Shown here piece by piece: positions 1 to 64,000 of a DNA stretch of 64,000 nt (within the stretch, counting starts at the first letter, position 1; the number at the start of each line of letters is the position of its first letter). The position numbers were made by a program, and so were the translations under genes. The notes beneath the pieces were generated by a model. The model saw only the letters and a program-made list of their open reading frames with translations. It was not told the origin of the DNA and made no database searches. Source of the DNA: Kordia aestuariivivens (GTDB lineage Bacteria > Bacteroidota > Bacteroidia > Flavobacteriales > Flavobacteriaceae); the NCBI RefSeq assembly GCF_014397005.1, contig NZ_JACGWS010000007.1, forward strand, positions 186,001-250,000. Reading direction: 5' to 3'.

Positions 1-232
1 CAAAATTATTAATACGCATAAAGGGCAAACATTTATAAATTACATTACACAACTCCGAATTGATTATGTATTGCACCAATTGAAAAATGATAAACTATTA
101 CGTTCGTATAGTATCAAAGCAATTGCAGAAGAATTAGGCTTTAAAAGTGAAGGTGTATTCTCAAGAGCATTTAAAAAACAAACTGGAATTTACCCTTCCT
201 TTTTTATCAAAAACCTAACCTCTGATTCATAA
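1..232 (+). CDS. TPR/AraC-type regulator, C-terminal fragment (cut by window edge)
   Basis: The last 76 residues of a transcriptional regulator enter from the left edge; the start is outside the window. The reading frame begins at base 2 and stops with TAA at 230-232. The visible part is the second half of an AraC-family (HTH_18) DNA-binding domain: SIKAIAEELGF, then FSRAFKKQTG and a final YPSFFIKN. It is very similar to the C-terminus of the complete regulator at 1087-2781, so it probably had the same layout (signal peptide, TPR repeats, membrane helix, HTH). Two small peptide genes follow in the same orientation, as after the second regulator. The family call is firm; the missing N-terminal layout is inferred from the paralogue. 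Confidence 0.85.
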   Translation, partial: KIINTHKGQTFINYITQLRIDYVLHQLKNDKLLRSYSIKAIAEELGFKSEGVFSRAFKKQTGIYPSFFIKNLTSDS

Positions 233-241
233 ATCTTAGGT
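224..241 (+). promoter_or_regulatory. Candidate operator upstream of peptide A1
   Basis: GATTCATAAATCTTAGGT overlaps the stop codon of the first regulator and ends 68 nt before the ATG of the peptide at 310. It resembles elements at 508-525, 2773-2790 and 3082-3099 upstream of the next three peptide genes. A role as binding site of the adjacent AraC-type regulator is inferred from recurrence and position only. Confidence 0.4.
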
Positions 242-309
242 GCCTTTTTTAGTGTCAACTCTATGCGTTTCCTATCTTCAACTCATTATTAACTTTAAAA
301 TTGAATTGT

Positions 310-483
310 ATGAAAAACAAAAAATCAATATCATTAAACTTAAGAAAAGCACGTATTGCCAACTTGAGTATGCTAAAAGCTGGAGCTCCTCCAGTTACGC
401 AGAAAGACTGTGAATCTACTCCTAAAGACTGTCCAACTACCATAACGCCCAGAACAGATAGTTTAGATAATTCAAGCGGATAA
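310..483 (+). CDS. Small lanthipeptide-type precursor (peptide A1)
   Basis: Encodes 57 residues starting MKNKKSISLNLRKARIANL, a leader of the kind seen in Bacteroidota class I lanthipeptide-type precursors (basic start, then a SLNL.K...I..L pattern). The putative core has Cys, Thr and Ser residues (KDCESTPKDCPTT) and ends in TDSLDNSSG. A double-glycine is lacking; KAGAP is the nearest thing. I chose the ATG at 310 over an upstream TTG at 301 because it puts the MKNKK leader at the N-terminus. It lies 77 nt after a regulator fragment and is paralogous to the peptide at 2852, which shares the DSL near its C-terminus. No modification enzyme is in the window, so whether the product is modified or exported is unknown. 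Confidence 0.65.
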   Translation: MKNKKSISLNLRKARIANLSMLKAGAPPVTQKDCESTPKDCPTTITPRTDSLDNSSG

Positions 484-507
484 AATAGTAAAAATGTAAA
501 CCCTGAG

Positions 508-525
508 ATTCATAAACTGAAGGTT
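508..525 (+). promoter_or_regulatory. Candidate operator upstream of peptide B1
   Basis: ATTCATAAACTGAAGGTT lies 67 nt upstream of the ATG at 593. It differs by few bases from GGTTTATAAACTGAAGGT at 2773-2790, which sits in the same relative place before peptide A2. Binding by the neighbouring regulator is inferred. Confidence 0.45.
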
Positions 526-592
526 GTCTTCTTTGTTTTGCAGGAAAAATCAAAATAATTTCATGCTATTATTAATCACAAAAATTATAGTA

Positions 593-778
593 ATGAAAAA
601 ATCAAATGTAAAATTAAGTTTAAACAAAAAACGCATTTCATTTCTGGAAACAACAGAAATTAGTGGAGGAATCACTGGAAAAGTATGTCTTTATACGAAC
701 AGACACTATCCAACGTGCTATGGAGTAAATTGCGTTACAGAAAATGATTGTACATCAGCGGTGATCGATTGTAGTTAA
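593..778 (+). CDS. Class I lanthipeptide-type precursor (peptide B1)
   Basis: Encodes 61 residues. The leader begins MKKSNVKLSLNKKRISFL and ends in ISGGITG, a double-glycine type cleavage site. The core contains five cysteines (VCLY, TCYG, NCVT, DCTS, IDCS) together with Ser and Thr, as expected for a lanthipeptide or disulfide-rich peptide. The ATG at 593 was chosen over upstream in-frame codons because the MKKSNVK start is shared with peptide B2 at 3173. The A/T-rich leader before the ATG (TATTATTAATC...AAAAATTATAG) also closely matches that of the orphan peptide at 13646. Leader-family recognition comes from memory of Bacteroidota precursor families; modification is unproven. Confidence 0.75.
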   Translation: MKKSNVKLSLNKKRISFLETTEISGGITGKVCLYTNRHYPTCYGVNCVTENDCTSAVIDCS

Positions 779-806
779 TCACTGAATTTTGATACTAAAT
801 TATTAC

Positions 807-845
807 AAAAACGCCTCATTCAAATAAAAATGAGGCGTTTTAATA
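807..845 (+). terminator. Intrinsic terminator after peptide B1
   Basis: A perfect stem, AAAACGCCTCATT paired with AATGAGGCGTTTT around an 8-nt loop, is followed by a short T/A tract. It closes the first regulator-peptide unit. Confidence 0.85.
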
Positions 846-1086
846 TATTAGATAAAGTACAAACCATTCAAATTTCAGAAATTTACGCCAAGTAGTATTT
901 AAAATTATAGCTACTATTTTAGTCGAATAGTATGTTTAAAAATTCCATTCTTCATGATTTGAGACTCCTAAATTATACTTTATGCATGTCACATTCGTTA
1001 TAAGAAAAACCATTTTCTTATATTGATATATCAGAAGTAGAAGCGTCTTGTTTATAGTACGTAACCCTTTTTAACTTAATCGTCAC
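846..1086. other. Intergenic region upstream of the second regulator
   Basis: With the terminator this makes a stretch of about 308 bases without a gene. I see one small hairpin (ATAAGAAAA/TTTTCTTAT, 1000-1021) and A/T-rich sequence presumably carrying the promoter of the regulator at 1087. No convincing TAnnTTTG element or small reading frame was found. Confidence 0.5.
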
Positions 1087-2781
1087 ATGAATTTTCGTAA
1101 CTGCATTGTATTTCTTAGTTGTTTGTTTTATTTCGGAACCATTTTTTCTCAAGATAAAGATTCGCTACAGAAATTATCTTACACTGAATTGAAAACACAG
1201 TACTTTTCCACAAAAAGCAACAATCCTGAATTAGCTATAAAATACGCTTCTGCAAGCCTGCAAAAAGCGATTCAAGAAAAGAATGAAAAAGAAGAAAATA
1301 TTGCGCGTTTACTGCTAGGCGATGCCGAAAATAATTTTGGAAACTATGAGGTTGCTTTGCAAGAAATTAACCAAACAATTGCCTATTCTAAAAAAGCAAA
1401 AAATAAAAATACACTTATATACGGCTATAAAGTAAAAGGTAGTATTTATCGCAATTTAGGAAAATACCAAAAAGCACTTGAATACTATTTAAAAGTAGAT
1501 TCTTTTGCAAAAGCGGAACAAAATTTATTACAGCAAATTAAATCGAACCACGATATAGGTTTAATTAAAGACGAAATGGGTTTGCATGCAGATGCCGCTG
1601 ATATATTTCTGGATAATTTAGAAAAAATTAAAACGCTTCCTTCTGAAAACAAAACGACCTATCTCAATATATATATTGCACTTGTAGCAACACACATCAA
1701 CTTAGATGTAAACAAAGCAACTGAATATAATGAAATTTTAAGAAAAACTTCCGAAGCTGAAAATAACAAAACAGGAATCAGTTATTACTATTTGTTTAAA
1801 GGTAAAATTGCTTGCGCTGAAAAGAACTATTTGGGCGCGCTTGAATCTTTTGAGAAAGCAGAAAAGTTGCTATCTGAATTGAAAAATGATCGCAATTTAT
1901 TCATTGTATATCGCTTTCAAGGAAAGTGTTTTTATGAATTACAATACTATCAAAAAGCAATACAAGTATTAGAAAAAGCTAAAACGCTTGAAGTTCAATA
2001 TCAATTCAACCACTTAGAGCGTTTTGAAATAGTTTTACTATTAGCCCAAAGTTATGAAGCCATAAAAGCAGATCATACTGCGCGTGAAAATTATAAAATG
2101 GCGCAGACAATCATGCAAGAAAACAATGTAGTATTGAATGCCGTGACAACAAGGCTTGAAACAAAATTTGATCTAGATTATTTAAAAAGAAAAATTATTG
2201 AGCTCGAAGAACTATCAAAAAAGAGACAATTTTACAATCAAATATTAATCTACTTAGGAATCCTATTAACAATCATTTTAGTACTATTTCTATTTAGGTA
2301 TCGTAGGCTTAAAACAAAAAACAAAGAAAAATTCAATAAGCTCCTGAATTATATTGAAGAACTTGAAGCGAATAGTCAGCAAAAAAAATCAACTACAAAA
2401 CAGCAAACTGAGAGAAAAATATCTGACGAAAAAGCAGCCAGTATATTAAAAGCTTTAAAGAAATTTGAAACAAAACACGGATATCTTGACTCGAAAACTA
2501 GTTTGACATCTGTTGCAAAAAAGTTAAATACCAATACATCGTATTTATCAAAAATAATCAACACCTATAAAGAGCAATCTTTCAAGAGTTACATTACGAC
2601 TCTCAGAATTAATTATGCGTTACAGAAATTGAAAAACGACAAGATTTTTTGTTCATACAGCATCAAAGCAATTGCTTTAGAATTGGGCTTTAAGAGTGAA
2701 GGATCATTCTCAAGAGCTTTCAAAGAACACACCGGAATTTACCCTTCATATTTTATTAAAAACATAACCCTTGGTTTATAA
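1087..2781 (+). CDS. Membrane TPR/AraC-family transcriptional regulator
   Basis: Encodes 564 residues. Layout: an N-terminal signal peptide (about 1-21, ending FGTIFSQ), TPR repeats over roughly 30-360 (for example YRNLGKYQKALEYYLKV), one hydrophobic membrane helix near 382-402, a basic and coiled stretch, then an AraC-type HTH domain from about 470 (SIKAIALELGF, FSRAFKEHTG, YPSYFIKN). This predicts a periplasmic TPR sensor joined through the membrane to a cytoplasmic DNA-binding domain. The stop codon is inside a candidate operator (2773-2790), and two small peptide genes follow in the same direction. It is the tandem paralogue of the regulator cut at the window start. The domain calls are firm; the ligand, possibly the adjacent peptides, is inferred. 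Confidence 0.88.
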   Translation: MNFRNCIVFLSCLFYFGTIFSQDKDSLQKLSYTELKTQYFSTKSNNPELAIKYASASLQKAIQEKNEKEENIARLLLGDAENNFGNYEVALQEINQTIAYSKKAKNKNTLIYGYKVKGSIYRNLGKYQKALEYYLKVDSFAKAEQNLLQQIKSNHDIGLIKDEMGLHADAADIFLDNLEKIKTLPSENKTTYLNIYIALVATHINLDVNKATEYNEILRKTSEAENNKTGISYYYLFKGKIACAEKNYLGALESFEKAEKLLSELKNDRNLFIVYRFQGKCFYELQYYQKAIQVLEKAKTLEVQYQFNHLERFEIVLLLAQSYEAIKADHTARENYKMAQTIMQENNVVLNAVTTRLETKFDLDYLKRKIIELEELSKKRQFYNQILIYLGILLTIILVLFLFRYRRLKTKNKEKFNKLLNYIEELEANSQQKKSTTKQQTERKISDEKAASILKALKKFETKHGYLDSKTSLTSVAKKLNTNTSYLSKIINTYKEQSFKSYITTLRINYALQKLKNDKIFCSYSIKAIALELGFKSEGSFSRAFKEHTGIYPSYFIKNITLGL

Positions 2782-2790
2782 ACTGAAGGT
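2773..2790 (+). promoter_or_regulatory. Candidate operator / left arm of an 18-bp inverted repeat
   Basis: GGTTTATAAACTGAAGGT ends 61 nt upstream of the ATG at 2852 and contains the stop codon of the regulator. Its exact reverse complement is at 3082-3099, so the pair brackets the peptide A2 gene. The core GTTTATAAAC is itself palindromic. It may be an operator, an inversion site or both; the operator reading is favoured because similar sites sit before other peptide genes. Confidence 0.5.
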
Positions 2791-2851
2791 TCAAATTTTA
2801 TGATATTCAATCATTATTAAATATGTTGCAATCTAACATTAAAATTATAAT

Positions 2852-3079
2852 ATGAAAAAAAGATCGATTACCTTAGGTCTAAAAAAAGTACGTGTTGCAG
2901 ATTTATCCAATATTTTCGGAAGCGGAGACGTTACAAACATTGAAAGTCAATGTGCAAATATGCCCTGCGCTAACCATAATACGGAAGCAAACACATGTGA
3001 TCCTGACAAGTCTTGCGACGGTTGTAGTACCTCACAATCAGATTCATTATCGGAAGGCGGAACTCTCATTAGTTGTTAA
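2852..3079 (+). CDS. Small lanthipeptide-type precursor (peptide A2)
   Basis: Encodes 75 residues beginning MKKRSITLGLKKVRVADL, a leader like that of peptide A1. The C-terminal part has six cysteines (SQCANMPCANH, TCDPDKSCDGC, final ISC) and many Ser, Thr and Asp residues. There is no GG at the usual leader end (FGSGDV instead); a GG occurs late, in SEGGTL. The shared DSL segment near the end links it to peptide A1, so the A type is a distinct paralogue family from the B type. It follows the regulator by 70 nt and is bracketed by an 18-bp perfect inverted repeat. Function unknown: signal, toxin or modified peptide are all possible. Confidence 0.65.
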   Translation: MKKRSITLGLKKVRVADLSNIFGSGDVTNIESQCANMPCANHNTEANTCDPDKSCDGCSTSQSDSLSEGGTLISC

Positions 3080-3081
3080 GC

Positions 3082-3099
3082 ACCTTCAGTTTATAAACC
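3082..3099 (-). promoter_or_regulatory. Candidate operator upstream of peptide B2 / right arm of inverted repeat
   Basis: ACCTTCAGTTTATAAACC is the exact reverse complement of 2773-2790 and ends 73 nt upstream of the ATG at 3173. Its distance to the start fits the other peptide genes even though its orientation is flipped. Confidence 0.5.
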
Positions 3100-3172
3100 G
3101 ACGATGGGAACATTTGTACAGAGAAAAATTCCACTCTAATTTCATGTCATTATTAATTTTAAAAATCATAAC

Positions 3173-3376
3173 ATGAAAAAATCAAATGTAAAATTGAACT
3201 TAAACAAAAGAAGTGTTTCTAACTTAAAAACAGATGCGCTTAAAGGTGGAGTTACTGGTACTACTTGTGAATTTACAAATAAGTACTACAGAACATGTTA
3301 CGCAACTTGCGATACTTTTGCAATAGACTGTATTGGATCTGTTTTTATTTGTCCACCAACAGTGGTAACATGTTAA
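3173..3376 (+). CDS. Class I lanthipeptide-type precursor (peptide B2)
   Basis: Encodes 67 residues. The leader MKKSNVKLNLNKRSVSNL leads to a LKGGVTG double-glycine site, and the core carries six cysteines (TTCEFT, RTCYATCDT, DCIGS, FICPP, VTC). It is the clear paralogue of peptide B1 (GG[IV]TG, then a C.[LF]TN..Y..CY pattern) and is preceded by the same A/T-rich leader. It ends the second regulator-peptide unit. No processing enzymes are nearby, so if it is modified or exported this must be done by enzymes encoded elsewhere. Confidence 0.75.
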   Translation: MKKSNVKLNLNKRSVSNLKTDALKGGVTGTTCEFTNKYYRTCYATCDTFAIDCIGSVFICPPTVVTC

Positions 3377-3409
3377 AAAACAATTAGTAACTCAATTACT
3401 ATTATGTAG

Positions 3410-3445
3410 AGCGAAGCATTTTTTATGAAAGTGCTTCGCTTTTAA
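3410..3445 (+). terminator. Terminator after peptide B2
   Basis: AGCGAAGCA pairs with TGCTTCGCT over a 13-nt loop and is followed by TTTT. It lies between this peptide gene and the converging gene at 3442. Confidence 0.75.
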
Positions 3446-4197
3446 AATCCTGTCACCAACAAACCACGTGCGCCGCGCATCCCACATTTTTGATAGGTAT
3501 GATAAGCTTTTGCGGCACGTTCTCTAATTTCCGCATCCGATTCGTTTAAAATCCAGCCATCAATTGCCCATTTTAAGGTGTATGCTTCTGGCGACATTAA
3601 TCCTGTAGACCAAACCAACGGATTTGCGCCTGTTCTCTTTAAATACGATTTAAAATAATCTTTACTAATGCAGGCCAATATAATTGCGTCACGTTTCTTT
3701 TTATCTTTTGGAGAAAGTTTGATATCTAAACTAAACTCCATCAAACCATCATGACCAATATATGCGACTAAATCAGAAGCGCCACCAAAACTCAACTTTT
3801 GATCGTTCACGGTAATTTCTGTTGGATTTGCGCCGCTGCTAGCTTGTAAAAAATCGATGGTGGTTTGTTCAATATACTTTCCATCGTACGCATCAGCGAG
3901 CAAATATGTATTCGTTGTTTTATGTTTGAAGACAATACGTTCTAAAATTTTCGGATTGTTTGAAGGAATCGTTTTAATAAATGTCCAATCTTTACTTCGC
4001 TTAAAATAGGTTTTCATACCATACAACGCGCCCCAATATAAATTTGTTCGCGCATTTTGACCGTTCCCTAATGTTTTCGGCACAGGAACAATTCCTTGAT
4101 TCACGTTATCACACAACGCGACGAATACGTGAATTTTTTTCTGACTAAAAACGGAAAAGCTGATACTTATAAACAACACAAATAGAAGATATCTCAT
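3442..4197 (-). CDS. Secreted protein of unknown function, possibly caspase-fold
   Basis: Encodes 251 residues with a typical signal peptide (MRYLLFVLFISISFSVFSQ). I do not recognise the family with certainty. The mature part has alternating hydrophobic strands and two suggestive motifs: YIGHDGLM (His149) and, 27 residues later, ILACISKDY (Cys176). A hydrophobic strand followed by H-x-G or HG, and another ending in [AD]C.S, is the pattern of clan CD (caspase/gingipain-like) cysteine peptidases, although the spacing is shorter than usual. It stands alone, convergent with the peptide B2 gene and divergent from the M3 peptidase gene. The fold suggestion is an inference from motif shape only. Confidence 0.6.
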   Translation of the reverse strand: MRYLLFVLFISISFSVFSQKKIHVFVALCDNVNQGIVPVPKTLGNGQNARTNLYWGALYGMKTYFKRSKDWTFIKTIPSNNPKILERIVFKHKTTNTYLLADAYDGKYIEQTTIDFLQASSGANPTEITVNDQKLSFGGASDLVAYIGHDGLMEFSLDIKLSPKDKKKRDAIILACISKDYFKSYLKRTGANPLVWSTGLMSPEAYTLKWAIDGWILNESDAEIRERAAKAYHTYQKCGMRGARGLLVTGF

Positions 4198-4309
4198 AGT
4201 TCACAATAGAATGAATAGTTATAACGCAATAAAAGAGTTTGGTAGTATCGAACGTTAAAGTTTTAAACGAAATTTAAAAAAACAGTATCTTGTTGTTCTA
4301 ATTAATCAC

Positions 4310-4385
4310 ATCATGAAATGAGCATAGTTAAAAATTTCAATACTAACTGATATTATTAATATGCGAATTCCATCTGACCAATTAA
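4310..4385 (+). promoter_or_regulatory. Conserved leader element before the M3 peptidase gene
   Basis: ATCATGAAATGAG (4310-4322) and CGAATTCCATCTGACCAATT (4364-4383) recur before the M16-type gene at 9672 with almost the same spacing. In both cases the first block begins exactly 93 nt before the ATG. ATGAAATGA would be a two-codon start-stop frame. Function unknown. Confidence 0.5.
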
Positions 4386-4402
4386 CAAAATAAAAACAAC
4401 AG

Positions 4403-6535
4403 ATGAAACGTACCTCAATAGCCATTATGTGTAGTATTTTGCTCTTTGCTTCCTGTAAAGAGGCTACACCCGAAAAAAAATCAGACACATCTATGACCGA
4501 CAATCCATTATTGACGGAATGGGATACACCTTTTGGAGTACCGCCATTCGATAAAATAAAAAGCACTGATTACTTACCCGCTTTTAAAGTTGCACTTGAA
4601 GAAAATCAAAAAGAAATCAAGGAAATTACCGAAAATACAGCGGCAGCAACATTCCAAAACACTATTGAAGCTTTGGAGTTTAGTGGAAAAAATCTAAACA
4701 GATTGCAACGTGTATTTTATGCTGTAAATGGTGCAAACACCGACAGTATTCTAAAAATAGCGGCAAAAGAAATCACGCCGGCTATTGCAACGCACAATGA
4801 CAATATCAACTTAAATCCAGCATTATTCAAACGTATCAAAGCTGTATACGATCAAAAAGACAAACTAAATCTTTCTCCTGAAGAACTACGTTTATTAGAA
4901 GAAACACACAAACGTTTTGTCCGTTCAGGAATCAATTTACAAGGAAAAGCACAAGATCGCTTGCGCGAAATCAATACGCGATTGGCAAAACTAGGTGGCG
5001 ATTTTGGTGAAAACCTACTCGATGAAACCAATGCATTTGAATATCACACAAAAGACAAAAAAGACTTAGGAAACCTTCCTGAAAGTTTAGTGGCTCTGGC
5101 TGCTGCCGAAGCAAAAAATAGAGGTCACAAAGATGGTTGGTCATTTACATTACAACGCCCAAGCATCAATCCGTTTTTGCAATCGTCTCCAAACCGAGAA
5201 GCGCGTAAAATATTATTTGACGGTTATGCAATGCGCGCCAATAATGACAATGAAAGCGATAACAAAGCTATTTTAAGTGAAATGGCAGCATTGCGTTTAG
5301 AAAAAGCAAAGCTCTTAGGATACGATTCGCATGCAGCATATATTCTTTCAAATAATATGGCAGAAACGCCAGAAGCTGTATTTGGCTTTATGGAAAAATT
5401 ATGGCCTTCTGCATTAGCAATGGCTAAATCAGAACGTGATGCATTGGCTAAAAAGATGAAAAGTGAAGGTGTAACGGGAACTTTTGCTGGAAGCGATTGG
5501 AGACATTACGTTGAAAAAGTTAGAAAAGAACGTTACAACTTCGATGAAGAACAAACACGTCCATATTTTGAATTCACTGCCGTAAGAGACGGTGTTTTTG
5601 TATTAGCTGGAGAATTATTCGGGTTAACATTTAAAGAACTAACAAACGTTCCAAAGTGGCATGAAGATCAACAAGTATTTGAAGTATTAGAAAAAGACGG
5701 AACGCACTTAGGAATTATTTACATGGATTTCTTTGCGCGCGAAAGCAAACGTGGTGGCGCTTGGATGAATGCCTTGCGTAGTCAAATGAACGTAAACGGA
5801 ATGGTAACTCCAATTGTAACGAATAATTTTAATTATCCTGCTCCTTCCGGAGATTCGCCATCGCTATTATCCTTTACAGAAGCAGAAACTTTATTTCACG
5901 AGTTTGGACATGCACTACACGGATTATTCTCTAATGTAAAATACGAATCGTTATCGGGAACGAATGTACCAAGGGACTTTGTAGAATTTCCTTCACAAGT
6001 AATGGAAAACTGGATGAGTGAACCACAAGTATTGCGTTTGTTCGCGAAGCATTACAAAACTGGTGAAGTAATTCCAGATAGTATGATTAAAAAAATGAAA
6101 GATGCAAATTCTTTCAATGGCGGATTTGCTACGGTAGAATATATGGCGGCAGCGTATTTAGATATGGCTTGGCATGCAAAAACAGAAAACATTCCAACGG
6201 ACGCAAATGCTTTTGAAAAAGAAGCAATGGAAAAATTAGGCTTAATTGACGAAATTATTCCTCGTTATAGAAACACCTATTTTGGACATATCTTCTCAGG
6301 TGCTACAGGATATTCTTCTGGATATTATAGTTACTTATGGTCAGAAGTATTGGATGCAGATGCTTTTCAAGCGTTCAAAGACACAGGCAACATATTTGAT
6401 CCAGAAACTGCAAAACGATACCGCAAAATGTTGAGTATGGGCGGTTCGCAACCAGGCATGGAATTGTACAAAGGATTCCGTGGTTCGGAACCTGAAATTG
6501 GTCCATTATTAAAGAAAAAAGGGTTTGTTGAATAA
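4403..6535 (+). CDS. dcp: M3 family metallopeptidase (peptidyl-dipeptidase Dcp-like lipoprotein)
   Basis: Encodes 710 residues. An N-terminal lipoprotein signal (LLFASC, Cys at about 17) anchors it to a membrane, unlike the cytoplasmic enterobacterial enzyme. The zinc site HEFGH is at 499-503 and Glu528 (FVEFPSQ) falls 29 residues after the first His, as in thimet-type oligopeptidases. The long helical N-terminal region and the C-terminal GYSSGYYSYLWSEV segment are typical of the Dcp/OpdA family, and the length matches it. It removes C-terminal dipeptides from short peptides in known homologues. It is monocistronic and ends in a bidirectional terminator. Assignment to Dcp rather than oligopeptidase A is likely but not certain. 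Confidence 0.92.
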   Translation: MKRTSIAIMCSILLFASCKEATPEKKSDTSMTDNPLLTEWDTPFGVPPFDKIKSTDYLPAFKVALEENQKEIKEITENTAAATFQNTIEALEFSGKNLNRLQRVFYAVNGANTDSILKIAAKEITPAIATHNDNINLNPALFKRIKAVYDQKDKLNLSPEELRLLEETHKRFVRSGINLQGKAQDRLREINTRLAKLGGDFGENLLDETNAFEYHTKDKKDLGNLPESLVALAAAEAKNRGHKDGWSFTLQRPSINPFLQSSPNREARKILFDGYAMRANNDNESDNKAILSEMAALRLEKAKLLGYDSHAAYILSNNMAETPEAVFGFMEKLWPSALAMAKSERDALAKKMKSEGVTGTFAGSDWRHYVEKVRKERYNFDEEQTRPYFEFTAVRDGVFVLAGELFGLTFKELTNVPKWHEDQQVFEVLEKDGTHLGIIYMDFFARESKRGGAWMNALRSQMNVNGMVTPIVTNNFNYPAPSGDSPSLLSFTEAETLFHEFGHALHGLFSNVKYESLSGTNVPRDFVEFPSQVMENWMSEPQVLRLFAKHYKTGEVIPDSMIKKMKDANSFNGGFATVEYMAAAYLDMAWHAKTENIPTDANAFEKEAMEKLGLIDEIIPRYRNTYFGHIFSGATGYSSGYYSYLWSEVLDADAFQAFKDTGNIFDPETAKRYRKMLSMGGSQPGMELYKGFRGSEPEIGPLLKKKGFVE

Positions 6536-6555
6536 CAAATTCGTTCCACAAAAAA

Positions 6556-6588
6556 AGCCTGAACAATTAAATGTTCAGGCTTTTTTTA
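6556..6588. terminator. Bidirectional terminator
   Basis: AGCCTGAAC pairs with GTTCAGGCT around an 8-nt loop; a run of A precedes and a run of T follows, so it can serve both the M3 peptidase gene and the converging rpmA. Confidence 0.9.
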
Positions 6589-6605
6589 TACTATTAAATC
6601 TTAAA

Positions 6606-6866
6606 TTATGCTTCGAAAGGTTCGATTGAAATATAAGATCTGTTGTTAGCTTTCTTTGTGAATTTCACAAGACCGTCTACTTTTGCATGTAATGTATGGT
6701 CTTTCCCCATATATACATTTTCTCCTGGATTGTGAGTAGTACCTCTTTGTCTAACGATGATATTACCAGCAATAGCTGCTTGTCCACCAAAAATCTTAAC
6801 ACCTAAGCGTTTTGATTCTGATTCTCTACCGTTTTTCGAACTACCAACTCCTTTTTTGTGAGCCAT
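6606..6866 (-). CDS. rpmA: 50S ribosomal protein L27
   Basis: Encodes 86 residues starting [16 protein letters not shown], the standard L27 N-terminus, which reaches toward the peptidyl-transferase centre; [11 protein letters not shown] and [13 protein letters not shown] are also diagnostic. The length is normal, and no Firmicutes-type cleavable N-terminal extension is present. It is the second gene of an rplU-rpmA operon, 42 nt after rplU. Confidence 0.98.
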
Positions 6867-6908
6867 ATTAGTAAGGTTTTATTTTGTTATACTTAAGTAA
6901 TAATGCAA

Positions 6909-7550
6909 TTACGCTTTACCACCATCTAATTCATCTTGCCATTTCTTTAATTCATCCCACTTACCATCAGCAGCTAATTGTGCTTGTGCTGGCCAAGTAT
7001 CAGTAACGTGCTTTCCACGTACACCTGAAATGATTTCAGAAATTTTTGCTGGTTCTGCTTTTGCTAATTCTGCAAAAGTTGAAATTCCTGCTTCAACTAA
7101 AGTTGATGCGATTTTAGGACCAATACCTTCAATCTTTTTTAAGTCATCTCCTTTAGAAGCTGTTACTTCTTTTTTAGCTGCAGGTTTTGCAACTTCTTTT
7201 TTAGCTTCTTCTTTCTTTGGAGCTGCTTTTTTAGTTCCAGAAGCTAGAATGTTTTCAACAACAATTTCTGTTAAAGACTGACGGTGACCATTTTTAACAC
7301 GGTAACCTTTACGTCTTTTCTTCTTGAAAACAATTACTTTATCACCTTTAAGGTGCTTTAAAACTTTGGCTTCTACTGAAGCTCCAGTTATAGCTGGGGC
7401 GCCTACAGTAACTTGTCCGTTGTCGTCTAATAAAAGAACATTGTCGAAAGTAACTTTCTCTCCTTCTTCTACTGCCAAACGATGAACAAATACTTTTTGG
7501 TCTTTCGCAACTTTAAATTGCTGCCCTGCCATCTCTACAATTGCATACAT
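6909..7550 (-). CDS. rplU: 50S ribosomal protein L21 with C-terminal helix-hairpin-helix extension
   Basis: Encodes 213 residues, twice the usual L21 length. Residues 1 to about 103 are a normal L21 (MYAIVEMAGQQFKV to the KKRRKGYRVKNGHRQ segment). A Lys/Ala-rich linker follows (about 105-130), then a helix-hairpin-helix type domain (about 135-213: LKKIEGIGPKIASTLVEAGI, then FAELAKAEPAKI). Such L21 extensions are known from Bacteroidota. Their role is unclear; HhH units usually bind nucleic acid. A strong promoter lies upstream at 7591-7621 and rpmA follows in the operon. Confidence 0.96.
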   Translation of the reverse strand: MYAIVEMAGQQFKVAKDQKVFVHRLAVEEGEKVTFDNVLLLDDNGQVTVGAPAITGASVEAKVLKHLKGDKVIVFKKKRRKGYRVKNGHRQSLTEIVVENILASGTKKAAPKKEEAKKEVAKPAAKKEVTASKGDDLKKIEGIGPKIASTLVEAGISTFAELAKAEPAKISEIISGVRGKHVTDTWPAQAQLAADGKWDELKKWQDELDGGKA

Positions 7551-7590
7551 AGCGTATTCGTTTAATTAATTAATTTATCCAAAATGGACG

Positions 7591-7621
7591 CAAATATACA
7601 TCTAATTAATTAATCTACAAA
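7591..7621 (-). promoter_or_regulatory. Bacteroidota-type promoter of rplU-rpmA
   Basis: On the minus strand TTTG (7618-7621) is followed after 19 nt by TATATTTG (7591-7598). This matches the known Bacteroidota sigma factor consensus TTG-N19-TAnnTTTG, about 40 nt upstream of the rplU start. Confidence 0.8.
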
Positions 7622-7629
7622 TACTTCTA

Positions 7630-8076
7630 TTACAGTTTATTGGGAATATTCCAACTTGGCTTAAATTTCTGCATAAACAATAGACTCAAAATCACTGTTG
7701 AAGCGAATCCTTCAATCAATATAATGAACAGTAAAAGCCCTGGTTCTGTGGCAACACTGCCCAAACTCATCGCCATTATTTTTTCAGCAAACGCTGTATC
7801 TATATGAAAGATATAAATCCCCATAAAAAGGGTGAAAATTAATGTTGCAACAAATCCTGAAATAATTCCGGCTTTAAATCCATCAAAATAATTGAAATGC
7901 ACACCTCTTTGTGCTTTCACATCTTTAATCACTTTATAAATCCCAAAAGCGACAATAACTCCATTTAGTATCCGCAACCAAGGGTTTTCATGCATGCCTA
8001 ACAAACGTACTGTCAAAAAATAGACTATTAATCCTAAGGCAATGAAACTTCCGTATTTTACTGTTTTCTTTTCCAT
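7630..8076 (-). CDS. DUF4199 domain-containing membrane protein
   Basis: Encodes 148 residues with four hydrophobic segments (SFIALGLIVYFLTVRLLG, LNGVIVAFGIYKVI, IISGFVATLIFTLFMG, LLLFIILIEGFASTVILSL). The order and the GVHFNYFDGFKAGIISGF segment fit the Bacteroidota DUF4199 family. It is predicted to be in the inner membrane. Its function is unknown, and it appears to be transcribed separately from rplU, whose promoter lies just downstream of its stop. Confidence 0.8.
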   Translation of the reverse strand: MEKKTVKYGSFIALGLIVYFLTVRLLGMHENPWLRILNGVIVAFGIYKVIKDVKAQRGVHFNYFDGFKAGIISGFVATLIFTLFMGIYIFHIDTAFAEKIMAMSLGSVATEPGLLLFIILIEGFASTVILSLLFMQKFKPSWNIPNKL

Positions 8077-8245
8077 GATAAATATTTCCGTTTACTATTA
8101 GTAACCAACTGACCTCCTTCAATATACGGAAAACAACCGAGGTATTAAAATAATATTAAAATTCCCGTATCGCTTGTGAGATGTAACAATTTTATAGAAC
8201 TTGCGTCCTATCTAAATAACTAAAGTTAAAAAAAAGTCTAACGCA

Positions 8246-9574
8246 ATGAAAAAAAGATTATTTTCAATAGCTTCTTTACTGCTTTTCGGATTCGTTTCCC
8301 AAGCCCAAGAAGTTAAGTTTGAAGAATATAACTTAGACAACGGTCTGCATGTAATTCTTCACCAAGACAACACTGCCCCAGTAGTTACTACTGCTGTTAT
8401 GTATCATGTAGGTGCTAAAGATGAAAACCCTGAACGTACTGGGTTTGCGCATTTTTTTGAGCACCTTTTGTTTGAAGGAACAAAAAATATTGAACGCGGA
8501 CAATGGTTCAAAATTGTATCTTCAAATGGTGGTAGCAATAATGCAAATACCACAGACGACAGAACATATTATTACGAAGTTTTCCCTTCAAACAATTTAC
8601 AATTAGGATTGTGGTTGGAATCAGAACGTATGTTACATCCAGTAATCAACCAAGATGGTGTTGATACACAAAACGAAGTTGTAAAAGAAGAAAAAAGACA
8701 ACGTGTAGACAATCAACCTTATGGACATATTCTTGAAGAAATCAAGAAAAACATGTTTAAAAAACATCCATATAAAGGAACAACCATTGGAAAGATGGAA
8801 CACTTAGATGCTGCAACACTCGATGAGTTTATGGCATTCAATAAAAAATTCTACGTTCCTAATAATGCAACCTTAGTAGTTGCTGGAGATTTTGATACTG
8901 CGAAAACAAAGAAAATGATCAACGATTATTTCGCAGCTATTCCAAGAGGCGCAGCTATCGAAAGAAATTTCCCGAAAGAAGATCCGATCACAAAAGAATT
9001 TCGTGCAAAAGCATACGATCAAAATATTCAAATTCCTATGGTCATCGCTTCATATAGAACTCCTTCTTTTAAAACAAGAGACGCAAGAGTTTTAGATATG
9101 ATTTCTTCGTACTTAAGTAGTGGAAAAAGTTCTAAACTATACAAACGTTTGGTTGACGAAAAGAAAATGGCATTAGCTGCACAAGCAGTAAACATTAGTC
9201 AAGAAGACTACGGAACGTATGCTGTATTAGCGCTTCCATTAGGTGAAGTTACATTGGATGATTTAATTGCTGAAATGGACGACGAAATCAAGAAAGTTCA
9301 AACTGAGTTGATTTCTGAGAAAGATTACCAAAAACTTCAAAATAAATTTGAGAACAACTTTGTAAATTCAAACTCTAGCGTGCAAGGAATTGCAAACTCT
9401 TTAGCTAGATACAATGTTTTGTACGGAGATACAAACTTGATCAATACTGAAATTGATATTTACAGATCTATTACAAGAGAAGAAATTAGAGAAGTTGCGA
9501 ATAAGTACTTAAATCAAAACCAACGTTTGATTTTAGAATATTTACCAGCTGAAAAAACACAAGAAAAAAAATAA
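8246..9574 (+). CDS. M16 (insulinase) family zinc peptidase, catalytic subunit
   Basis: Encodes 442 residues with a signal peptide (ending GFVSQAQ). The inverted zinc motif HxxEH is HFFEH at 69-73 within the usual GFAHFFEHLLFEGT context, and the Glu pair in NEVVKEEKRQR (148-149) supplies the third ligand. The C-terminal half is the non-catalytic M16 repeat. The size fits the single-unit bacterial M16B peptidases that work as a catalytic/non-catalytic pair; the gene downstream at 9672 is the partner. Likely periplasmic or surface-linked peptide degradation. The two genes are 97 nt apart with a conserved leader element between them. Confidence 0.93.
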   Translation: MKKRLFSIASLLLFGFVSQAQEVKFEEYNLDNGLHVILHQDNTAPVVTTAVMYHVGAKDENPERTGFAHFFEHLLFEGTKNIERGQWFKIVSSNGGSNNANTTDDRTYYYEVFPSNNLQLGLWLESERMLHPVINQDGVDTQNEVVKEEKRQRVDNQPYGHILEEIKKNMFKKHPYKGTTIGKMEHLDAATLDEFMAFNKKFYVPNNATLVVAGDFDTAKTKKMINDYFAAIPRGAAIERNFPKEDPITKEFRAKAYDQNIQIPMVIASYRTPSFKTRDARVLDMISSYLSSGKSSKLYKRLVDEKKMALAAQAVNISQEDYGTYAVLALPLGEVTLDDLIAEMDDEIKKVQTELISEKDYQKLQNKFENNFVNSNSSVQGIANSLARYNVLYGDTNLINTEIDIYRSITREEIREVANKYLNQNQRLILEYLPAEKTQEKK

Positions 9575-9578
9575 AAAG

Positions 9579-9652
9579 ATCATGAAATGAGTCCTTTACT
9601 TTTAGGTAAATTAGACTTAAAATTTTTTGACGAATTCCATTTGACCTATTAA
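9579..9652 (+). promoter_or_regulatory. Conserved leader element before the second M16 gene
   Basis: ATCATGAAATGAG (9579-9591) and CGAATTCCATTTGACCTATT (9631-9650) match the element at 4310-4385, with the first block again starting 93 nt before the ATG. It lies directly after the stop codon of the first M16 gene. Confidence 0.5.
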
Positions 9653-9671
9653 AAACATTAAAAAATAACAA

Positions 9672-11765
9672 ATGAAAACAAGAATATTTTCACTCCTTGT
9701 ATTGTTTTTAGCTTCGCTAACAATGCAAGCCCAAATAGATAGATCAGTGCAGCCAAAACCTGGACCAGCACCAAAGATCAATATTGGAAAACCACAAACG
9801 TTTACACTGAAAAACGGACTTACAGTAATGGTTGTTGAAAACAACAAATTACCGCGTGTATCTGCAACATTAACAATTGACAATCCACTTGTTGTAGAAG
9901 GAAGAAAAGCAGGTCTTACAAGTTTAGTAAGCTCTTTATTAGGAAGTGGTTCTACTTCAATTTCTAAAGATGATTTTAATGAAGAAGTTGATTATTTAGG
10001 AGCTTCGTTAAATTTTGGTTCGCAAAGTGCTTTTGCTGGATCACTTTCAAAGTACTTTCCAAGAATTATGGAATTAATGGCTGATGCCGCTTTGAATCCT
10101 AACTTTACAGAAGAAGATTTAGAAGCTGAAAGAGCTAAGATTTTAGAAAATTTAAAATCTGAAAAGAAAAATGTTGGAGCTATCGCAGGAAGAGTTCAAT
10201 CTGTATTAGCGTATGGAGCAAATCATCCTTACGGAGAATTCATTACTGAAGAAAGCATCAAAAATGTTACACTTGCTGATTTAAAAGCTTTTCACGCTAA
10301 ATACTTCAAACCAAACAATGCATATTTAATTATTGTTGGAGATGTAAAAGCAAAAGACGCTAAGAAATTAATAAAGAAGCTTTTCAACAAATGGGAGAAA
10401 GGAACTATTGTTGCTGATACATACGGTACGGCAAAGAATGCCACTTCAACAGAAGTAAACTTCATTGATATGGAAAATGCTGTACAATCTGAATTAAGCG
10501 TTCAGAACACAGTAACACTTACCATGAAAGATGAAGATTATTTCCCTGTTTTAATCGCTAACAACATCTTAGGTGGTGGTGGAGAAGCACGTTTATTCAA
10601 CAACTTACGTGAAGACAAGAAATTTACGTACGGTTCATATTCAAGAATTGGAAACAACAAAAAAACAATTTCTACATTCAAAGCTACGGCAAGTGTACGT
10701 AATGCAGTAACAGATAGTGCTGTTGTTGAAATCTTAAAAGAAATTAAAAAGATTTCTACGGAATTAGTTTCTGATGAAGAATTAAAAAATGTAAAAGCTA
10801 AATACGTTGGAAACTTTGTTATGGGAATTGAAAGACCTGCTACGGTTGCAAGTTATGCTTTGCGTATCAAGACTCAAGATTTACCAAAAGATTTCTACGA
10901 AACATACTTAGAAAAGATTGAAGCAGTAACTAAAGAAGATGTATTGAGAGCTGCTAAAAAATATTTCTTAAAAGATAACTTACGTATTGTAGTTACAGGA
11001 AAAGGAAGTGAAGTAATTGATGCTTTGGAAAACTTAACATTTGACGGGAAAAAGATTCCTGTAAAATACTTTGACCAATCTGGAGAGCCAACAAAAAAGC
11101 CTGAATTCAAGAAGCCAATTCCTGCTGGAGTTACTGCTGAAACAGTAATTGCTGATTATATCAAAGCTATTGGCGGAAAAGATAAATTAATGAACGTCAC
11201 TACAATTGTTCAAGAAATGGGCGCAACTTTCCAAGGAATGGATATGTCTATGAAAATGAAGCAAAAAGCTCCTAACTTATTATCTGTTGATGTAAGTATC
11301 GCAGGTATGGGAAGTGTGAACAAGCAAGTATTTGATGGTGAAAAAGGATATATGGCTGCACAAGGTCAAAAAAGAGATATGCCAGCTGATAAGATTGCTG
11401 AAATGAAAGCTAAAAAATCACTTTTTGAAGAACTTACTTTTGGAGAAAATAGTAAGATGGTTTTAAAAGGTATCGAATCAGTAGATGGTAACGATGCTTA
11501 TGCGATTGTTATTGAAAAAGCAAACGGAGACAAATCAACTAATTTCTACGATGTTAAATCGGGATTAAAAGTGAAAGAAAGTTCAACTGTAAAAGGACCG
11601 GGAGGACAAGAAGTTGCTCAAGATCGTTTCTTTGGTGATTATAAAGAGGTTGACGGTATAAAAATACCACACTTAATGATTATCCCTGCGGCAGGACAAA
11701 AAATTGAAATGGTTGCAGTTTCTACAAAAATAAATGCACCTTTAACAAAAGCTGATTTCGAGTAA
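9672..11765 (+). CDS. M16 family protein, non-catalytic partner with C-terminal extension
   Basis: Encodes 697 residues with a signal peptide (LFLASLTMQAQ). The first about 440 residues are an M16 fold, but at the place of the zinc motif the sequence is GLTSLVSSLLGSGS, with no HxxEH, so it should be inactive. The second M16 half carries the usual NNILGGGGEARLFNNLRED region. From about residue 480 there is an added domain (AETVIADYIKAIGG... to the end) resembling the lipid-binding outer-membrane-lipoprotein-like domains often fused to Bacteroidota M16 proteins. It presumably forms a heterodimer with the gene product at 8246. The gene ends in a strong terminator. Confidence 0.9.
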   Translation: MKTRIFSLLVLFLASLTMQAQIDRSVQPKPGPAPKINIGKPQTFTLKNGLTVMVVENNKLPRVSATLTIDNPLVVEGRKAGLTSLVSSLLGSGSTSISKDDFNEEVDYLGASLNFGSQSAFAGSLSKYFPRIMELMADAALNPNFTEEDLEAERAKILENLKSEKKNVGAIAGRVQSVLAYGANHPYGEFITEESIKNVTLADLKAFHAKYFKPNNAYLIIVGDVKAKDAKKLIKKLFNKWEKGTIVADTYGTAKNATSTEVNFIDMENAVQSELSVQNTVTLTMKDEDYFPVLIANNILGGGGEARLFNNLREDKKFTYGSYSRIGNNKKTISTFKATASVRNAVTDSAVVEILKEIKKISTELVSDEELKNVKAKYVGNFVMGIERPATVASYALRIKTQDLPKDFYETYLEKIEAVTKEDVLRAAKKYFLKDNLRIVVTGKGSEVIDALENLTFDGKKIPVKYFDQSGEPTKKPEFKKPIPAGVTAETVIADYIKAIGGKDKLMNVTTIVQEMGATFQGMDMSMKMKQKAPNLLSVDVSIAGMGSVNKQVFDGEKGYMAAQGQKRDMPADKIAEMKAKKSLFEELTFGENSKMVLKGIESVDGNDAYAIVIEKANGDKSTNFYDVKSGLKVKESSTVKGPGGQEVAQDRFFGDYKEVDGIKIPHLMIIPAAGQKIEMVAVSTKINAPLTKADFE

Positions 11766-11787
11766 ATCACTATTGAAAATAAATCAA

Positions 11788-11818
11788 AAAGCTCTAAGAA
11801 AATCTTAGAGCTTTTTTT
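11788..11818. terminator. Bidirectional terminator
   Basis: AAAGCTCTAAGA pairs with TCTTAGAGCTTT around AAA, followed by T6 and preceded by an A run. It lies between the convergent M16 and EamA genes. Confidence 0.92.
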
Positions 11819-11830
11819 ATGCTTTATAAT

Positions 11831-12718
11831 TTACGCTGTTCCTTTTTTACTTCGTTTATTCACCAAATACACACCTACCAAAATTATAATTCCGCCTACT
11901 ATTTGGTAAAAACTCAATCGTTCTCCAAAAAACAATCCCCAAAAAATTGCCACAACTGGCATAGTATACGTTACGGAAGAAGCAAAAATTGGACTTGAAA
12001 TCTGCACCAATCTGCTGTAAATAACTTTAGCAATCGCAGTTCCAAATAATGACAAAACGATTACATAACCCACAGCTATTTGCATCGCTACATCGTGCAT
12101 TATATAACTAAAAAAACCTGTATATATTAGTATAATCAATGCAGGAATTACAATGATGACAAAGTTTCCTGTCACGATTGCAAGCGCATTCAAATCATTC
12201 AAATACTTTTTGATGATATTCACGTTCAAACCATAGCCAATGGTTGCGAGTAAAACGAAAATACTAAACCAATAGTTCTGACTCGGATTAAAATCTGCGC
12301 CAGCAATAACCAACACTAAGGTCCCGATTAAACCAATAAAAACGCCCAAAACTTGTCGTTTGGTAACAACTATACCAAAAAATAACATCCCAAAAACAAT
12401 TGTATTTAAAGGCACCATTGAATTTAACATACCAGCTACAGAACTGTCCAATTGTTCTTGCGCAATGGCAAATAAAAACACAGGAAATAAAGATCCGGCC
12501 ATTGCTGTCCAAAAAATCCATTTCCATTGTGAACGTTTGATTAACTTTATTTTTTTCAAGCCTATCGGGAATAAAAACAAGGCAGTAATCACAATACGCA
12601 ATGCGCCTAACTGAATGGAATTTAATCCTTCCATTGCGAGATCAATCAGAATAAACGAACTTCCCCAAATCAATGATAATATAATGAGATACACCCACTT
12701 TAGTTTTGCATTGTCCAT
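11831..12718 (-). CDS. EamA/DMT family transporter
   Basis: Encodes 295 residues with about ten hydrophobic helices in two repeated halves, the drug/metabolite transporter (EamA) layout: LIWGSSFILIDLAMEGLNS near the N-terminus and FASSVTYTMPVVAIFWGLFF in the second repeat. It ends in a basic cytoplasmic tail (NKRSKKGTA). The substrate cannot be deduced; relatives export amino acids, purines or other metabolites. It is transcribed alone, divergent from the metal-binding lipoprotein gene. Confidence 0.9.
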   Translation of the reverse strand: MDNAKLKWVYLIILSLIWGSSFILIDLAMEGLNSIQLGALRIVITALFLFPIGLKKIKLIKRSQWKWIFWTAMAGSLFPVFLFAIAQEQLDSSVAGMLNSMVPLNTIVFGMLFFGIVVTKRQVLGVFIGLIGTLVLVIAGADFNPSQNYWFSIFVLLATIGYGLNVNIIKKYLNDLNALAIVTGNFVIIVIPALIILIYTGFFSYIMHDVAMQIAVGYVIVLSLFGTAIAKVIYSRLVQISSPIFASSVTYTMPVVAIFWGLFFGERLSFYQIVGGIIILVGVYLVNKRSKKGTA

Positions 12719-12854
12719 TAGTACGGTTCAAAATTATCACGCAAAAGTCCGACAAATATTTCTAATATTCTGATCCTAATTGTGTAATTTTGTAATATTC
12801 TAATAGGTGAAATCTATATAGGTTTCTCAAATTAATTTGATAAATACAATCCTT

Positions 12855-13400
12855 ATGAAAAAAATATTTTTAGTGTGCGCAATGGCAATCGCCATTATAA
12901 GCTGTAAAAACAATACAACACCAGAAACTGTAACTGTTGATACACAAGCAGAAACTGTAAAAAAAGAAGCGAATACAAAAGATGTAGCTGCCAACTATAA
13001 CAAAGCTGAATTTAAAATTGATGGTATGACTTGTGCTATTGGTTGCGCAAAACGTATTGAAAGCAAATTAGCGTCTATGGAAGGTGTAAAATCTGCAAAG
13101 GTAGATTTTGACCAGAAATTAGCAATGGTTGAATACAACGAAGCAAAAGTTGATTTTGATGCCTTAACAAGTACTGTGGCGAAAGTTCCTGGCGATTATA
13201 AAATTTCAGACATGAAAAATGTAGATGCTTTTGCAAAAGCATGTAAGGCAGATTGCAAAATGGACTGTTGCGCTAAGAAAGGTGAAACTAAAAAAGCATG
13301 TAAAGCTGATTGTAAAATGGCGTGCTGTGCGAAGAAAGATGCTAAGAAAACCGCTTGCGCAGAAGATTGCAAGAAAGAATGTTGCACTAAGAAAGTGTAA
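12855..13400 (+). CDS. Heavy-metal-associated domain lipoprotein with Cys-rich tail
   Basis: Encodes 181 residues from the ATG at 12855, preferred to an upstream TTG at 12837 because it starts the lipoprotein signal MKKIFLVCAMAIAIISC. Residues about 50-115 are an HMA (copper-chaperone-like) domain with the motif GMTCAIGC; the two Cys should bind a soft metal such as Cu(I). The last 55 residues repeat a Cys-Lys unit three times (ACKADCKMDCCAKK, ACKADCKMACCAKK, ACAEDCKKECCTKK), giving 12 cysteines, a probable extra metal-binding tail. It is monocistronic with its own terminator. A role in copper or other metal handling is likely; the exact metal is not shown. Confidence 0.85.
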   Translation: MKKIFLVCAMAIAIISCKNNTTPETVTVDTQAETVKKEANTKDVAANYNKAEFKIDGMTCAIGCAKRIESKLASMEGVKSAKVDFDQKLAMVEYNEAKVDFDALTSTVAKVPGDYKISDMKNVDAFAKACKADCKMDCCAKKGETKKACKADCKMACCAKKDAKKTACAEDCKKECCTKKV

Positions 13401-13438
13401 TTTCTATTCTTAATAAGAATTATAGAAACTCATTATTT

Positions 13439-13486
13439 TGTCAGTTGTGATCAGAAGAAATCCTGATCATAACTGACATTTTTTTA
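13439..13486 (+). terminator. Terminator after the HMA lipoprotein gene
   Basis: TGTCAGTTGTGATCAG pairs with CTGATCATAACTGACA over an 8-nt loop (one G-T pair), followed by T7. Confidence 0.9.
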
Positions 13487-13496
13487 TTTAATAAAA

Positions 13497-13646
13497 TTAG
13501 TAACAGTAAATCCCAGGAGGACAAATTGAATGAGATGGACAGAAACATGAATGGTTTGGATCTAAACCACCCTTTGTTTCCAAAGAATTAAAATTTGTAA
13601 TCGTTTTTTTAGTAAAAGCAAGGCTTTTGATTCGTGATTTTTTCAT
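13497..13646 (-). CDS. Orphan lanthipeptide-type precursor
   Basis: Encodes 49 residues: leader MKKSRIKSLAFTKKTITNF, then LETKGGLDP with the double-glycine, and a core with four cysteines (HSCFCPSHSICPP... YC). The leader fits the MKKS..K.L.L.KK.I..L pattern of the other precursors here. Upstream of the ATG the minus strand reads GATTATTAACCAAAAATTAT, close to the leader before peptide B1. Unlike the other nine peptides, no TPR/AraC regulator gene is adjacent. Confidence 0.7.
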   Translation of the reverse strand: MKKSRIKSLAFTKKTITNFNSLETKGGLDPNHSCFCPSHSICPPGIYCY

Positions 13647-13836
13647 GATACTATAATTTTTGGTTAATAATCAGGAAGTTATGTAAACAAATTATCAACC
13701 CGCTACGGGAACACCGTAGTTAACATTTATAAGACAGAAATGAAACAACCAACAATTCGACTAAGCTCAGTGTTCTGTATACTATAAAGTTTTGATCATA
13801 TAAAAATCTAAAAGAAAAGCGAAGCGATCTAGCAAT
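13647..13836. other. Intergenic region with dispersed-repeat sequence
   Basis: Apart from the upstream region of the orphan peptide this holds TTCGACTAAGCTCAGTG (13756-13772) and, near 13812-13835, an AAAGCGAAGCGATCTAGCAA segment. Relatives of both occur together at 62294-62418. I see no gene. Confidence 0.5.
13756..13772 (+). repeat. Dispersed short repeat (TTCGACTnnGCTCAGTG type)
   Basis: TTCGACTAAGCTCAGTG is nearly the reverse complement of CACTGAGCGAAGTCGAAGTG at 62294-62313. Short sequences of this type are scattered between genes in many Flavobacteriaceae genomes (recalled, not searched). Confidence 0.5.
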
Positions 13837-14400
13837 CTACTCTTTCCACTTCAAAGTTTCTATCAACATGCGAATGTCTTTTTTAATGTACACAACCGCA
13901 GGATAAATAGAATCGTAATTTGGTATTGCATTAAAGTACAATGAACCTGTTAAGAAATGTTTGGTGCTATCTGTGACGTAAAATTGTGCTTGAGAAGCAG
14001 CGTTTCCTTCTACTTCATAGACCATTCCATATACACCTTGTTCCTTATTATCATAAATAGTTGGCTCAATAGCATCAGCTTTTACGGCATGTTCGTACGT
14101 AAGTTTTTGAACATCTTCTAACAATTGATTTAAGTTTCCTTCAATAGGAATGTATGATAAATGTAAGGTTCCGTTGAGCGCAGGATACTCTAAATTCATC
14201 CAGCAATTTTTCTTGGGAACAATGGAAGCAAGTTGGTTTTTTTCAAACGTATACGGACAATCGAATTGTACTTTGGCATAATTTGCCTCAGGATATTCTA
14301 AGCGCAAAAATCCGTTTGGTTTTGGCAACACTTCTCCTCCACATGAAATTAAGAGGATGCTCAGAAGCAAAACAATACTTGTATATTTTATAATCTTCAT
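13837..14400 (-). CDS. gldD: Gliding motility lipoprotein GldD
   Basis: Encodes 187 residues with a lipoprotein signal (LLSILLISC). The mature start PKPNGFLRLEYPEANY, the FDCPYTFEKNQ segment and the final IRMLIETLKW are characteristic of GldD. GldD is required for gliding in Flavobacterium johnsoniae, and its mutants are also defective in surface protein secretion. Its start codon overlaps the gldE stop by one base, so the two are cotranscribed, as in other flavobacteria. Confidence 0.95.
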   Translation of the reverse strand: MKIIKYTSIVLLLSILLISCGGEVLPKPNGFLRLEYPEANYAKVQFDCPYTFEKNQLASIVPKKNCWMNLEYPALNGTLHLSYIPIEGNLNQLLEDVQKLTYEHAVKADAIEPTIYDNKEQGVYGMVYEVEGNAASQAQFYVTDSTKHFLTGSLYFNAIPNYDSIYPAVVYIKKDIRMLIETLKWKE

Positions 14401-15701
14401 TATTTGAGTGTTACTTTTACTTGTTTCAATCGCTTATTGTCAATCACTTCCACAGTAAACGTATAGTTGCCAAAGTTTATTTTATCCTTTACTTTCGGGA
14501 AACCTCTAAATATCTCCAACACAAACCCTGCAATCGTTTCCGATTCTCCTTTGTGCGATTCAAACTCGGAAGCATCTGCAATTCCTATAATTTTATAAAA
14601 ATCTTTTAAATTCGTTTTTCCTTCAAAGACATAATTTTTATCATCAATCTTAGAATAATGTACATCTTCATCATCAAATTCGTCGCTAATATCGCCTACA
14701 ATTTCTTCAATAACATCTTCCAACGATACCAAACCAGAAGTTCCTCCGTATTCATCAACCACAATAGCTAAGTGAATTTTCTTATCTTGAAATTCGCGCA
14801 GTAAATCGTCTAGTTTTTTATTCTCGGGAACGAAATAAGGTTTTCGAAGTAAATTTACCCATCCATAATCAACAGTGTCAATATGCGGAATTAAATCTTT
14901 TACATATAAAATTCCCGAAATATCGTCCAAACTTTCTTTGTATACTGGAATTCGAGAATATCCTTTTTTGACAATTTCTTGAATTACTGTGTTGTAACTC
15001 ATATCTTCTTTCAACGCAAAAACGTCCATACGCGGTTGCATCACTTGTTTAGTATCTGTGTTTCCAAAAGAGACAATTCCCTGTAAAATTTTCTGTTCTT
15101 CTAACGTTGTTTCATTTTCAGATGTTAACTCTAATGCTTGCGATAGTTGATCAACAGAAAGATACGAACGTTGTTTTCCAAGTTTTTTCTGAATCAATCC
15201 AGATACAAAACTCATTGGCAAACTAATTGGTGTAAAAATTTTATGCAAAATATTCAGGGGATATGCCATCATCGCCGAAAATTTGTGTTTGTTTCTGCTT
15301 GCGTATACTTTTGGTAAAATTTCGCCAAAAAGTAAAATTAAAAAAGTAACAACTCCAATTTCTATCACTAATCGAATCCAAGCAGTTGTAATTCCTGAGA
15401 AAAACAAATCGCCCAGCGAAGCAAATAATAAAACCGTTGTGATATTTATAAAATTATTCGCCACTAAAATCGTTGCCAATAATTTTTTAGGATTCAGTAA
15501 CAATTTAGCGACCAATCGCAATCGTGTAGAATCAGATGCGGAAGCTTCGTTTACTTCGGTTTGTGATAAAGAAAATAGCGCTACTTCTGCTCCGGAAATT
15601 AAAGCAGAGCAAAATAATAAGATACCAAAAAAAACAATCTTAAAAATATCAAGTCCGTCAAAGGCGGTTGTAAAGATTAGTATACTGGGTTCTGGATCCA
15701 A
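14400..15701 (-). CDS. gldE: Gliding motility-associated protein GldE (CorC/HlyC-like)
   Basis: Encodes 433 residues. A DUF21/CNNM-type membrane domain (about 15-190, several helices, LFCSALISGAEVALFSLSQ) is followed by a CBS pair (about 215-335, VMQPRMDVFALKED ... VVDEYGGTSGLVSLEDV) and a CorC/HlyC C-terminal domain (to 433). This architecture is shared with magnesium/cobalt efflux proteins. In F. johnsoniae gldE lies beside gldD and extra GldE partly suppresses gldD-family defects. Here the one-base gldE/gldD overlap is kept. Confidence 0.93.
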   Translation of the reverse strand: MDPEPSILIFTTAFDGLDIFKIVFFGILLFCSALISGAEVALFSLSQTEVNEASASDSTRLRLVAKLLLNPKKLLATILVANNFINITTVLLFASLGDLFFSGITTAWIRLVIEIGVVTFLILLFGEILPKVYASRNKHKFSAMMAYPLNILHKIFTPISLPMSFVSGLIQKKLGKQRSYLSVDQLSQALELTSENETTLEEQKILQGIVSFGNTDTKQVMQPRMDVFALKEDMSYNTVIQEIVKKGYSRIPVYKESLDDISGILYVKDLIPHIDTVDYGWVNLLRKPYFVPENKKLDDLLREFQDKKIHLAIVVDEYGGTSGLVSLEDVIEEIVGDISDEFDDEDVHYSKIDDKNYVFEGKTNLKDFYKIIGIADASEFESHKGESETIAGFVLEIFRGFPKVKDKINFGNYTFTVEVIDNKRLKQVKVTLK

Positions 15702-15727
15702 AATTTCAATCGTTAATTAAACTTATT

Positions 15728-16222
15728 TTAAAATGGTAGATCATCGTCTTCTCCCGCAGGCGAAGCTTGTGGCGCTTGTTGTTGTTGTTGTGAAGGCCCT
15801 GGCTGCGCAGCTTGATGATTTGGCGTTGCGTTTGTATTTGTGTTAGTATTGCTAGCTGGCGTTCCTGTGTTCGATTGTGATTCTTTCTTGGTTGATAAAA
15901 ACGTAAAATCAGTTACTTGCACTTCCGTAGAATAGCGTGTATTTCCATCTTCACCTTGCCATTGTCTGTTTTTCAAACGTCCTTCTACATATACTTTATC
16001 GCCCTTACTCAAATATTTTTCGCAGATTTCGGCTGCTTTATTACGGACAACAATATTATGCCAATCTGTATTTACAACGCGTTCGCCTGTTTGCTTATTT
16101 GTATATGAATCGTTTGTTGCAATTGGAAAACGTCCAATACAACCGCCACCTTCAAAGTAATGCATTTTTACTTCATCGCCCAAGTGCCCTATCAACATTA
16201 CTTTATTTAGTGTTCCGCTCAT
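15728..16222 (-). CDS. ssb: Single-stranded DNA-binding protein
   Basis: Encodes 164 residues starting MSGTLNKVMLIGHLGDEV. I chose this ATG rather than one 45 nt upstream because SSB family members begin here. The OB fold spans about 1-110 (GRFPIATNDSY, VYVEGRLKNRQW), a flexible Asn/Thr/Gln/Pro-rich linker follows, and the acidic tip EDDDLPF is the protein-interaction tail. It stands between mutY and gldE on the same strand. Confidence 0.96.
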   Translation of the reverse strand: MSGTLNKVMLIGHLGDEVKMHYFEGGGCIGRFPIATNDSYTNKQTGERVVNTDWHNIVVRNKAAEICEKYLSKGDKVYVEGRLKNRQWQGEDGNTRYSTEVQVTDFTFLSTKKESQSNTGTPASNTNTNTNATPNHQAAQPGPSQQQQQAPQASPAGEDDDLPF

Positions 16223-16288
16223 GTTCTTAAATTTCTGTGTGATAAAATTATAGACTCCGTTCTTCAACGGGGTTAGTTCAACTTACAA

Positions 16289-16323
16289 TTTTGAGTGCGC
16301 CTTATTTTAGGCTTCTCAAAATT
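16289..16323 (-). terminator. Possible terminator between mutY and ssb
   Basis: ATTTTGAG and CTCAAAAT form an outer stem with an inner GCCT/AGGC stem. No clear T-run follows on the minus strand, so it may instead be a processing or regulatory hairpin in the ssb leader. Confidence 0.4.
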
Positions 16324-16355
16324 TGGTTTCACTAATCAAATGTACTAAAAAACCA

Positions 16356-17396
16356 TTAAAAATCGAAAGCTTCAATGAAGTTTCCAATTAGAATTGGTAC
16401 TGGATATTTTCTAATTTCCTGCAAAGGTATTCCGTTTTTTAAACTATTGGTTGTTTCTACTACCCAAAATGTTGTATGCAAATGCTGATGTGACAATTTA
16501 TGAATGATTGGCTTTTGGTTAAACTGTGTAATCGAAACGTCTTTAAGCGCAATCATTTCTTCTATTTCTAATTGATGTTGCTCAATATCATCCACAGCTT
16601 TATCGGTTTCTACAAGTGGAAACTGATACAATCCTTGCCAAATGCCTTTTCCTTTGCGTTCTTCCAGAAGCGTTTCTTCTTGGTTTGAAACAATCACTAT
16701 ATAATTGAACCAGCGATTTTTAACTTTTGTCTTTTTCAACTTCACTGGCAACGTTGTAACGTGCTGATTTTTCAATCCTAAGCAACTTGAAGCTAAGGGG
16801 CAAATAATGCAATACGGACTTTGTGGCTTGCATTGTACAGCGCCAAACTCCATAATTGCCTGATTAAAATTCGCAGGATCATCATGATCAATGACTTCAA
16901 ATGCTAATTTTTTAAACATTTTTATGCCTTCTGTGCTATTAATAGGTAAGTCAACATCAAAATAACGCGCCAAAACTCGGTATACATTTCCATCAACTAC
17001 GGGCGCAATTTCGTCAAAACAGATCGAAGCGATGGCACTTGCTGTGTAATCTCCGACGCCTTTTAGCTTTAAAAGAGCCGAATAACTGCTTGGAAACTCT
17101 CCATTGTAGTTATTTACAATATCTTTTGCGGTGTAATGTAAGTTGCGTGCTCGCGAATAATAACCGAGTCCTTGCCAAAGTTTTAACACCTGTGATTCTT
17201 CGGCTTTTGCCAAATCGTACACAGTTGGAAATACTTCTGTAAACTTCTCATAATAAGGCAGTCCCTGCGCTACGCGGGTTTGTTGCAGCATAATTTCGGA
17301 GAGCCAAATACGGTATGGATCTTTGGTTTTTCGCCATGGTAAATCGCGCTTATTTTGGAAATACCATTGTATAATTTCTTTGGAAAAGTTCATCAA
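16356..17396 (-). CDS. mutY: A/G-specific adenine glycosylase MutY
   Basis: Encodes 346 residues. It has the PWRKTKDPYRIWLSEIMLQQ start of MutY, the helix-hairpin-helix LLKLKGVGDYTASAIAS, the catalytic Asp in APVVDGNVYRVLAR, and an iron-sulfur cluster loop C-x6-C-x2-C-x5-C (CKPQSPYCIICPLASSC). A C-terminal NUDIX-like domain recognises 8-oxoG (about 225-346). It removes adenine mispaired with 8-oxoguanine. The start could be either of two adjacent ATGs (17396 or 17393). Confidence 0.96.
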   Translation of the reverse strand: MMNFSKEIIQWYFQNKRDLPWRKTKDPYRIWLSEIMLQQTRVAQGLPYYEKFTEVFPTVYDLAKAEESQVLKLWQGLGYYSRARNLHYTAKDIVNNYNGEFPSSYSALLKLKGVGDYTASAIASICFDEIAPVVDGNVYRVLARYFDVDLPINSTEGIKMFKKLAFEVIDHDDPANFNQAIMEFGAVQCKPQSPYCIICPLASSCLGLKNQHVTTLPVKLKKTKVKNRWFNYIVIVSNQEETLLEERKGKGIWQGLYQFPLVETDKAVDDIEQHQLEIEEMIALKDVSITQFNQKPIIHKLSHQHLHTTFWVVETTNSLKNGIPLQEIRKYPVPILIGNFIEAFDF

Positions 17397-17475
17397 ATAA
17401 AAATAATACGCAAAAATATATCTTTATATGGTTAAATTTTAATCAATTAGAATATAAATATTATCTAATTAATTA

Positions 17476-17483
17476 TATATTTG
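17476..17483 (+). promoter_or_regulatory. -7 promoter element of the HU gene
   Basis: TATATTTG matches the Bacteroidota -7 consensus TAnnTTTG, 41 nt before the HU ATG. No convincing TTG -33 element is seen at the right spacing. Confidence 0.55.
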
Positions 17484-17524
17484 CAACCCTTAATTTTTAT
17501 AAAAAATAAATAAAATATATTAAA

Positions 17525-17815
17525 ATGACGAAAGCGGACATCGTAGCAAAAATTTCAGAGAAATTAGGAATGGAAAAAGGTGATGTACAGGCAACTGTAG
17601 AAACTTTTATGGAAGAAGTTAAGAATTCTTTAGAGAGTGGAGACAATGTTTACCTTAGAGGTTTTGGTAGTTTTATCATTAAAACAAGAGCCGAAAAAAC
17701 AGGTAGAAACATTTCTAAGAACACTACAATCAAAATTCCAGCACACAACATTCCAGCATTTAAGCCTGCAAAAGTTTTTGTTGAAGGAGTAAAGAGCAAC
17801 GTTGAAGTAAAGTAA
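17525..17815 (+). CDS. HU family DNA-binding protein
   Basis: Encodes 96 residues: MTKADIVAKISEKLGMEKGD at the start, the LRGFGSFIIKTRAEKTGRN hairpin entry, and NIPAFKPAKVF near the end, all typical of HU/IHF. It is a nucleoid protein that binds and bends DNA as a dimer. It is followed 40 nt later by a tiny basic protein gene and then by RNase G. Confidence 0.96.
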   Translation: MTKADIVAKISEKLGMEKGDVQATVETFMEEVKNSLESGDNVYLRGFGSFIIKTRAEKTGRNISKNTTIKIPAHNIPAFKPAKVFVEGVKSNVEVK

Positions 17816-17855
17816 TTAAAAGAATAATTTATTAATTTAAAAAACATAGAGCATT

Positions 17856-17945
17856 ATGCCAAGTGGTAAAAAAAGAAAAAGACACAAGGTGGCTACGCAC
17901 AAGCGTAAGAAGAGAAGAAGAGCTAATCGTCACAAGAAGAAGTAG
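17856..17945 (+). CDS. Very small basic protein (29 residues)
   Basis: The reading frame MPSGKKRKRHKVATHKRKKR... has 29 residues, 19 of them Lys or Arg and 4 His. It begins with an ATG after an A/T-rich leader and its stop codon lies inside a strong palindromic terminator. Composition and size resemble small ribosomal proteins that thread into rRNA. A Bacteroidota-specific small 50S protein (bL38) has been described in F. johnsoniae; whether this is the same protein I cannot tell. The position between HU and RNase G is, as I recall, conserved in flavobacteria. Confidence 0.75.
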   Translation: MPSGKKRKRHKVATHKRKKRRRANRHKKK

Positions 17946-17977
17946 TTTATATAAACTACTTCATTGTTTTATTTTTA
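17939..17977 (+). terminator. Terminator after the 29-residue protein gene
   Basis: GAAGTAGTTTATATAAACTACTTC (24-nt perfect palindrome in two halves GAAGTAGTTTAT and ATAAACTACTTC) overlaps the stop codon and is followed by T-rich sequence. Confidence 0.8.
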
Positions 17978-18021
17978 TATAAAACAAAAAAACGTTCTTT
18001 GAAAAAAAATTGCATACCAAA

Positions 18022-18046
18022 GTAAGCACTACTGTCTTGTGCTTAC
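18022..18046 (+). promoter_or_regulatory. Hairpin in the RNase G leader
   Basis: GTAAGCAC pairs with GTGCTTAC over a 9-nt loop, and flanking GCATAC/GTATG could extend it. It lies 76 nt upstream of the ATG at 18122 with no T-run after it, so it is probably not a terminator. RNase E family mRNAs are known to carry leader hairpins used in self-regulation; a similar role here is inference. Confidence 0.4.
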
Positions 18047-18121
18047 AATTGTGTATGTATATTTTATTGGGTAGAAACAATACCTGTGAGAAAATTGTTT
18101 AATCCATCTGTACATTTATGT

Positions 18122-19687
18122 ATGGATAAAAATGAAATCAGAGTGAATAAAGAATTAATCATTAGATCCAATTCCTCTGAAGTTGATTTTGCCTTGCTAA
18201 AGGATGGAAAACTTATAGAGTTACATAAGGAAGAAGATAGTAACGATTTTGCAGTTGGAGACGTATTTCTTGCCAAAATAAGAAAACCCGTTTCCGGACT
18301 AAATGCAGCTTTTGTAAATGTTGGCTACGAAAAAGATGCCTTTTTACATTACCACGATTTAGGACCGCAACTTCCTTCCTTACTAAAATTTATAAAACGT
18401 GTAAGCACAGGTAAATTAAAAGATTATACATTAAAAAACTTTCCTTTTGAACCAAATATTGATAAAAATGGTAGCATCATGGATGCTATTAAAGCCAATC
18501 AATCATTACTTGTTCAAATTGTAAAGGAGCCAATTTCGACCAAAGGTCCTAGAATTAGTTCTGAACTTTCTATTGCCGGACGATATATTGTACTTGTTCC
18601 CTTTTCGGAGCGTGTATCTATATCTCAAAAAATTGAAAGTAAGGAAGAAAAAGACCGATTAAAACGTTTGGTACTTAGTATCAAACCGAAAGGTTTTGGC
18701 GTTATTGTACGTACAGTAGCTGAAGGCAAAAAAGTAGCTGAATTGGACCAAGACTTGCAGAACTTGTTGACAAAATGGTCAACAATGTGCAAAAAATTGT
18801 ATAAAGCAGAACATCCGTCGAAAGTATTAAGTGAAATGAATAAAGCATCCTCAATTTTGAGAGACATCTTTAACGAATCATTCACAGGAATTCATATAGA
18901 CGATGAAGATCTTTATTACGAAATTAAAGAATACGTGCACAATATTGCACCTAAAAAAGAGTCTATCGTCAAATTGTACCAGTCAAAAGTTCCACTCTTT
19001 GAAAAACATGGAGTAGAACGACAAATTAAAACCTCTTTTGGAAAAACAGTTTCCATGAGTAAAGGCGCTTATTTAATTATAGAACACACTGAAGCATTAC
19101 ATGTTATTGATGTAAACAGTGGTAACCGTTCTAATAAAGCCCGCACACAAGAGGACACCGCATTAGAAGTCAACATGATTGCCGCAAAAGAAATTGCAAG
19201 GCAACTACGATTGCGCGATATGGGAGGAATTATCGTCATCGATTTTATAGATATGACTAATGCAGAACACCGCAGAACTTTGTTTGATCATTTGAAGACA
19301 GAAATGAAAGACGACAGAGCGAAACACAAAATATTACCTCCTAGCAAATTTGGTTTGGTACAAATTACGCGACAAAGAGTACGACCAGAAGTAAATATTA
19401 AAACGAGAGAAGTAAACCCAAATGGAGGAAGTCTAGAAGTAGAAGCTCCTATTGGTCTCATTGATAAAATTACAACTGATCTAGAAAAAATTATAGCCAA
19501 AAAAGAAGGCTTAAATGGAGTTACGCTTAATATACATCCGTTTATTGCAGCGTATCTCAAACAAGGATTTCCATCCATCCGTTTCAAATGGTTCTTAGAA
19601 CACAAGAAATGGGTAAAAATATTACCAAGAGACGCTTACACGTACTTAGAGTATCGTTTTAAAGATAAAAACGATGAAGTTTTATAA
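18122..19687 (+). CDS. rng: Ribonuclease E/G family endoribonuclease
   Basis: Encodes 521 residues from the ATG at 18122; an in-frame GTG at 18086 would add 12 residues. The S1 RNA-binding part is near the N-terminus (VGDVFLAKIRKPVSGLNAAF, residues about 40-130). The catalytic DNase I-like region has IDVNSGNRS and GGIIVIDFIDM with the conserved metal-binding Asp residues. I find no CPxC zinc-link motif, which E. coli RNase E/G has. It processes rRNA and decays mRNA in known homologues. It is preceded by HU and the small basic protein, and ends in a terminator. Confidence 0.94.
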   Translation: MDKNEIRVNKELIIRSNSSEVDFALLKDGKLIELHKEEDSNDFAVGDVFLAKIRKPVSGLNAAFVNVGYEKDAFLHYHDLGPQLPSLLKFIKRVSTGKLKDYTLKNFPFEPNIDKNGSIMDAIKANQSLLVQIVKEPISTKGPRISSELSIAGRYIVLVPFSERVSISQKIESKEEKDRLKRLVLSIKPKGFGVIVRTVAEGKKVAELDQDLQNLLTKWSTMCKKLYKAEHPSKVLSEMNKASSILRDIFNESFTGIHIDDEDLYYEIKEYVHNIAPKKESIVKLYQSKVPLFEKHGVERQIKTSFGKTVSMSKGAYLIIEHTEALHVIDVNSGNRSNKARTQEDTALEVNMIAAKEIARQLRLRDMGGIIVIDFIDMTNAEHRRTLFDHLKTEMKDDRAKHKILPPSKFGLVQITRQRVRPEVNIKTREVNPNGGSLEVEAPIGLIDKITTDLEKIIAKKEGLNGVTLNIHPFIAAYLKQGFPSIRFKWFLEHKKWVKILPRDAYTYLEYRFKDKNDEVL

Positions 19688-19694
19688 ACTAATG

Positions 19695-19725
19695 AAAAGC
19701 GACCAGTGATGGTCGCTTTTTTTGT
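19695..19725 (+). terminator. Terminator after RNase G gene
   Basis: AAAAGCGACC pairs with GGTCGCTTTT around AGTGAT and continues into a T-run. Confidence 0.92.
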
Positions 19726-19775
19726 TTGTGGTTTTTTTCTTATATTTAAGAAAATTGTTTGAAAATTCATAATGT

Positions 19776-20279
19776 ATGAGTAAAATTCCCGTTTTTGTTT
19801 CTTGTCCAACTATTCTCAATAAAAGACAGAAAGCATATAGAAAAATAATTATCGATATTATTGATGATTTGAACATGGAACCTAGAGCATTAGGAAGAAG
19901 TGATTACCCTAAAGATTTCCCACTAAAAGAAATAGCAATTTTATGTAAGAGATGTAGTGGTGGTATTATTCTTGGTTTTGAACAAACTAAAGTGATTATA
20001 GGAGAAATTAAAAGAGGTACAAAAGAAGAAAAAACGATTAAAGAAAAATCACTCCCAACTCCTTGGAATAACATAGAAGCTGGAATTTTATTTGGTCTAA
20101 AATTACCTTTGTTAATCTTTAAAGAAAAAGAAATATCTGGAGGTGTTTTTGATTATGGAATATCTGATGCGTTTATACATGATTTTCCACAAAAAATCAC
20201 AGAAGCAAAAAAGAATGAAATAAAGCAAGTCGTTCAAAAATGGTTTGCTGAAGTTAGCGTATTACATAATATTTTTTAA
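19776..20279 (+). CDS. TIR/deoxyribosyltransferase-like protein (predicted)
   Basis: Encodes 167 residues without signal or membrane segments. I do not recognise a named family with certainty. The pattern is that of a small Rossmann-like nucleotide-processing fold: strand KIPVFVSCPT, a helix, RALGRSDYP, GGIILGFEQ, then PTPWNNIEAGILFGLKLPLL with a conserved-looking Glu and FDYGISDAFIHDFP. TIR domains and nucleoside 2-deoxyribosyltransferases share this arrangement with a catalytic Glu before such a hydrophobic strand. Similar stand-alone proteins occur in defence contexts, but no partner genes are visible here. It sits just upstream of a decayed ATP-grasp gene fragment, so the locus has been rearranged. 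Confidence 0.5.
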   Translation: MSKIPVFVSCPTILNKRQKAYRKIIIDIIDDLNMEPRALGRSDYPKDFPLKEIAILCKRCSGGIILGFEQTKVIIGEIKRGTKEEKTIKEKSLPTPWNNIEAGILFGLKLPLLIFKEKEISGGVFDYGISDAFIHDFPQKITEAKKNEIKQVVQKWFAEVSVLHNIF

Positions 20280-20341
20280 AACAATTATTTCCAACGCTAG
20301 TCGTGCCATCAAACAAACTAAAAATATTCGTGAATTCGTAG

Positions 20342-20440
20342 CATGAATTAGAAATTAATTGTATTAACAGTGCTGGATTTTACCCAAACCTTAATGTGCA
20401 TAGTTTGGTAAAACGTTGCATATTTATTTTTCGAATTTAA
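20342..20440 (+). pseudogene. Remnant of an ATP-grasp protein gene (3' end)
   Basis: The sequence encodes EINCINSAGFYPNLNVHSLV in frame, nearly identical to the C-terminal EINCVNSAGFYPNLNVQSLV of the intact ATP-grasp gene at 22236-23015, and the DNA match continues to TATTTATTTTTC. The upstream part of the gene is absent. It is a leftover partial duplicate. Confidence 0.85.
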
Positions 20441-20462
20441 TTTTATGTTGTAAAACAACACT

Positions 20463-21152
20463 ATGAAAAATAACAACCTATTATTACTCCATGGAGCTTT
20501 GGGAAGCAAAGCACAACTAAAACCACTACAAGAATTGCTATCTAAAGATTTTAATGTTCATACCTTAAATTTTGAAGGACATGGCGGCCGTTTTTCTACT
20601 AACGACTTTTGCATGGAGCGATTTGCGGAGAATGTTGCAGAGAAGCTTCAAACTTTAGCAATCTCAAAAACACATATTTTTGGATATAGTATGGGCGGTT
20701 ATGTCGCTTTGCAATTAGCAAAAAAATATCCTGAATTAGTAGATCGTATCGTAACACTTGGAACTAAATTTAATTGGTCATTAGAAGCTGCTCAGCAAGA
20801 AGTTAAGATGCTTAATTCTTCCAAAATTGAAGAAAAAGTTCCTGCTTTTGCCAAGTATCTTCAAGAATTGCACCAGCCAAATGACTGGAAAGAAGTTCTT
20901 CAAAAAACGGCTGATATGATGTTAGCATTGGCGAATGGAAAAAAACTCATCAATGATGATTTACACCAAATTCAACACAAAATTTTAATTGGAATTGGCG
21001 CATTAGACACTATGGTAACAATTGCTGAATCTGAAAATGCGGCTTCACAATTGCCAAACGCAACGTTGAGAATTATAGAAGATGTAAAACATCCGATTGA
21101 AAAGGTAGATACGAATGTGTTAGCAACTGTTATTCGCAATTTTATTGCTTAA
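20463..21152 (+). CDS. Alpha/beta hydrolase
   Basis: Encodes 229 residues, cytosolic. It has the start LLLLHGALGSKAQLKPL (oxyanion-hole region), the nucleophile elbow GYSMGG, an acid in GIGALDTMV and a C-terminal His in EDVKHPIEKVD. The layout fits small carboxylesterase/haloperoxidase-like hydrolases. The substrate is unknown. The gene is alone, with the ATP-grasp remnant immediately upstream. Confidence 0.88.
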   Translation: MKNNNLLLLHGALGSKAQLKPLQELLSKDFNVHTLNFEGHGGRFSTNDFCMERFAENVAEKLQTLAISKTHIFGYSMGGYVALQLAKKYPELVDRIVTLGTKFNWSLEAAQQEVKMLNSSKIEEKVPAFAKYLQELHQPNDWKEVLQKTADMMLALANGKKLINDDLHQIQHKILIGIGALDTMVTIAESENAASQLPNATLRIIEDVKHPIEKVDTNVLATVIRNFIA

Positions 21153-21162
21153 TTTCAAAAAA

Positions 21163-22059
21163 TTAATTACAATCACTTACATCAAACATTCCATCTACAA
21201 TAATAAACTTACGTTCATTGTATTTGATCTTTGTGTTCTCTTTAGAAATTTTCAAATTACGGAATCCGCATACCGTTTTTAAACGTGTATTATTACTCAA
21301 TTGTAAAAAGCCAACACTTTTTAAGTTTTTAAATGCATCAATACTTACTGCATACGAGTTGCTTTCTATTACGAACCTATTTTGAACAGTTTCTAATGCA
21401 TCAAATCCATTTATTTTGATAAGCGCATCATTTTCTTCGATTGTTAAGTTTTTTTCGATTTTTTTAATGTTTGAAAATCCACTTAAGTCATGCAAGCTCT
21501 CATTATCATATATAGAAACATGCTCTTTCACTTCTGTAATATTGTAAAACGTATCAATTGCCTCCAATTTACCATTTAACCATATATTTATGCTTCCTCC
21601 AATATGCGTAACATTATCTAATCCTTTTATACTTACGAGCGATGCATTATCCATAATATTAATCGTTTCACCTATATGTATAAGGTTTTTTAAAGCGTCT
21701 AAATTCTCCAATTTAGGATTGGAATGAAATGATAAATGACGTCCAACTTTCGTTAAGTTTTGCAATCCATTTAATGAAGTTAGTTCTGGGTTTTGAACAA
21801 TTCCATCTGGTGTGTGATCACCAATAACTAACTTTCCTTCAATTTCAACAAGCGTAGCTAAAGGAGATAAGTCGGAAGCGCCGCTAATAATAAGATTTCC
21901 TTCAAATTTAGAAAGTCCTTTTTTCCCAAAAGCTTCTAATTCTTTTTGTGTTGTTATTTCAATTGTATTCGATTTTTTTGACTGACTTTGTGCTTCTGTA
22001 AATTGAAAATTTATAAATAGTAAAGCTATAAAAAGTAGCTTTTTATAAGGTTGCTGCAT
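21163..22059 (-). CDS. Secreted receptor-L-domain-like (leucine-rich) protein
   Basis: Encodes 298 residues from the ATG at 22059; an upstream TTG at 22083 is less likely. A signal peptide (LLFIALLFINFQFTEAQ) is followed by a solenoid of short repeats such as ISGASDLSPLATLVEIEGKL, LTSLNGLQNLTKVGRHL and IKGLDNVTHIGGSINIW, with regular Leu/Ile and Gly-Asn turns. This resembles receptor L or SPS2-like repeats of surface proteins. No T9SS tail or membrane anchor is seen. It is likely a periplasmic or exported binding protein, ligand unknown. Confidence 0.75.
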   Translation of the reverse strand: MQQPYKKLLFIALLFINFQFTEAQSQSKKSNTIEITTQKELEAFGKKGLSKFEGNLIISGASDLSPLATLVEIEGKLVIGDHTPDGIVQNPELTSLNGLQNLTKVGRHLSFHSNPKLENLDALKNLIHIGETINIMDNASLVSIKGLDNVTHIGGSINIWLNGKLEAIDTFYNITEVKEHVSIYDNESLHDLSGFSNIKKIEKNLTIEENDALIKINGFDALETVQNRFVIESNSYAVSIDAFKNLKSVGFLQLSNNTRLKTVCGFRNLKISKENTKIKYNERKFIIVDGMFDVSDCN

Positions 22060-22235
22060 CCTGTTTTGATTTAAGAAAAACAATTATACGACTAATTGAT
22101 AAGTTTACCAATTACTTATATACATTGAATTTATCTAAATCAACTTTTACCAACTTTTTAGATTTCAATAAAAACTACTTTCATAAATAACAGTTATCTT
22201 TAGCGCTTTACTCATAAAAAATAGTACCCTATTCC

Positions 22236-23015
22236 ATGCTTTTTCTAGTCCAATCTAATATTTATTCTGATCCTGATCACGACCGTATTTTTGAAGCGTT
22301 AAACGATCTCAATATTCCGTATGAAGCTATTGAACTCAATTCAGAAACGGAAGCAATCACAGTACAATCAAGTCGTACGGACGTTTTTGTATATGGTTCG
22401 GTGAAGCTAGCACGACTCGCGAAAACTAATACACATTGGAGTCCAGGTTCGTTTTACGGTGGAAATCATCAATATAAAATCTACGCGGAATATTATAAAG
22501 AGAATTTACTCAATTATGATGTGGAAATTTTCAAGTTTAAAGATACTATTACATGGAAACCAAGCGAACAGAAATTCATTAAACCGTATAAAGATGCCAA
22601 AATTTTCACCGGAAAAGTGTTTACAGAACTCAAATGGACTGATTTTGTACAACATTCACTAGAAAATCCAAGAACACCTTTATTGAATTCCGAATCATTG
22701 ATTCAAGCGTCTATTCCGAAGGAAATTTACAAAGAAGCACGTTTATGGATTGTTGGCGGACAGATTGTAGCCTCCGTGTATTATAAGTTTAATGGTGATG
22801 TTGTTTTTGAAGCTGAAGTTGCTGAGGAAGGAATTGTGTTTGCTAAGAAAATGATTCAAATTTATGAAGTCGCAGAAGCATTTGTCATGGATATTTGCTT
22901 GACGAATTATGGCTGGAAAATTGTAGAAATTAATTGCGTTAATAGTGCAGGGTTTTACCCAAACCTCAACGTACAGAGTTTGGTAAAAGCATTGAATATT
23001 TATTTTTCAAACTAA
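22236..23015 (+). CDS. ATP-grasp domain protein (DUF4343-like)
   Basis: Encodes 259 residues with no signal peptide. The C-terminal half has ATP-grasp hallmarks: EARLWIVGGQIVASVYYKF, FVMDICLTNYGWKIVEIN and CVNSAGFYPN, with the acidic EIN metal-binding segment. DUF4343-type ATP-grasp proteins ligate a carboxylate to an amine or thiol; the substrate here is unknown. A decayed second copy of its 3' end lies 1.9 kb upstream. Neighbours give no pathway clue. Confidence 0.8.
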   Translation: MLFLVQSNIYSDPDHDRIFEALNDLNIPYEAIELNSETEAITVQSSRTDVFVYGSVKLARLAKTNTHWSPGSFYGGNHQYKIYAEYYKENLLNYDVEIFKFKDTITWKPSEQKFIKPYKDAKIFTGKVFTELKWTDFVQHSLENPRTPLLNSESLIQASIPKEIYKEARLWIVGGQIVASVYYKFNGDVVFEAEVAEEGIVFAKKMIQIYEVAEAFVMDICLTNYGWKIVEINCVNSAGFYPNLNVQSLVKALNIYFSN

Positions 23016-23092
23016 AAACATTCGTGTATTATTAATTTTAATCTCTTACTTTGAGCACATCGCACAAACTTAGTCAGCCAATTGTCAATTCT

Positions 23093-23524
23093 ATGAAAAC
23101 ACTTCTTAGAGGCAATATTCATTTCACAGAAAAAAGAGAAAAATGGACACTAGAAATTGATGCAAAGTGGAATAAGAAAATCAATACAATTACGATTAAA
23201 GCTAGAAAGTCCAATTTAGTTACTGATTTTTCTCCTTGTAAGTTATATAAATCGAACTTCTTTACAATCCTATCTTATGTATGGTTATTGAGGTCAGAAT
23301 CCTATGGTTTTTCTGGTAAAAAAAGTGAGTTTTCAGAAATACTATTAGAAAGTGCTGCTACAATTCCGTTAATGGAAACCAAAAATCCTATTATAAAACT
23401 GGAAGGAAAGCATTTAATTTTCTCTGGCGGAATCCGAAAGAAAGATAGTAAAAGTCTATCAAATGTTCTTACTTTGGTAGATATGCTACTAAGTGAAATT
23501 GACGAAGCAGAACACAATCATTGA
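23093..23524 (+). CDS. Hypothetical protein
   Basis: Encodes 143 residues from the ATG at 23093; an in-frame TTG at 23051 could add 14. No signal peptide, membrane segment or known motif is seen. The sequence alternates basic strands (NKKINTITIKARKSNLV) with GKHLIFSGGIRKKD and ends acidic (SEIDEAEHNH). It follows the ATP-grasp gene by 77 nt and could be cotranscribed. Function unknown. Confidence 0.65.
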   Translation: MKTLLRGNIHFTEKREKWTLEIDAKWNKKINTITIKARKSNLVTDFSPCKLYKSNFFTILSYVWLLRSESYGFSGKKSEFSEILLESAATIPLMETKNPIIKLEGKHLIFSGGIRKKDSKSLSNVLTLVDMLLSEIDEAEHNH

Positions 23525-23552
23525 AAGATTATACTATTGAAAAAAGAGTTGT

Positions 23553-23583
23553 TATAGAAGCAAAAGGTTGTTTTGCTTCTATA
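23553..23583. terminator. Hairpin between convergent genes
   Basis: TATAGAAGCAAAA pairs perfectly with TTTTGCTTCTATA around GGTTG. No T-run follows on either strand, so termination is likely but not textbook. Confidence 0.55.
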
Positions 23584-23601
23584 AAGAGTTTATAAGTATT
23601 T

Positions 23602-26600
23602 TTATCGTGCTATTTTCTTCGTGAGTTTTCCTTTTTCTGTATCAATCACAACAATATAAACGCCTGAAGCTTGTTCGCGTAACGAAATCTTCTGATTCAT
23701 ATCAGTAATAGAAGCAATTTTCTTTCCTAAGATAGAATACACGGTTACATTATTAATTTGCGTTCGTGTACGTTGTTTGATTTCAAGTTCGTTGTTCGTA
23801 TTTAAGTAAACTGCAAGATCATTTTCGTTTAAAACTTCATCTACACTTAACATAGAATTATTAACGAATTCTAATTGAAATCTGTTTGAAAAAACACCAT
23901 CAGTGGTTGTAAATGTATAATCAGATTGCTTTAAATCGTGTGTGATATTTAATTCGAAATCTTTCAGGTATATGTTTGTATCCGTTGTGTTTAAAACGCC
24001 TTCTAAAGCATCTATACTAATGGTTATATCGCCCAAAATGTATGAATCATATCCTAATGGAATAATATCGTTTCCTGTAAAAGCTGGACGTCCTTGAATT
24101 CCGAATTCATCCGAAGCTTCTATTGAGTAAAAGCTGATATAGTTTGATCCTTTTAATCGCACACCATCGTACAATCTGTCTTTTTGCAACGTTGCATCCT
24201 CAAAGAAACCGATGAGTAGTTGACTAAAAACTCCATCAGGATTTGTCATATTTACCCAAATTCTATCTCGTTCTACCGTAGATGTTGTTGTGTTTTCGGC
24301 AGTATTCGGTCTGAAAAAATCATCATTACTATACGCATTACTTCGCATGCTATTGTTAAACGTAACGGTTCCTGCTGTGATGGCTTCCAAGAAAAATCCT
24401 TGTCCGGAAGCTATAAATCCCGTTGGTACGGTACTTCCACTCACGGATGCTGTTCCTATTCCACCAGAAACATTGTACATCGCGTAATCGTCTGTACTAT
24501 AATTAAACGCAAATGGTCCTGGATTTGCAATGGAAACATCGTCGACATGTGTCCAGAAATACAAAGTTCCAGTGATGTTTGTATTGAATGTAATAAAATC
24601 GTCAGCACTAATTGCTGATGGGTATGGATTTCCAATAAGATTCCAGTCGTCGTCTGCATCAGTAGCATCCGCACTTAAATCAACAGCAGTTGTAATAACT
24701 CCATTATTGACAGCGCCACTAAACATGATAGATTCTGTTCTTGGAAATGTTCCTGTTGTTGGTCCCATTGCTGCATAACCAACTCCAAGAGCCATTGGAG
24801 TTGACGCCATTACTTGGCTCCAAACGTCGCCATTATCATCAAATTCATCATTGTCTAAATCTTCATAATTAGCCGCAATATAACTGTAAGCGTTGCCAAT
24901 AGGCCAACCACTTAATGCTGTTCCAATTGTAGTACTTACAACTGGAGAAGACCAATAGGTAAAATCGTATTGCTCAAAAGATGTTGTTGTTTTTGCTACG
25001 TTTATGATTCCTGTTCCGTTCAGCGTAACGTTTCCAGCATCTTCAACCATAATTAATGAACCTTCATGATTGATGTTCATAATTCCGGTAGTATTTACTG
25101 TTAAATCGTTTTCAATATCTACATACGTAGCACTTGGAATTGTCAATGTAACGCCGCTATCAATTGTTAATGAACAAACGATAAGATCGCCATGCGTAGA
25201 AGCATTGTAATCTCCCGATAGAGAAACCTCACGAGATCGATCAGGTGTTCCATTACTCCAAATAGTACCATTCCAAGTAGTAATACCATCTTCGTGTTCG
25301 CCTAAGTATGGGTTTGTTCCAACTACAGGATTTTCTACTTCTGCATCTGTAAATTCAACCCATTCATTGGGATCCCAAGTGGTTGCTGGACCTGAAGTCG
25401 TACATGAGTTACGCACAAAGCATCTTCTATCGCCCCAGAGTGTTCCGTCTCCAATAACATCTACTCTATTTGCCCACGTACTACTATCATTTGTTGTACT
25501 TATAATAACTATATCATCACCACTAAATAAGCTTGCGCTAGAAGCAAACTCAAAAGTAGGGTTTCCATCATATCCTATTTCGCCTGGTGAAGCATACGCA
25601 GGTAATACAGCTGTATCATGTTTGTATCGTCTGACTTCATCAATAGCCATGTCTGTTGAAATCAATACATTGTTATTGAAAGATGGTGAACCTGCATTGG
25701 ATGGATCTGCGGAAGGTGGAGCATCTGCATCTGCATTGTTTAATACTACAATGTAATATGTATTTGCAGGAATGATAGCGCCACTTATATTTTTTACTTC
25801 AATCCATTTATTAGTGGAAGAACCTTCATAATATTGTGTAATCATAATGTCTGTTGATAGTGCCGCATTTATGGTTAAGATTCCTGAATTATAGGTTACA
25901 GCATCCCAAAAATTTCCCATGTTATCAGCTAAGATTCCACCATACGTAAAATCACTACTATTAATTCTAAAACGTGATGCGTAGTAATATGTCCCAGCTA
26001 TTAATGGCGAGCCAATTTCGGCTGTATATTGATCATTGTTTCCAACATCAGTATCATACGTTGCTGCTACCCATGTCCAACCAGTACCAACACTCGGATC
26101 ATTATCCGTAGTATTGTACCCAATCCAAGCTTCTACATTAGCACCTTGCCCTGCTGCATCTGTAATTCCTGGTTCATATACTTGCGCATACACATTAAAT
26201 GTATCGCCTACTGTTGTGGTTGCTATTTTCGGAAAATCTACATTACAAAAGTCTGCCGTATCTGGATTTACTGTTAGTTGTACAGAATCACTACTCCAAA
26301 CCCCACCAGAACCTCCATAGGTAAAGTTGCAACTATTGAGTCTAAAACGACTTGCATAGTAATAGGTTCCAGTAGCAAGTCCTGAGCCAATTTCTGCACT
26401 AAATTCATCATTGTTTCCTGCTTGCACATTAAATGTTGCTGCAACCCATGTCCAACCTGCTCCAACACTTGGATCATTGTTCGTGGTATTGTAACCAATC
26501 CATGCTTCTACGCCTGTACCAGCGCCTGCTGCTTCTGTAACTCCTGGTTCATATCCTTGCGCAAATACTGTAAGATTATCGCCTACTGTAATGGTTTGTG

Positions 26601-27216
26601 AAGTTATAGGAGATTGTACATTTGCAAAATCGACAGCATCTGTACAGCTTGAAACTACAGTTCCGTTGACAACAATATCATTTCCTGTTCCTTCAAATCC
26701 TCCAGAACCTCCAGTAGCTTCTGCCCAACCATATATTCTGTAGGTTACGGCTGCTGTATTTCCTGTTTGGTTTATTGAAAATGTAATAATTTGTGTACTA
26801 GAATTGTCTAAAACGGCCATTTCTGCATCAATATTAGCAGCATAGCTATCTAATGAGCTTCTTACAGCGATTCCTCTTAAACCCGTATTTGAACGTTGCA
26901 CATTGAAAACCATCGTTGTAACATTGAACTGAAAACCACTATTTGGTGTAATGGTAAATTCCATATAATCATTTCCAGAAACAGCATTTGATATATTAGT
27001 TACTGCCCATGAAGTGGCATTAAATCTGTTTCCATTGTTAGAGGCTGTAAGTCCTCCGCCTCTTGTTATTGTTGAGTTAGATAGGTTTACATCATTAGAA
27101 TTTGATGTTGCTGAAGCTTCATTTCCTGCTAATCCATTGAAGTCAAAAGTTAGTATTTGACTATTTCCTGCTAAGCACGTAAGAAAAAAGAAGATTATGG
27201 GGGTAATTTTTTTCAT
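23602..27216 (-). CDS. Large secreted protein with lamin-tail domain and T9SS sorting signal
   Basis: Encodes 1204 residues with a signal peptide (IIFFFLTCLAGNSQ). The middle holds two similar modules of about 125 residues (roughly 195-315 and 325-440), each with a VEAWIGYN and a TGTYYYASRF or AGTYYYASRF segment. Next comes a lamin-tail-like region (MITQYYEGSSTNKWIEVKN), then a long beta-rich part. The last about 80 residues (LAVYLNTNNELEIKQRT ... GVYIVVIDTEKGKLTKKI) are a type A T9SS C-terminal sorting domain, so the protein should be exported by the gliding-associated secretion system and anchored or released at the surface. The function of the body is unknown. Confidence 0.88.
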   Translation of the reverse strand: MKKITPIIFFFLTCLAGNSQILTFDFNGLAGNEASATSNSNDVNLSNSTITRGGGLTASNNGNRFNATSWAVTNISNAVSGNDYMEFTITPNSGFQFNVTTMVFNVQRSNTGLRGIAVRSSLDSYAANIDAEMAVLDNSSTQIITFSINQTGNTAAVTYRIYGWAEATGGSGGFEGTGNDIVVNGTVVSSCTDAVDFANVQSPITSQTITVGDNLTVFAQGYEPGVTEAAGAGTGVEAWIGYNTTNNDPSVGAGWTWVAATFNVQAGNNDEFSAEIGSGLATGTYYYASRFRLNSCNFTYGGSGGVWSSDSVQLTVNPDTADFCNVDFPKIATTTVGDTFNVYAQVYEPGITDAAGQGANVEAWIGYNTTDNDPSVGTGWTWVAATYDTDVGNNDQYTAEIGSPLIAGTYYYASRFRINSSDFTYGGILADNMGNFWDAVTYNSGILTINAALSTDIMITQYYEGSSTNKWIEVKNISGAIIPANTYYIVVLNNADADAPPSADPSNAGSPSFNNNVLISTDMAIDEVRRYKHDTAVLPAYASPGEIGYDGNPTFEFASSASLFSGDDIVIISTTNDSSTWANRVDVIGDGTLWGDRRCFVRNSCTTSGPATTWDPNEWVEFTDAEVENPVVGTNPYLGEHEDGITTWNGTIWSNGTPDRSREVSLSGDYNASTHGDLIVCSLTIDSGVTLTIPSATYVDIENDLTVNTTGIMNINHEGSLIMVEDAGNVTLNGTGIINVAKTTTSFEQYDFTYWSSPVVSTTIGTALSGWPIGNAYSYIAANYEDLDNDEFDDNGDVWSQVMASTPMALGVGYAAMGPTTGTFPRTESIMFSGAVNNGVITTAVDLSADATDADDDWNLIGNPYPSAISADDFITFNTNITGTLYFWTHVDDVSIANPGPFAFNYSTDDYAMYNVSGGIGTASVSGSTVPTGFIASGQGFFLEAITAGTVTFNNSMRSNAYSNDDFFRPNTAENTTTSTVERDRIWVNMTNPDGVFSQLLIGFFEDATLQKDRLYDGVRLKGSNYISFYSIEASDEFGIQGRPAFTGNDIIPLGYDSYILGDITISIDALEGVLNTTDTNIYLKDFELNITHDLKQSDYTFTTTDGVFSNRFQLEFVNNSMLSVDEVLNENDLAVYLNTNNELEIKQRTRTQINNVTVYSILGKKIASITDMNQKISLREQASGVYIVVIDTEKGKLTKKIAR

Positions 27217-27320
27217 ACTAATGTATTTTTTAAACCTACAAACATAATGAATAGTTAGTCAATAACAAGCATATAAAACTTGTTTCTATCAACAAATAGT
27301 TATTCTTTTGTAGAATATTT

Positions 27321-27791
27321 ATGGAAAAGAAATCGTATTCCGTTAAAGAGGCAAAATTAAAGATACAAAATTTTTGTGTCTATCAAGATCGCTGTCATAA
27401 GGAAGTTATTGAAAAGTTACGGCAAATGAATATGATTCCTGAAGCAATTGATGTAATTGTTTCCGAATTGATTCAAGATAATTTTTTGAATGAAGAACGT
27501 TTTGCACAAAGTTTTGCAAGAGGCAAGTTTCGAATTAAAAAATGGGGACGCGTACGAATTGTGAGAGAATTGAGACTTCGAAATATTTCAAAGTTTGTTG
27601 TTGATAGCGCACTGAAAGAGATTGACGCATCTGAATACCTCAACACTTTGGATGAACTTGCAAGAAAACGCAATGCAGCTGTAAAAGAGACCAATTCGTT
27701 TAAACGAAAGAAAAAAATTGCAGATTATTTATTGTACAGAGGTTGGGAAACACATTTAGTGTACGAGAAGATAAATGAGTTGGTGAAGTGA
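27321..27791 (+). CDS. recX: Regulatory protein RecX
   Basis: Encodes 156 residues made of three-helix RecX repeats: a CVYQDRCHKEVIEKLRQMNM start, then ELIQDNFLNEERFAQSFARG, FRIKKWGRVRIVRELRLRNI and DYLLYRGWETHLVYEKI. RecX binds RecA filaments and limits recombinase activity. recA is not in the window. The gene is divergent from the large T9SS protein gene. Confidence 0.92.
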   Translation: MEKKSYSVKEAKLKIQNFCVYQDRCHKEVIEKLRQMNMIPEAIDVIVSELIQDNFLNEERFAQSFARGKFRIKKWGRVRIVRELRLRNISKFVVDSALKEIDASEYLNTLDELARKRNAAVKETNSFKRKKKIADYLLYRGWETHLVYEKINELVK

Positions 27792-27860
27792 TTGATTTGA
27801 GTTTAGAAGTTTAGAAAAATAATTCGTCATTTTCAATAGTACTTCATTTTTTAAGTAAAA

Positions 27861-28727
27861 TTAAATTCCGTTCTTTTGATGTGTTCTTTTGATGGCTTGC
27901 TCATTTTTCCAATCAATCCATTTTTGACCTTTGAATCTTCGCATTAGATTGTCGTATTGCCTCATGAATAAAAAGTTATATAATGCCTTCCCTACATTTA
28001 TTGGGTTTCTGGTTATAGATCGCAAACTCATGGAGAAACCTGGTGTTAGGTATTTCATGTAGTGCCAATATCCTTCTGGCATGTATAGTATATTTCCATG
28101 TTCCAACTCTGTAATGTATCCTTGTGTGTGTTTTAGCGCTGGCCATTTTTCAAAGTCGGGGTTTGAAAAATCAATGTCTTCACGAACGATTAATGAGTGT
28201 GGAATTTTGTAGAGAAAGTCGCTTTGTTTTTGATCAAATAGAATGCATTGTTTTTTTCCTTCAAAGTGAAAGTGAAGAATGTTTGAGAAATCAATGTCAT
28301 AGTGCATAAACGTATGCGAATTGGTTCCGCCAAAAAAGAGCATTGGTACTGATTTGAGTAGTTTTAAACCAAGGTTTGGCAGCGAATAATCGTTTTGTAA
28401 TGATGGTACTTCTTTAAAGATATTCCACAGAAAGATGCGATATTTTGTCGGTTCACTTTTGAGTAAATCTATATATTCCGACATTTTCATTTTTGCATGT
28501 GGCTCATTGAAATCTTCTTTGTAATCTACAGGCCTATCGTCATATAAAGGTACTTCTTTGTCGCCTGCAACTTCTTTCATGTAGTCCAAACTCCATTTAC
28601 CATACGCTGGCCAATCTTCAATAAAATTCTCTATAACCACTGGTTTTTGTGGCTTGTAGTAGTTTTTTATGAAGTCTTTTTTGGTAATTGTTTTGACTCT
28701 TGGAATTTCTTGCAGATTCAATTTCAA
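27861..28727 (-). CDS. JmjC-like cupin domain protein
   Basis: Encodes 288 residues, cytosolic. The cupin_8/JmjC layout is visible: KPVVIENFIEDWPAYGKWS near the N-terminus, the iron-binding HxD in FMHYDIDF, a Lys in FHFEGKKQCILF, and the distal His in MPEGYWHYM. This is the pattern of Fe(II)/2-oxoglutarate oxygenases such as protein hydroxylases. The target is unknown. It lies upstream of nothing obviously related and is separated from bioB by a terminator. Confidence 0.85.
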   Translation of the reverse strand: MKLNLQEIPRVKTITKKDFIKNYYKPQKPVVIENFIEDWPAYGKWSLDYMKEVAGDKEVPLYDDRPVDYKEDFNEPHAKMKMSEYIDLLKSEPTKYRIFLWNIFKEVPSLQNDYSLPNLGLKLLKSVPMLFFGGTNSHTFMHYDIDFSNILHFHFEGKKQCILFDQKQSDFLYKIPHSLIVREDIDFSNPDFEKWPALKHTQGYITELEHGNILYMPEGYWHYMKYLTPGFSMSLRSITRNPINVGKALYNFLFMRQYDNLMRRFKGQKWIDWKNEQAIKRTHQKNGI

Positions 28728-28786
28728 TATTCTAACGTTTATCTAGCTAAGTTAATAAATTGTTGCGTAATTAGAAATTTTGAGCA

Positions 28787-28820
28787 AAAAAAAAGAGCTT
28801 AAAAACAAGCCCTTTTTTAT
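28787..28820 (-). terminator. Terminator after bioB
   Basis: On the minus strand GGGCTT pairs with AAGCTC (one G-T) around GTTTTT and is followed by a run of T. It lies 23 nt after the bioB stop. Confidence 0.7.
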
Positions 28821-28834
28821 TATTATTTTGGCAC

Positions 28835-29947
28835 TTATTTATTGCTTTTTTCTAATACTGCTGCTTTCATTTTTTCTTTCGCCTCTTCATTCCTTTCTAT
28901 GGTATGATCTGGTCGTGACCATTTTGGTTTTTCACCTAAAGCTTGGTATTCCGAGTTTTCTGCTTCTACAGTTTGTGGTTGCGTCTTTTTTGTAAACGGT
29001 TTTTGAGTATTTAATCCTAACATTTCAAACATTTTCATGTCTTCATTCACGTCTGGATTTGGTGTTGTTAGCAGTTTGTCTCCAGCAAATATTGAGTTTG
29101 CGCCAGCAAAGAAACACATTGCTTGTCCTTCTCTACTCATGTTTGTTCTTCCAGCGGATAAACGTACTTGCGTTTCTGGCATTACAATTCGGGTAGTAGC
29201 TACCATTCGAATCATTTCCCAGATTTCTACAGGCTTTTCATCTTCTAATGGCGTTCCATCAACAGCAACTAATGCATTGATTGGCACAGATTCTGGTTGT
29301 GGATTTAGTGTAGCTAAAGCGACTAACATTCCTGCTCTATCTCCTACCGATTCTCCCATTCCAATAATTCCTCCACTACAAACCGTTACGTTTGTTTTTC
29401 TAACATTGTCAATGGTTTCTAAACGATCTTCGTATCCACGTGTAGAAATGACTTCTTTGTAATATTCTTCCGAAGAGTCTAAGTTGTGATTGTATGCGTA
29501 TAAACCTGCTTCGGCTAAACGTTGTGCTTGATTTTCTGTCACCATTCCTAGTGTACAGCAAACTTCCATATCTAGTTTGTTGATTGTACGTACCATTTCT
29601 AATACTTGATCAAATTCTGGTCCGTCTTTTACATTTCTCCAAGCTGCGCCCATACATACACGAGAGCTTCCTGATGATTTTGCACGTAATGCTTGTGCTT
29701 TTACTTGTGAAACTGACATTAAATCGTTTCCTTCAATATCTGTATGGTAGCGTGCTGCTTGTGGGCAATAGCCACAGTCTTCAGGACATCCACCTGTTTT
29801 TATAGAGAGTAATGTAGACACTTGCACTGTGTTTGGATCGTGATGCAATCTGTGTACAGTAGCTGCTTCGTATAACAATTCCATGAGTGGTTTGTTGTAA
29901 ATCGCAATGATTTCTTCTTTAGTCCAATTGTGTCGAATGTTGTTCAT
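28835..29947 (-). CDS. bioB: Biotin synthase
   Basis: Encodes 370 residues from the ATG at 29947, chosen over an in-frame TTG at 29968. The radical-SAM motif CxxxCxxC is in GGCPEDCGYCPQAARYH, and the second cluster region and GGIIGMGESVGDR are conserved. It inserts sulfur into dethiobiotin. The C-terminal part is longer than in E. coli and rich in Lys, Glu and Thr. The other bio genes (bioA, D, F) are 11 kb away on the same strand, with foreign-looking regulator-peptide modules in between. A fragment of this gene's 5' end is repeated at 33056-33116. Confidence 0.97.
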   Translation of the reverse strand: MNNIRHNWTKEEIIAIYNKPLMELLYEAATVHRLHHDPNTVQVSTLLSIKTGGCPEDCGYCPQAARYHTDIEGNDLMSVSQVKAQALRAKSSGSSRVCMGAAWRNVKDGPEFDQVLEMVRTINKLDMEVCCTLGMVTENQAQRLAEAGLYAYNHNLDSSEEYYKEVISTRGYEDRLETIDNVRKTNVTVCSGGIIGMGESVGDRAGMLVALATLNPQPESVPINALVAVDGTPLEDEKPVEIWEMIRMVATTRIVMPETQVRLSAGRTNMSREGQAMCFFAGANSIFAGDKLLTTPNPDVNEDMKMFEMLGLNTQKPFTKKTQPQTVEAENSEYQALGEKPKWSRPDHTIERNEEAKEKMKAAVLEKSNK

Positions 29948-29974
29948 AAAAAGATGTATTTGAGACAAAAATAG

Positions 29975-30262
29975 TTATATCCATTTAGATTCTCCTTCTG
30001 TAGCGTCTAAAATATCAATTTTTAATTTTCCTGCAATTTGCTTGACAACTATGAATGCATCTTCTTTATCTATAGTTGCGGATGCTTTGATGTGATGATT
30101 TCCGTTGAAAAAAGATGAAGGATTGTGATATCATTTTTTATAGTAGCTGTCGTACGCAATGTTTTTACTACTATTGATTCTGTTGTACTAAATACAGAAA
30201 TATATTTAATAGCTGGTAATCCTTTCCATTTTACAATTCGGAGTCCAAAAATCTCTATTCTT
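29975..30262 (-). pseudogene. Decayed copy of the membrane-protein gene at 33127
   Basis: The sequence matches 33127-33420 over nearly its whole length (same TAA stop, ATCCATTTAGATTC, TCTAAAATATCAAT, ATGCATCTTCTTT or ACGCATCTTCTTT, TCTGTTGTACTAAA), but about one base is missing near 30100-30125, which breaks the frame, and the 5' part of the gene is gone. It lies directly upstream of bioB, just as a bioB 5' fragment lies beside the intact copy. Confidence 0.85.
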
Positions 30263-30309
30263 TTTATTTTTAAATAGTTTGTTTTCGAGGATTTAGTTCA
30301 GTAAAATAA

Positions 30310-30341
30310 AGCCCTTTCAGGTTTTAAAACCTGAAAGGGCT
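30310..30341 (-). terminator. 32-bp perfect palindrome, probable terminator
   Basis: AGCCCTTTCAGGTTTT is followed directly by its reverse complement AAAACCTGAAAGGGCT. On the minus strand TTTATTTTAC follows, so it probably ends the transcript of the peptide gene at 30404. Palindromes of this kind also occur as dispersed repeats in related genomes. Confidence 0.6.
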
Positions 30342-30403
30342 GAAATTATAAAATTAATGAAATGATCAGAACTTCTTCCAACCATAACTGACCGAAGTAC
30401 GTT

Positions 30404-30547
30404 TTAGAACGGAGAGCATGAAACTGCTCTGCTACAACTAGGTCTAAAAGTTCCTCTACCGCCTTTTACGTGATCTAATTCACTGAATTTAAAAACAGAA
30501 ATTGCTTTTTTATTAAGACTCAACGATTTAAGATTCTTTTTTTTCAT
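30404..30547 (-). CDS. Small GG-leader peptide (lanthipeptide-type precursor)
   Basis: Encodes 47 residues. The leader MKKKNLKSLSLNKKAISVF ends in HVKGGRG, and the short core has two cysteines among Ser, Arg and Thr (SCSRAVSCSPF). Its upstream 80-90 nt are a direct repeat of those before the next peptide gene (30626-30766). It is the distal gene of the module whose regulator is at 31245-32882. Whether it is modified is unknown. Confidence 0.7.
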   Translation of the reverse strand: MKKKNLKSLSLNKKAISVFKFSELDHVKGGRGTFRPSCSRAVSCSPF

Positions 30548-30630
30548 GGTATTGATTGTTTAAATATAACCTACTCTATTAAAGGTTTTCGGCTTTCCCT
30601 TAGAATATAAACATGTTAGTAATGCTTAGA
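30541..30630 (-). repeat. Direct repeat, copy 1 (peptide upstream region)
   Basis: About 90 nt, from the start codon region of the peptide at 30404-30547 back into the end of the preceding peptide gene, are repeated at 30760-30851 with few differences (shared AAGGTTTTCGGCTTTCCCTT, AATATAAACATGTTAGTAAT). Confidence 0.9.
30597..30611 (-). promoter_or_regulatory. Candidate operator upstream of the peptide at 30404
   Basis: On the minus strand TTTATATTCTAAGGG, 50 nt before the ATG, resembles the TTTATAAACTGAAGG elements before peptides A2, B1 and B2. Weak evidence by itself. Confidence 0.3.
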
Positions 30631-30766
30631 ACATATGACAATCGCCTCTTCCAGGCCAAGTTAAACAGTACCAACCAGTGATTCCTCCTTTTACTTTTTT
30701 GTACTCTATTTTAGAAATGGATTGTTTTTTTAATTCTAGAGTTTTTAATTTTAATGATTTTTTCAT
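30626..30766 (-). CDS. Small GG-leader peptide (lanthipeptide-type precursor)
   Basis: Encodes 46 residues. The leader MKKSLKLKTLELKKQSISKI leads to KVKGGITG, the same GGITG as in peptide B1, and the core WYCLTWPGRGDCHMF has two cysteines, two tryptophans and one Thr. The gene directly precedes the peptide gene at 30404 and is separated from it by the repeated upstream region. Confidence 0.7.
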   Translation of the reverse strand: MKKSLKLKTLELKKQSISKIEYKKVKGGITGWYCLTWPGRGDCHMF

Positions 30767-30851
30767 GGTGTTGATTGTTTAAATTAGATCCTACTCTATT
30801 GAAGGTTTTCGGCTTTCCCTTATGAATATAAACATGTTAGTAATGCTTAGA
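30760..30851 (-). repeat. Direct repeat, copy 2 (peptide upstream region)
   Basis: Second copy of the 30541-30630 repeat. It ends at TCTAAGC, which in copy 1 is the stop of a peptide gene, so a further peptide gene may once have stood at about 30850-30900. Confidence 0.9.
30817..30832 (-). promoter_or_regulatory. Candidate operator upstream of the peptide at 30626
   Basis: On the minus strand TTTATATTCATAAGGG, 51 nt before the ATG, aligns with TTTATAAACTGAAGG (11 of 15 positions). Confidence 0.3.
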
Positions 30852-30923
30852 TTTGAATACTAATGTCAATCATTTTTGGATTATAAAAAACATTCACATC
30901 GCGAGATTAAAGAAAATAGGGTA

Positions 30924-30952
30924 TAAAAAAAGTCTTGTGAAAAACACAAGAC
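30924..30952 (-). terminator. Terminator after the peptide at 30980
   Basis: On the minus strand GTCTTGTG pairs with CACAAGAC around TTTTT and is followed by T7. Confidence 0.92.
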
Positions 30953-30979
30953 CTGAAATTATATGAAGTACATTAATTG

Positions 30980-31132
30980 TTACTTAGGATCAGACGGACA
31001 ATGTAGTCGAAATGTATTGACATCGAAATCAGTAGGAATGCTTGAACCTCCTTTAATATTCTGCATAACTTCTAGGTTGATCTTTGCTATGAGTGTTTTT
31101 TTAAGATTAATTTTTGTTGCTGTTTTTTTCAT
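30980..31132 (-). CDS. Small GG-leader peptide next to the regulator at 31245
   Basis: Encodes 50 residues. The leader MKKTATKINLKKTLIAKINL ends in NIKGGSS; the rest (IPTDFDVNTFRLHCPSDPK) has only one cysteine, so lanthionine rings or internal disulfides are limited. It follows the regulator gene by 112 nt with a hairpin terminator between, so it probably has its own promoter. A single-Cys core suggests a signal peptide or a different modification. Confidence 0.68.
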   Translation of the reverse strand: MKKTATKINLKKTLIAKINLEVMQNIKGGSSIPTDFDVNTFRLHCPSDPK

Positions 31133-31195
31133 AATTGGGAAAGATTTTAGTTTGATTATTTTACACTAAATATATATGCTCCTTGAGAATTAAAG

Positions 31196-31238
31196 AAAAA
31201 GTAACGCCCTATTTTAAAGAAAATCGGGTGTTACTTTT
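31196..31238 (-). terminator. Terminator after the regulator at 31245
   Basis: AAAAAGTAACGCCC and GGGTGTTACTTTTT pair over a 15-nt loop (one G-T pair), giving a T-run on the minus strand. Confidence 0.8.
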
Positions 31239-31244
31239 TAATTT

Positions 31245-32882
31245 TTATAAAACTTCCATTTTGTTTAATTCTTTTATATAATATGATGGATTTAACCCAG
31301 TTTTGTTTTTAAAGTGTTTCACAAAAGAATCATCGCTTTTGTATCCGAGTTCTGTTGCGATTGCTTTTACTGAAAATGATCTGAACTTTTTATCGTTCTT
31401 CAACCTGTTTAAAACATATTCAATCCTCAAATCATTGATGTAATCATTAAACGTTTTTCCTTTATAATTATTAATTATTTGAGATAGGTACGTAACATTT
31501 GTTTTTACTTTTTTAGCAATAGATGACAAGCTACAATTAGAATTTAAAAAATATTCTTGGTCTTCTAGTTTTTTTAATCGTTCAATTATTTCTTTAACAG
31601 TAGTATCATCAATAGCGATATATTTTATTTCATTTTTAGATTTTTTAAAGGCTGTTGTTTTTTCATTTTCTTCTAAAATTGATTTTTTTTGAATCAGCGC
31701 TTTGAAAGTTGCCTTGTTCGCTTTTTGTTTTTTTATGTATAAGAATAAGATCAAGAAGAAAGCAAAACTGGCAATTATAATTCCCCATAGCATGTAACTC
31801 ATTCGTTGTTTATCTTCTTTTCCTTGATTTTGCAATGCTACAATTTGCAGTAAAAATGTTTCACTATCTTGTTCATGAAAGGCGTTTATAGCTTTGTCTT
31901 TCGTAAGCCTTGAACTGTCTTTTAGTTTTATTACTGTATTTAGTGCTATGTTAGATTCTTTATAGTTTCCCTTTTTCGAGTAACATTTAGCTAATAAACT
32001 ATAGGTATCTATGACATTATCTTTTTCTAAATCTTCATCTTTTAGTAAAGCAATAGAATTTAATAAATACTCAATTGCATTGTCATACTTTTCAAGATCG
32101 TAATAACAAAGCGCTAAAGAATAGTTCGTGTTTACTTTAGGAAAAAAAGAGTTTGCTACATGGTTTTCTTTTAGGATTGTTTCTGCCTTGTGCAAATACA
32201 AAAATGCTTGCTCCCACTTTTTTTTATGCCGAAAAAACTTTCCTTTTTTAATGTATAAATCTAAAAGACCAGCTTGATAATTTAGTTTTTCAGCTAATGC
32301 AATTCCTTTTTCTAGATGAGGCAACATAGAATCATAATCACCTTGCGCCATAAAAGCATCACAAATCGTTGTTAGTACTTTAACATGATTCTCTTTGTTT
32401 TTAAAAGATGCTTTATCAACTAAACTTAAAGCATATACAGAAAAGTCAACTGCTTTATCTTCTTTATTTATGAATGGTAGAAACGCAATTAAACCAGAAT
32501 ACGCAATCAATTCCTGATCTACATCTTTATTCTTTTTAGCAATTGTTAATGCGTTATAATACGCTTCTATTGCCTTTTCATTTTTCCAACTATAGAGGTA
32601 TGATTTGCCTAATTTTATATAAGATCTGAATAATAGGCTATCATGTTGCATCTCTTTGGCAATCTCAATAGCTGCTATAAAATAGGAGATACTTCTTCTG
32701 TAATTTTCCTTTTTTTGTAGTTCACTGCCAATGTCTATCTGTTGCTGTAATGTTATTGTTTTATCATCTTGAAGGTTCTCTGAATTTATTGGTTTTTGTT
32801 GTGAATATGAAAAAGGGGCTATTAAAAGGAAAAAAATTCCTAATAAAACCATCCGCATCACTAACCGTTTTTTATATATCAT
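31245..32882 (-). CDS. Membrane TPR/AraC-family transcriptional regulator
   Basis: Encodes 545 residues with the same layout as the regulator at 1087: a signal peptide (LLGIFFLLIAPFSYSQ), TPR repeats over about 45-340 (SYLYSWKNEKAIEAYYNALT, CYSKKGNYKESNIALNTVI), a membrane helix near 361-384 (WGIIIASFAFFLILFLYI), and a C-terminal AraC-type HTH (SVKAIATELGYKSDDSFVKH, NPSYYIKEL). Its stop region carries TTTTATAAAAATT, like the operator overlapping the stop of the other regulators. Three GG-leader peptide genes lie downstream on the same strand. The whole module sits inside a rearranged copy of a bioB-flotillin duplication. Confidence 0.87.
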   Translation of the reverse strand: MIYKKRLVMRMVLLGIFFLLIAPFSYSQQKPINSENLQDDKTITLQQQIDIGSELQKKENYRRSISYFIAAIEIAKEMQHDSLLFRSYIKLGKSYLYSWKNEKAIEAYYNALTIAKKNKDVDQELIAYSGLIAFLPFINKEDKAVDFSVYALSLVDKASFKNKENHVKVLTTICDAFMAQGDYDSMLPHLEKGIALAEKLNYQAGLLDLYIKKGKFFRHKKKWEQAFLYLHKAETILKENHVANSFFPKVNTNYSLALCYYDLEKYDNAIEYLLNSIALLKDEDLEKDNVIDTYSLLAKCYSKKGNYKESNIALNTVIKLKDSSRLTKDKAINAFHEQDSETFLLQIVALQNQGKEDKQRMSYMLWGIIIASFAFFLILFLYIKKQKANKATFKALIQKKSILEENEKTTAFKKSKNEIKYIAIDDTTVKEIIERLKKLEDQEYFLNSNCSLSSIAKKVKTNVTYLSQIINNYKGKTFNDYINDLRIEYVLNRLKNDKKFRSFSVKAIATELGYKSDDSFVKHFKNKTGLNPSYYIKELNKMEVL

Positions 32883-32952
32883 ACACTAGAAAAAGATAAT
32901 TGAACTTTCCTCATTATGTAAATATACTAATTAACAACAGAGGATTGTAATA

Positions 32953-33050
32953 CAAAAAATCCACCTTCGCGCGGATTTTTTATTATTCTTAAAAGTGTTT
33001 ATTTTTCCTTTTAAATATTCTGGCAAGTCTATTCCTGAGATGAATTTTTG
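32953..33050 (-). pseudogene. Remnant of the flotillin gene 3' end and its terminator
   Basis: TTTTCCTTTTAAATATTCTG and GCAAGTCTATTCCTGAGATG match the 3' end of the flotillin gene (33779-33868, with an internal deletion between two ATTCCTG copies). The preceding hairpin (AAAAAATCC...GGATTTTTT, 32954-32982) matches the flotillin terminator at 33674-33698. It is a decayed partial duplicate. Confidence 0.8.
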
Positions 33051-33055
33051 TTATA

Positions 33056-33116
33056 AATCACAAGATTTCTTCTTTAGTCCAATTGCGTCGAATGTTGTTT
33101 ATAAAAAGATGTATTT
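33056..33116 (-). pseudogene. Remnant of the bioB 5' end
   Basis: GATTTCTTCTTTAGTCCAAT and CGAATGTTGTTTATAAAAAG match the first codons and the upstream region of bioB (29905-29960). The start codon CAT is changed to TAT on this strand. It lies directly before the intact membrane-protein gene at 33127, as bioB lies before the decayed copy. Confidence 0.85.
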
Positions 33117-33126
33117 ACAAATACAG

Positions 33127-33609
33127 TTATATCCATTTAGATTCGGCTTCTGTTGCATCTAAAATATCAATCTTTAATATTCCAGCAATCTGTTTTGCTA
33201 TTTTAAACGCATCTTCTTTGTCGGCTGTTGAATATGCTTTGATGCGATGATTTCCGTTGTAGAATAAATTTAATACTATAATATCATTTTTTACAATTGC
33301 TTCCGCAGATAGGACACGTACTGCAACTGCTTCTGTTGTACTAAACACAGAAACGTATTCTATTTCAGGTAAATCGTCCCATGATCCAAAACGAAATCCA
33401 AAGACTTCTGTAAAAGTTCTGTACTTCCTAATTTCTAAGTCAATTTCAGATCCATCTTTATTAAAAAAGAAGATAGACATTCCACAAAAAATCATTCCAA
33501 ATAGACTTCCAGTTACAATCCAAGCTATTCCCATAAAGAAGAAGGCGATTCCAAAAATAGATCGCATGAAATGTACTTTCCGTTTGAATACAATTTTATT
33601 ATTATTCAT
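33127..33609 (-). CDS. Small membrane protein of unknown function
   Basis: Encodes 160 residues. Two hydrophobic helices (FMRSIFGIAFFFMGIAWIV and FGMIFCGMSIFFF, about 14-47) are followed by a soluble beta-rich domain with YRTFTEVFGFRFGSWDDLP and IIVLNLFYNGNHRIKAYS, a PH-like or DUF-type layout. Function unknown. It lies 107 nt downstream of the flotillin gene on the same strand but beyond a terminator. A frameshifted, truncated second copy is at 29975-30262. Confidence 0.72.
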   Translation of the reverse strand: MNNNKIVFKRKVHFMRSIFGIAFFFMGIAWIVTGSLFGMIFCGMSIFFFNKDGSEIDLEIRKYRTFTEVFGFRFGSWDDLPEIEYVSVFSTTEAVAVRVLSAEAIVKNDIIVLNLFYNGNHRIKAYSTADKEDAFKIAKQIAGILKIDILDATEAESKWI

Positions 33610-33673
33610 TCTAATAGTTTAAATTTAAGCTAGGTATTTTATTTTGTATCATCTCAACATGAAAGCGTAGAAT

Positions 33674-33698
33674 AAAAAAATCCGCTCAGTGGCGGATT
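33674..33698 (-). terminator. Terminator after the flotillin gene
   Basis: AATCCGC pairs with GCGGATT around TCAGTG, with a T-run on the minus strand. Confidence 0.9.
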
Positions 33699-33716
33699 TT
33701 CTTAAGTTATAAAGAT

Positions 33717-35150
33717 TTACTTTTCTTCCGTATCGTTTGATTCTGTATTTTCCAGTGCTGATATTTCTTTTACAATATCTTTTCCTTTTAAATATTCTGG
33801 CAAGTCCATTCCTGCCATGTTAAACATTTCTTGTAAAGGTGGAACTGCTTTGTACATTCCTGAGATGAAATTCGACGTAGATGTTTTCCCATCTTTTCCT
33901 CCGCCACCATTTTCCCAAACAGTAACTTTATCAATCTTGATATTTTTGATTGCTTCGGCTTGTGTTTTCACTAATTCTGGTAATTTGTCAGCAATTAATA
34001 ATAATACTGCATCTTTTGGACTGTTTCCAGCTGCTTGTACAATTTGATCTAAACCTTGTGCTTGCTTCGTTAAGACTTCATATAAACCTTGCGCTTCTGC
34101 TTGTGCTTTGAATAAAATTGCATCTGCTTCTCCTTTTGCTCTTCTACGGATACGTTCTGCTTCTGCTTCAGCGTCAATTTCAACTTTCTTTTTGTCAATT
34201 TCTGCAGGAACAATAATATCTGCCATTTGAGAAGAACGTTCTCTTTCTGCTCTCGCTTTTTCTGCTTCACGTTCTGCTGCGTACGATTCTTCTAATGCTT
34301 TCGCAGATTGTACTTTCTCTGATGCAATTGCCACACGTTCTGCTTCTGCTTCACGCTGTCTTCTTAAAGAGTCTGAGTTTGCAACTGCAATTTTTGCGGT
34401 GTTTTCACCTTCTACTGCTTGTGCATTTGCTGCTGCAACTTGTGTTCTTTCATCTTGTACTGCATTTGCTTCACCAATAGAACCATCTCTGTTTTTCTCT
34501 GCAACTGATTTACGAGCTGCGTTAATTGCATGTGCAGCTGCTTCTTTACCAAGTGCTTCAATATATCCTGATTCGTCAACGATATCCGTAATGTTTACGT
34601 TGATTAGTTTTAAACCTACTTTCTTTAATTCGGTTTCAACACTTTGAGAAATATTTGTTAAGAATTTATCACGATCATTATTAATTTCTTCAATATCCAT
34701 CGATGCCACTACTAAACGTAACTGACCAAAGATAATTTCCTGTGCTAATTCTTGAATTTCGTTTTGACCTAATCCTAACAAACGTTCGGCTGCATTTTGC
34801 ATAATGCCAGGTTCTGTAGAGATACCAATGGTAAATCGAGAAGGTACGTTTACACGAATATTTTGCTTACTTAAGGCATTGACTAAGTTCACTTCTATTG
34901 AAATAGGTGTTAAATCTAAGAATTCATAATCTTGAATTACTGGAATGATGAATGCTGCACCACCATGAATACATTTGGCCGATTCTCCTCCACCAACTTT
35001 TCCATAGACTACTAGGATTCTATCCGAAGGACAACGTTTGTATCTACGAATAAATACTGTGATTAATATAAAGATAAATAGAACTGAGAAAATGATTCCG
35101 ATTACCGGTGCAAAATCACTCACTGAATTTTGCAATAATAAGTGTGTCAT
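33717..35150 (-). CDS. Flotillin-like SPFH domain protein
   Basis: Encodes 477 residues. An N-terminal membrane helix (VIGIIFSVLFIFILITVFI, about 15-35) is followed by an SPFH/band-7 domain (about 40-210, VYGKVGGGESAKCIHGGAAF, VNVTDIV-like strand) and a long Ala/Glu-rich coiled coil (about 210-370, with KAQAEAQGLYEVLTKQAQG). The C-terminal region is like bacterial flotillin (YuaG/FloT). It organises membrane microdomains in known bacteria. It follows an NfeD-like gene by 5 nt, the usual flotillin-NfeD pairing. Part of its 3' end is repeated as a remnant at 32953-33050. Confidence 0.92.
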   Translation of the reverse strand: MTHLLLQNSVSDFAPVIGIIFSVLFIFILITVFIRRYKRCPSDRILVVYGKVGGGESAKCIHGGAAFIIPVIQDYEFLDLTPISIEVNLVNALSKQNIRVNVPSRFTIGISTEPGIMQNAAERLLGLGQNEIQELAQEIIFGQLRLVVASMDIEEINNDRDKFLTNISQSVETELKKVGLKLINVNITDIVDESGYIEALGKEAAAHAINAARKSVAEKNRDGSIGEANAVQDERTQVAAANAQAVEGENTAKIAVANSDSLRRQREAEAERVAIASEKVQSAKALEESYAAEREAEKARAERERSSQMADIIVPAEIDKKKVEIDAEAEAERIRRRAKGEADAILFKAQAEAQGLYEVLTKQAQGLDQIVQAAGNSPKDAVLLLIADKLPELVKTQAEAIKNIKIDKVTVWENGGGGKDGKTSTSNFISGMYKAVPPLQEMFNMAGMDLPEYLKGKDIVKEISALENTESNDTEEK

Positions 35151-35155
35151 ATAAT

Positions 35156-35734
35156 TTATTGATTTAATGGTTGTACGATTAATATTCCAGTTCCTGTAAT
35201 GTCTTTAACTTTGACTACAGTTCCTGTTTTTAAAGTTTCTTCACTGTCTGCCAATGCATCCAATTCGCGTAATGCACCTTGAATATTGACATGTACTTTC
35301 CCTATTTTAGAACGATTAGCGCCTATAGTTAGATAGACTTCTCCAACATTCCCAATAGCGTTTTCAAGTTTTAAGGTTCCACTACTAACTAATTTGTTGA
35401 TGTAATAGAGTAATGCGCCCATAATGAACATCATAATGAGTCCTGCAATAGTAGAAACCAATATGGTTACTCCTTTTCCAAATCCTGCATCTAAGCATGA
35501 AATTCCTGCCCAACTAAAAATGGTAAAGAATGCAACTAGATTTTTAAAAGAAAAGAATTGAAATCCAATTCCTGTATCGCCTTCTATTTCGGCGTCTACA
35601 TCACCATCAACTCCATCGGCATCACCAATTAAAAATGTAGTGATAAGTACGAATACAAAAATTGTAGATGAAATTCCGGCAATAATCCAATAGAATTTTT
35701 CAAAATATGTCAATGCTGAAAACCATTCTTCCAT
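35156..35734 (-). CDS. NfeD-like membrane protein (flotillin partner)
   Basis: Encodes 192 residues: a hydrophobic helix near the N-terminus (FYWIIAGISSTIFVFVLIT), an acidic loop (GDADGVDGDVDAEIEGDTG), two further helices (about 65-120), then a C-terminal OB-fold-like domain (GNVGEVYLTIGANRSKIGKV ... GTVVKVKDITGTGILIVQPL). This matches the YuaF/NfeD type that accompanies flotillins. It is cotranscribed with the flotillin gene. Confidence 0.85.
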   Translation of the reverse strand: MEEWFSALTYFEKFYWIIAGISSTIFVFVLITTFLIGDADGVDGDVDAEIEGDTGIGFQFFSFKNLVAFFTIFSWAGISCLDAGFGKGVTILVSTIAGLIMMFIMGALLYYINKLVSSGTLKLENAIGNVGEVYLTIGANRSKIGKVHVNIQGALRELDALADSEETLKTGTVVKVKDITGTGILIVQPLNQ

Positions 35735-35775
35735 AGCGTACGATTTTAATTGTTAGTTTTTATTTTTTTGAAATT

Positions 35776-36942
35776 TTAGTCTTTTGTAAGCAATACTGAA
35801 ACCGCGTTTCCTCCAAACCCAACCGCGTTCACTAAAATCTTGTTTAGTTGTTTCGGTTGATTCTCATCGTTAAGATAAGGAATTGAAATGAATTGTTGGT
35901 GTTGTATCATTAGTATTGCTAATTCTATACTTAACATTCCTGAAGCTCCAAATGTGTGACCAATCTTCCACTTATTCGTAGTAAGGTTTGGCATTTCGTT
36001 ACAAAATATTTTTTTTATTGCTTGGTATTCTGCCAAATCACCTTTTATTGTTCCGGGTGCATGTAGTACAATAACATCGACTTCTTTTGGCGAATGTTTC
36101 CCTAATGCCATGCGCATCGATTTTTCAAAACAGATCCCTTCTGCTGAGATTGATGTATTGTGTTTTAGAATTTCAGTAGCATATCCGATTCCTCTGATTT
36201 TTGCCAAAGCGTTTGCCTTTTCGCCTTTTTCTATACAAATTGAAGCAGCACCTTCACCTAAAATCATGGTGTTTCGGTTTTTTTCCAAGTCTAATGACAA
36301 ACATGGATATGCTGTTTCCTTTTTTGCGTAAATGTGTAATGCTTGCATTTGCGCAATTGTAAATGGTGTTAACGGTGCTTCACTTCCGCCTACTATAAAT
36401 GTTGAAGCCATTCCAGCGGCAATCCAAGCAATTCCATTCATTAATGCATGCAAAGCTGTGGAACAGGTAATGGAATGTGATATTTGCGGACCATTTGTTT
36501 GCAAATCGTGTGCAACCCATGACGAAATATTTCCCAACGTTGTTGTTGGCGAACTTAAAGTTTGTGCATGCTGATTTTCTAAGAAATCTTTGTGATATTT
36601 TTCAAATAGTGTAGTGGCACCTCTTGACGAACCTATATTAATTCCAAAATCATTTTCATCGTTCCAACCTGCATTTTTTAGTGCAATTCGCGAAGCTAAG
36701 ATGGCATATAAAACACTATTATCTAGATTTTTATATTTTGAATTTGAATTTTTTAGTGTTTGAATTTCTCCGTATGCCGATTCTGAAAGTGGCGCTGTCA
36801 ATGCACTATTATTTTCAATTTTTTCTGTTAGAAAACAATGTGATTTTTTTGTGTAGTTTTTCCAAATCTCTGCTTGTGTACTTCCTAATGGAGATACAGA
36901 ACCCAAGCCCGTTATAGAAATACAATCCTGCATCATAATCAT
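35776..36942 (-). CDS. Beta-ketoacyl synthase (FabB/FabF-like)
   Basis: Encodes 388 residues. It has the KAS fold with the Cys nucleophile in SITCSTALHALMNG, the two His in LHAPGTIKGD and GHTFGASGMLS, and the final NAVGFGGNAVS. These are the C-H-H triad positions of condensing KAS I/II enzymes. It lies between bioB and the bioA-bioD-bioF genes on the same strand, so a link to making the pimelate moiety of biotin is possible, but the intervening genes are unrelated. The start may be any of ATGs at 36942, 36936 or 36933. Confidence 0.85.
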   Translation of the reverse strand: MIMMQDCISITGLGSVSPLGSTQAEIWKNYTKKSHCFLTEKIENNSALTAPLSESAYGEIQTLKNSNSKYKNLDNSVLYAILASRIALKNAGWNDENDFGINIGSSRGATTLFEKYHKDFLENQHAQTLSSPTTTLGNISSWVAHDLQTNGPQISHSITCSTALHALMNGIAWIAAGMASTFIVGGSEAPLTPFTIAQMQALHIYAKKETAYPCLSLDLEKNRNTMILGEGAASICIEKGEKANALAKIRGIGYATEILKHNTSISAEGICFEKSMRMALGKHSPKEVDVIVLHAPGTIKGDLAEYQAIKKIFCNEMPNLTTNKWKIGHTFGASGMLSIELAILMIQHQQFISIPYLNDENQPKQLNKILVNAVGFGGNAVSVLLTKD

Positions 36943-37105
36943 ACTAAATTAAGAGTGCTAATATCGTAAGAAATGTGATGATTTGCTAACATTTGCGAGG
37001 CTGTTTACATGTAAGTTTAGGATCGTTTATGATACTTGCTAAAAGTTACTCGCCAAGTTTTATATTTTTTCTAGTATTTTTAAATCCTAGTTTAAAAAAT
37101 TGCTG

Positions 37106-38818
37106 ATGGTTATTCGAATACAAATGCTTGCCTTATTGTTTTTGTTGATTCCTTTTTTTGTTTTAGCAGAGAGTAAAGATTCTATTGCTGCTTTTAAAGA
37201 AAAAACACTTTTACAGCAACATACTTATCTTCAAGAACGATTATATACCACAAAAGAGATTCAAGATTTTATTGCAGTTTTTTCAGATCAAGCAATTGCT
37301 AAAAAGGACACCGTTTTTATCGCAAAATCTTATTATTTTAACTATCGCCTCTATAGAAAATCTAAAGTGTATTCAAAAGCACATGCTGCAATTGACAACG
37401 CTATTTCATTAGCAAAAACGAGTCAGAATGATTCCTTGTTAGGTTCTTTTTTTCATGCAAAAGGCGCTACTTTTTATATACAATCAAACTATACTGATGC
37501 ATTGAATTATTATTTGAAAGCGTATGACATCATGCGAAACAACAGTACTATTGATAGTAAATTAACATTAGAATTTGATATTGCAACCATCAAATTGAAA
37601 GCGAATAAAACATCCGAAGCTTTGCAAGGTTTTAAAAAAATTATCCATGCGTATGATTCGCTGCTAACATTAAAACCTGATTCGCAATTTTTAAAGATTC
37701 GATTTATAAAAATGTTGAATAATACTGCAAAATCATACACTGATGAAGGCATGTATGAAGAAGCTATTGCTTTGTATTCAAAAAGCTTTTCACTCAATGA
37801 AACTACAGATTATATTTCAGGAAGATGTATCGCTATTGGCGGAAAAGGAAATGTATATACCGCGCAGAAAAAATATGATCGTGCTATTCCAATTATTGAT
37901 GAAGCACTTGCGATTTCTACCTCAAACAACGATTTAAAACTTATTACGCCTTTTTTATTATTGGATAAAGGTAAATGCTATTTTGGGTTGAAACGTTATG
38001 AAGAAGCATTGCAATCATTGACTGAAGCAGCTCGAATTATTGAGAAAGAAAAGCTGAGTTTTATGGGTCTGGACGAAACGTACCAATTTTTAGCGAAAAC
38101 ATACGTGCAATTAGGGAATCATGAAAAAGCAACTGCTATATACGATCAGTATATTGAGCGAAATAATTTTAGTACAACCAAACGATTTGAGCTGTATCAA
38201 ACCATTTTTGAAGATTATGATCTAAAGAATGTAGAACACCGTGCAGACAAAGCAGAAGAAACATCTAACTTGTTTAAAAGTTATTTTACGCAAACTATTG
38301 TAATTGCTGTATTACTTGCATTTAGTGCGATTGTATTTTTTGTATACTACCGAAATAGACAAAAGCAGAAATTAGCAAAGTTTCACAAATTGATTTCAGC
38401 ATTAAAAGCAAAAGAAGCGACAACAAACGAATCACAATCTACTGGTTATGACTATGCATTATCTGATGAAAAAGCTTCCAAAATATTAGATGATTTGGCA
38501 ATGTTTGAAACCAAATTATCTTTCCTTGATAAGAAATACAATCTGACAACCTTAGCCAAAAAGTGCAATACCAACTCTAGTTATTTGTCACAAGTGATTA
38601 ATACACATAAAGGAAAAACGTTTTCAGAATATATGGCGGATTTAAGAATTAGTTATGTACTAAATGCTTTGAAAAACGACAAAAAATTACGTTCGTACAC
38701 TATTCAATCTATTGCGGAAGAAATAGGCTTTAAGCAGTCTGAATCATTTTCAAAAGCGTTTAAAAAACGAACTGGTTTCAATCCATCTTTTTACATTAAA
38801 AATCTTGAAAATCTTTAA
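37106..38818 (+). CDS. Membrane TPR/AraC-family transcriptional regulator
   Basis: Encodes 570 residues from the ATG at 37106; the TTG at 37100 is in frame but less likely. The signal peptide (MLALLFLLIPFFVLAES), TPR repeats (about 40-370), membrane helix near 393-414 (TIVIAVLLAFSAIVFFVYY) and C-terminal AraC-type HTH (from about 470; SIAEEIGFKQSESFSKAF, NPSFYIKNL) match the other three regulators. It is followed by a peptide gene at 38929 and, beyond a terminator, a second peptide gene on the other strand at 39229. Both peptides carry the same 17-bp sequence upstream. It is divergent from the ketoacyl synthase gene. Confidence 0.88.
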   Translation: MVIRIQMLALLFLLIPFFVLAESKDSIAAFKEKTLLQQHTYLQERLYTTKEIQDFIAVFSDQAIAKKDTVFIAKSYYFNYRLYRKSKVYSKAHAAIDNAISLAKTSQNDSLLGSFFHAKGATFYIQSNYTDALNYYLKAYDIMRNNSTIDSKLTLEFDIATIKLKANKTSEALQGFKKIIHAYDSLLTLKPDSQFLKIRFIKMLNNTAKSYTDEGMYEEAIALYSKSFSLNETTDYISGRCIAIGGKGNVYTAQKKYDRAIPIIDEALAISTSNNDLKLITPFLLLDKGKCYFGLKRYEEALQSLTEAARIIEKEKLSFMGLDETYQFLAKTYVQLGNHEKATAIYDQYIERNNFSTTKRFELYQTIFEDYDLKNVEHRADKAEETSNLFKSYFTQTIVIAVLLAFSAIVFFVYYRNRQKQKLAKFHKLISALKAKEATTNESQSTGYDYALSDEKASKILDDLAMFETKLSFLDKKYNLTTLAKKCNTNSSYLSQVINTHKGKTFSEYMADLRISYVLNALKNDKKLRSYTIQSIAEEIGFKQSESFSKAFKKRTGFNPSFYIKNLENL

Positions 38819-38841
38819 GTTATGGTTTCCAATTGTAATCT

Positions 38842-38858
38842 ATTTTTATAAAAATCGA
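38842..38858 (+). promoter_or_regulatory. Candidate operator upstream of the peptide at 38929
   Basis: ATTTTTATAAAAATCGA contains the 14-bp palindrome ATTTTTATAAAAAT. The identical 17 bases occur at 39477-39493 upstream of the second peptide of this module, at about the same distance from its start (70 versus 74 nt). Confidence 0.5.
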
Positions 38859-38928
38859 TTATAAATATTGGGATTCTAAGGAATAAATAACTTCCTTCAC
38901 ACTATTAATTAACTCTAAAACTTGTATA

Positions 38929-39120
38929 ATGAAAAGTAAACTTTACAAAAAATTATCTCTTAAAAAAATTACAATTTCTACACACCATATTTATGGAGGT
39001 GGTGGAGATGAACCAAGCAAATCTAGTGCTTTTCACGAACCAACAGAAGGACCAGTCCTAGTACCGATAGAAGAAGAAGATCCTGCAATGATTAGTGATA
39101 ATCATTATAGCTGTATTTAA
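38929..39120 (+). CDS. Small acidic GG-type peptide of the regulator module
   Basis: Encodes 63 residues. The basic leader MKSKLYKKLSLKKITIST reaches a run of four glycines (IYGGGGDEP), and the remainder is acidic (EPTEGPVLVPIEEEDP) with a single cysteine as the next-to-last residue (YSCI). The near-C-terminal Cys and acidic core set it apart from the Cys-rich peptides; a signalling or thiol-linked product is conceivable. It is 110 nt after the regulator at 37106 and ends in a terminator. Confidence 0.65.
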   Translation: MKSKLYKKLSLKKITISTHHIYGGGGDEPSKSSAFHEPTEGPVLVPIEEEDPAMISDNHYSCI

Positions 39121-39133
39121 TATAAGTAAAATT

Positions 39134-39160
39134 CTCCGAGGGTTTCCCTCGGAGTTTTTA
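39134..39160 (+). terminator. Terminator after the peptide at 38929
   Basis: CTCCGAGGG pairs with CCCTCGGAG around TTT, followed by TTTTTA. Confidence 0.92.
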
Positions 39161-39228
39161 TAACGTACGTTTCCAAATCTTAAGCTATTAAAGCTGATTT
39201 ACAAGGAAGCACTTCAAAGTTCGCTAAA

Positions 39229-39402
39229 CTATAGACAAATACACCAACTCGCTGTATCTGCTCTAGAAGGAGCTGGACATAAACATAGTCCTCCAAAAAA
39301 TGTTTTAGTTTCTCTGTCGAAACCTCCTATAACTTCAACTTTTTGTAAATTAGAAACAGACTTTTTGTTTAGTGACAAGTTTTTTAAATTTTGTTTTTTC
39401 AT
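39229..39402 (-). CDS. Lanthipeptide-type precursor on the opposite strand of the module
   Basis: Encodes 57 residues. The leader MKKQNLKNLSLNKKSVSNL ends in EVIGGFD; the core has four cysteines (GLCLCPAP, WCICL) with Ser and Thr. A second GG (FFGGLC) lies ten residues further, so the cleavage site is ambiguous. It faces the peptide gene at 38929 and shares with it an upstream 17-bp sequence. Confidence 0.72.
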   Translation of the reverse strand: MKKQNLKNLSLNKKSVSNLQKVEVIGGFDRETKTFFGGLCLCPAPSRADTASWCICL

Positions 39403-39476
39403 AATGGTAAAAATTTTAAATTAGTTATAACCCAAAACTACACCCAACTTTCGCTTTACACAAACACACTTTTTCC

Positions 39477-39493
39477 ATTTTTATAAAAATCGA
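39477..39493 (-). promoter_or_regulatory. Candidate operator upstream of the peptide at 39229
   Basis: The 17 bases ATTTTTATAAAAATCGA repeat 38842-38858 exactly and lie 74 nt before the ATG at 39402. Next to it (39493-39511) is a second site, reading on the minus strand GTTTTTATAAAAACAAGGT, related to the element before peptide A2. Confidence 0.5.
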
Positions 39494-39582
39494 CCTTGTT
39501 TTTATAAAAACCGTGTAGCTATAACTGTAACATTTTCTGTATTTTAGACACTTGTTTACTGTACTTTTTAAAAAACTAACTT

Positions 39583-40017
39583 ATGAATCAACTAGAAGCA
39601 CATTCACGTCAACAACCTCGTAAAAATTGGTGGCAACGCAATTGGAAATGGTTTGTACCCACAGGATGCCTTACGCTTATTGCGCTGTTTGTCGTTTTTA
39701 TTATTGCCATTTTCTTTACTGTGACTTCTATGATGAAAGAATCTACACCGTACATTGAATCGTATCAAACGGCAGCAACAAATTCGTATGTAATTGATCG
39801 TTTAGGCGAACCTATTGAACAAAAAGGAACACTTCAAGGAAATATTTCTATTACAAATAATGATGGAGAAGCTAATCTTACGATTCCAATCAGAGGTCCA
39901 AAAGGGAAAGGAACTATTCATGTAATTGGTTATAAATACAACGGAAAATGGTCGTACGATAAAATGGCTATTTTTATTGATGCATCGAATGAAACTATTG
40001 ATTTGTTGGAGGAATGA
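39583..40017 (+). CDS. Coa1-like membrane protein
   Basis: Encodes 144 residues: a basic, Trp-rich N-terminus (RKNWWQRNWKWFVPTGC), one membrane helix (about 30-52), and a C-terminal domain with the pattern SYVIDRLGEPIEQKGTLQGN ... GTIHVIGYKYNGKW found in the cytochrome c oxidase assembly factor Coa1 family. The bacterial members are uncharacterised, so a role in oxidase assembly should not be assumed. It stands alone, convergent with bioA. Confidence 0.8.
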   Translation: MNQLEAHSRQQPRKNWWQRNWKWFVPTGCLTLIALFVVFIIAIFFTVTSMMKESTPYIESYQTAATNSYVIDRLGEPIEQKGTLQGNISITNNDGEANLTIPIRGPKGKGTIHVIGYKYNGKWSYDKMAIFIDASNETIDLLEE

Positions 40018-40022
40018 TTTTT

Positions 40023-41288
40023 TTAAAGCTCCTCAATAGTTTCCCAAATTGCCGTGTATATTTTTTGCAATTGTACGTCTGTAGTAATGTATGGCGCTAA
40101 GATATAAATCGTATTTCCAAGCGGACGCAAACAAACGCCTTTATTCATAAAAGAATTGAATAGCTTGTCGCGCAAGTTTCCGTAACGCTCCATTTCAATG
40201 TTTAGATCTAATGCATAAATTTGCCCTTGCTGACGCGTATTACCTACTTTTGGATGTTTTTTTATGTCTTCATCAAATACTTTGTGTGAAGCTTCAATTC
40301 GTTTTAAATTTGCTTGTATTTCATCTGATTGCAACAATTCAATTCCTGCAATTGCTGCACTACACGCTATTGGATTTCCAGAATAGGTATGTCCGTGAAA
40401 GAAGCCTTTTTTCATATCATCCGCATAGAAAGCATCGTATATTTTTTGACTGCAACTCGTAATTGCCATCGCAACCATTCCCGCAGATAATGCTTTGGAC
40501 AGACAGATAATATCTGGCTTTGTTTCTATATATTCCGAAGCAAAGTTTTTACCCGTTTTTCCAAAACCTGTCATTACTTCGTCCGCAATAGTGACAACAT
40601 TATGTTCGTTTGCAATTTTTAAAATTTCATTGATATGTTCTGCTTTGTGCATTTGCATGGCTGCTGCACCTTGTACCAAAGGTTCATAGATAAATGCTGC
40701 AACTTCGTGTTCGGTAATGAGTTGTGTAAATAATGCTTTTACTTCGTCTAAATTTTCAGCATTCGGCACCGGAATTCTTGATACATCAATAAAAAATTCT
40801 TCAAAAGGTCCATTGTAAACTGATAATCCTGAAACCGACATCGCGCCAAATGTATCTCCGTGAAAACCATTTTCTAGTGCAATAATTTTTGTTCTTTTTT
40901 CATCGTGATTGAAATGATATTGCAACGCCATTTTTATCGCAACATCAACCGCAGTGGAACCATTGTCCGAGAAAAATAGTTTTTCTTGATTGTCAGGTAA
41001 TATTTCAATGAGTTTTTCAGAAAGTTCTATAGCTGGCTTATGCGTGAATCCTGTGAAAACCACATGATCTAAGGTTTCCATTTGCGCACATACTTTATCG
41101 ATGATATATGCGTTGCAATGTCCGTAAACACAGGTATACCATGACGAAATTCCGTCAATGTATTCGTTGTCGTTTTCATCATATAAAACAGCTCCTTTTG
41201 CTTTTGTAATCGCAATATGATTTGGATGCGATTTGTGTTGCGTAAGCGGATGCCAAAGGTGTTTTTTATCTCTTCCTTGTAAACTCAT
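40023..41288 (-). CDS. bioA: Adenosylmethionine-8-amino-7-oxononanoate aminotransferase
   Basis: Encodes 421 residues of a class III PLP aminotransferase: KHLWHPLTQHKSHPNHI is the BioA-type N-terminus, GISSWYTCVYGHCN follows, DEVMTGFGKTGK holds the PLP-contacting Asp, and the Schiff-base Lys is in LSKALSAGMVAMA. It converts 8-amino-7-oxononanoate to 7,8-diaminononanoate. Its start overlaps bioD by four bases (ATGA), the sign of a coupled bioF-DUF2007-bioD-bioA operon. Confidence 0.96.
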   Translation of the reverse strand: MSLQGRDKKHLWHPLTQHKSHPNHIAITKAKGAVLYDENDNEYIDGISSWYTCVYGHCNAYIIDKVCAQMETLDHVVFTGFTHKPAIELSEKLIEILPDNQEKLFFSDNGSTAVDVAIKMALQYHFNHDEKRTKIIALENGFHGDTFGAMSVSGLSVYNGPFEEFFIDVSRIPVPNAENLDEVKALFTQLITEHEVAAFIYEPLVQGAAAMQMHKAEHINEILKIANEHNVVTIADEVMTGFGKTGKNFASEYIETKPDIICLSKALSAGMVAMAITSCSQKIYDAFYADDMKKGFFHGHTYSGNPIACSAAIAGIELLQSDEIQANLKRIEASHKVFDEDIKKHPKVGNTRQQGQIYALDLNIEMERYGNLRDKLFNSFMNKGVCLRPLGNTIYILAPYITTDVQLQKIYTAIWETIEEL

Positions 41289-41899
41289 GATAGCTTTTCT
41301 TTGAATAGTTCCGCGTATTCGCGAATTACATTTTGATCAAAATACGGTTCTTCATCAATTCGTCCAAGTACGGGCACATTCGTCATTTTTTTGATGATAC
41401 TTTCGGTGGTTGGATGTTCTTCTCCGCTGAATAGAATAGAAACATGAAACCCTTTTTCCTTCAATAAATTTACCGTTAATAATGTATGATTGATGCTTCC
41501 CAAGTAATGACGCGAAACTACCACAACATGATATTCAGGTTTGATGATATCTAAAATTGTATGTTCATTATTTAGCGGGACTAATATTCCGCCGGCGCCT
41601 TCTATGACAAGATGATTTTTAGTTTTTGGTGCTGTTATCTCTTTTAAATCAATTGTCAAATTATCAATTTCAGCCGCTGCATGGGGACTCATCGGCGTAT
41701 TGAGTGCGTAACTATTTTTGTGAATCTTCGTTTTTTTGTTTGAAATGTATCGCTCAATTTTATGACTATCCGAATTTTCTAAATCGCCAGCTTGTATAGG
41801 TTTCCAGTAATCAGCTTGCAAGGCTTCCACCAAGATTGCTGAGGCAACTGTTTTTCCAACTTCCGTAGAAATTCCTGTGACAAATATTTTTTTCTGCAT
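41285..41899 (-). CDS. bioD: Dethiobiotin synthetase
   Basis: Encodes 204 residues. The P-loop GISTEVGKTVASAIL at the N-terminus, KPIQAGDLENSDS and VIEGAGGILVPLN are BioD signatures. It closes the ureido ring of dethiobiotin using CO2 and ATP. It overlaps bioA by four bases and lies 8 nt after the DUF2007-type gene. Confidence 0.95.
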   Translation of the reverse strand: MQKKIFVTGISTEVGKTVASAILVEALQADYWKPIQAGDLENSDSHKIERYISNKKTKIHKNSYALNTPMSPHAAAEIDNLTIDLKEITAPKTKNHLVIEGAGGILVPLNNEHTILDIIKPEYHVVVVSRHYLGSINHTLLTVNLLKEKGFHVSILFSGEEHPTTESIIKKMTNVPVLGRIDEEPYFDQNVIREYAELFKEKLS

Positions 41900-41907
41900 T
41901 CTTCGGT

Positions 41908-42288
41908 TTACTTTTTAAAGATTTCGCCACAGTTTGAACAGATATATCGATTCGGTTCAAAGAATGGAAATAAGAGATATAGGATGCTTTTTTTAGACGG
42001 TGCAATTAAGATGCGCTCTCCTTCACATTTTGGACACGAAATTGGGTTTCCTCGTGGATCTGTTTCGTATTCACGCAATTCATTGTATAAAGCAATTGCC
42101 TGTTCTTTATCGTTGACGTGTACTTGTAATTTTACACCGCCAATTGCATGACTCACCATTGGATCAACGTCTACGGTGTATTCATCTTTTAGGAACACTT
42201 CAATTCCTTGCGACATAAATTTCCCTTTCATCACTTGTGCTTCCGCAGTATACTCAAAAGCTGCAATTGTAAAAAATTCGTTTTTCAT
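41908..42288 (-). CDS. DUF2007-type zinc-ribbon protein in the biotin operon
   Basis: Encodes 126 residues from the ATG at 42288, which starts the family-typical MKNEFFTIAAFEYTAEAQVM; the longer upstream frame overlaps bioF and is unlikely. The N-terminal half is a DUF2007-like ferredoxin-fold signal-transducing unit (KGKFMSQGIEVFLKDE). The C-terminal half has two CxxC pairs (CPKCEGE and CSNCGEIF), a zinc ribbon. Its role in this operon is unknown; the tight spacing suggests cotranscription with bioF and bioD. Confidence 0.82.
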   Translation of the reverse strand: MKNEFFTIAAFEYTAEAQVMKGKFMSQGIEVFLKDEYTVDVDPMVSHAIGGVKLQVHVNDKEQAIALYNELREYETDPRGNPISCPKCEGERILIAPSKKSILYLLFPFFEPNRYICSNCGEIFKK

Positions 42289-42299
42289 TTTGATCTGTT

Positions 42300-43436
42300 T
42301 TAAACGACGAACATCGTCACTATTTTTAGTATTTCGTTGATTTCTTCTTGTGAATTGTACGCGTGTAAACAAATTCGCAACCGTTCTTTTCCTTCTGGAA
42401 CCGTTGGTGATAGAATTGGTTTTACATCAAATCCTTTTTCTTGAAGCAGTTTCGCTGCTTTTTTTACTTCCGTATTTCCTGAAATGATAGAGCAATGAAT
42501 TGCTGATTCACTTTTTATGAATGGTGTTTTTTTAGCTTTTTGATTGAAGTACGCAATATTTTCTTTTAAACTTTGTATTGCATCTGTTTCTAAGAGTTCT
42601 CCGTATGCCATTTTGATGGTGGCAATTGCATGCGGTGATAATCCTGTGGTATAAATAAAACTGCGCGCAAAGTTAATGAGGTACGTTCTTAAGTCTTCGC
42701 TTCCTAGAATTACAGCACCATGACAACCCAATGCTTTTCCAAACGTGTAGATTCTGGCAAATACTTCATTTTCTAGGTTTAATTCTTGTAATAAACCTGC
42801 TCCTTTGTCACCAAAAACACCAATTGCGTGCGCTTCATCTACAATTAAATAGACATTCGCATCGTTGCAAAATTGTATCAATGCTGGCAAATTAGGCGAA
42901 TCTCCATCCATGGAAAATACAGATTCGGTCACAACATATATTTCTTGTGAATTGCTTCCCGACTGCTTTATTTTGTTCACTTTTTTTGCTAAATCGTCTA
43001 AATTATTATGATTGAATTTGTACGCTTTTGCATTGCTCATTCCAATTCCATCACGAATGGAAGCATGAATATATTCGTCATAAAATAGTACATCGCCACG
43101 TTGCGGAACCGAAGAGAAAAACCCGATGTTTGCGTCATATCCAGAATTGAATAGTAACGCTGCTTCGCTATTGTGAAACGCACAGATTTCAGCTTCTACT
43201 TCTTGATATAATTCGTGATTTCCCGATAATAATCGTGAACCTGTTGCACCGTTTAGTTCTAAATTTCTATCCGTAAGTAATTGATGTGTTTTGTTAAATA
43301 TTGTAGTAGATTTTGCGAAGCCCAAATAATCATTCGAAGAAAAATCAACCCTTTTTGTTGCTATGGGAAGCGTTCGCAATACATTGTTTTGTATGCGATC
43401 TTGAATTTTTGCTTGAATTTTTTTGGGTATTTTCAT
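42300..43436 (-). CDS. bioF: 8-amino-7-oxononanoate synthase (or close alpha-oxoamine synthase)
   Basis: Encodes 378 residues of a PLP-dependent alpha-oxoamine synthase: FSSNDYLGFAKS and NGATGSRLLSGNHELY near the N-terminus, VDEAHAIGVFGDKGAG, and the Schiff-base Lys in TFGKALGCHGAVI. It condenses pimeloyl thioester with alanine at the start of the biotin ring pathway. It is the first gene of the bioF-DUF2007-bioD-bioA operon, which supports BioF over related enzymes. Confidence 0.93.
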   Translation of the reverse strand: MKIPKKIQAKIQDRIQNNVLRTLPIATKRVDFSSNDYLGFAKSTTIFNKTHQLLTDRNLELNGATGSRLLSGNHELYQEVEAEICAFHNSEAALLFNSGYDANIGFFSSVPQRGDVLFYDEYIHASIRDGIGMSNAKAYKFNHNNLDDLAKKVNKIKQSGSNSQEIYVVTESVFSMDGDSPNLPALIQFCNDANVYLIVDEAHAIGVFGDKGAGLLQELNLENEVFARIYTFGKALGCHGAVILGSEDLRTYLINFARSFIYTTGLSPHAIATIKMAYGELLETDAIQSLKENIAYFNQKAKKTPFIKSESAIHCSIISGNTEVKKAAKLLQEKGFDVKPILSPTVPEGKERLRICLHAYNSQEEINEILKIVTMFVV

Positions 43437-43528
43437 AAATCAATCCATTTTGAATGGTTGCGACTTTTGCATTACAAAAATACTGATTATTCTACGGAAA
43501 GTGTGAAAGAAATTATTGAGATATGCGA

Positions 43529-44161
43529 CTATTTTATGGCAATTTTTTCACCTAAGAATTTAGGTTGTTTTCCAACGACAAGATCTATACACATTGCCAC
43601 GCGCGCAAGCATTTCTCGCACTTTTACTTTGAATCCGTTTCGTCCACCAACATTTTTTGCATTGAAACCAACTGCATTCATTCCTTTAGCATTTGCAATA
43701 GCAATGGCGCGTTCGTTGTGAAATTGCTGTGAAATGATGGTAATATTTTCTTGTTGAAATATTTCTTTGCTGCGTACTACGGAATCCAATGTGCGAAAAC
43801 CTGCATAGTCTAAAATGATTTTATTTTCAGGAATTCCAGCTGCCATTAAATCTTCTTTAAACGTTGTAGGTTCGTCATAACTTTTGCTTCCATTGTCGCC
43901 ACTGACAAGTATATATTGTATTTTTCCTGCTTTGTAAAGTTGTACTGCTGCGTTGATTCTGTATCTGTAAAATAGATTGACCCTACCATTTTGAAGATAT
44001 TTTCCAGTTCCAAGCAGTAATCCAACTTTGTTTGACGGAATTTCAGCGGTTTTGTTGAATGTTTTCCCTTTTGCATTTAGTTCTACATATCCGTTACACG
44101 CTATGATTCCTAAGATGATAATTACAAATATCCATCCAATACGTTTCAACCATTTTTTCAT
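43529..44161 (-). CDS. SanA/YdcF family (DUF218) membrane protein
   Basis: Encodes 210 residues. A basic start and one helix (IGWIFVIIILGIIACNGYV, about 7-27) are followed by a DUF218 domain: VGLLLGTGKYLQNGRVNLFY, YILVSGDNGSKSYDEPTTF and ITIISQQFHNERAIAIANA. E. coli SanA is linked to envelope barrier function (vancomycin exclusion at high temperature). The exact role here is unknown. It lies 92 nt upstream of bioF on the same strand. Confidence 0.87.
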   Translation of the reverse strand: MKKWLKRIGWIFVIIILGIIACNGYVELNAKGKTFNKTAEIPSNKVGLLLGTGKYLQNGRVNLFYRYRINAAVQLYKAGKIQYILVSGDNGSKSYDEPTTFKEDLMAAGIPENKIILDYAGFRTLDSVVRSKEIFQQENITIISQQFHNERAIAIANAKGMNAVGFNAKNVGGRNGFKVKVREMLARVAMCIDLVVGKQPKFLGEKIAIK

Positions 44162-44211
44162 GCTTGTATAGATATTATTGTTTGAAAATTATGCATTAGT
44201 TTATTGAAGAT

Positions 44212-44949
44212 TTAATTTTGATTGTGAAGTTTTAGAAATTCTAGAATTTTAGTGATCGTTTCTCGCTGTTGTGCTTCTCTTGAAATTCCTGCTTTGTTAT
44301 CGCCTAATTGATGTCCGTAGTAACCAAATTGAGAATGATTTCCACCTTTAATTTCATGATATGTTGTATGATTGGGAAGTTTTGATTTGTTAGCAATGAT
44401 TTTATCTTTTGAAGCAATTCCGTCAGATTCACCATAAATTTTCAAGATATTTAATTTTCTATCAGACAGATCAAAATCTCTTGGATGTGTTGTTCCGAGT
44501 AAAATTAAGTGATCAATTGTTTGCGGATTTTCATGCACAAATTGAGCCGCCATTTTTCCTCCTTGCGAGTGTCCGATGAGTGTATGATTTACATCATTTT
44601 CTAGCAGCTTATCTTCTTTGATTTTAGTATATCCGCTGGTTGCCATCCGAAAAGGCATTTTTACAATGATTGTTTTGTAATTGTGTGTTGCTAATCCTTC
44701 ACAAAGCGGCGCATACGCCAACGGATCAACCAATGCGCCTGGAAAGAAAAAAATAGTCCCTTTAGATGGTTTTTTTGGATCAAAGACAATGTAATCATCA
44801 GAAATATTGACTGTTAGCACATTATTACTTTCTACTATTGAATCGTCAAAACCTTGTGCACGAAATGAATTATACATCCAAATAAAGAATATAACTCCAG
44901 CGATAATCCAAAGTATTCCAACTATTTTCGTGACTTTTTTTATTCGCAT
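44212..44949 (-). CDS. Membrane-anchored alpha/beta hydrolase
   Basis: Encodes 245 residues from the ATG at 44949; a start at 44982 would add 11. An N-terminal helix (IVGILWIIAGVIFFIWMY) suggests membrane anchoring. The hydrolase part has FFFPGALVDPLAYAP, the elbow LIGHSQGGKMAA with the Ser nucleophile, an acid in IYGESDGIASKDK and His in IKGGNHSQFGYYG. The GNHSQFGYYG segment is typical of the dienelactone-hydrolase-like alpha/beta hydrolase_5 family. Substrate unknown. Confidence 0.87.
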   Translation of the reverse strand: MRIKKVTKIVGILWIIAGVIFFIWMYNSFRAQGFDDSIVESNNVLTVNISDDYIVFDPKKPSKGTIFFFPGALVDPLAYAPLCEGLATHNYKTIIVKMPFRMATSGYTKIKEDKLLENDVNHTLIGHSQGGKMAAQFVHENPQTIDHLILLGTTHPRDFDLSDRKLNILKIYGESDGIASKDKIIANKSKLPNHTTYHEIKGGNHSQFGYYGHQLGDNKAGISREAQQRETITKILEFLKLHNQN

Positions 44950-44966
44950 CTTATTATTTTTATAAT

Positions 44967-44996
44967 GTAAAAACCCTTCCAAAATGAAAGGGCTTT
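44967..44996 (-). terminator. Terminator after the gene at 45019
   Basis: On the minus strand CCCTTTC pairs with GGAAGGG (one G-T) around ATTTT, followed by TTTTTAC. Confidence 0.75.
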
Positions 44997-45018
44997 ACGG
45001 TTTTATGTTTGTTATTTT

Positions 45019-45795
45019 TTAAATCGTATTCATGTATTGAATTAACTTTTTCAAGCTTTTTTCTTTGTGTAATTTGATTCGATTGTCCTTGATGAAAGCA
45101 CTAATTAATTCTGCTTTGTCTGGAAACAGCGCTAAAAATTCTTTTTTCTTTCTTGGAATTTTAATTGCCAGTCCATCGTGTTCCATTTCCATGTAGAATT
45201 CACATTTCATATCTTTGAATTCCATAGTTATTGAAGACGCAGAGTTTCCGTACGTAGACTTATCTTTACTTACTAGTTTTTTACACTCTTTTTTGTATAA
45301 TGAAATGTTATCATCATCTTCAAGATTTATGTAATATCCTAAATCATTTTCTTTTTCACTGTCAACTTTTTCTAAAACTCTGTAGGTAACGTTGTTTGAA
45401 TGCTGATTGATTTCGTAATTCTTCTTTTTAGAAATTATCAACATTTCGTCAGATTCTCCACCTTTTACTTCCATTTCGTCAGTTAAGGCATTGTAACGCA
45501 CAAGATATACTTTGTCAACCTGTACAATTTTCGCTGTTGCAAATGATTGTTGCATGTACGGAGTTCCCATGGTATTTGGTCCATACACAACTGATTGGTT
45601 TCTTACAATCACTGAATTTAGCGAGTTATCGAAATTCATTGAAGCCATCACAGAAGCTCTTACAGCACCTGGAGGCGGCTTAGTTCCGTAACTTCCGCCG
45701 GCACATTGGGCGAATCCTTCTAGACTGATTAACAAACAAAATACCAATAGGTATTGTAGTTTTCTTGCGGTGGTTTTGATGTGTTTTGTTTTCAT
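45019..45795 (-). CDS. Secreted protein of unknown function (tandem paralogue 1)
   Basis: Encodes 258 residues with a signal peptide (LLVFCLLISLEGFAQ). The mature protein shares a pattern with the next two genes: a YLVRYNALTDEMEVK segment, an NYEINQHSNNVTYRVLEK segment, LYKKECKKLVSKDK, an EFYMEMEHDGLAIKIPRKKK segment and a C-terminal helix ending in LIQYMNTI. No family is recognised. Three successive copies on one strand, each with its own spacing and some terminators, point to local gene amplification. Confidence 0.75.
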   Translation of the reverse strand: MKTKHIKTTARKLQYLLVFCLLISLEGFAQCAGGSYGTKPPPGAVRASVMASMNFDNSLNSVIVRNQSVVYGPNTMGTPYMQQSFATAKIVQVDKVYLVRYNALTDEMEVKGGESDEMLIISKKKNYEINQHSNNVTYRVLEKVDSEKENDLGYYINLEDDDNISLYKKECKKLVSKDKSTYGNSASSITMEFKDMKCEFYMEMEHDGLAIKIPRKKKEFLALFPDKAELISAFIKDNRIKLHKEKSLKKLIQYMNTI

Positions 45796-45910
45796 AATAT
45801 CACTTTTTTTGGTTTTAATGTTTCATCAAGTTACGAAAAAATGCGAGCGAACGAAATTATTTTAATTGTTTTTGAAAAAATAAAAAGTTGATTTTGTTGA
45901 TATTACGGTA

Positions 45911-45940
45911 TAAAAAAAGCACCAAACTAGGTTTGATGCT
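45911..45940 (-). terminator. Terminator after the gene at 45969
   Basis: AGCACCAAAC pairs with GTTTGATGCT (one mismatch-type pair) and gives a T7 run on the minus strand. Confidence 0.8.
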
Positions 45941-45968
45941 TTTCAATATTTTAAAAAGTTATGTTCGT

Positions 45969-46712
45969 TTAAAGTGAATTAACATAGTTGATTAATTTTT
46001 TTAAACCGTCTTCTTCTGTGACGTTTATTTTGTTTTGCTTAATGAATTTTTTTATTAATTTTTCTTTTCCTGGAAATAGATTAGCGACTCCTCTTCTTGT
46101 TTTTGGAACTTTGATAGCGTTACCATTTTCTTTTACTTCCACATAAAATTCACTTTTTGCATCTTGAAATTCTGTGATTATCTTTGGTGCTGGTGTCATA
46201 TAAGGCACTTTTTCTAGTGCTATTACTAACTCTTTAGCATCTTTTTTATAGAGCGAAACATTACTGTTTTCCAATAAGACTGTGAAATAACTATGTTTTT
46301 CCTTTTTATCACTGTTATCGGTATCTAAAATTTTGTATTCAAGATTATCAGCAGTAAATAAAACTCTACGCTTTTGAAGATTTTTATTGACACATACAAT
46401 TTCATCATTGTATTTTACTTCCATTTCGTCTAAATACGCATTGTAGCGAGCTTTAAGCAAAACTTCTGACCCTGAAACTTTCGCATCTTTGAATTCTTGC
46501 TCGTGAAATTGTGAGCCATCAGCAATTTCAAGAATGTTTTTACCTCCGTTAGCATATCCTAACGGACCAACAGGATTGTAATTTGGAATTAGAAATGATA
46601 CTTGTGAAGGAGCATGATTGGCTGTTACATTTGCTGTTTCTTGTGAAAAAGCAGTAGTTGTAAATAACATCACAAATGCACATACGCAGCTTGTTTTTAG
46701 TAATGATCTCAT
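45969..46712 (-). CDS. Secreted protein of unknown function (tandem paralogue 2)
   Basis: Encodes 247 residues with a signal peptide (CAFVMLFTTTAFSQ). It shares with its neighbours RYNAYLDEMEVKYND, LEYKILDTDNSDKKEK, SLYKKDAKELV, EFYVEVKENGNAIKVPK and a C-terminal LFPGKEKLIKKFIKQNKINV ... LINYVNSL. Function unknown. It is separated from paralogue 1 by a terminator and from paralogue 3 by 107 nt. Confidence 0.75.
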   Translation of the reverse strand: MRSLLKTSCVCAFVMLFTTTAFSQETANVTANHAPSQVSFLIPNYNPVGPLGYANGGKNILEIADGSQFHEQEFKDAKVSGSEVLLKARYNAYLDEMEVKYNDEIVCVNKNLQKRRVLFTADNLEYKILDTDNSDKKEKHSYFTVLLENSNVSLYKKDAKELVIALEKVPYMTPAPKIITEFQDAKSEFYVEVKENGNAIKVPKTRRGVANLFPGKEKLIKKFIKQNKINVTEEDGLKKLINYVNSL

Positions 46713-46819
46713 AGTAGATGGTTTTAATAGTTAATGGTTTAATTATAATGTATTATTATCCCACAAAAACCTTACCGTTTTATCGTTTTACACGATCTTT
46801 TTTTAACTAAATCAATCCT

Positions 46820-47536
46820 TTAGAGCGAGTTAACGTAATTAATCAGATTGATTAGGTCTTTTTCTTTTGTAACTTTTATTTTGTTTTCCTTGATGAATTT
46901 TTCAACCAAATCTTCTTTTCCCGCAAATAATTTGATGACTGCTTTTTTCTTTTTTGGAATTTTGATAGCGTCTCCACTTCCTTTCAATTCTATGTAGAAT
47001 TCACTTTTTTGCTTTTTGAATTTTGCAGAACTCGCGTTTAAATTTCCACCATATGCAGCTTTTTTTACTTCCACGAATTTTTTTCTATCTTTTCTATATA
47101 ACGCCACGTTTGTTCCTTCGGTAAGCTGTACATAATACCCAAATTTATCTTTTTTACTATCAGCGTATTCTAGAATTTTATAGGTAAGATTTCCTTTATT
47201 TTGCTTGATGATGTAGTTTTTATTGTTCTTGTTCATGATTAAAGTATCATTACTTTGAATCACTTCCATATCATCTAACGCCGCATTGTAACGAACAAAA
47301 AATACTTTATTTAGCGGAGCTATATTTGCTGAGTTAAATTCCTCATCGTAATAAGGTGTTCCTTCAACATTAGCTCTTAAGATAGCCGAAAAGTTTTTTT
47401 GCATTTGTGATTCTAATGTCAAGTCACTGTGAAGCATTGATGCTTGTGCTGCTTGCCTTCCAGATTGGGAAAATCCTGCTGAACTAACCAATACGACAGC
47501 GCAAGTCGCAATTAGTTGTTTAATAGATAGTTTCAT
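46820..47536 (-). CDS. Secreted protein of unknown function (tandem paralogue 3)
   Basis: Encodes 238 residues with a signal peptide (CAVVLVSSAGFSQ). Shared blocks are FVRYNAALDDMEVIQSNDTL, LTYKILEYADSKKDKFGYYV, ALYRKDRKKFVEVK, EFYIELKGSGDAIKIPKKKK and the C-terminal LFAGKEDLVEKFIKENKIKV ... LINYVNSL. It is the most upstream member of the array. A 349-nt gap with no gene precedes it on its 5' side. Confidence 0.75.
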   Translation of the reverse strand: MKLSIKQLIATCAVVLVSSAGFSQSGRQAAQASMLHSDLTLESQMQKNFSAILRANVEGTPYYDEEFNSANIAPLNKVFFVRYNAALDDMEVIQSNDTLIMNKNNKNYIIKQNKGNLTYKILEYADSKKDKFGYYVQLTEGTNVALYRKDRKKFVEVKKAAYGGNLNASSAKFKKQKSEFYIELKGSGDAIKIPKKKKAVIKLFAGKEDLVEKFIKENKIKVTKEKDLINLINYVNSL

Positions 47537-47650
47537 AACTTTTAAGTTTTGTGTGAATTTACGAATTGAACATCGTTTGTTCCAAATAATTTGTTATTTT
47601 TTAACTAAACATCAAATACCAGTCCAATTTAGTATTATACCATTTTCACC

Positions 47651-47780
47651 TTAAAATTACTCACAAAAACTTGGGATTTTTCCTTTATTCTTCAAGATAA
47701 AATTTAATCGTAGCTACTGCTATTCTTGTATATTCTTTCTTATCTTAAAAAATAACTGCCTTTTTATTGAGTAATTTTAA
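47651..47780. repeat. 13-bp inverted repeat with 104-nt spacer
   Basis: TTAAAATTACTCA and its exact reverse complement TGAGTAATTTTAA flank 104 nt of A/T-rich sequence. It could be a degenerate miniature element or chance in A/T-rich DNA. Confidence 0.4.
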
Positions 47781-47822
47781 AGCAAAACTGGTATTACGAG
47801 AGAATTCTCCTGTTAGGGCATA

Positions 47823-47858
47823 AAAAAAAGCATCAAACTGATTAAGGTTTGATGCTTT
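47823..47858 (-). terminator. Terminator of atpD-atpC
   Basis: AAGCATCAAAC pairs with GTTTGATGCTT around an 8-nt loop, with a long T-run on the minus strand. Confidence 0.92.
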
Positions 47859-47885
47859 TATATATTTAGTTTTTGCGATTTATAG

Positions 47886-48179
47886 TTAATCTGCAAGCAC
47901 TATTACTTTGTTATCTTTCATTTCAATAGTTCCAGAATTGATTTGTAACGTTAATACTTTATCGTCATCATTGTGAGGAACTATCTCCGCATGCAATTCA
48001 TCAAATACTAAGTGTGATTGCGTATGTGTATGAATTTTTACCAAACCTTCTTTTAATAAAGATACGATAGGTGCGTGATTGTTTAACAGTTGAAACTCAC
48101 CATTGATTCCTGGTACAGTTACAGAATCTACTTCTGAACTAAACAATGTCGCTTCTGGTGATACAATTTCTAAATACAT
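47886..48179 (-). CDS. atpC: ATP synthase F1 epsilon subunit
   Basis: Encodes 97 residues: MYLEIVSPEATLFSSEVDSV, then VPGINGEFQLLNNHAPIVSL, the standard epsilon beta-sandwich. The C-terminal helical hairpin found in E. coli epsilon is missing (the protein ends DNKVIVLAD), as is usual in Bacteroidota. It follows atpD with an 80-nt spacer holding short repeats. Confidence 0.95.
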   Translation of the reverse strand: MYLEIVSPEATLFSSEVDSVTVPGINGEFQLLNNHAPIVSLLKEGLVKIHTHTQSHLVFDELHAEIVPHNDDDKVLTLQINSGTIEMKDNKVIVLAD

Positions 48180-48186
48180 ATCTCTC

Positions 48187-48254
48187 TTTTAGTTATGAAT
48201 TATGAGTTGTGAGTTATGAGTTTCAATTTTGAACTCTAAACTCTGAACTCTAAA
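48187..48254. repeat. Short direct repeats in the atpD-atpC spacer
   Basis: Repeated units GAGTTATGAG/GAATTATGAG and GAACTCTAAACTCTGAACTC fill the 80-nt spacer. Simple-sequence spacers of this kind occur between genes in other flavobacteria (recalled). Confidence 0.5.
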
Positions 48255-48259
48255 CTTGA

Positions 48260-49771
<1,512 letters not shown>

Positions 49772-49853
49772 TTAAGTGTTTAATGTTTAGGTTATTAAAT
49801 ACTGAAAAACGGTTTTCTTTTTTTATGCTAAAACTTCACCATTTTTCGCGGTG

Positions 49854-49861
49854 CAAAGATA
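49854..49861 (-). promoter_or_regulatory. -7 promoter element of atpD
   Basis: TATCTTTG on the minus strand fits the Bacteroidota -7 consensus TAnnTTTG, 85 nt before the atpD ATG. No TTG is seen at the expected -33 position. Confidence 0.45.
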
Positions 49862-49964
49862 TATTTTATTAATTAAAATAAGTAGTCTTTTGTTATGATT
49901 TTTAAGAATTATATGAAAACCTCAGCATCAATAGCTATTCGCCTGTACGATGAAATCTTTGAAC

Positions 49965-49999
49965 ATAAAAAAAGCGTGCAAATTTGCACGCTTTTTTTG
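49965..49999 (-). terminator. Terminator after the TonB-dependent receptor gene
   Basis: AAAAAGCGTGCAAA is followed by its complement TTTGCACGCTTTTT, with a T-run on the minus strand, 20 nt past the receptor stop. Confidence 0.92.
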
Positions 50000-50018
50000 G
50001 TTTAATATGTTTTTGTTT

Positions 50019-52865
50019 TTATTGACCGATAACCCAAGAGATATAATATTGAGAACCAATTGTTCCTACTCCTGGCGCACTTACATACTCATGACCTAAT
50101 ATGTTTGCCGCTCCTAGTTTGAACGTTGATTTTTTATATCTGTAGTTTATTTGTAAATCAACTAATGAACGTGCAGTAACCATTCCGTCTGCAAATGTTG
50201 ATTCCCAAAGGAATGAATCGTTCCATCTCCAGTTTACATTGAAACCAAAGTTGTTAAAAAGATTTCTGTTTCCAAAAGACGCTTTTACTTTATGCTCTGG
50301 CGTATTGAAGTTTGTTTCAAAATCTGGATCACTAGCTTGATCGAAGTCAAGTTTCGCATACGTATAGTTTATACCGAAATCGAAATCTCCAAATACTTTG
50401 GTATTTACACCAATTGCAACTCCATAAGAATTGATATCTGCATTAGAGTTAGAGTATAGTTGGAAAGGCGTAAAATCACCATTTGCTGCTGCAATTAGCG
50501 CGTTTGGTGTTGGCGCTCCACCTACTGGTGTTAAATCCGTGATATCTGAAAAATCTACATTACCGTAGTTTGGTACAATAACCGTTCTGTTCGCAATGAA
50601 GTCTTTGTATGCATTATAGTATGCACTTACATCTACTGAAATGTTGTCAAATACAATTCCACGATATCCAACTTCAAAAGCAGATACTTGTTCTGGCTTT
50701 ACAAACTCAACACTAGCTTGTTGTAACAATCCTGGATTTGGTGCTCCTGCTGCTGCACTTGCTCCAAATGCTTGGAATGAAGATAATGTATATGAGTTGT
50801 TGTATGCGTCATTTCCTGAAAGTGTTACTACTCTATCCAAACCAAATGCTTCTAATCCTGCTGGGAAGTTGTTTGTGATTGGTCGCGTTGTGTAACGATC
50901 TAAGTTATCAGGTGCCGATCCTACTAAGATTGCATTTCCAACATCTAAACCAATGTATTGATCTTGTGTTGTTGGGTTACGGAATCCTGTTTGGAAAGAA
51001 GCTCTGAAATTGTGTCTTTTATCTTCATCTGGAGAGAATACTAATGATAATCTTGGAGAAACGTTTCCATCAAAGTTTTGTGCTTTGTCATAACGAACAG
51101 ATCCTGTGAATTTCATTTTGTCTTCCATGAACTTTTTCTGCACTTGTACATACGCTCCATATTCATCGTATTTAATTGGTCCGTCATAATCTGTAAAGAT
51201 GGTTCCTTCCGAATTTAATACATATTGACGGTAAGATCCACCAACTTGAACGTCTGCAAAATCAATTAAGTGAGAGAAGTTATAGTTTACATCAGAGTGA
51301 TATAGTTTTGTATTGTCGATGAATTTTGCTCCTGTAAGCAAATCTCCATCAGCAGTTACGGTGTTTAATGCAGATCTGAAAGCTGGTGTTCCAGGTACTA
51401 AACGACCTGTATCTGCTAAACCTCTAGCAAATGCATGTGCTACCGTTGGATCTCCCGGCGTTACTCCTGGAATTGCTCCTGTGATTGCTCCTAAGTATCC
51501 TGTAGCATATTCAGTAAACCATTGCTGATCTGATTTCCATCTTCTGTTTACGTTGATTGCTGCAAAACGCGTATCATACGAATCCCCTGCTTTTTCAGCA
51601 GTTACGTATCCTCTGATAAAGAAGTTCTTGTTACGAATTTCTAATTTGTGTTGCTGCATAAAGAAATTCTTAATAGAATATCTGTTAGCACCTTGATAGA
51701 TAGTGTTTCCTCTACCAATTTTAGAGTTCCATATTATTGTGAAATCATTTGCAAACGGCTTGTAATGCAATGCTAGATCAGCTTTTACACTTTCCGCATC
51801 ATAGTCCATTAAGTCACGTTCTTCGTATCCTGTTCTTGAGATTGCAGAAGAACCAAATGTTCCTGCTGGAGCACCTGATAATGCATCAAAATTTAATGTT
51901 GTTGAAACCTCATCTCCGTAAATGTTTAATCCATTGTAGTTTGGATCACTAACTCTATCTCCAGTTAATGCATCTCCTGTAGAAGCGTCATAGTTTGTAT
52001 AGTCTGTTGCAAACCATTCTGTACCACTTAAGAAAGAGAAAGATGCTTTTATTGCTAATTTATCGTTGAAAGCATGTGCTGCTCTTATTCCGACATCAAT
52101 AAAGTTATTATCTCCTGCGTTTTCAGAAGAAGTCATTCCTGTTTTTGCATAGAAACTAATTCCTTGCTTTTTGAAAGGATCTTTGCTTCGCATAAACATG
52201 ATTCCGTTGAATGCGTTTGCTCCGTATAATGCTGAAGATGCTCCTGGAAGTAATTCTACCGTTGATACATCTAGTTCAGACATTCCTAATAAGTTTCCTA
52301 GAGCAAAGTTTAATGCTGGTGATGAATTATCCATTCCATCTACCAATTGCATGAATCGAGTGTTTGCAAAGGTTGCAAAACCTCTTGTGTTGATAGATTT
52401 GAATGTTAAACTGTTTGTGTTTACATCAACTCCTTTTAAGTTTTCTAATGCATCATAGTACGTGGGCGCAGATGAGTTTTTGATCGCTCTAGCGTCCATT
52501 CGCTCTATCGTTACAGGGGATTCCCGAATTCTTTCAGGTGTTCTAGAAGCCGATAATACAATTTCGTCTAGCTCTGTTCCTTCTTTTAAGGTAATTGTAA
52601 CATCTTCGTTGTCTTTAGTGATGTCAACTGTTGCAGAATCAAATCCAATGCTACTTGCTTGAATTTTAAAGGGTGGTTGTTGATTTACTTTTAGTTTGAA
52701 ATTACCATCAAAGTCAGTAATCGTTCCTGTAGAAGATCCAACTACGATAATATTCACGCCTGGAATGGGATTGTTACTGCCATCAACAACTTTTCCGCTA
52801 ACATTGGTTTGTGCAAATAGTCCGGCACAAACCAACATAGCTAAGATTGATAGATATGCTCTCAT
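50019..52865 (-). CDS. TonB-dependent outer membrane receptor
   Basis: Encodes 948 residues. A signal peptide (MLVCAGLFAQ) is followed by a carboxypeptidase-regulatory-like domain (about 20-100, NVSGKVVDGSNNPIPGVNII), a plug domain (about 105-230, ESPVTIERMDARAIKNSSAP) and a 22-strand barrel ending in an aromatic-rich strand (YYISWVIGQ). It imports a ligand across the outer membrane with TonB energy. There is no SusD-like gene beside it, so it is not a classic Sus pair; the substrate is unknown. It is probably monocistronic. Confidence 0.93.
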   Translation of the reverse strand: MRAYLSILAMLVCAGLFAQTNVSGKVVDGSNNPIPGVNIIVVGSSTGTITDFDGNFKLKVNQQPPFKIQASSIGFDSATVDITKDNEDVTITLKEGTELDEIVLSASRTPERIRESPVTIERMDARAIKNSSAPTYYDALENLKGVDVNTNSLTFKSINTRGFATFANTRFMQLVDGMDNSSPALNFALGNLLGMSELDVSTVELLPGASSALYGANAFNGIMFMRSKDPFKKQGISFYAKTGMTSSENAGDNNFIDVGIRAAHAFNDKLAIKASFSFLSGTEWFATDYTNYDASTGDALTGDRVSDPNYNGLNIYGDEVSTTLNFDALSGAPAGTFGSSAISRTGYEERDLMDYDAESVKADLALHYKPFANDFTIIWNSKIGRGNTIYQGANRYSIKNFFMQQHKLEIRNKNFFIRGYVTAEKAGDSYDTRFAAINVNRRWKSDQQWFTEYATGYLGAITGAIPGVTPGDPTVAHAFARGLADTGRLVPGTPAFRSALNTVTADGDLLTGAKFIDNTKLYHSDVNYNFSHLIDFADVQVGGSYRQYVLNSEGTIFTDYDGPIKYDEYGAYVQVQKKFMEDKMKFTGSVRYDKAQNFDGNVSPRLSLVFSPDEDKRHNFRASFQTGFRNPTTQDQYIGLDVGNAILVGSAPDNLDRYTTRPITNNFPAGLEAFGLDRVVTLSGNDAYNNSYTLSSFQAFGASAAAGAPNPGLLQQASVEFVKPEQVSAFEVGYRGIVFDNISVDVSAYYNAYKDFIANRTVIVPNYGNVDFSDITDLTPVGGAPTPNALIAAANGDFTPFQLYSNSNADINSYGVAIGVNTKVFGDFDFGINYTYAKLDFDQASDPDFETNFNTPEHKVKASFGNRNLFNNFGFNVNWRWNDSFLWESTFADGMVTARSLVDLQINYRYKKSTFKLGAANILGHEYVSAPGVGTIGSQYYISWVIGQ

Positions 52866-52945
52866 AAGTCTTTTGGTTTAGTTATTATGAGAACAATATA
52901 CACTTTTTTGAGATATCTCTAAAAAAAGCGTTACTATTTTATATA

Positions 52946-54793
52946 TTATTCTACTGTTACCGATTTTGCCAGGTTTCTTGGCTGATCTACATTGCAATCA
53001 CGCATTACCGCTATATAATACGACAATAATTGTAGTGGAATGGTTGTTAATAAGGGAGTTAACAGCTCTAATGTTTCAGGAATTTCAATGACATAATCCG
53101 CAATTTTCTTGATGCTTTTATCACCTTGCATTACCACAGCAATGATTTTTCCTTTTCTAGATTTTATTTCTTGAATGTTACTTACTACTTTTTCGTAGTG
53201 TCCTTTACGAGTTGCAATGACAACAACAGGCATTTGCTCATCAATTAATGCAATAGGTCCGTGCTTCATTTCGGCTGCCGGATATCCTTCTGCATGAATG
53301 TATGAAATCTCTTTTAATTTTAATGCACCTTCTAATGCTACTGGGAAGTTGTAACCTCTTCCTAAGTATAAGAAGTTTGTCGCATCTTTATAGATATCTG
53401 CAATTGTTTTTACATGATTCGCAGATTCTAAAGTTTTTTCAACTTTAGCTGGAATTGCGTCCATTTCAGATAAATACTGATGAAATTCTGATTTAGAAAT
53501 CGTTCCTTTTTTCTGCGCTAATTTTAAAGCAATCAACGTTAATACCGTAATTTGCGTTGTAAATGCTTTTGTTGAAGCCACTCCAATTTCTGGACCAGCG
53601 TGCGTATATGCACCAGCATCAGTTTCTCTAGAAATTGACGAACCTACCACATTACAAACTCCAAATACAAATGCTCCTTTACTTTTAGCCAATTTTATAG
53701 CTGCCATAGTATCTGCCGTTTCACCTGATTGTGAAATTGCTATAACTACATCATTTTCAGTAATTATTGGGTTTCTATATCTAAACTCAGAAGCGTATTC
53801 AACCTCAACAGGAATTCTTGTTAAGTTTTCAAACACATATTCAGCTACCAACCCTGCATGCCATGATGTTCCACAGGCTACAATTAAAATTCTGTTTGCG
53901 TTTACAAATTTTTCAATATTATCATCAACTCCAGCCATTCTAATGATGCCTTCGTTAGCTAACATTCTTCCTCTAAACGTGTCCAAAATTGCTCTTGGCT
54001 GCTCATATATTTCTTTTAGCATAAAGTGATCGTAACCACCTTTTTCAATCTGCTCTAAGTTTAATTGTAATTCTTGAACGTACGGATCCACTAAAGAATC
54101 ATCTTTAATTTTACGAACTTTTACTTTTTTACCTCTGCGTACAATTGCCATTTCTTCATCTTCAAGATAAATAGCATTGTTTGTATATTCAATAAAAGGA
54201 GACGCATCAGAAGCAATGAAAAATTCATCTTCTCCAACTCCAATTACTAACGGACTTCCTAAACGTGCCACTACAATTTCGTCTGGTTTCTTTTGGTCAA
54301 AAACAGCTATTGCATAGGCTCCAACAACTTGGTTTAAGGCAATCTGAACTGCTTTTCCAAGTTTTACATCTTCGTTTTTCTTTACGTCTTCAATCAAGTT
54401 TACCAACACTTCAGTATCTGTATCTGAATGAAATACGTATCCTCTGTTAATTAATTCTTGCTTTAACGGCTCATAGTTTTCAATAATTCCGTTATGAATA
54501 ATTACTAATTCACCAGAATTAGAATAATGTGGATGAGAGTTTACATCATTTGGCTCTCCATGTGTAGCCCAACGTGTATGCCCAATTGCCAAAGTTCCGT
54601 CAACTGAGATTTCATCTTTAATTCGATTTTCTAAATCGACAACTTTTCCTTTGGTTTTGGATAGTTTGATGTTTTTACCATCGTATATAGCAACTCCTGC
54701 GCTGTCATACCCTCTATACTCAAGTCTTTTTAAACCTTTTAATACGACAGGATATGCTTCTCTGTGACCTATATAACCTACGATTCCGCACAT
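52946..54793 (-). CDS. glmS: Glutamine-fructose-6-phosphate aminotransferase
   Basis: Encodes 615 residues. The N-terminal Ntn glutaminase has the Cys2 nucleophile in MCGIVGYIGHREAYPVVLKG; two SIS isomerase domains follow (IVACGTSWHAGLVAEY, SQSGETADT, GRGYNFPVALEGALKLKE) and the C-terminus is DQPRNLAKSVTVE. It makes glucosamine-6-phosphate, the first step to UDP-GlcNAc. It ends an operon with the GT5 and DUF4270 genes. Confidence 0.97.
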   Translation of the reverse strand: MCGIVGYIGHREAYPVVLKGLKRLEYRGYDSAGVAIYDGKNIKLSKTKGKVVDLENRIKDEISVDGTLAIGHTRWATHGEPNDVNSHPHYSNSGELVIIHNGIIENYEPLKQELINRGYVFHSDTDTEVLVNLIEDVKKNEDVKLGKAVQIALNQVVGAYAIAVFDQKKPDEIVVARLGSPLVIGVGEDEFFIASDASPFIEYTNNAIYLEDEEMAIVRRGKKVKVRKIKDDSLVDPYVQELQLNLEQIEKGGYDHFMLKEIYEQPRAILDTFRGRMLANEGIIRMAGVDDNIEKFVNANRILIVACGTSWHAGLVAEYVFENLTRIPVEVEYASEFRYRNPIITENDVVIAISQSGETADTMAAIKLAKSKGAFVFGVCNVVGSSISRETDAGAYTHAGPEIGVASTKAFTTQITVLTLIALKLAQKKGTISKSEFHQYLSEMDAIPAKVEKTLESANHVKTIADIYKDATNFLYLGRGYNFPVALEGALKLKEISYIHAEGYPAAEMKHGPIALIDEQMPVVVIATRKGHYEKVVSNIQEIKSRKGKIIAVVMQGDKSIKKIADYVIEIPETLELLTPLLTTIPLQLLSYYIAVMRDCNVDQPRNLAKSVTVE

Positions 54794-54816
54794 AATTTTT
54801 TTCTTAATTAATGATA

Positions 54817-56457
54817 TTAATTGCTTTCTGGGATTGAATAGAATATTTCAAGCTTCAGTCGTTTGTCTTCTGGAGAAGCTGGTGTACTTCCATGCAATAC
54901 AGTACCAAATGGATTCATGATTGAAACCGTTGGAACAAAATCAAATTCTGAACCAGTTGTTTCCACTTGTCCACTTGAAATAATGCGGATATCAGAAGAA
55001 GAAACTAATCCAAGTTTAACGTTGGTTGAATCTCTTCGGATCACATTATTAATATGTTCTGTTATTCGAATCTTGTATTGAGTTGCATTTCCTGCATCAT
55101 CGCGTTCTAAGATTCCTCCATGAACAGCTTTCGACAAAGAAGGTGATGAAGCATTTACTGTTTGATCAACAAGATAATCTTGCAATGGAATTGCATCATC
55201 TAAATTATATAAGTAAATACGTTGTGGATCTTGAGCAGTTTCTACTTGTAAAGTATTATTTACGTAAAATACTAAATTTGCATCGTTGATAATCCAACCG
55301 TTTTCTCTAATTTCTTCTAATTGATCTGCAACGCCATTTGCATCAGTATCTGGTCCAAAAAGTTCAATTATAGACATTGAACCTTCGCCTCCTTTTACAA
55401 ATAAGTTGTCTTCGTTTGCAGTAACATCTTGCCCAAAAGTGGGCGTTGAAAATGTATTTACAATGTTTGAAGAAGATAAGCTTAAAGCAAATGATGCTTT
55501 TGTAGGGACTGCTTCATCGTCTGCAGGATCTGTATTTCCTTGTGTTTCTGTTTTTTGATATACGTAATCAATTTCGATGTTTGCATTTTGAAAATCTAAC
55601 AACATTAATGCTTGTGCATTTTCTGCAGTTATATGCAAACCTCTGAATAAATCTTCTGCTCTAAATACATTATTGTTTGAAAGTTTAATACTTCCTTCGT
55701 TATCAATAATTCGTTGTTGAAAGAAAGCTGCATCTAAAGGCACGCGAATTCTTGGTGACAACGTTTCTTCTATTACTGCTATACCTTCGTCATCAAATAC
55801 TGTTTCACCATTTGCATCAACTTCTATAACCTCAATTTCTTCTTGGTTAATTACGTAAGCAGTATCTTCAAATAATGTTATTCCAACTGAAGTTGAATAA
55901 TCTTCATCTGAGAAATATGCTTGCGGGTTTCCGTCAGCATCAATATTCCTTAAGTAATACGTAAGTTCTTGTATACGTAGTGTAAAAGGAGCATCTGTAT
56001 CTCCATATAATGAATCTACTGCTACTTCAATTTCATTATCATCGTTAAGGCTTCGCGTACTAAAAAATGGAATATTTAACCATACTTCAGTCACCGTTTC
56101 ATCTTCTTCGAAATCTGTTAAGTCAGCATCTTCTTCCGCTTGACTTAAGTCTCCGAATTCAGGATCTTCCGTTCCTGTTACTAAACTTGCTTGTACTGTA
56201 AGGCTTGAAAATGTTGTTCCGAATACTGGATCAGCATTCGTTCCTAATTGATACACTGGCAATCCATTTGTTTGTACTGGATTCAATCGTTTATTGTAAG
56301 CCTGAATCATTGTTTCTGAAAATAAGTCAGTTGAAAAATTATTATTTTCAATAATTTCACCACCAACTGTACTAAAATCGTCATCACAAGCAACAAAGCC
56401 TAATACCATTAAAAGTATTGCTGAGGCACCTGCGAGTGTCTTCTTAAATCTGTTCAT
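54817..56457 (-). CDS. DUF4270 lipoprotein
   Basis: Encodes 546 residues with a lipoprotein signal (LLMVLGFVAC, Cys at about 24). The start FSTVGGEIIENNNFSTDLF and the overall beta-rich body (GTTFSSLTVQASLV, then TDFEEDETVTEVWLNIPFF) are typical of Bacteroidota DUF4270 proteins. Function unknown; probably outer-membrane associated. It lies 10 nt after the GT5 gene and 23 nt before glmS, so the three are one operon. Confidence 0.88.
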   Translation of the reverse strand: MNRFKKTLAGASAILLMVLGFVACDDDFSTVGGEIIENNNFSTDLFSETMIQAYNKRLNPVQTNGLPVYQLGTNADPVFGTTFSSLTVQASLVTGTEDPEFGDLSQAEEDADLTDFEEDETVTEVWLNIPFFSTRSLNDDNEIEVAVDSLYGDTDAPFTLRIQELTYYLRNIDADGNPQAYFSDEDYSTSVGITLFEDTAYVINQEEIEVIEVDANGETVFDDEGIAVIEETLSPRIRVPLDAAFFQQRIIDNEGSIKLSNNNVFRAEDLFRGLHITAENAQALMLLDFQNANIEIDYVYQKTETQGNTDPADDEAVPTKASFALSLSSSNIVNTFSTPTFGQDVTANEDNLFVKGGEGSMSIIELFGPDTDANGVADQLEEIRENGWIINDANLVFYVNNTLQVETAQDPQRIYLYNLDDAIPLQDYLVDQTVNASSPSLSKAVHGGILERDDAGNATQYKIRITEHINNVIRRDSTNVKLGLVSSSDIRIISSGQVETTGSEFDFVPTVSIMNPFGTVLHGSTPASPEDKRLKLEIFYSIPESN

Positions 56458-56467
56458 AAGTAATCTG

Positions 56468-57283
56468 TTAACCTAAATTTAAAACTTTTGTATTGTAAAA
56501 ATCTGTGTATGCATCAGCAAATTCTTCACTGTTTTTATATTCAAGAACGGGTTTTTCAAGACCGGTGAGATATTCTCGAACATCAGTAGGAATTTCCTCA
56601 GATGCAATTACTACGGCATCCGAATGATCCACAGCAACTTTTAGAAGGTTAGAGTAGTTTGGTTCAGCTAATATTTCCACATTGCCATCTCCAATATTAT
56701 CAAATTTGATTTTGTTTAGCATTTCTTTATCTAAAGTTCCTTCAAATTCTTGTTTATATACAGATGTAACTATTTTACTATCTGTAAACAATGGTTCGTC
56801 TTTGTAATACTTTCTCAAGTATAAAGGTAATAATGATGCCATCCAACCATGAACATGGATGATATCTGGTGCCCAATTAAGCTTCTTAACAGTTTCTATA
56901 ACGCCTTTTGCAAAGAAAATTGCACGTTCGTCATTATCAGGAAATAAATTCCCTTCTTCATCTGTAAATGTAGCTTTGCGCTTAAAGTATTCTTCGTTGT
57001 CAATAAAGTATACTTGTATTCTTTCTTTTGGAATGGAGGCAACTTTAATAATCAATGGCATATCCATATCATTAATAACTAAGTTCATTCCTGACAAACG
57101 AATTACTTCATGTAATTGATGTCTTCGTTCATTGATATTTCCAAAACGTGGCATAAATATCCTAATTTGCCCACCTTTACTGTTTACCATTTTTGGTGCT
57201 TCAAACGACATTGATGAAATTTCAGTTTCTGGTAAATAGGGAACAACCTCAGATGAAACGTATAAGACTCTTTTATTATTCAT
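56468..57283 (-). CDS. Glycogen/starch synthase-like protein, GT5 catalytic-domain half only
   Basis: Encodes 271 residues, about half a normal glycogen synthase. The N-terminal GT5 domain is recognisable: VLYVSSEVVPYLPETEISSM, GGQIRIFMPRFGNINERRHQ, DNDERAIFFAKGVIETVKKL and PDIIHVHGWMASLLPLYLRK. The C-terminal GT-B half with the nucleotide-sugar site is absent. Such short forms are standard in flavobacteria beside DUF4270 and glmS, so this is not a local truncation. Whether it is catalytically active alone is doubtful. It leads the operon and is divergent from panC. Confidence 0.87.
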   Translation of the reverse strand: MNNKRVLYVSSEVVPYLPETEISSMSFEAPKMVNSKGGQIRIFMPRFGNINERRHQLHEVIRLSGMNLVINDMDMPLIIKVASIPKERIQVYFIDNEEYFKRKATFTDEEGNLFPDNDERAIFFAKGVIETVKKLNWAPDIIHVHGWMASLLPLYLRKYYKDEPLFTDSKIVTSVYKQEFEGTLDKEMLNKIKFDNIGDGNVEILAEPNYSNLLKVAVDHSDAVVIASEEIPTDVREYLTGLEKPVLEYKNSEEFADAYTDFYNTKVLNLG

Positions 57284-57388
57284 AAAAATACTTTTGCTTT
57301 ATAATTCAGCGTAAAACATGCAAAATTACAAAAATTATGCAGATTAACAGTAATATATTATGTTTGCAAGCTGTTAATTTTTTCTAAA

Positions 57389-58237
57389 ATGACTATATTC
57401 TATACTCAAAATACACTGAAAGCTTTTGTAGAAGCTCAAAAAAGCGAACGTAAAACTATCGGTTTTGTACCTACTATGGGCGCATTACACAAAGGACACT
57501 TATCACTTGTAAGGAACGCTATGACTGACAATGATATTGTATTCGTTAGTGTTTTTGTAAATCCAACTCAGTTTGACAACACTTCAGATTTAGAGAAATA
57601 TCCTCGAACTTTAGATACAGATGTTGCACTCCTAAAAACTTTAGGAAAAAATGTGTTTGTATACGCTCCAAGTGTCGAAGATATCTATAATTCTGACATA
57701 AATGCCGAAAAATTTAGTTTTGATGGACTCGAATTTGAGATGGAAGGGAAATTTAGAACAGGTCATTTTGACGGTGTTGGAACCATCGTAAAACGTCTTT
57801 TTGAAATTGTTACGCCCGATAATGCGTATTTTGGCGAAAAGGATTTTCAGCAATTAATGATTATAAAAAAACTAGCTTCTAAGTACAAATTACCCGTAAA
57901 TGTGATTGGTTGTGAAATATTTCGAGAAACTTCTGGTTTAGCTATGAGTTCTCGAAATCAACGCTTGTCCGATCATGCAAAAAAAGAAAGTGCATTTATT
58001 TATAAAACACTTTTAGAGGCAAAGAAAAAATTTGGCACAAAAAGTGCATTACACGTTAAAGAATGGGTTCAGAAACAGTTCAGTAAACATCCACTACTTA
58101 CCCTAGAATATGTTGAAATTGCAAACATCAAAAACTTGAAAACAGTCAAACGAAAATCCAAAAACGAGACATATCGTGTGTTCATTGCTGCTTTTATCGA
58201 AAACATTCGACTAATTGACAACATAGCATTGAATTAA
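57389..58237 (+). CDS. panC: Pantoate-beta-alanine ligase
   Basis: Encodes 282 residues with VPTMGALHKGHLSLVRNA (the nucleotide-binding HxGH), VFVNPTQFDNTSDLEKYPR and SSRNQRLSDHAKKES. It joins pantoate and beta-alanine to pantothenate with ATP. panD, which makes the beta-alanine, follows after 27 nt, so the two form a coenzyme A precursor operon. TATGTTTG at 57359-57366 resembles a -7 promoter element. Confidence 0.97.
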   Translation: MTIFYTQNTLKAFVEAQKSERKTIGFVPTMGALHKGHLSLVRNAMTDNDIVFVSVFVNPTQFDNTSDLEKYPRTLDTDVALLKTLGKNVFVYAPSVEDIYNSDINAEKFSFDGLEFEMEGKFRTGHFDGVGTIVKRLFEIVTPDNAYFGEKDFQQLMIIKKLASKYKLPVNVIGCEIFRETSGLAMSSRNQRLSDHAKKESAFIYKTLLEAKKKFGTKSALHVKEWVQKQFSKHPLLTLEYVEIANIKNLKTVKRKSKNETYRVFIAAFIENIRLIDNIALN

Positions 58238-58264
58238 AAACTTTAAAATCATTAACTTTGCCAC

Positions 58265-58615
58265 ATGCAAATACACGTAGTAAAATCTAAAATTCATAGA
58301 GTAAAAGTCACAGGAGCTGACTTAAACTATATTGGAAGCATCACTATTGATGAAGACCTTATGGATGCTGCAAACATTATTCAAGGAGAAAAGGTTCAAA
58401 TTGTAAACAACAATAATGGCGAACGCCTTGAAACGTATGCAATTCCAGGACCAAGAGGAAGCGGAGAAATTACCCTAAACGGAGCAGCAGCACGTAAAGT
58501 TGCTAAAGGAGATGTACTCATCCTAATTACATACGGGATAATGAACATTGAGGAAGCAAAAAAATTTAAACCCGCATTAGTTTTCCCTAACGAAGCAGAT
58601 AATACACTCACATAA
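58265..58615 (+). CDS. panD: Aspartate 1-decarboxylase
   Basis: Encodes 116 residues. The self-cleavage site Gly24-Ser25 is in [14 protein letters not shown]; cleavage makes the pyruvoyl cofactor. [20 protein letters not shown] and [12 protein letters not shown] are also conserved. It makes beta-alanine from aspartate. The stop codon is directly followed by the TTG start of the next gene, suggesting translational coupling. Confidence 0.97.
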
Positions 58616-59572
58616 TTGAAAATATCCGTATCAAAAACACTTAAAATCATACTCCCACTTTTTTTGGGAGTATTTTTAGTTTGGTACTCTTTATCTAAAA
58701 CACCTTTAGACGAACTCATTAATCATTTTAAGAAAGCTAATTACTATTGGATTGCACTTGGTGTTTTCTTAGGGATATTAAGTCATTTATCCAGAGCCTA
58801 TCGCTGGCAATACATGCTAGAACCTATGGGCTTTAAACCAAAGTACCCTAATAGTATTATGGCGGTCTTTATAGCGTATTTAGCCAATTTAGGAATTCCA
58901 CGATCTGGCGAAGCATTGCGCGCACTAACGTTGACAAACTATGAAGGTGTTCCTTTTGAAAAAGGATTTGGAACCATTGTTGCCGAACGTGTTGCTGATC
59001 TTATTGTGATGGTATTTGTAATAGCAGCTACACTTTTCATTCAATTTGATTTCATCTGGAATTTGCTCGTAAAAAATTTCAATCCAACAAAAATCATCCT
59101 CTTATTAGCCCTTATGCTTATTGGTGGAATTGGATTGATTATTTTCATCAAAAAAGCAAAAAAGGGTATTCCGTTAAAAATCAAAAATTTCATTTTAGGA
59201 ATTTATGAAGGCGCCACAAGCATTTTAAAGATGAAAAACAAATGGGGTTTTATCTTTCACACACTTTTTATATGGGCAATGTATCTTTTAATGTTCTATG
59301 TAACGATTCTTTCTGTAGAAGATTTATACGGTAAAGTTCCTGCGGGCGCCATCTTAATTGGGTTTATCGCTGGAAGCTTTAGTGTTGCCGCTACCAATGG
59401 CGGAATTGGCTTATATCCAATTGCCGTTGCTGGAGCATTTTCACTATTTGGTTTAGCTAAAGTTCCAAGTGAAGCATTTGGCTGGATTATGTGGTCATCG
59501 CAAACCTTAATGATCATAATTCTAGGTGGATTATCCTTTCTTTATTTACCTATTTTTAATAGCAAAAAATAA
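58616..59572 (+). CDS. Lysylphosphatidylglycerol synthase TM-domain family (UPF0104) protein
   Basis: Encodes 318 residues with about eight membrane helices and the family segments LGILSHLSRAYRWQYMLEPM, IPRSGEALRALTLTNYEGV and FGTIVAERVADLIVM. The start is TTG, directly adjoining the panD stop; no ATG is available until well inside the first conserved segment, so the TTG must be right. Family members flip or synthesise lipids; only the membrane domain is present here, so no lipid aminoacylation activity is expected. It follows panC-panD and precedes an esterase-like gene. Confidence 0.88.
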   Translation: MKISVSKTLKIILPLFLGVFLVWYSLSKTPLDELINHFKKANYYWIALGVFLGILSHLSRAYRWQYMLEPMGFKPKYPNSIMAVFIAYLANLGIPRSGEALRALTLTNYEGVPFEKGFGTIVAERVADLIVMVFVIAATLFIQFDFIWNLLVKNFNPTKIILLLALMLIGGIGLIIFIKKAKKGIPLKIKNFILGIYEGATSILKMKNKWGFIFHTLFIWAMYLLMFYVTILSVEDLYGKVPAGAILIGFIAGSFSVAATNGGIGLYPIAVAGAFSLFGLAKVPSEAFGWIMWSSQTLMIIILGGLSFLYLPIFNSKK

Positions 59573-59609
59573 TCTTTAACTTGCTCCTCTAAACTAACCT
59601 ATCTTCATC

Positions 59610-60761
59610 ATGAAAAAGTATGTCATGTTACTTGCTGCATTTATGTGTTTCACCATCACAAATGCACAAACCAAAATTGAAAAATTAGCCTCAAAAAAAC
59701 TAAATGAAACACGTGACATTCAATTGTACATTCCGGAAGGATATTCAGACGAAAAAGTATATCCAATTATTGTCGTATTAGACGCGAATTACCTGTTTGA
59801 AAGTGTGGTAGCAAACACACGTTATTATAGTTATTGGGACGAAATGCCCGAATGTATTGTCGTTGGAATTAACCAATACGAAGTCGAAGATCGCGAAAAA
59901 GATTGTATGTACGACGATGACAACGGATTGCCAAAAGATAAAGGAACACAATTTTTTGAGTTTATTGGAATGGAACTGATTCCGTTTGTAGAGAAAAACT
60001 ACAATACCGCAAACTTTAAAATGATTGTCGGACACGATTTAACAGCAAATTTTGCAAATTATTACCTATTCAAGCAAGTACCATTATTTGATGCATACAT
60101 TAACTTAAGCCCCTATTTTGCGCCAAAAATGGAAGAACGTATTGCAACACGTTTGACAGAGTTTGAAACAAAAAAATTCTATTATTTGGCGACTGCTGAA
60201 GAAGATACTAAAAAAGCTGCACAAAGAATCAGAGCTTTAAACACTTCGCTAAGCGCTATAAAAAACGAAAACATTTTCTACTATTACGACGATTTCACAG
60301 AAGCAAATCACAATTCATTAGCAGTGCAAGCAATTCCAAGAGCAATGAGTCAAATATTCTCAATGTATCGCCCAATCAGCGTCAAAGAATACAAAGAGAA
60401 AATTTCAACCTTAAGTACTTCACCTTATTTATATTTGGCAGATAAATACGAAACCATCAAAAATCTTTTTGGTTTTGAAAAACGCGTTTCTGTCAATGAC
60501 TTTATGGCAATTTATTCTGCTGTTCGCAAACAAAAAACTACTACAGAAGATTTAAAGTTATTAGCAAAACTTGCTAAAAAGGAATATCCCGACACCGCAT
60601 TATTTCACTTCTTTATGGGAGAGTTTCACGAAAAAAATGGCGATGCAAAAAAAGCATTGCGCATGTACCAAAATGGATTTAGCATGAATGCAATCGATTT
60701 TATCACTAAAGATTTAATGCTTGACAAAGCAGCTAAAATAAAACAAGACTTCGGTTGGTAA
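59610..60761 (+). CDS. Esterase D-like alpha/beta hydrolase with Asp in the nucleophile position
   Basis: Encodes 383 residues with a signal peptide (MLLAAFMCFTITNAQ). The alpha/beta fold is seen in PIIVVLDANYLFESVVANTR and YINLSPYFAPKMEER. At the nucleophile elbow, where esterases have GHSLGG, the sequence is MIVGHDLTANFANYY: Asp143 replaces the Ser. A His is at HNSLAVQAI. The C-terminal third (about 290-383) is helical, with a TPR-like end (FFMGEFHEKNGDAKKALRMY). So it may be inactive, use Asp as nucleophile or act in binding. It is one base from radA (stop at 60759-60761, radA ATG at 60763). Confidence 0.82.
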   Translation: MKKYVMLLAAFMCFTITNAQTKIEKLASKKLNETRDIQLYIPEGYSDEKVYPIIVVLDANYLFESVVANTRYYSYWDEMPECIVVGINQYEVEDREKDCMYDDDNGLPKDKGTQFFEFIGMELIPFVEKNYNTANFKMIVGHDLTANFANYYLFKQVPLFDAYINLSPYFAPKMEERIATRLTEFETKKFYYLATAEEDTKKAAQRIRALNTSLSAIKNENIFYYYDDFTEANHNSLAVQAIPRAMSQIFSMYRPISVKEYKEKISTLSTSPYLYLADKYETIKNLFGFEKRVSVNDFMAIYSAVRKQKTTTEDLKLLAKLAKKEYPDTALFHFFMGEFHEKNGDAKKALRMYQNGFSMNAIDFITKDLMLDKAAKIKQDFGW

Positions 60762-60762
60762 T

Positions 60763-62121
60763 ATGGCAAAAGTAAAAACAACTTTTTTCTGTCAAAACTG
60801 TGGAACGCAGTTCGCTAAATGGCAAGGACAATGTACTTCTTGTAAACAGTGGAATACCATTGTGGAAGAAGTAATTCAAAAAGAAGTAAAAGCCAATTGG
60901 CAGAGCAAAGAAAAAACCGTTTCTAGAGTTTCAAAACCTACGCTGATTCATGAAATAAGTTCTGCAACAGAAAAACGCATGCCTACTTCCGATCAAGAAT
61001 TGGACAGAGTGTTAGGTGGCGGAATTGTTCCTGGATCGTTAATTCTTTTAGGTGGCGAACCTGGTATTGGAAAAAGTACTTTATTACTCCAAATTTCGTT
61101 AAAATTACCGTATAAAACTTTGTATGTTTCTGGTGAAGAAAGTCAGAAGCAAATTAAAATGCGCGCGGAACGCATCAGTCAAAAAAACTCCAATTGTTTT
61201 GTATTGACCGAAACAAAAACGCAAAATATTTTCAAGCAAATTGCAGAAATTGAACCAGATATTGTCATTATTGATTCGATTCAAACCTTGCATTCTGATT
61301 ATATTGAATCGTCTGCGGGAAGCATTTCTCAAATTAGAGAATGCACAACCGAACTCATCAAATTTGCCAAAGAAAGCGGTACGCCAGTTTTATTAATTGG
61401 TCATATTACGAAAGATGGAAATATTGCGGGTCCAAAAATTTTGGAACACATGGTAGATACGGTTTTACAGTTTGAAGGCGATCGCAATCATGTATATCGA
61501 ATTCTTCGTTCACTAAAAAACCGTTTTGGTTCTACGTCCGAACTTGGAATTTATGAAATGCTGTCTGATGGCTTACGCGAAGTACACAATCCGTCAGAAA
61601 TTTTGATTTCTAAAAATGAAGATGAACTCAGCGGAACTGCCATTGCAGCTACTCTGGAAGGCGCACGACCATTAATGATAGAAATTCAAGCACTGGTCAG
61701 CACCGCAGTTTACGGAACACCACAACGAAGTTCTACAGGATATAATGCCAAACGTTTGAATATGTTATTGGCAGTTTTAGAAAAAAGAGCTGGTTTTAAA
61801 TTAGCAGCAAAAGATGTCTTTTTAAATATTACTGGTGGAATTAGTATTGATGATACCGCGATTGATTTAGCCGTAGTTGCTGCAATTTTATCGAGCAATG
61901 AAGATGAAGAAATTTCCAAAGCAAATTGCTTTGCGGCAGAAATTGGACTCGCAGGAGAAATTCGCCCTGTAAGCAGAATTGATCAACGGATTTTAGAAGC
62001 TGAAAAGTTAGGTTTTAAAACGTTTTTTGCTTCAAAACACAATAAAATATCATTAAAAAACACCAACATAAAGATTATTCTAATTTCAAGAATTGAAGAT
62101 TTAGTTTCGCATTTATTTTAA
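60763..62121 (+). CDS. radA: DNA repair protein RadA/Sms
   Basis: Encodes 452 residues. It has an N-terminal zinc finger (FFCQNCGTQFAKWQGQC then SCKQWN), a RecA-like ATPase with Walker A GGEPGIGKSTLLLQ, the RadA-specific KNRFGSTSELGIYEM, and a C-terminal Lon-like domain (about 280-452, FLNITGGISIDDTAIDLAVV). RadA drives branch migration in recombination. It is the last gene of the panC-panD-UPF0104-esterase-radA run and ends in a terminator. Confidence 0.97.
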   Translation: MAKVKTTFFCQNCGTQFAKWQGQCTSCKQWNTIVEEVIQKEVKANWQSKEKTVSRVSKPTLIHEISSATEKRMPTSDQELDRVLGGGIVPGSLILLGGEPGIGKSTLLLQISLKLPYKTLYVSGEESQKQIKMRAERISQKNSNCFVLTETKTQNIFKQIAEIEPDIVIIDSIQTLHSDYIESSAGSISQIRECTTELIKFAKESGTPVLLIGHITKDGNIAGPKILEHMVDTVLQFEGDRNHVYRILRSLKNRFGSTSELGIYEMLSDGLREVHNPSEILISKNEDELSGTAIAATLEGARPLMIEIQALVSTAVYGTPQRSSTGYNAKRLNMLLAVLEKRAGFKLAAKDVFLNITGGISIDDTAIDLAVVAAILSSNEDEEISKANCFAAEIGLAGEIRPVSRIDQRILEAEKLGFKTFFASKHNKISLKNTNIKIILISRIEDLVSHLF

Positions 62122-62210
62122 ATAAAGAACTTATAATTAAACACTTACAACACAATAATTAATACGATTGTATAGTTTATGTATTGTAAGATTACCTAAA
62201 AAACCAAGAA

Positions 62211-62248
62211 AAGGGAATCTGATTTTAAAATCAGTTCCCTTTTTTTAT
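62211..62248 (+). terminator. Terminator after radA
   Basis: AAGGGAA and TTCCCTT enclose an inner TGATTTT/AAAATCA stem and are followed by T7. Confidence 0.88.
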
Positions 62249-62418
62249 TTCTATCGTTATACATTTGAAACGTCTTTGCAAAAGTTTTGTTTACACTGAG
62301 CGAAGTCGAAGTGAAAAAATTTGTGAAAATCAGCTCATTGAATAAACAGATTACTTCTAACAGCGACAGCGGTCTAAATTCCAAAAACAAAGCGAGTCTA
62401 AGAGCAAAGCGATCTCAT
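62249..62418. other. Intergenic region with dispersed repeats
   Basis: Holds CACTGAGCGAAGTCGAAGTG (62294-62313) and an AAGAGCAAAGCGATCTCAT segment (62399-62417). Relatives of both also lie together at 13756-13836. No gene seen. Confidence 0.5.
62294..62313 (-). repeat. Dispersed short repeat (second copy of the 13756 type)
   Basis: CACTGAGCGAAGTCGAAGTG is the reverse-strand form of TTCGACTnnGCTCAGTG, seen also at 13756-13772. Confidence 0.5.
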
Positions 62419-63453
62419 TTACGGTGCCGGGTTTGGAATACTACCGTGAATCGCGTTAATTTCATCCAAAACTTCTTGCGATAAATCGAGATCGATGCTT
62501 GCAATATTTTCTTTGAGTTGTTGCATTTTACTAGCTCCAATAATGTTTCCGGTTACAAATGGTTGCTGATTGATAAACGCCAATGCCATTTGCGCCAAAC
62601 TCAAACCGTGCTTTTCAGCAACCGCAGCATATCTTTCTGTGGCTTCGGTTGCTTCTTTTCCGCTGTAACGCGCAAATCGTGGAAATAAGGTTAATCGTCC
62701 ATCAGGAGGCAGTTTTCCACCTAAGTATTTTCCCGAAAGGACACCAAAACCAAGAGGAGAATAGGCAAGTAAACCAATTTCTTCACGCATGGCAACTTCT
62801 GCCAAACTCGTTTCAAAACTTCTACACAATAATGAATATGCATTTTGAATCGTAATCATTCTTGGCAATCCTTTTTTAGATTCTTCTAAATAGCGCATAG
62901 TTCCCCAAGGCGTTTCATTAGAGATTCCAACTTGGCGAATTTTCCCTTCTTTGATCATTCCATCTAACGCATGTAGACTTTCGTTGAAATTATCTTCCCA
63001 AGGATCATTTGGATTGTGTTTATAATCACGTGCTCCGAAGAAATTTGCTTCACGTTCTGGCCAATGCAATTGGTATAAATCTATATAATCGGTTTGCAAA
63101 CGTTTTAAACTATTTTCTACCGCATCTTTGATAGCTTCTGGCTTGAAACCATTCGTTCTAATGTGCGCTGTATAATCACCTGGACCTGCAATTTTAGATG
63201 CCAATACAATGTTGTCTCGATTTCCTGTTTTTTTGAACCAAGTTCCAATAATACGTTCTGTTTCCGCGTACGTTTCTGCGGTTGCTGGCACTGGATATAA
63301 TTCGGCAGTATCAAAAAAGTTAACACCTTGCTCATAAGCATAATCCATTTGTTCATGACCTTCGGCTTCCGTGTTTTGGTTTCCCCACGTCATGGTTCCT
63401 AAACAAATTTTGCTAACTTTTATGTCTGTTTTTGGTAGTGTTGTGTATTTCAT
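62419..63453 (-). CDS. Aldo/keto reductase (Tas-like)
   Basis: Encodes 344 residues of the AKR barrel: the catalytic tetrad is visible as Asp and Tyr in NFFDTAELYPV, Lys in VLASKIAG and His in DLYQLHWPE. NADPH-site elements are near the C-terminus (FVTGNIIGASKMQQLKENIA). The insert after the His (NFFGARDYKHNPNDPWED) and the overall length match the Tas/YghZ-type subfamily. The physiological substrate is unknown. Confidence 0.92.
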   Translation of the reverse strand: MKYTTLPKTDIKVSKICLGTMTWGNQNTEAEGHEQMDYAYEQGVNFFDTAELYPVPATAETYAETERIIGTWFKKTGNRDNIVLASKIAGPGDYTAHIRTNGFKPEAIKDAVENSLKRLQTDYIDLYQLHWPEREANFFGARDYKHNPNDPWEDNFNESLHALDGMIKEGKIRQVGISNETPWGTMRYLEESKKGLPRMITIQNAYSLLCRSFETSLAEVAMREEIGLLAYSPLGFGVLSGKYLGGKLPPDGRLTLFPRFARYSGKEATEATERYAAVAEKHGLSLAQMALAFINQQPFVTGNIIGASKMQQLKENIASIDLDLSQEVLDEINAIHGSIPNPAP

Positions 63454-63475
63454 TTTGTTTTAAATAATTGTTTGT

Positions 63476-63502
63476 GAGATGCTGCATCAAGTTCAGCATG
63501 AC
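63476..63502. repeat. Dispersed intergenic repeat (TGCTGAACTTG type)
   Basis: GATGCTGCATCAAGTTCAGC, followed by ATGAC, is of a kind repeated between genes in many Bacteroidota genomes (recalled). The GCTG...CAGC ends are partly palindromic. Confidence 0.45.
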
Positions 63503-63546
63503 GTAGAAATAGATTCCTGCCAAAGTTTATCTTGACAAAAAGATAG

Positions 63547-63566
63547 ATTCCTGCCTTCGCAGGAAT
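63547..63566. repeat. Short palindromic repeat (ATTCCTGC...GCAGGAAT)
   Basis: ATTCCTGC and GCAGGAAT pair around CTTC; an incomplete copy AGATTCCTGCC is at 63510-63520. This resembles a widespread dispersed palindrome. It could also act as a terminator for the exonuclease gene, since AAAAA-rich sequence lies on one side. Confidence 0.5.
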
Positions 63567-63574
63567 GAAAAAAA

Positions 63575-64000
63575 CTATACTTCTACCTCAACTAAAATAG
63601 GACAATGATCCGAGTGTTTGGCTTCTGGTAAAATTGTCGCTCTGGTAATGTTTTCTTTTAATGGTTCGCTGACCATATTGTAATCTATGCGCCAACCTTT
63701 GTTGTTGTTTCGGGCGTTTGCACGGTAACTCCACCAACTGTAATGGTGTGGTTCTTTGTTGAGATGACGGAATGAATCGATGAATCCGCTATCAATGAAA
63801 CTTCCAATCCATGCGCGTTCTTCTGGCAAGAACCCGGAAACACCTTTCATTTTTGGATTGTGAATGTCAATTTCTTCATGACAGATATTGTAATCGCCAC
63901 AAACTACCAAATATGGCAATTCCTTGCGTAATTCTGTTAAGTATTCCTTGATTTCGTCCATGTACTGGAACTTAAAATTCAAACGATCATCATTGGTTCC
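63575..64000 (-). CDS. xth: Exodeoxyribonuclease III (C-terminal part, cut by window edge)
   Basis: At least 141 residues; the frame is open to the right edge (GTNDDRLNFKFQYMDE is the first visible part), so the start is outside. The segments VVCGDYNICHEEIDIHNPK, DSFRHLNKEPHHYSWWSYRA, GWRIDYNM and the catalytic ending EAKHSDHCPILVEVEV are those of the Xth/ExoA exonuclease III family, a Mg-dependent AP endonuclease. No internal ATG should be taken as the start. Confidence 0.94.
   Translation of the reverse strand, partial: GTNDDRLNFKFQYMDEIKEYLTELRKELPYLVVCGDYNICHEEIDIHNPKMKGVSGFLPEERAWIGSFIDSGFIDSFRHLNKEPHHYSWWSYRANARNNNKGWRIDYNMVSEPLKENITRATILPEAKHSDHCPILVEVEV

What the first reader, a model, noticed from the sequence alone, without database searches (positions are those of the whole stretch)
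1..39493. Recurring module: membrane TPR/AraC regulator plus small GG-leader peptides, without modification genes
Four regulators (1-232 partial, 1087-2781, 31245-32882, 37106-38818) share one layout: signal peptide, TPR repeats, one membrane helix, C-terminal AraC-type HTH. Nine small peptide genes lie beside them (310, 593, 2852, 3173, 30404, 30626, 30980, 38929, 39229), plus one orphan (13497). The leaders share a basic SLNLKK..I..L pattern, most end in GG, and cores are often Cys-rich. No LanB/LanC/LanM-like or exporter gene is present. The layout would let a periplasmic TPR domain sense a peptide and act directly on DNA. Lanthipeptide-type leaders are known in Bacteroidota; a dedicated one-protein membrane regulator paired with them is the possible new element.
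Basis: partly seen in the sequence, partly recalled or inferred. Interest (0 to 1): 0.85.

Follow-up and report, generated by a model that had tools for sequence, protein, structure and literature searches.

The report
Membrane regulators paired with leader peptides
A marine bacterium carries dozens of one-protein membrane switches, most with a small companion peptide gene and many with a DNA control site of their own, that appear to turn on a scattered library of over a hundred antibiotic-like peptide genes served by one shared set of modifying enzymes.

Summary
All ten peptides are recovered by a leader model trained only on leaders remote from such regulators, and the regulators have the stated layout. 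The window is from a Kordia genome with 37 regulators of this size (35 with exactly one membrane helix beyond the N-terminus) and about 135 detected leader ORFs. "Without modification genes" holds only locally: the genome has a single LanB, with LanC, a separate elimination-domain gene and a C39 exporter on another contig, beside two such regulators. The peptides resemble the published LxLxKx5L/GG class I lanthipeptide leaders. New here: (1) 30 of 37 regulators are followed within 220 bp by a companion leader peptide. (2) About half of companion genes have an inverted repeat 70-92 bp before their start, with arms that track the regulator. (3) Copies sit at the same place before some other precursors: all four peptide genes of the first module, p39229, and a minority of orphans on other contigs. 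So the regulators very probably control these genes directly. That the TPR domain senses the companion is plausible but unshown. Kordia's richness in RiPP precursors is already published; my searches found no report of the regulator-operator-companion unit.

The parts
1..232 (+). C-terminal fragment of TPR-TM-AraC regulator A (565 aa; complete in L028 14536-16233)
218..241 (+). operator-like inverted repeat (weak, score 5.7) centred 80 bp before the companion start
310..483 (+). companion leader peptide of regulator A (57 aa, starts 77 bp after the regulator stop; leader ends GA)
509..524 (+). copy of the same operator core, about 80 bp before p593 by coordinates
   Evidence: pattern derived from these sites
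593..778 (+). class I lanthipeptide-type precursor (61 aa, GG leader, Cys-rich core)
   Evidence: NF038153 17.4 bits, below cut-off 22; HMM E 3.5e-10
1087..2781 (+). TPR-TM-AraC regulator B (564 aa)
2766..2791 (+). operator-like inverted repeat (weak, score 5.5) overlapping the regulator's 3' end, centred 73 bp before p2852
2852..3079 (+). companion leader peptide of regulator B (75 aa; no GG at the leader end)
   Evidence: HMM E 0.0071; starts 70 bp after the regulator stop
3082..3097 (-). copy of the operator core in inverse orientation, about 80 bp before p3173 by coordinates
3173..3376 (+). lanthipeptide-type precursor (67 aa, GG leader)
13497..13646 (-). orphan precursor (49 aa), no regulator beside it
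   Evidence: HMM E 3.5e-11; NF038153 12.6 bits, below cut-off
30404..30547 (-). lanthipeptide-type precursor (47 aa)
   Evidence: NF038153 29.8 bits, over the cut-off 22
30626..30766 (-). lanthipeptide-type precursor (46 aa)
   Evidence: HMM E 4.1e-12; no NF038153 match
30980..31132 (-). companion leader peptide of regulator C (50 aa); same type as the companions in Aquimarina LanB loci
31202..31233 (-). operator-like inverted repeat (score 8.4) centred 85 bp before the companion start
31245..32882 (-). TPR-TM-AraC regulator C (545 aa); AlphaFold2 model mean pLDDT 89: TPR superhelix, one long helix through the membrane region, AraC HTH
37106..38818 (+). TPR-TM-AraC regulator D (570 aa)
38833..38864 (+). 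operator-like inverted repeat (score 11) centred 80 bp before p38929
38929..39120 (+). companion leader peptide of regulator D (63 aa)
   Evidence: HMM E 8e-07; starts 110 bp after the regulator stop
39229..39402 (-). lanthipeptide-type precursor (57 aa) on the opposite strand
   Evidence: NF038153 22.3 bits, over the cut-off 22
39471..39496 (-). second copy of regulator D's operator, centred 81 bp before p39229

Best explanation
Each module is a self-contained regulatory unit for a dispersed lanthipeptide library. A one-protein inner-membrane regulator (periplasmic TPR sensor, one membrane helix, cytoplasmic AraC-type HTH) binds, probably as a dimer, an inverted repeat centred about 80 bp before the start of its companion peptide gene. 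It also binds copies before some precursor genes nearby and elsewhere, and switches them on. The precursors carry the Bacteroidota class I lanthipeptide leader. They are modified by the one LanB with its LanC, and cut at GG and exported by the C39 ABC exporter, all encoded on another contig. The companion is exported by the same route, and its core is the ligand (or part of the signal) read by the regulator's own TPR domain, which closes an autoregulatory loop private to each unit. Supported here by sequence statistics: the regulator-companion pairing, the operators and their covariation with the regulator, the copies before other precursors, and the single LanB. Inferred: binding and direction of control (activation), modification in trans, export, and sensing of the companion. 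My separate estimates: regulator controls these peptide genes through the dyad 0.85; precursors are substrates of the single LanB 0.8; TPR domain senses the companion 0.5.
For: Pairing: leader-like ORF within 350 bp 3' of 31 of 37 regulators against 38 of 502 other genes, Fisher p 2e-25. With starts up to 450 bp: G120 13 of 17, G129 11 of 14, LanB loci 22 of 25. Companion presence is nearly fixed: of 32 reciprocal-best regulator pairs between three Kordia genomes, both have it in 29, neither in 2, one only in 1. Operator: inverted repeat (score >= 7) centred 70-92 bp before 48% of 71 companion starts, against 6.5% of shuffles, 7.6% of 654 other genes and 4-8% in the other four distance windows; own genome alone 13 of 30, p 1e-7. 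Operator arms follow the HTH domain over 40 operators: r 0.56 against 0.15 for the neighbouring DNA, and 0.21 (p 0.004) against -0.03 among 715 pairs with HTH similarity below 0.75. Operator copies at the same distance before 9 of 105 orphan precursors against 2 of 617 other genes, p 9e-7. In the window: four of four peptide genes of the first module (pattern written from these sites) and p39229. One LanB in the genome, with LanC, Lant_dehydr_C, two regulators, leaders, HlyD and C39-ABC in one 18-kb stretch; the same set is present in 8 of 8 Kordia LanB loci fetched. Leaders at E <= 0.1: 45-98 in 11 of 11 Kordia genomes, 0 in each of 11 LanB-free genomes tested. Topology and model. The model's PDB matches include TPR domains holding peptides, NprR-NprX among them at rank 36.
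Against: No expression, binding or mass-spectrometry data exist here. TPR-companion co-inheritance (r 0.42) nearly vanishes among distant regulators (r 0.08). A first contrast, in which the following precursor did not track the TPR domain (15 units, r 0.006), did not hold in 33 units (precursor r 0.63, companion r 0.47), so companion-specific coevolution is not established. The operator arms correlate with the TPR domain as well as with the HTH (r 0.55 against 0.56), as joint inheritance would give; only the low-similarity pairs argue for the HTH. About half of companions lack a clear repeat. Among precursors that follow a companion 2 of 15 have one, and 3 of 21 near-regulator precursors and 9 of 105 orphans have an operator copy at <= 4 mismatches; orphans show little excess of repeats (11% against 7.6%). 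A C39/HlyD exporter would be expected to send peptides out of the cell rather than into the periplasm (general knowledge). 6 of 73 companions have no GG/GA and 19 of 73 at most one Cys. Six other LanB loci (L103, L104, L105, L109, L110, L114) have no such regulator, and 4 of 9 LanB-bearing genomes of other genera have no leader match. A LanM of unknown substrate exists too.
Confidence: 0.43

Rival explanations
1. The regulator controls the companion and precursor genes through the dyad, but its TPR domain senses something else (envelope damage, foreign peptides, algal or prey material); the companion is only another secreted product placed first in the unit.
For: Companions carry the same leader type as the precursors; TPR-companion covariation is weak between distant regulators (r 0.08) and precursors covary as well in the wider set.
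Against: The companion is nearly invariable in presence (29 of 32 orthologous pairs both) while further precursors are optional (13 of 30 own units). Companion cores have fewer Cys and more acidic residues than orphan precursor cores.
Confidence: 0.32
2. Nisin-like autoinduction: the TPR domain reads the finished lanthipeptides rather than the companion.
For: Units and the Kordia and Aquimarina LanB loci hold precursors beside the regulator; operator copies precede some precursors; autoinduction by the mature product is known for class I lantibiotics (recalled).
Against: 17 of 30 own units have no further leader gene (score >= 15) within 2.5 kb.
Confidence: 0.12
3. The peptides are not lanthipeptides: they are unmodified or otherwise modified GG peptides exported by C39 transporters.
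For: 8 of 10 window peptides do not reach the NF038153 cut-off; a second C39-ABC gene exists; GG leaders also serve radical-SAM RiPPs (weak TIGR04149 matches); 4 of 9 LanB-bearing genomes of other genera have no leader match.
Against: 45-98 leaders in all 11 Kordia genomes searched and none in 11 of 11 LanB-free genomes tested; leaders sit inside the LanB locus of 8 of 8 Kordia records; orphan cores are 12% Cys and 19% Ser+Thr.
Confidence: 0.08
4. Chance adjacency of two abundant gene families with no functional link.
For: Both families are abundant in this genome.
Against: 10-fold excess within 1 kb; fixed 3' position and operator; same pairing in Aquimarina.
Confidence: 0.01

Closest known systems
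Bacteroidota class I lanthipeptide precursors with LxLxKx5L leaders, many ending in GG (Walker et al. 2020, PMC7268733; passages seen), and NCBIfam NF038153
   Same: Leader motif (strict form in 72 of 106 orphan leaders), GG end, C39 protease in the cluster
   Different: In the passages seen the precursors belong to clusters; here most leader genes lie far from LanB, singly or in small groups, and some beside dedicated regulators
Kordia algicida LanB/LanC cluster with a LanA (Marsh et al. 2010, PMC3091789; passages seen)
   Same: Probably the locus equivalent to C16/L097 (matched by genus, LanB and LanC; not by accession)
   Different: One LanA named in the passages seen; no dispersed precursors or regulators there
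RiPP-rich Kordia in TrRiPP mining (PMC11118758; section 7 read, passages elsewhere)
   Same: Kordia named as an example of rSAM and lanthipeptide richness; up to 176 precursors on one Bacteroidota genome
   Different: No regulator, companion or operator in the section read
Prochlorosins/synechococsins (SyncM with up to 79 substrates; PMC9872173 abstract; PMC12328550 passages)
   Same: One synthetase, many precursors with variable cores
   Different: Class II LanM and Nif11-type leaders there (PMC10783134 abstract start); separate LanB and LanC here
RRNPP quorum sensing (Rap/Rgg/NprR/PlcR; PMC10075063 passages)
   Same: TPR ligand domain and DNA-binding domain in one protein, encoded next to a propeptide
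   Different: Here the HTH is AraC-type and C-terminal, and the TPR part is predicted periplasmic; RRNPP receptors are intracellular
SusR-type membrane one-component regulators and hybrid two-component systems of Bacteroidota (recalled)
   Same: Periplasmic sensor, membrane helix, cytoplasmic HTH in one chain
   Different: TPR sensor; no kinase or receiver domain; paired with a leader peptide

Membership tests
Class I lanthipeptide system | LanB dehydratase N-terminal domain in the genome | tested here: met
   one match, 505.6 bits, C16:8242-10203
Class I lanthipeptide system | LanB elimination domain and LanC cyclase | tested here: met
   PF14028 242.5 bits in a separate gene; LANC_like 151.7 bits next to LanB; WCYG and CHG motifs seen in the translation (motifs recalled)
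Class I lanthipeptide system | precursors carry a recognised class I leader | tested here: inconclusive
   NF038153: 2 of 10 window peptides over the cut-off, 6 below it, 2 (p2852, p30626) without a match; all ten match an HMM of the genome's other leaders
Class I lanthipeptide system | thioether rings in the product | not testable with these tools
   needs mass spectrometry
RRNPP receptor | TPR ligand-binding region | tested here: met
   Pfam TPR matches; model and fold search
RRNPP receptor | cytosolic protein with N-terminal Xre-type HTH (recalled) | tested here: not met
   C-terminal HTH_18; N-terminal hydrophobic stretch plus one predicted membrane helix in 35 of 37
RRNPP receptor | adjacent gene for a secreted propeptide that binds the receptor | tested here: inconclusive
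   adjacent leader peptide present; secretion and binding not tested
Hybrid two-component system | histidine kinase and receiver domains | tested here: not met
   no such Pfam match at E <= 1 in three window regulators
Prochlorosin-type system | many dispersed precursors, one synthetase | tested here: inconclusive
   135 leader ORFs, companions included, and one LanB; but a LanM of unknown substrate also exists
Prochlorosin-type system | class II LanM acting on Nif11-type leaders | tested here: not met
   leaders resemble NF038153; no leader of this type in the 12 kb around the LanM

The most novel reading that the evidence does not exclude
Kordia runs some 30 private peptide-signalling channels in one Gram-negative cell: each TPR-membrane-AraC receptor has its own leader-bearing companion as ligand and its own dyad operator. 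The companions share modification and export with the lanthipeptides they switch on. This would be a membrane counterpart of RRNPP signalling in Bacteroidota that commands a large dispersed RiPP library.
Probability: 0.42. Interest if true: 0.92.

Novelty: new variant of a known kind. Interest (0 to 1): 0.75.

Why it matters
It gives a handle on how a genome with more than a hundred scattered lanthipeptide-type precursors could choose which to express, a question that also bears on prochlorosin-like libraries (whose function is called unknown in the abstract start of PMC10783134). The operators predict which regulator commands which precursor, so silent peptides might be switched on one regulator at a time. 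If the companions are the ligands, Bacteroidota would have a peptide-signalling system of their own, built from a TPR receptor placed across the membrane.

Tried and rejected
Inverted repeats anywhere in the regulator-companion interval, without regard to position, are hardly commoner than behind other genes (22.5% of 71 against 17.3% of 150 at score >= 8); only the fixed position made the signal clear. The 70-92 window was chosen after seeing positions, so the other windows, shuffles and other genes are the control.

Bacteroidota promoter element (TANNTTTG; recalled): 8 of 30 intervals against 2.8 in simple shuffles, but 15 of 105 orphan upstream regions against 13.3; not pursued.

The contrast 'companion tracks the TPR domain, precursor does not' (15 units) failed with 33 units and is withdrawn.

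TIGR04149 (radical-SAM target leader): no match over cut-off in the genome. The second C39-ABC exporter (C1:570281) sits with an Rce1-like protease and an amidohydrolase and has no leader-type ORF in the fetched 13 kb; nor has the LanM locus (E <= 0.1).

Whether LanB-free Flavobacteriaceae have TPR-AraC regulators without companions could not be settled: the listing was cut at 64.6 bits, above nearly all scores that such regulators reach here.
Full report
What was checked. The window is contig C44, 186001-250000, of a 5.46-Mb genome in 46 contigs. The nearest named relatives of its LanB are Kordia species at 87-91% identity. Three complete regulators and one C-terminal fragment are present as described. 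A leader HMM trained only on 106 leaders at least 4 kb away from any such regulator finds the ten peptides of the finding and nothing else near significance in the window (E 4.8e-17 to 0.0071, next 0.48; 0 hits in five shuffles).

Scale. HTH_18 has 64 matches in the genome, 37 of them in open frames of 540-640 aa. Of these 37, 35 have an N-terminal hydrophobic stretch and exactly one strong hydrophobic stretch beyond it, 163-206 residues from the C-end; the other two (C13:58396, C23:357586) differ. NF038153 (class I lanthipeptide leader L1a) gives 144 matches at E <= 3, with only 150 of 235 candidates scored, so true leaders may have been missed; the weakest matches may be chance. Of the 136 I kept, 135 map to small ORFs that, read by eye, nearly all show a basic leader, mostly GG, and a Cys-rich core; companions are among them. 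Joined at 1.5 kb they form 92 clusters; 25 have, among the nearest two genes on each side, a member of the regulators' similarity group, which also takes in a few other AraC-type and TPR proteins. No other gene group recurs to that extent (next 5 of 92).

Where the modification genes are. LanB (PF04738) occurs once, on C16. The same 18-kb stretch holds, in order, an ECF sigma factor, a TPR protein, LanC, LanB, a separate Lant_dehydr_C gene, two TPR-AraC regulators, leader genes, HlyD and a C39-ABC exporter. All 8 Kordia LanB loci fetched have LanC, LanB, Lant_dehydr_C, at least one TPR-AraC, leaders, HlyD and C39-ABC, with LanB 87-91% and exporter 94-95% identical, but the first regulator only 52-72%. 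All 11 Kordia genomes searched have 45-98 leader matches at E <= 0.1. Of nine LanB-bearing genomes of other genera, five have 1-7 and four have none; 11 LanB-free ones have none. LanB itself was searched in the own genome and found in eight named Kordia records, not in each of the 11 genomes. A LanM (TIGR03897, 778 bits) also exists on C34, with no leader-type ORF nearby, so a second synthetase cannot be excluded as a modifier.

The companion. Directly 3' of the regulator lies a leader-like ORF in 31 of 37 cases (score >= 6, start <= 350 bp) against 38 of 502 other genes in stretches mostly chosen for holding leaders or regulators. With starts up to 450 bp it is 13 of 17 and 11 of 14 in two other Kordia genomes and 22 of 25 in LanB loci of Kordia and Aquimarina. 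Over all sets 73 of 90 regulators have it within 220 bp, 69 of these at 68-157 bp, 30 in the own genome. One more own regulator (C45:16070) has one by eye that the HMM does not score, and C4:132172 has a leader ORF at 317 bp. The own count includes C21:4259, whose ORF at 192 bp looks like an ordinary precursor. Companions carry fewer Cys (7% against 12% of core residues) and more acidic residues (14% against 11%) than orphan precursors. The window companion p30980 and its regulator are closer to those of Aquimarina than to other Kordia units (leader 51% against 33%, regulator 42% against 29%), so this unit type spans genera.

The operator. The 8-mer TTTATAAA occurs in 27 of 69 regulator-companion intervals (2.7 in shuffles; 18 of 531 stretches behind other genes). 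26 of its 29 occurrences are centred 74-87 bp before the companion start, while the distance to the regulator stop varies from 4 to 127 bp. Many of these intervals are orthologous; in the own genome alone it is 8 of 29. It is often the middle of a longer inverted repeat: score >= 7 in 48% of 71 companions at 70-92 bp, against 6.5% of shuffles, 7.6% of 654 other genes, and 4-8% in four other windows. In the own genome alone it is 13 of 30, and 10 of 30 at score >= 9 where other genes have 2.6% (p 1e-7 and 3e-9). The arms differ from regulator to regulator and follow the HTH domain over 40 operators (r 0.56; neighbouring DNA 0.15), also among 715 pairs with HTH similarity below 0.75 (0.21, p 0.004; neighbouring DNA -0.03). 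The TPR domain correlates as well over all pairs (0.55), as joint inheritance would give. That is what a binding site of the regulator should do; it is not proof of binding.

The regulon. Copies of known operators (<= 4 mismatches in 22) lie 66-98 bp before 9 of 105 orphan precursors and 3 of 21 near-regulator precursors, against 2 of 617 other genes (orphans p 9e-7). At <= 5 mismatches orphans are 14 of 105 against 8 of 617, and in two other distance windows they fall to 2 and 4 of 105. In the window the first module shows one shared core before all four of its peptide genes and nowhere else in 64 kb (226, 509, 2775, 3082; the pattern was written from these sites, so its chance figure of 0.01 is not a test). 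The same pattern with one mismatch, not used in writing it, precedes the companion of the next regulator upstream (L028 12163). Regulator D's operator recurs before p39229 on the opposite strand (39471-39496). p30404 and p30626 share upstream DNA with each other but show no such repeat by eye.

Sensing. The AlphaFold2 model of regulator C (mean pLDDT 89, pTM 0.66) shows a TPR superhelix, a long helix through the membrane region and an AraC HTH. The best matches in the PDB are TPR domains, many with bound peptides, and NprR with its peptide NprX at rank 36; any TPR protein might give this. TPR similarity and companion-core similarity correlate over 70 regulators (r 0.42, p 0.0005), nearest neighbours agree in 23 of 70, but distant pairs alone give r 0.08. 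Orthologous pairs keep the companion in 29 of 32 cases, with mean identity of TPR 55%, HTH 81%, companion core 44% (20% for random pairs) and further precursor core 35% in 9 pairs (27% random). In 33 units the further precursor tracked the TPR domain too (r 0.63 against 0.47 for the companion), so this does not single out the companion as ligand.

Against the literature. LxLxKx5L leaders with GG and C39 are published (PMC7268733, passages), as are a K. algicida LanB/LanC cluster (PMC3091789, passages) and Kordia as a RiPP-rich genus (PMC11118758, section 7). In the passages seen of the Kordia genus comparison, lanthipeptide clusters stand only in a list (PMC7477175); a Flavobacteriaceae survey describes a proteusin-like cluster from Kordia (PMC10734526, passages). 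Full-text searches for lanthipeptide, AraC, tetratricopeptide, pheromone, RRNPP, Kordia and related terms listed no paper that from title, abstract start or passages seen describes the regulator-companion-operator unit. The closest remark is a Bacteroidales survey noting TPR genes in two RiPP clusters and pointing to pheromone-binding regulators (PMC10352776, passages). Most subscription papers and preprints were not searchable.

Verdict. The peptides are a large, dispersed set of a known kind, and the library itself is in print in outline. The regulator-companion-operator unit is the new element: very probably a true control unit, with sensing of the companion as its most interesting and still open step.

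Noticed in passing
L026 7586-15391 (G000:C2), L146 1355-3486 (G129), L147 1233-3357 (G120): A second regulator class pairs with leader genes: AraC-type proteins of 370-375 aa with several membrane helices (4-6 found by a simple hydropathy scan) are followed by one to four leader genes in three Kordia genomes.
   Followed up: partly
L148 5361-8273 (G000:C34): A class II LanM (778 bits, cut-off 304, TIGR03897) stands with no leader-type ORF nearby; its substrates are unknown.
   Followed up: partly
L105, L109, L110: Psychroserpens-type LanB loci have four to six tandem precursors, most of them very similar, a second divergent LanC-like gene and an exporter 51-52% identical to that of Kordia, and no TPR-AraC regulator.
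   Followed up: no
L114: A contig in an Aminicenantes MAG encodes a LanB 51% identical to that of Kordia; transfer or mis-binning.
   Followed up: no
G000:C2:99280, C2:100646, C2:109358, C2:232662, C9:69320, C5:84658: Six scattered orphan precursors share one operator type (TCGT..ATTTATAAAT..ACGA), that of orthologues of the regulator at C46:125047: a candidate regulon in trans.
   Followed up: partly
window 30404-30766, upstream regions: p30404 and p30626 have closely similar upstream DNA without the operator repeat, as if duplicated with another control element (by eye).
   Followed up: no
window 12855-13400: An ORF whose 3' end repeats Cys-rich units (KACKADCKMDCC-like, read from the sequence) lies beside the orphan precursor at 13497.
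   Followed up: no
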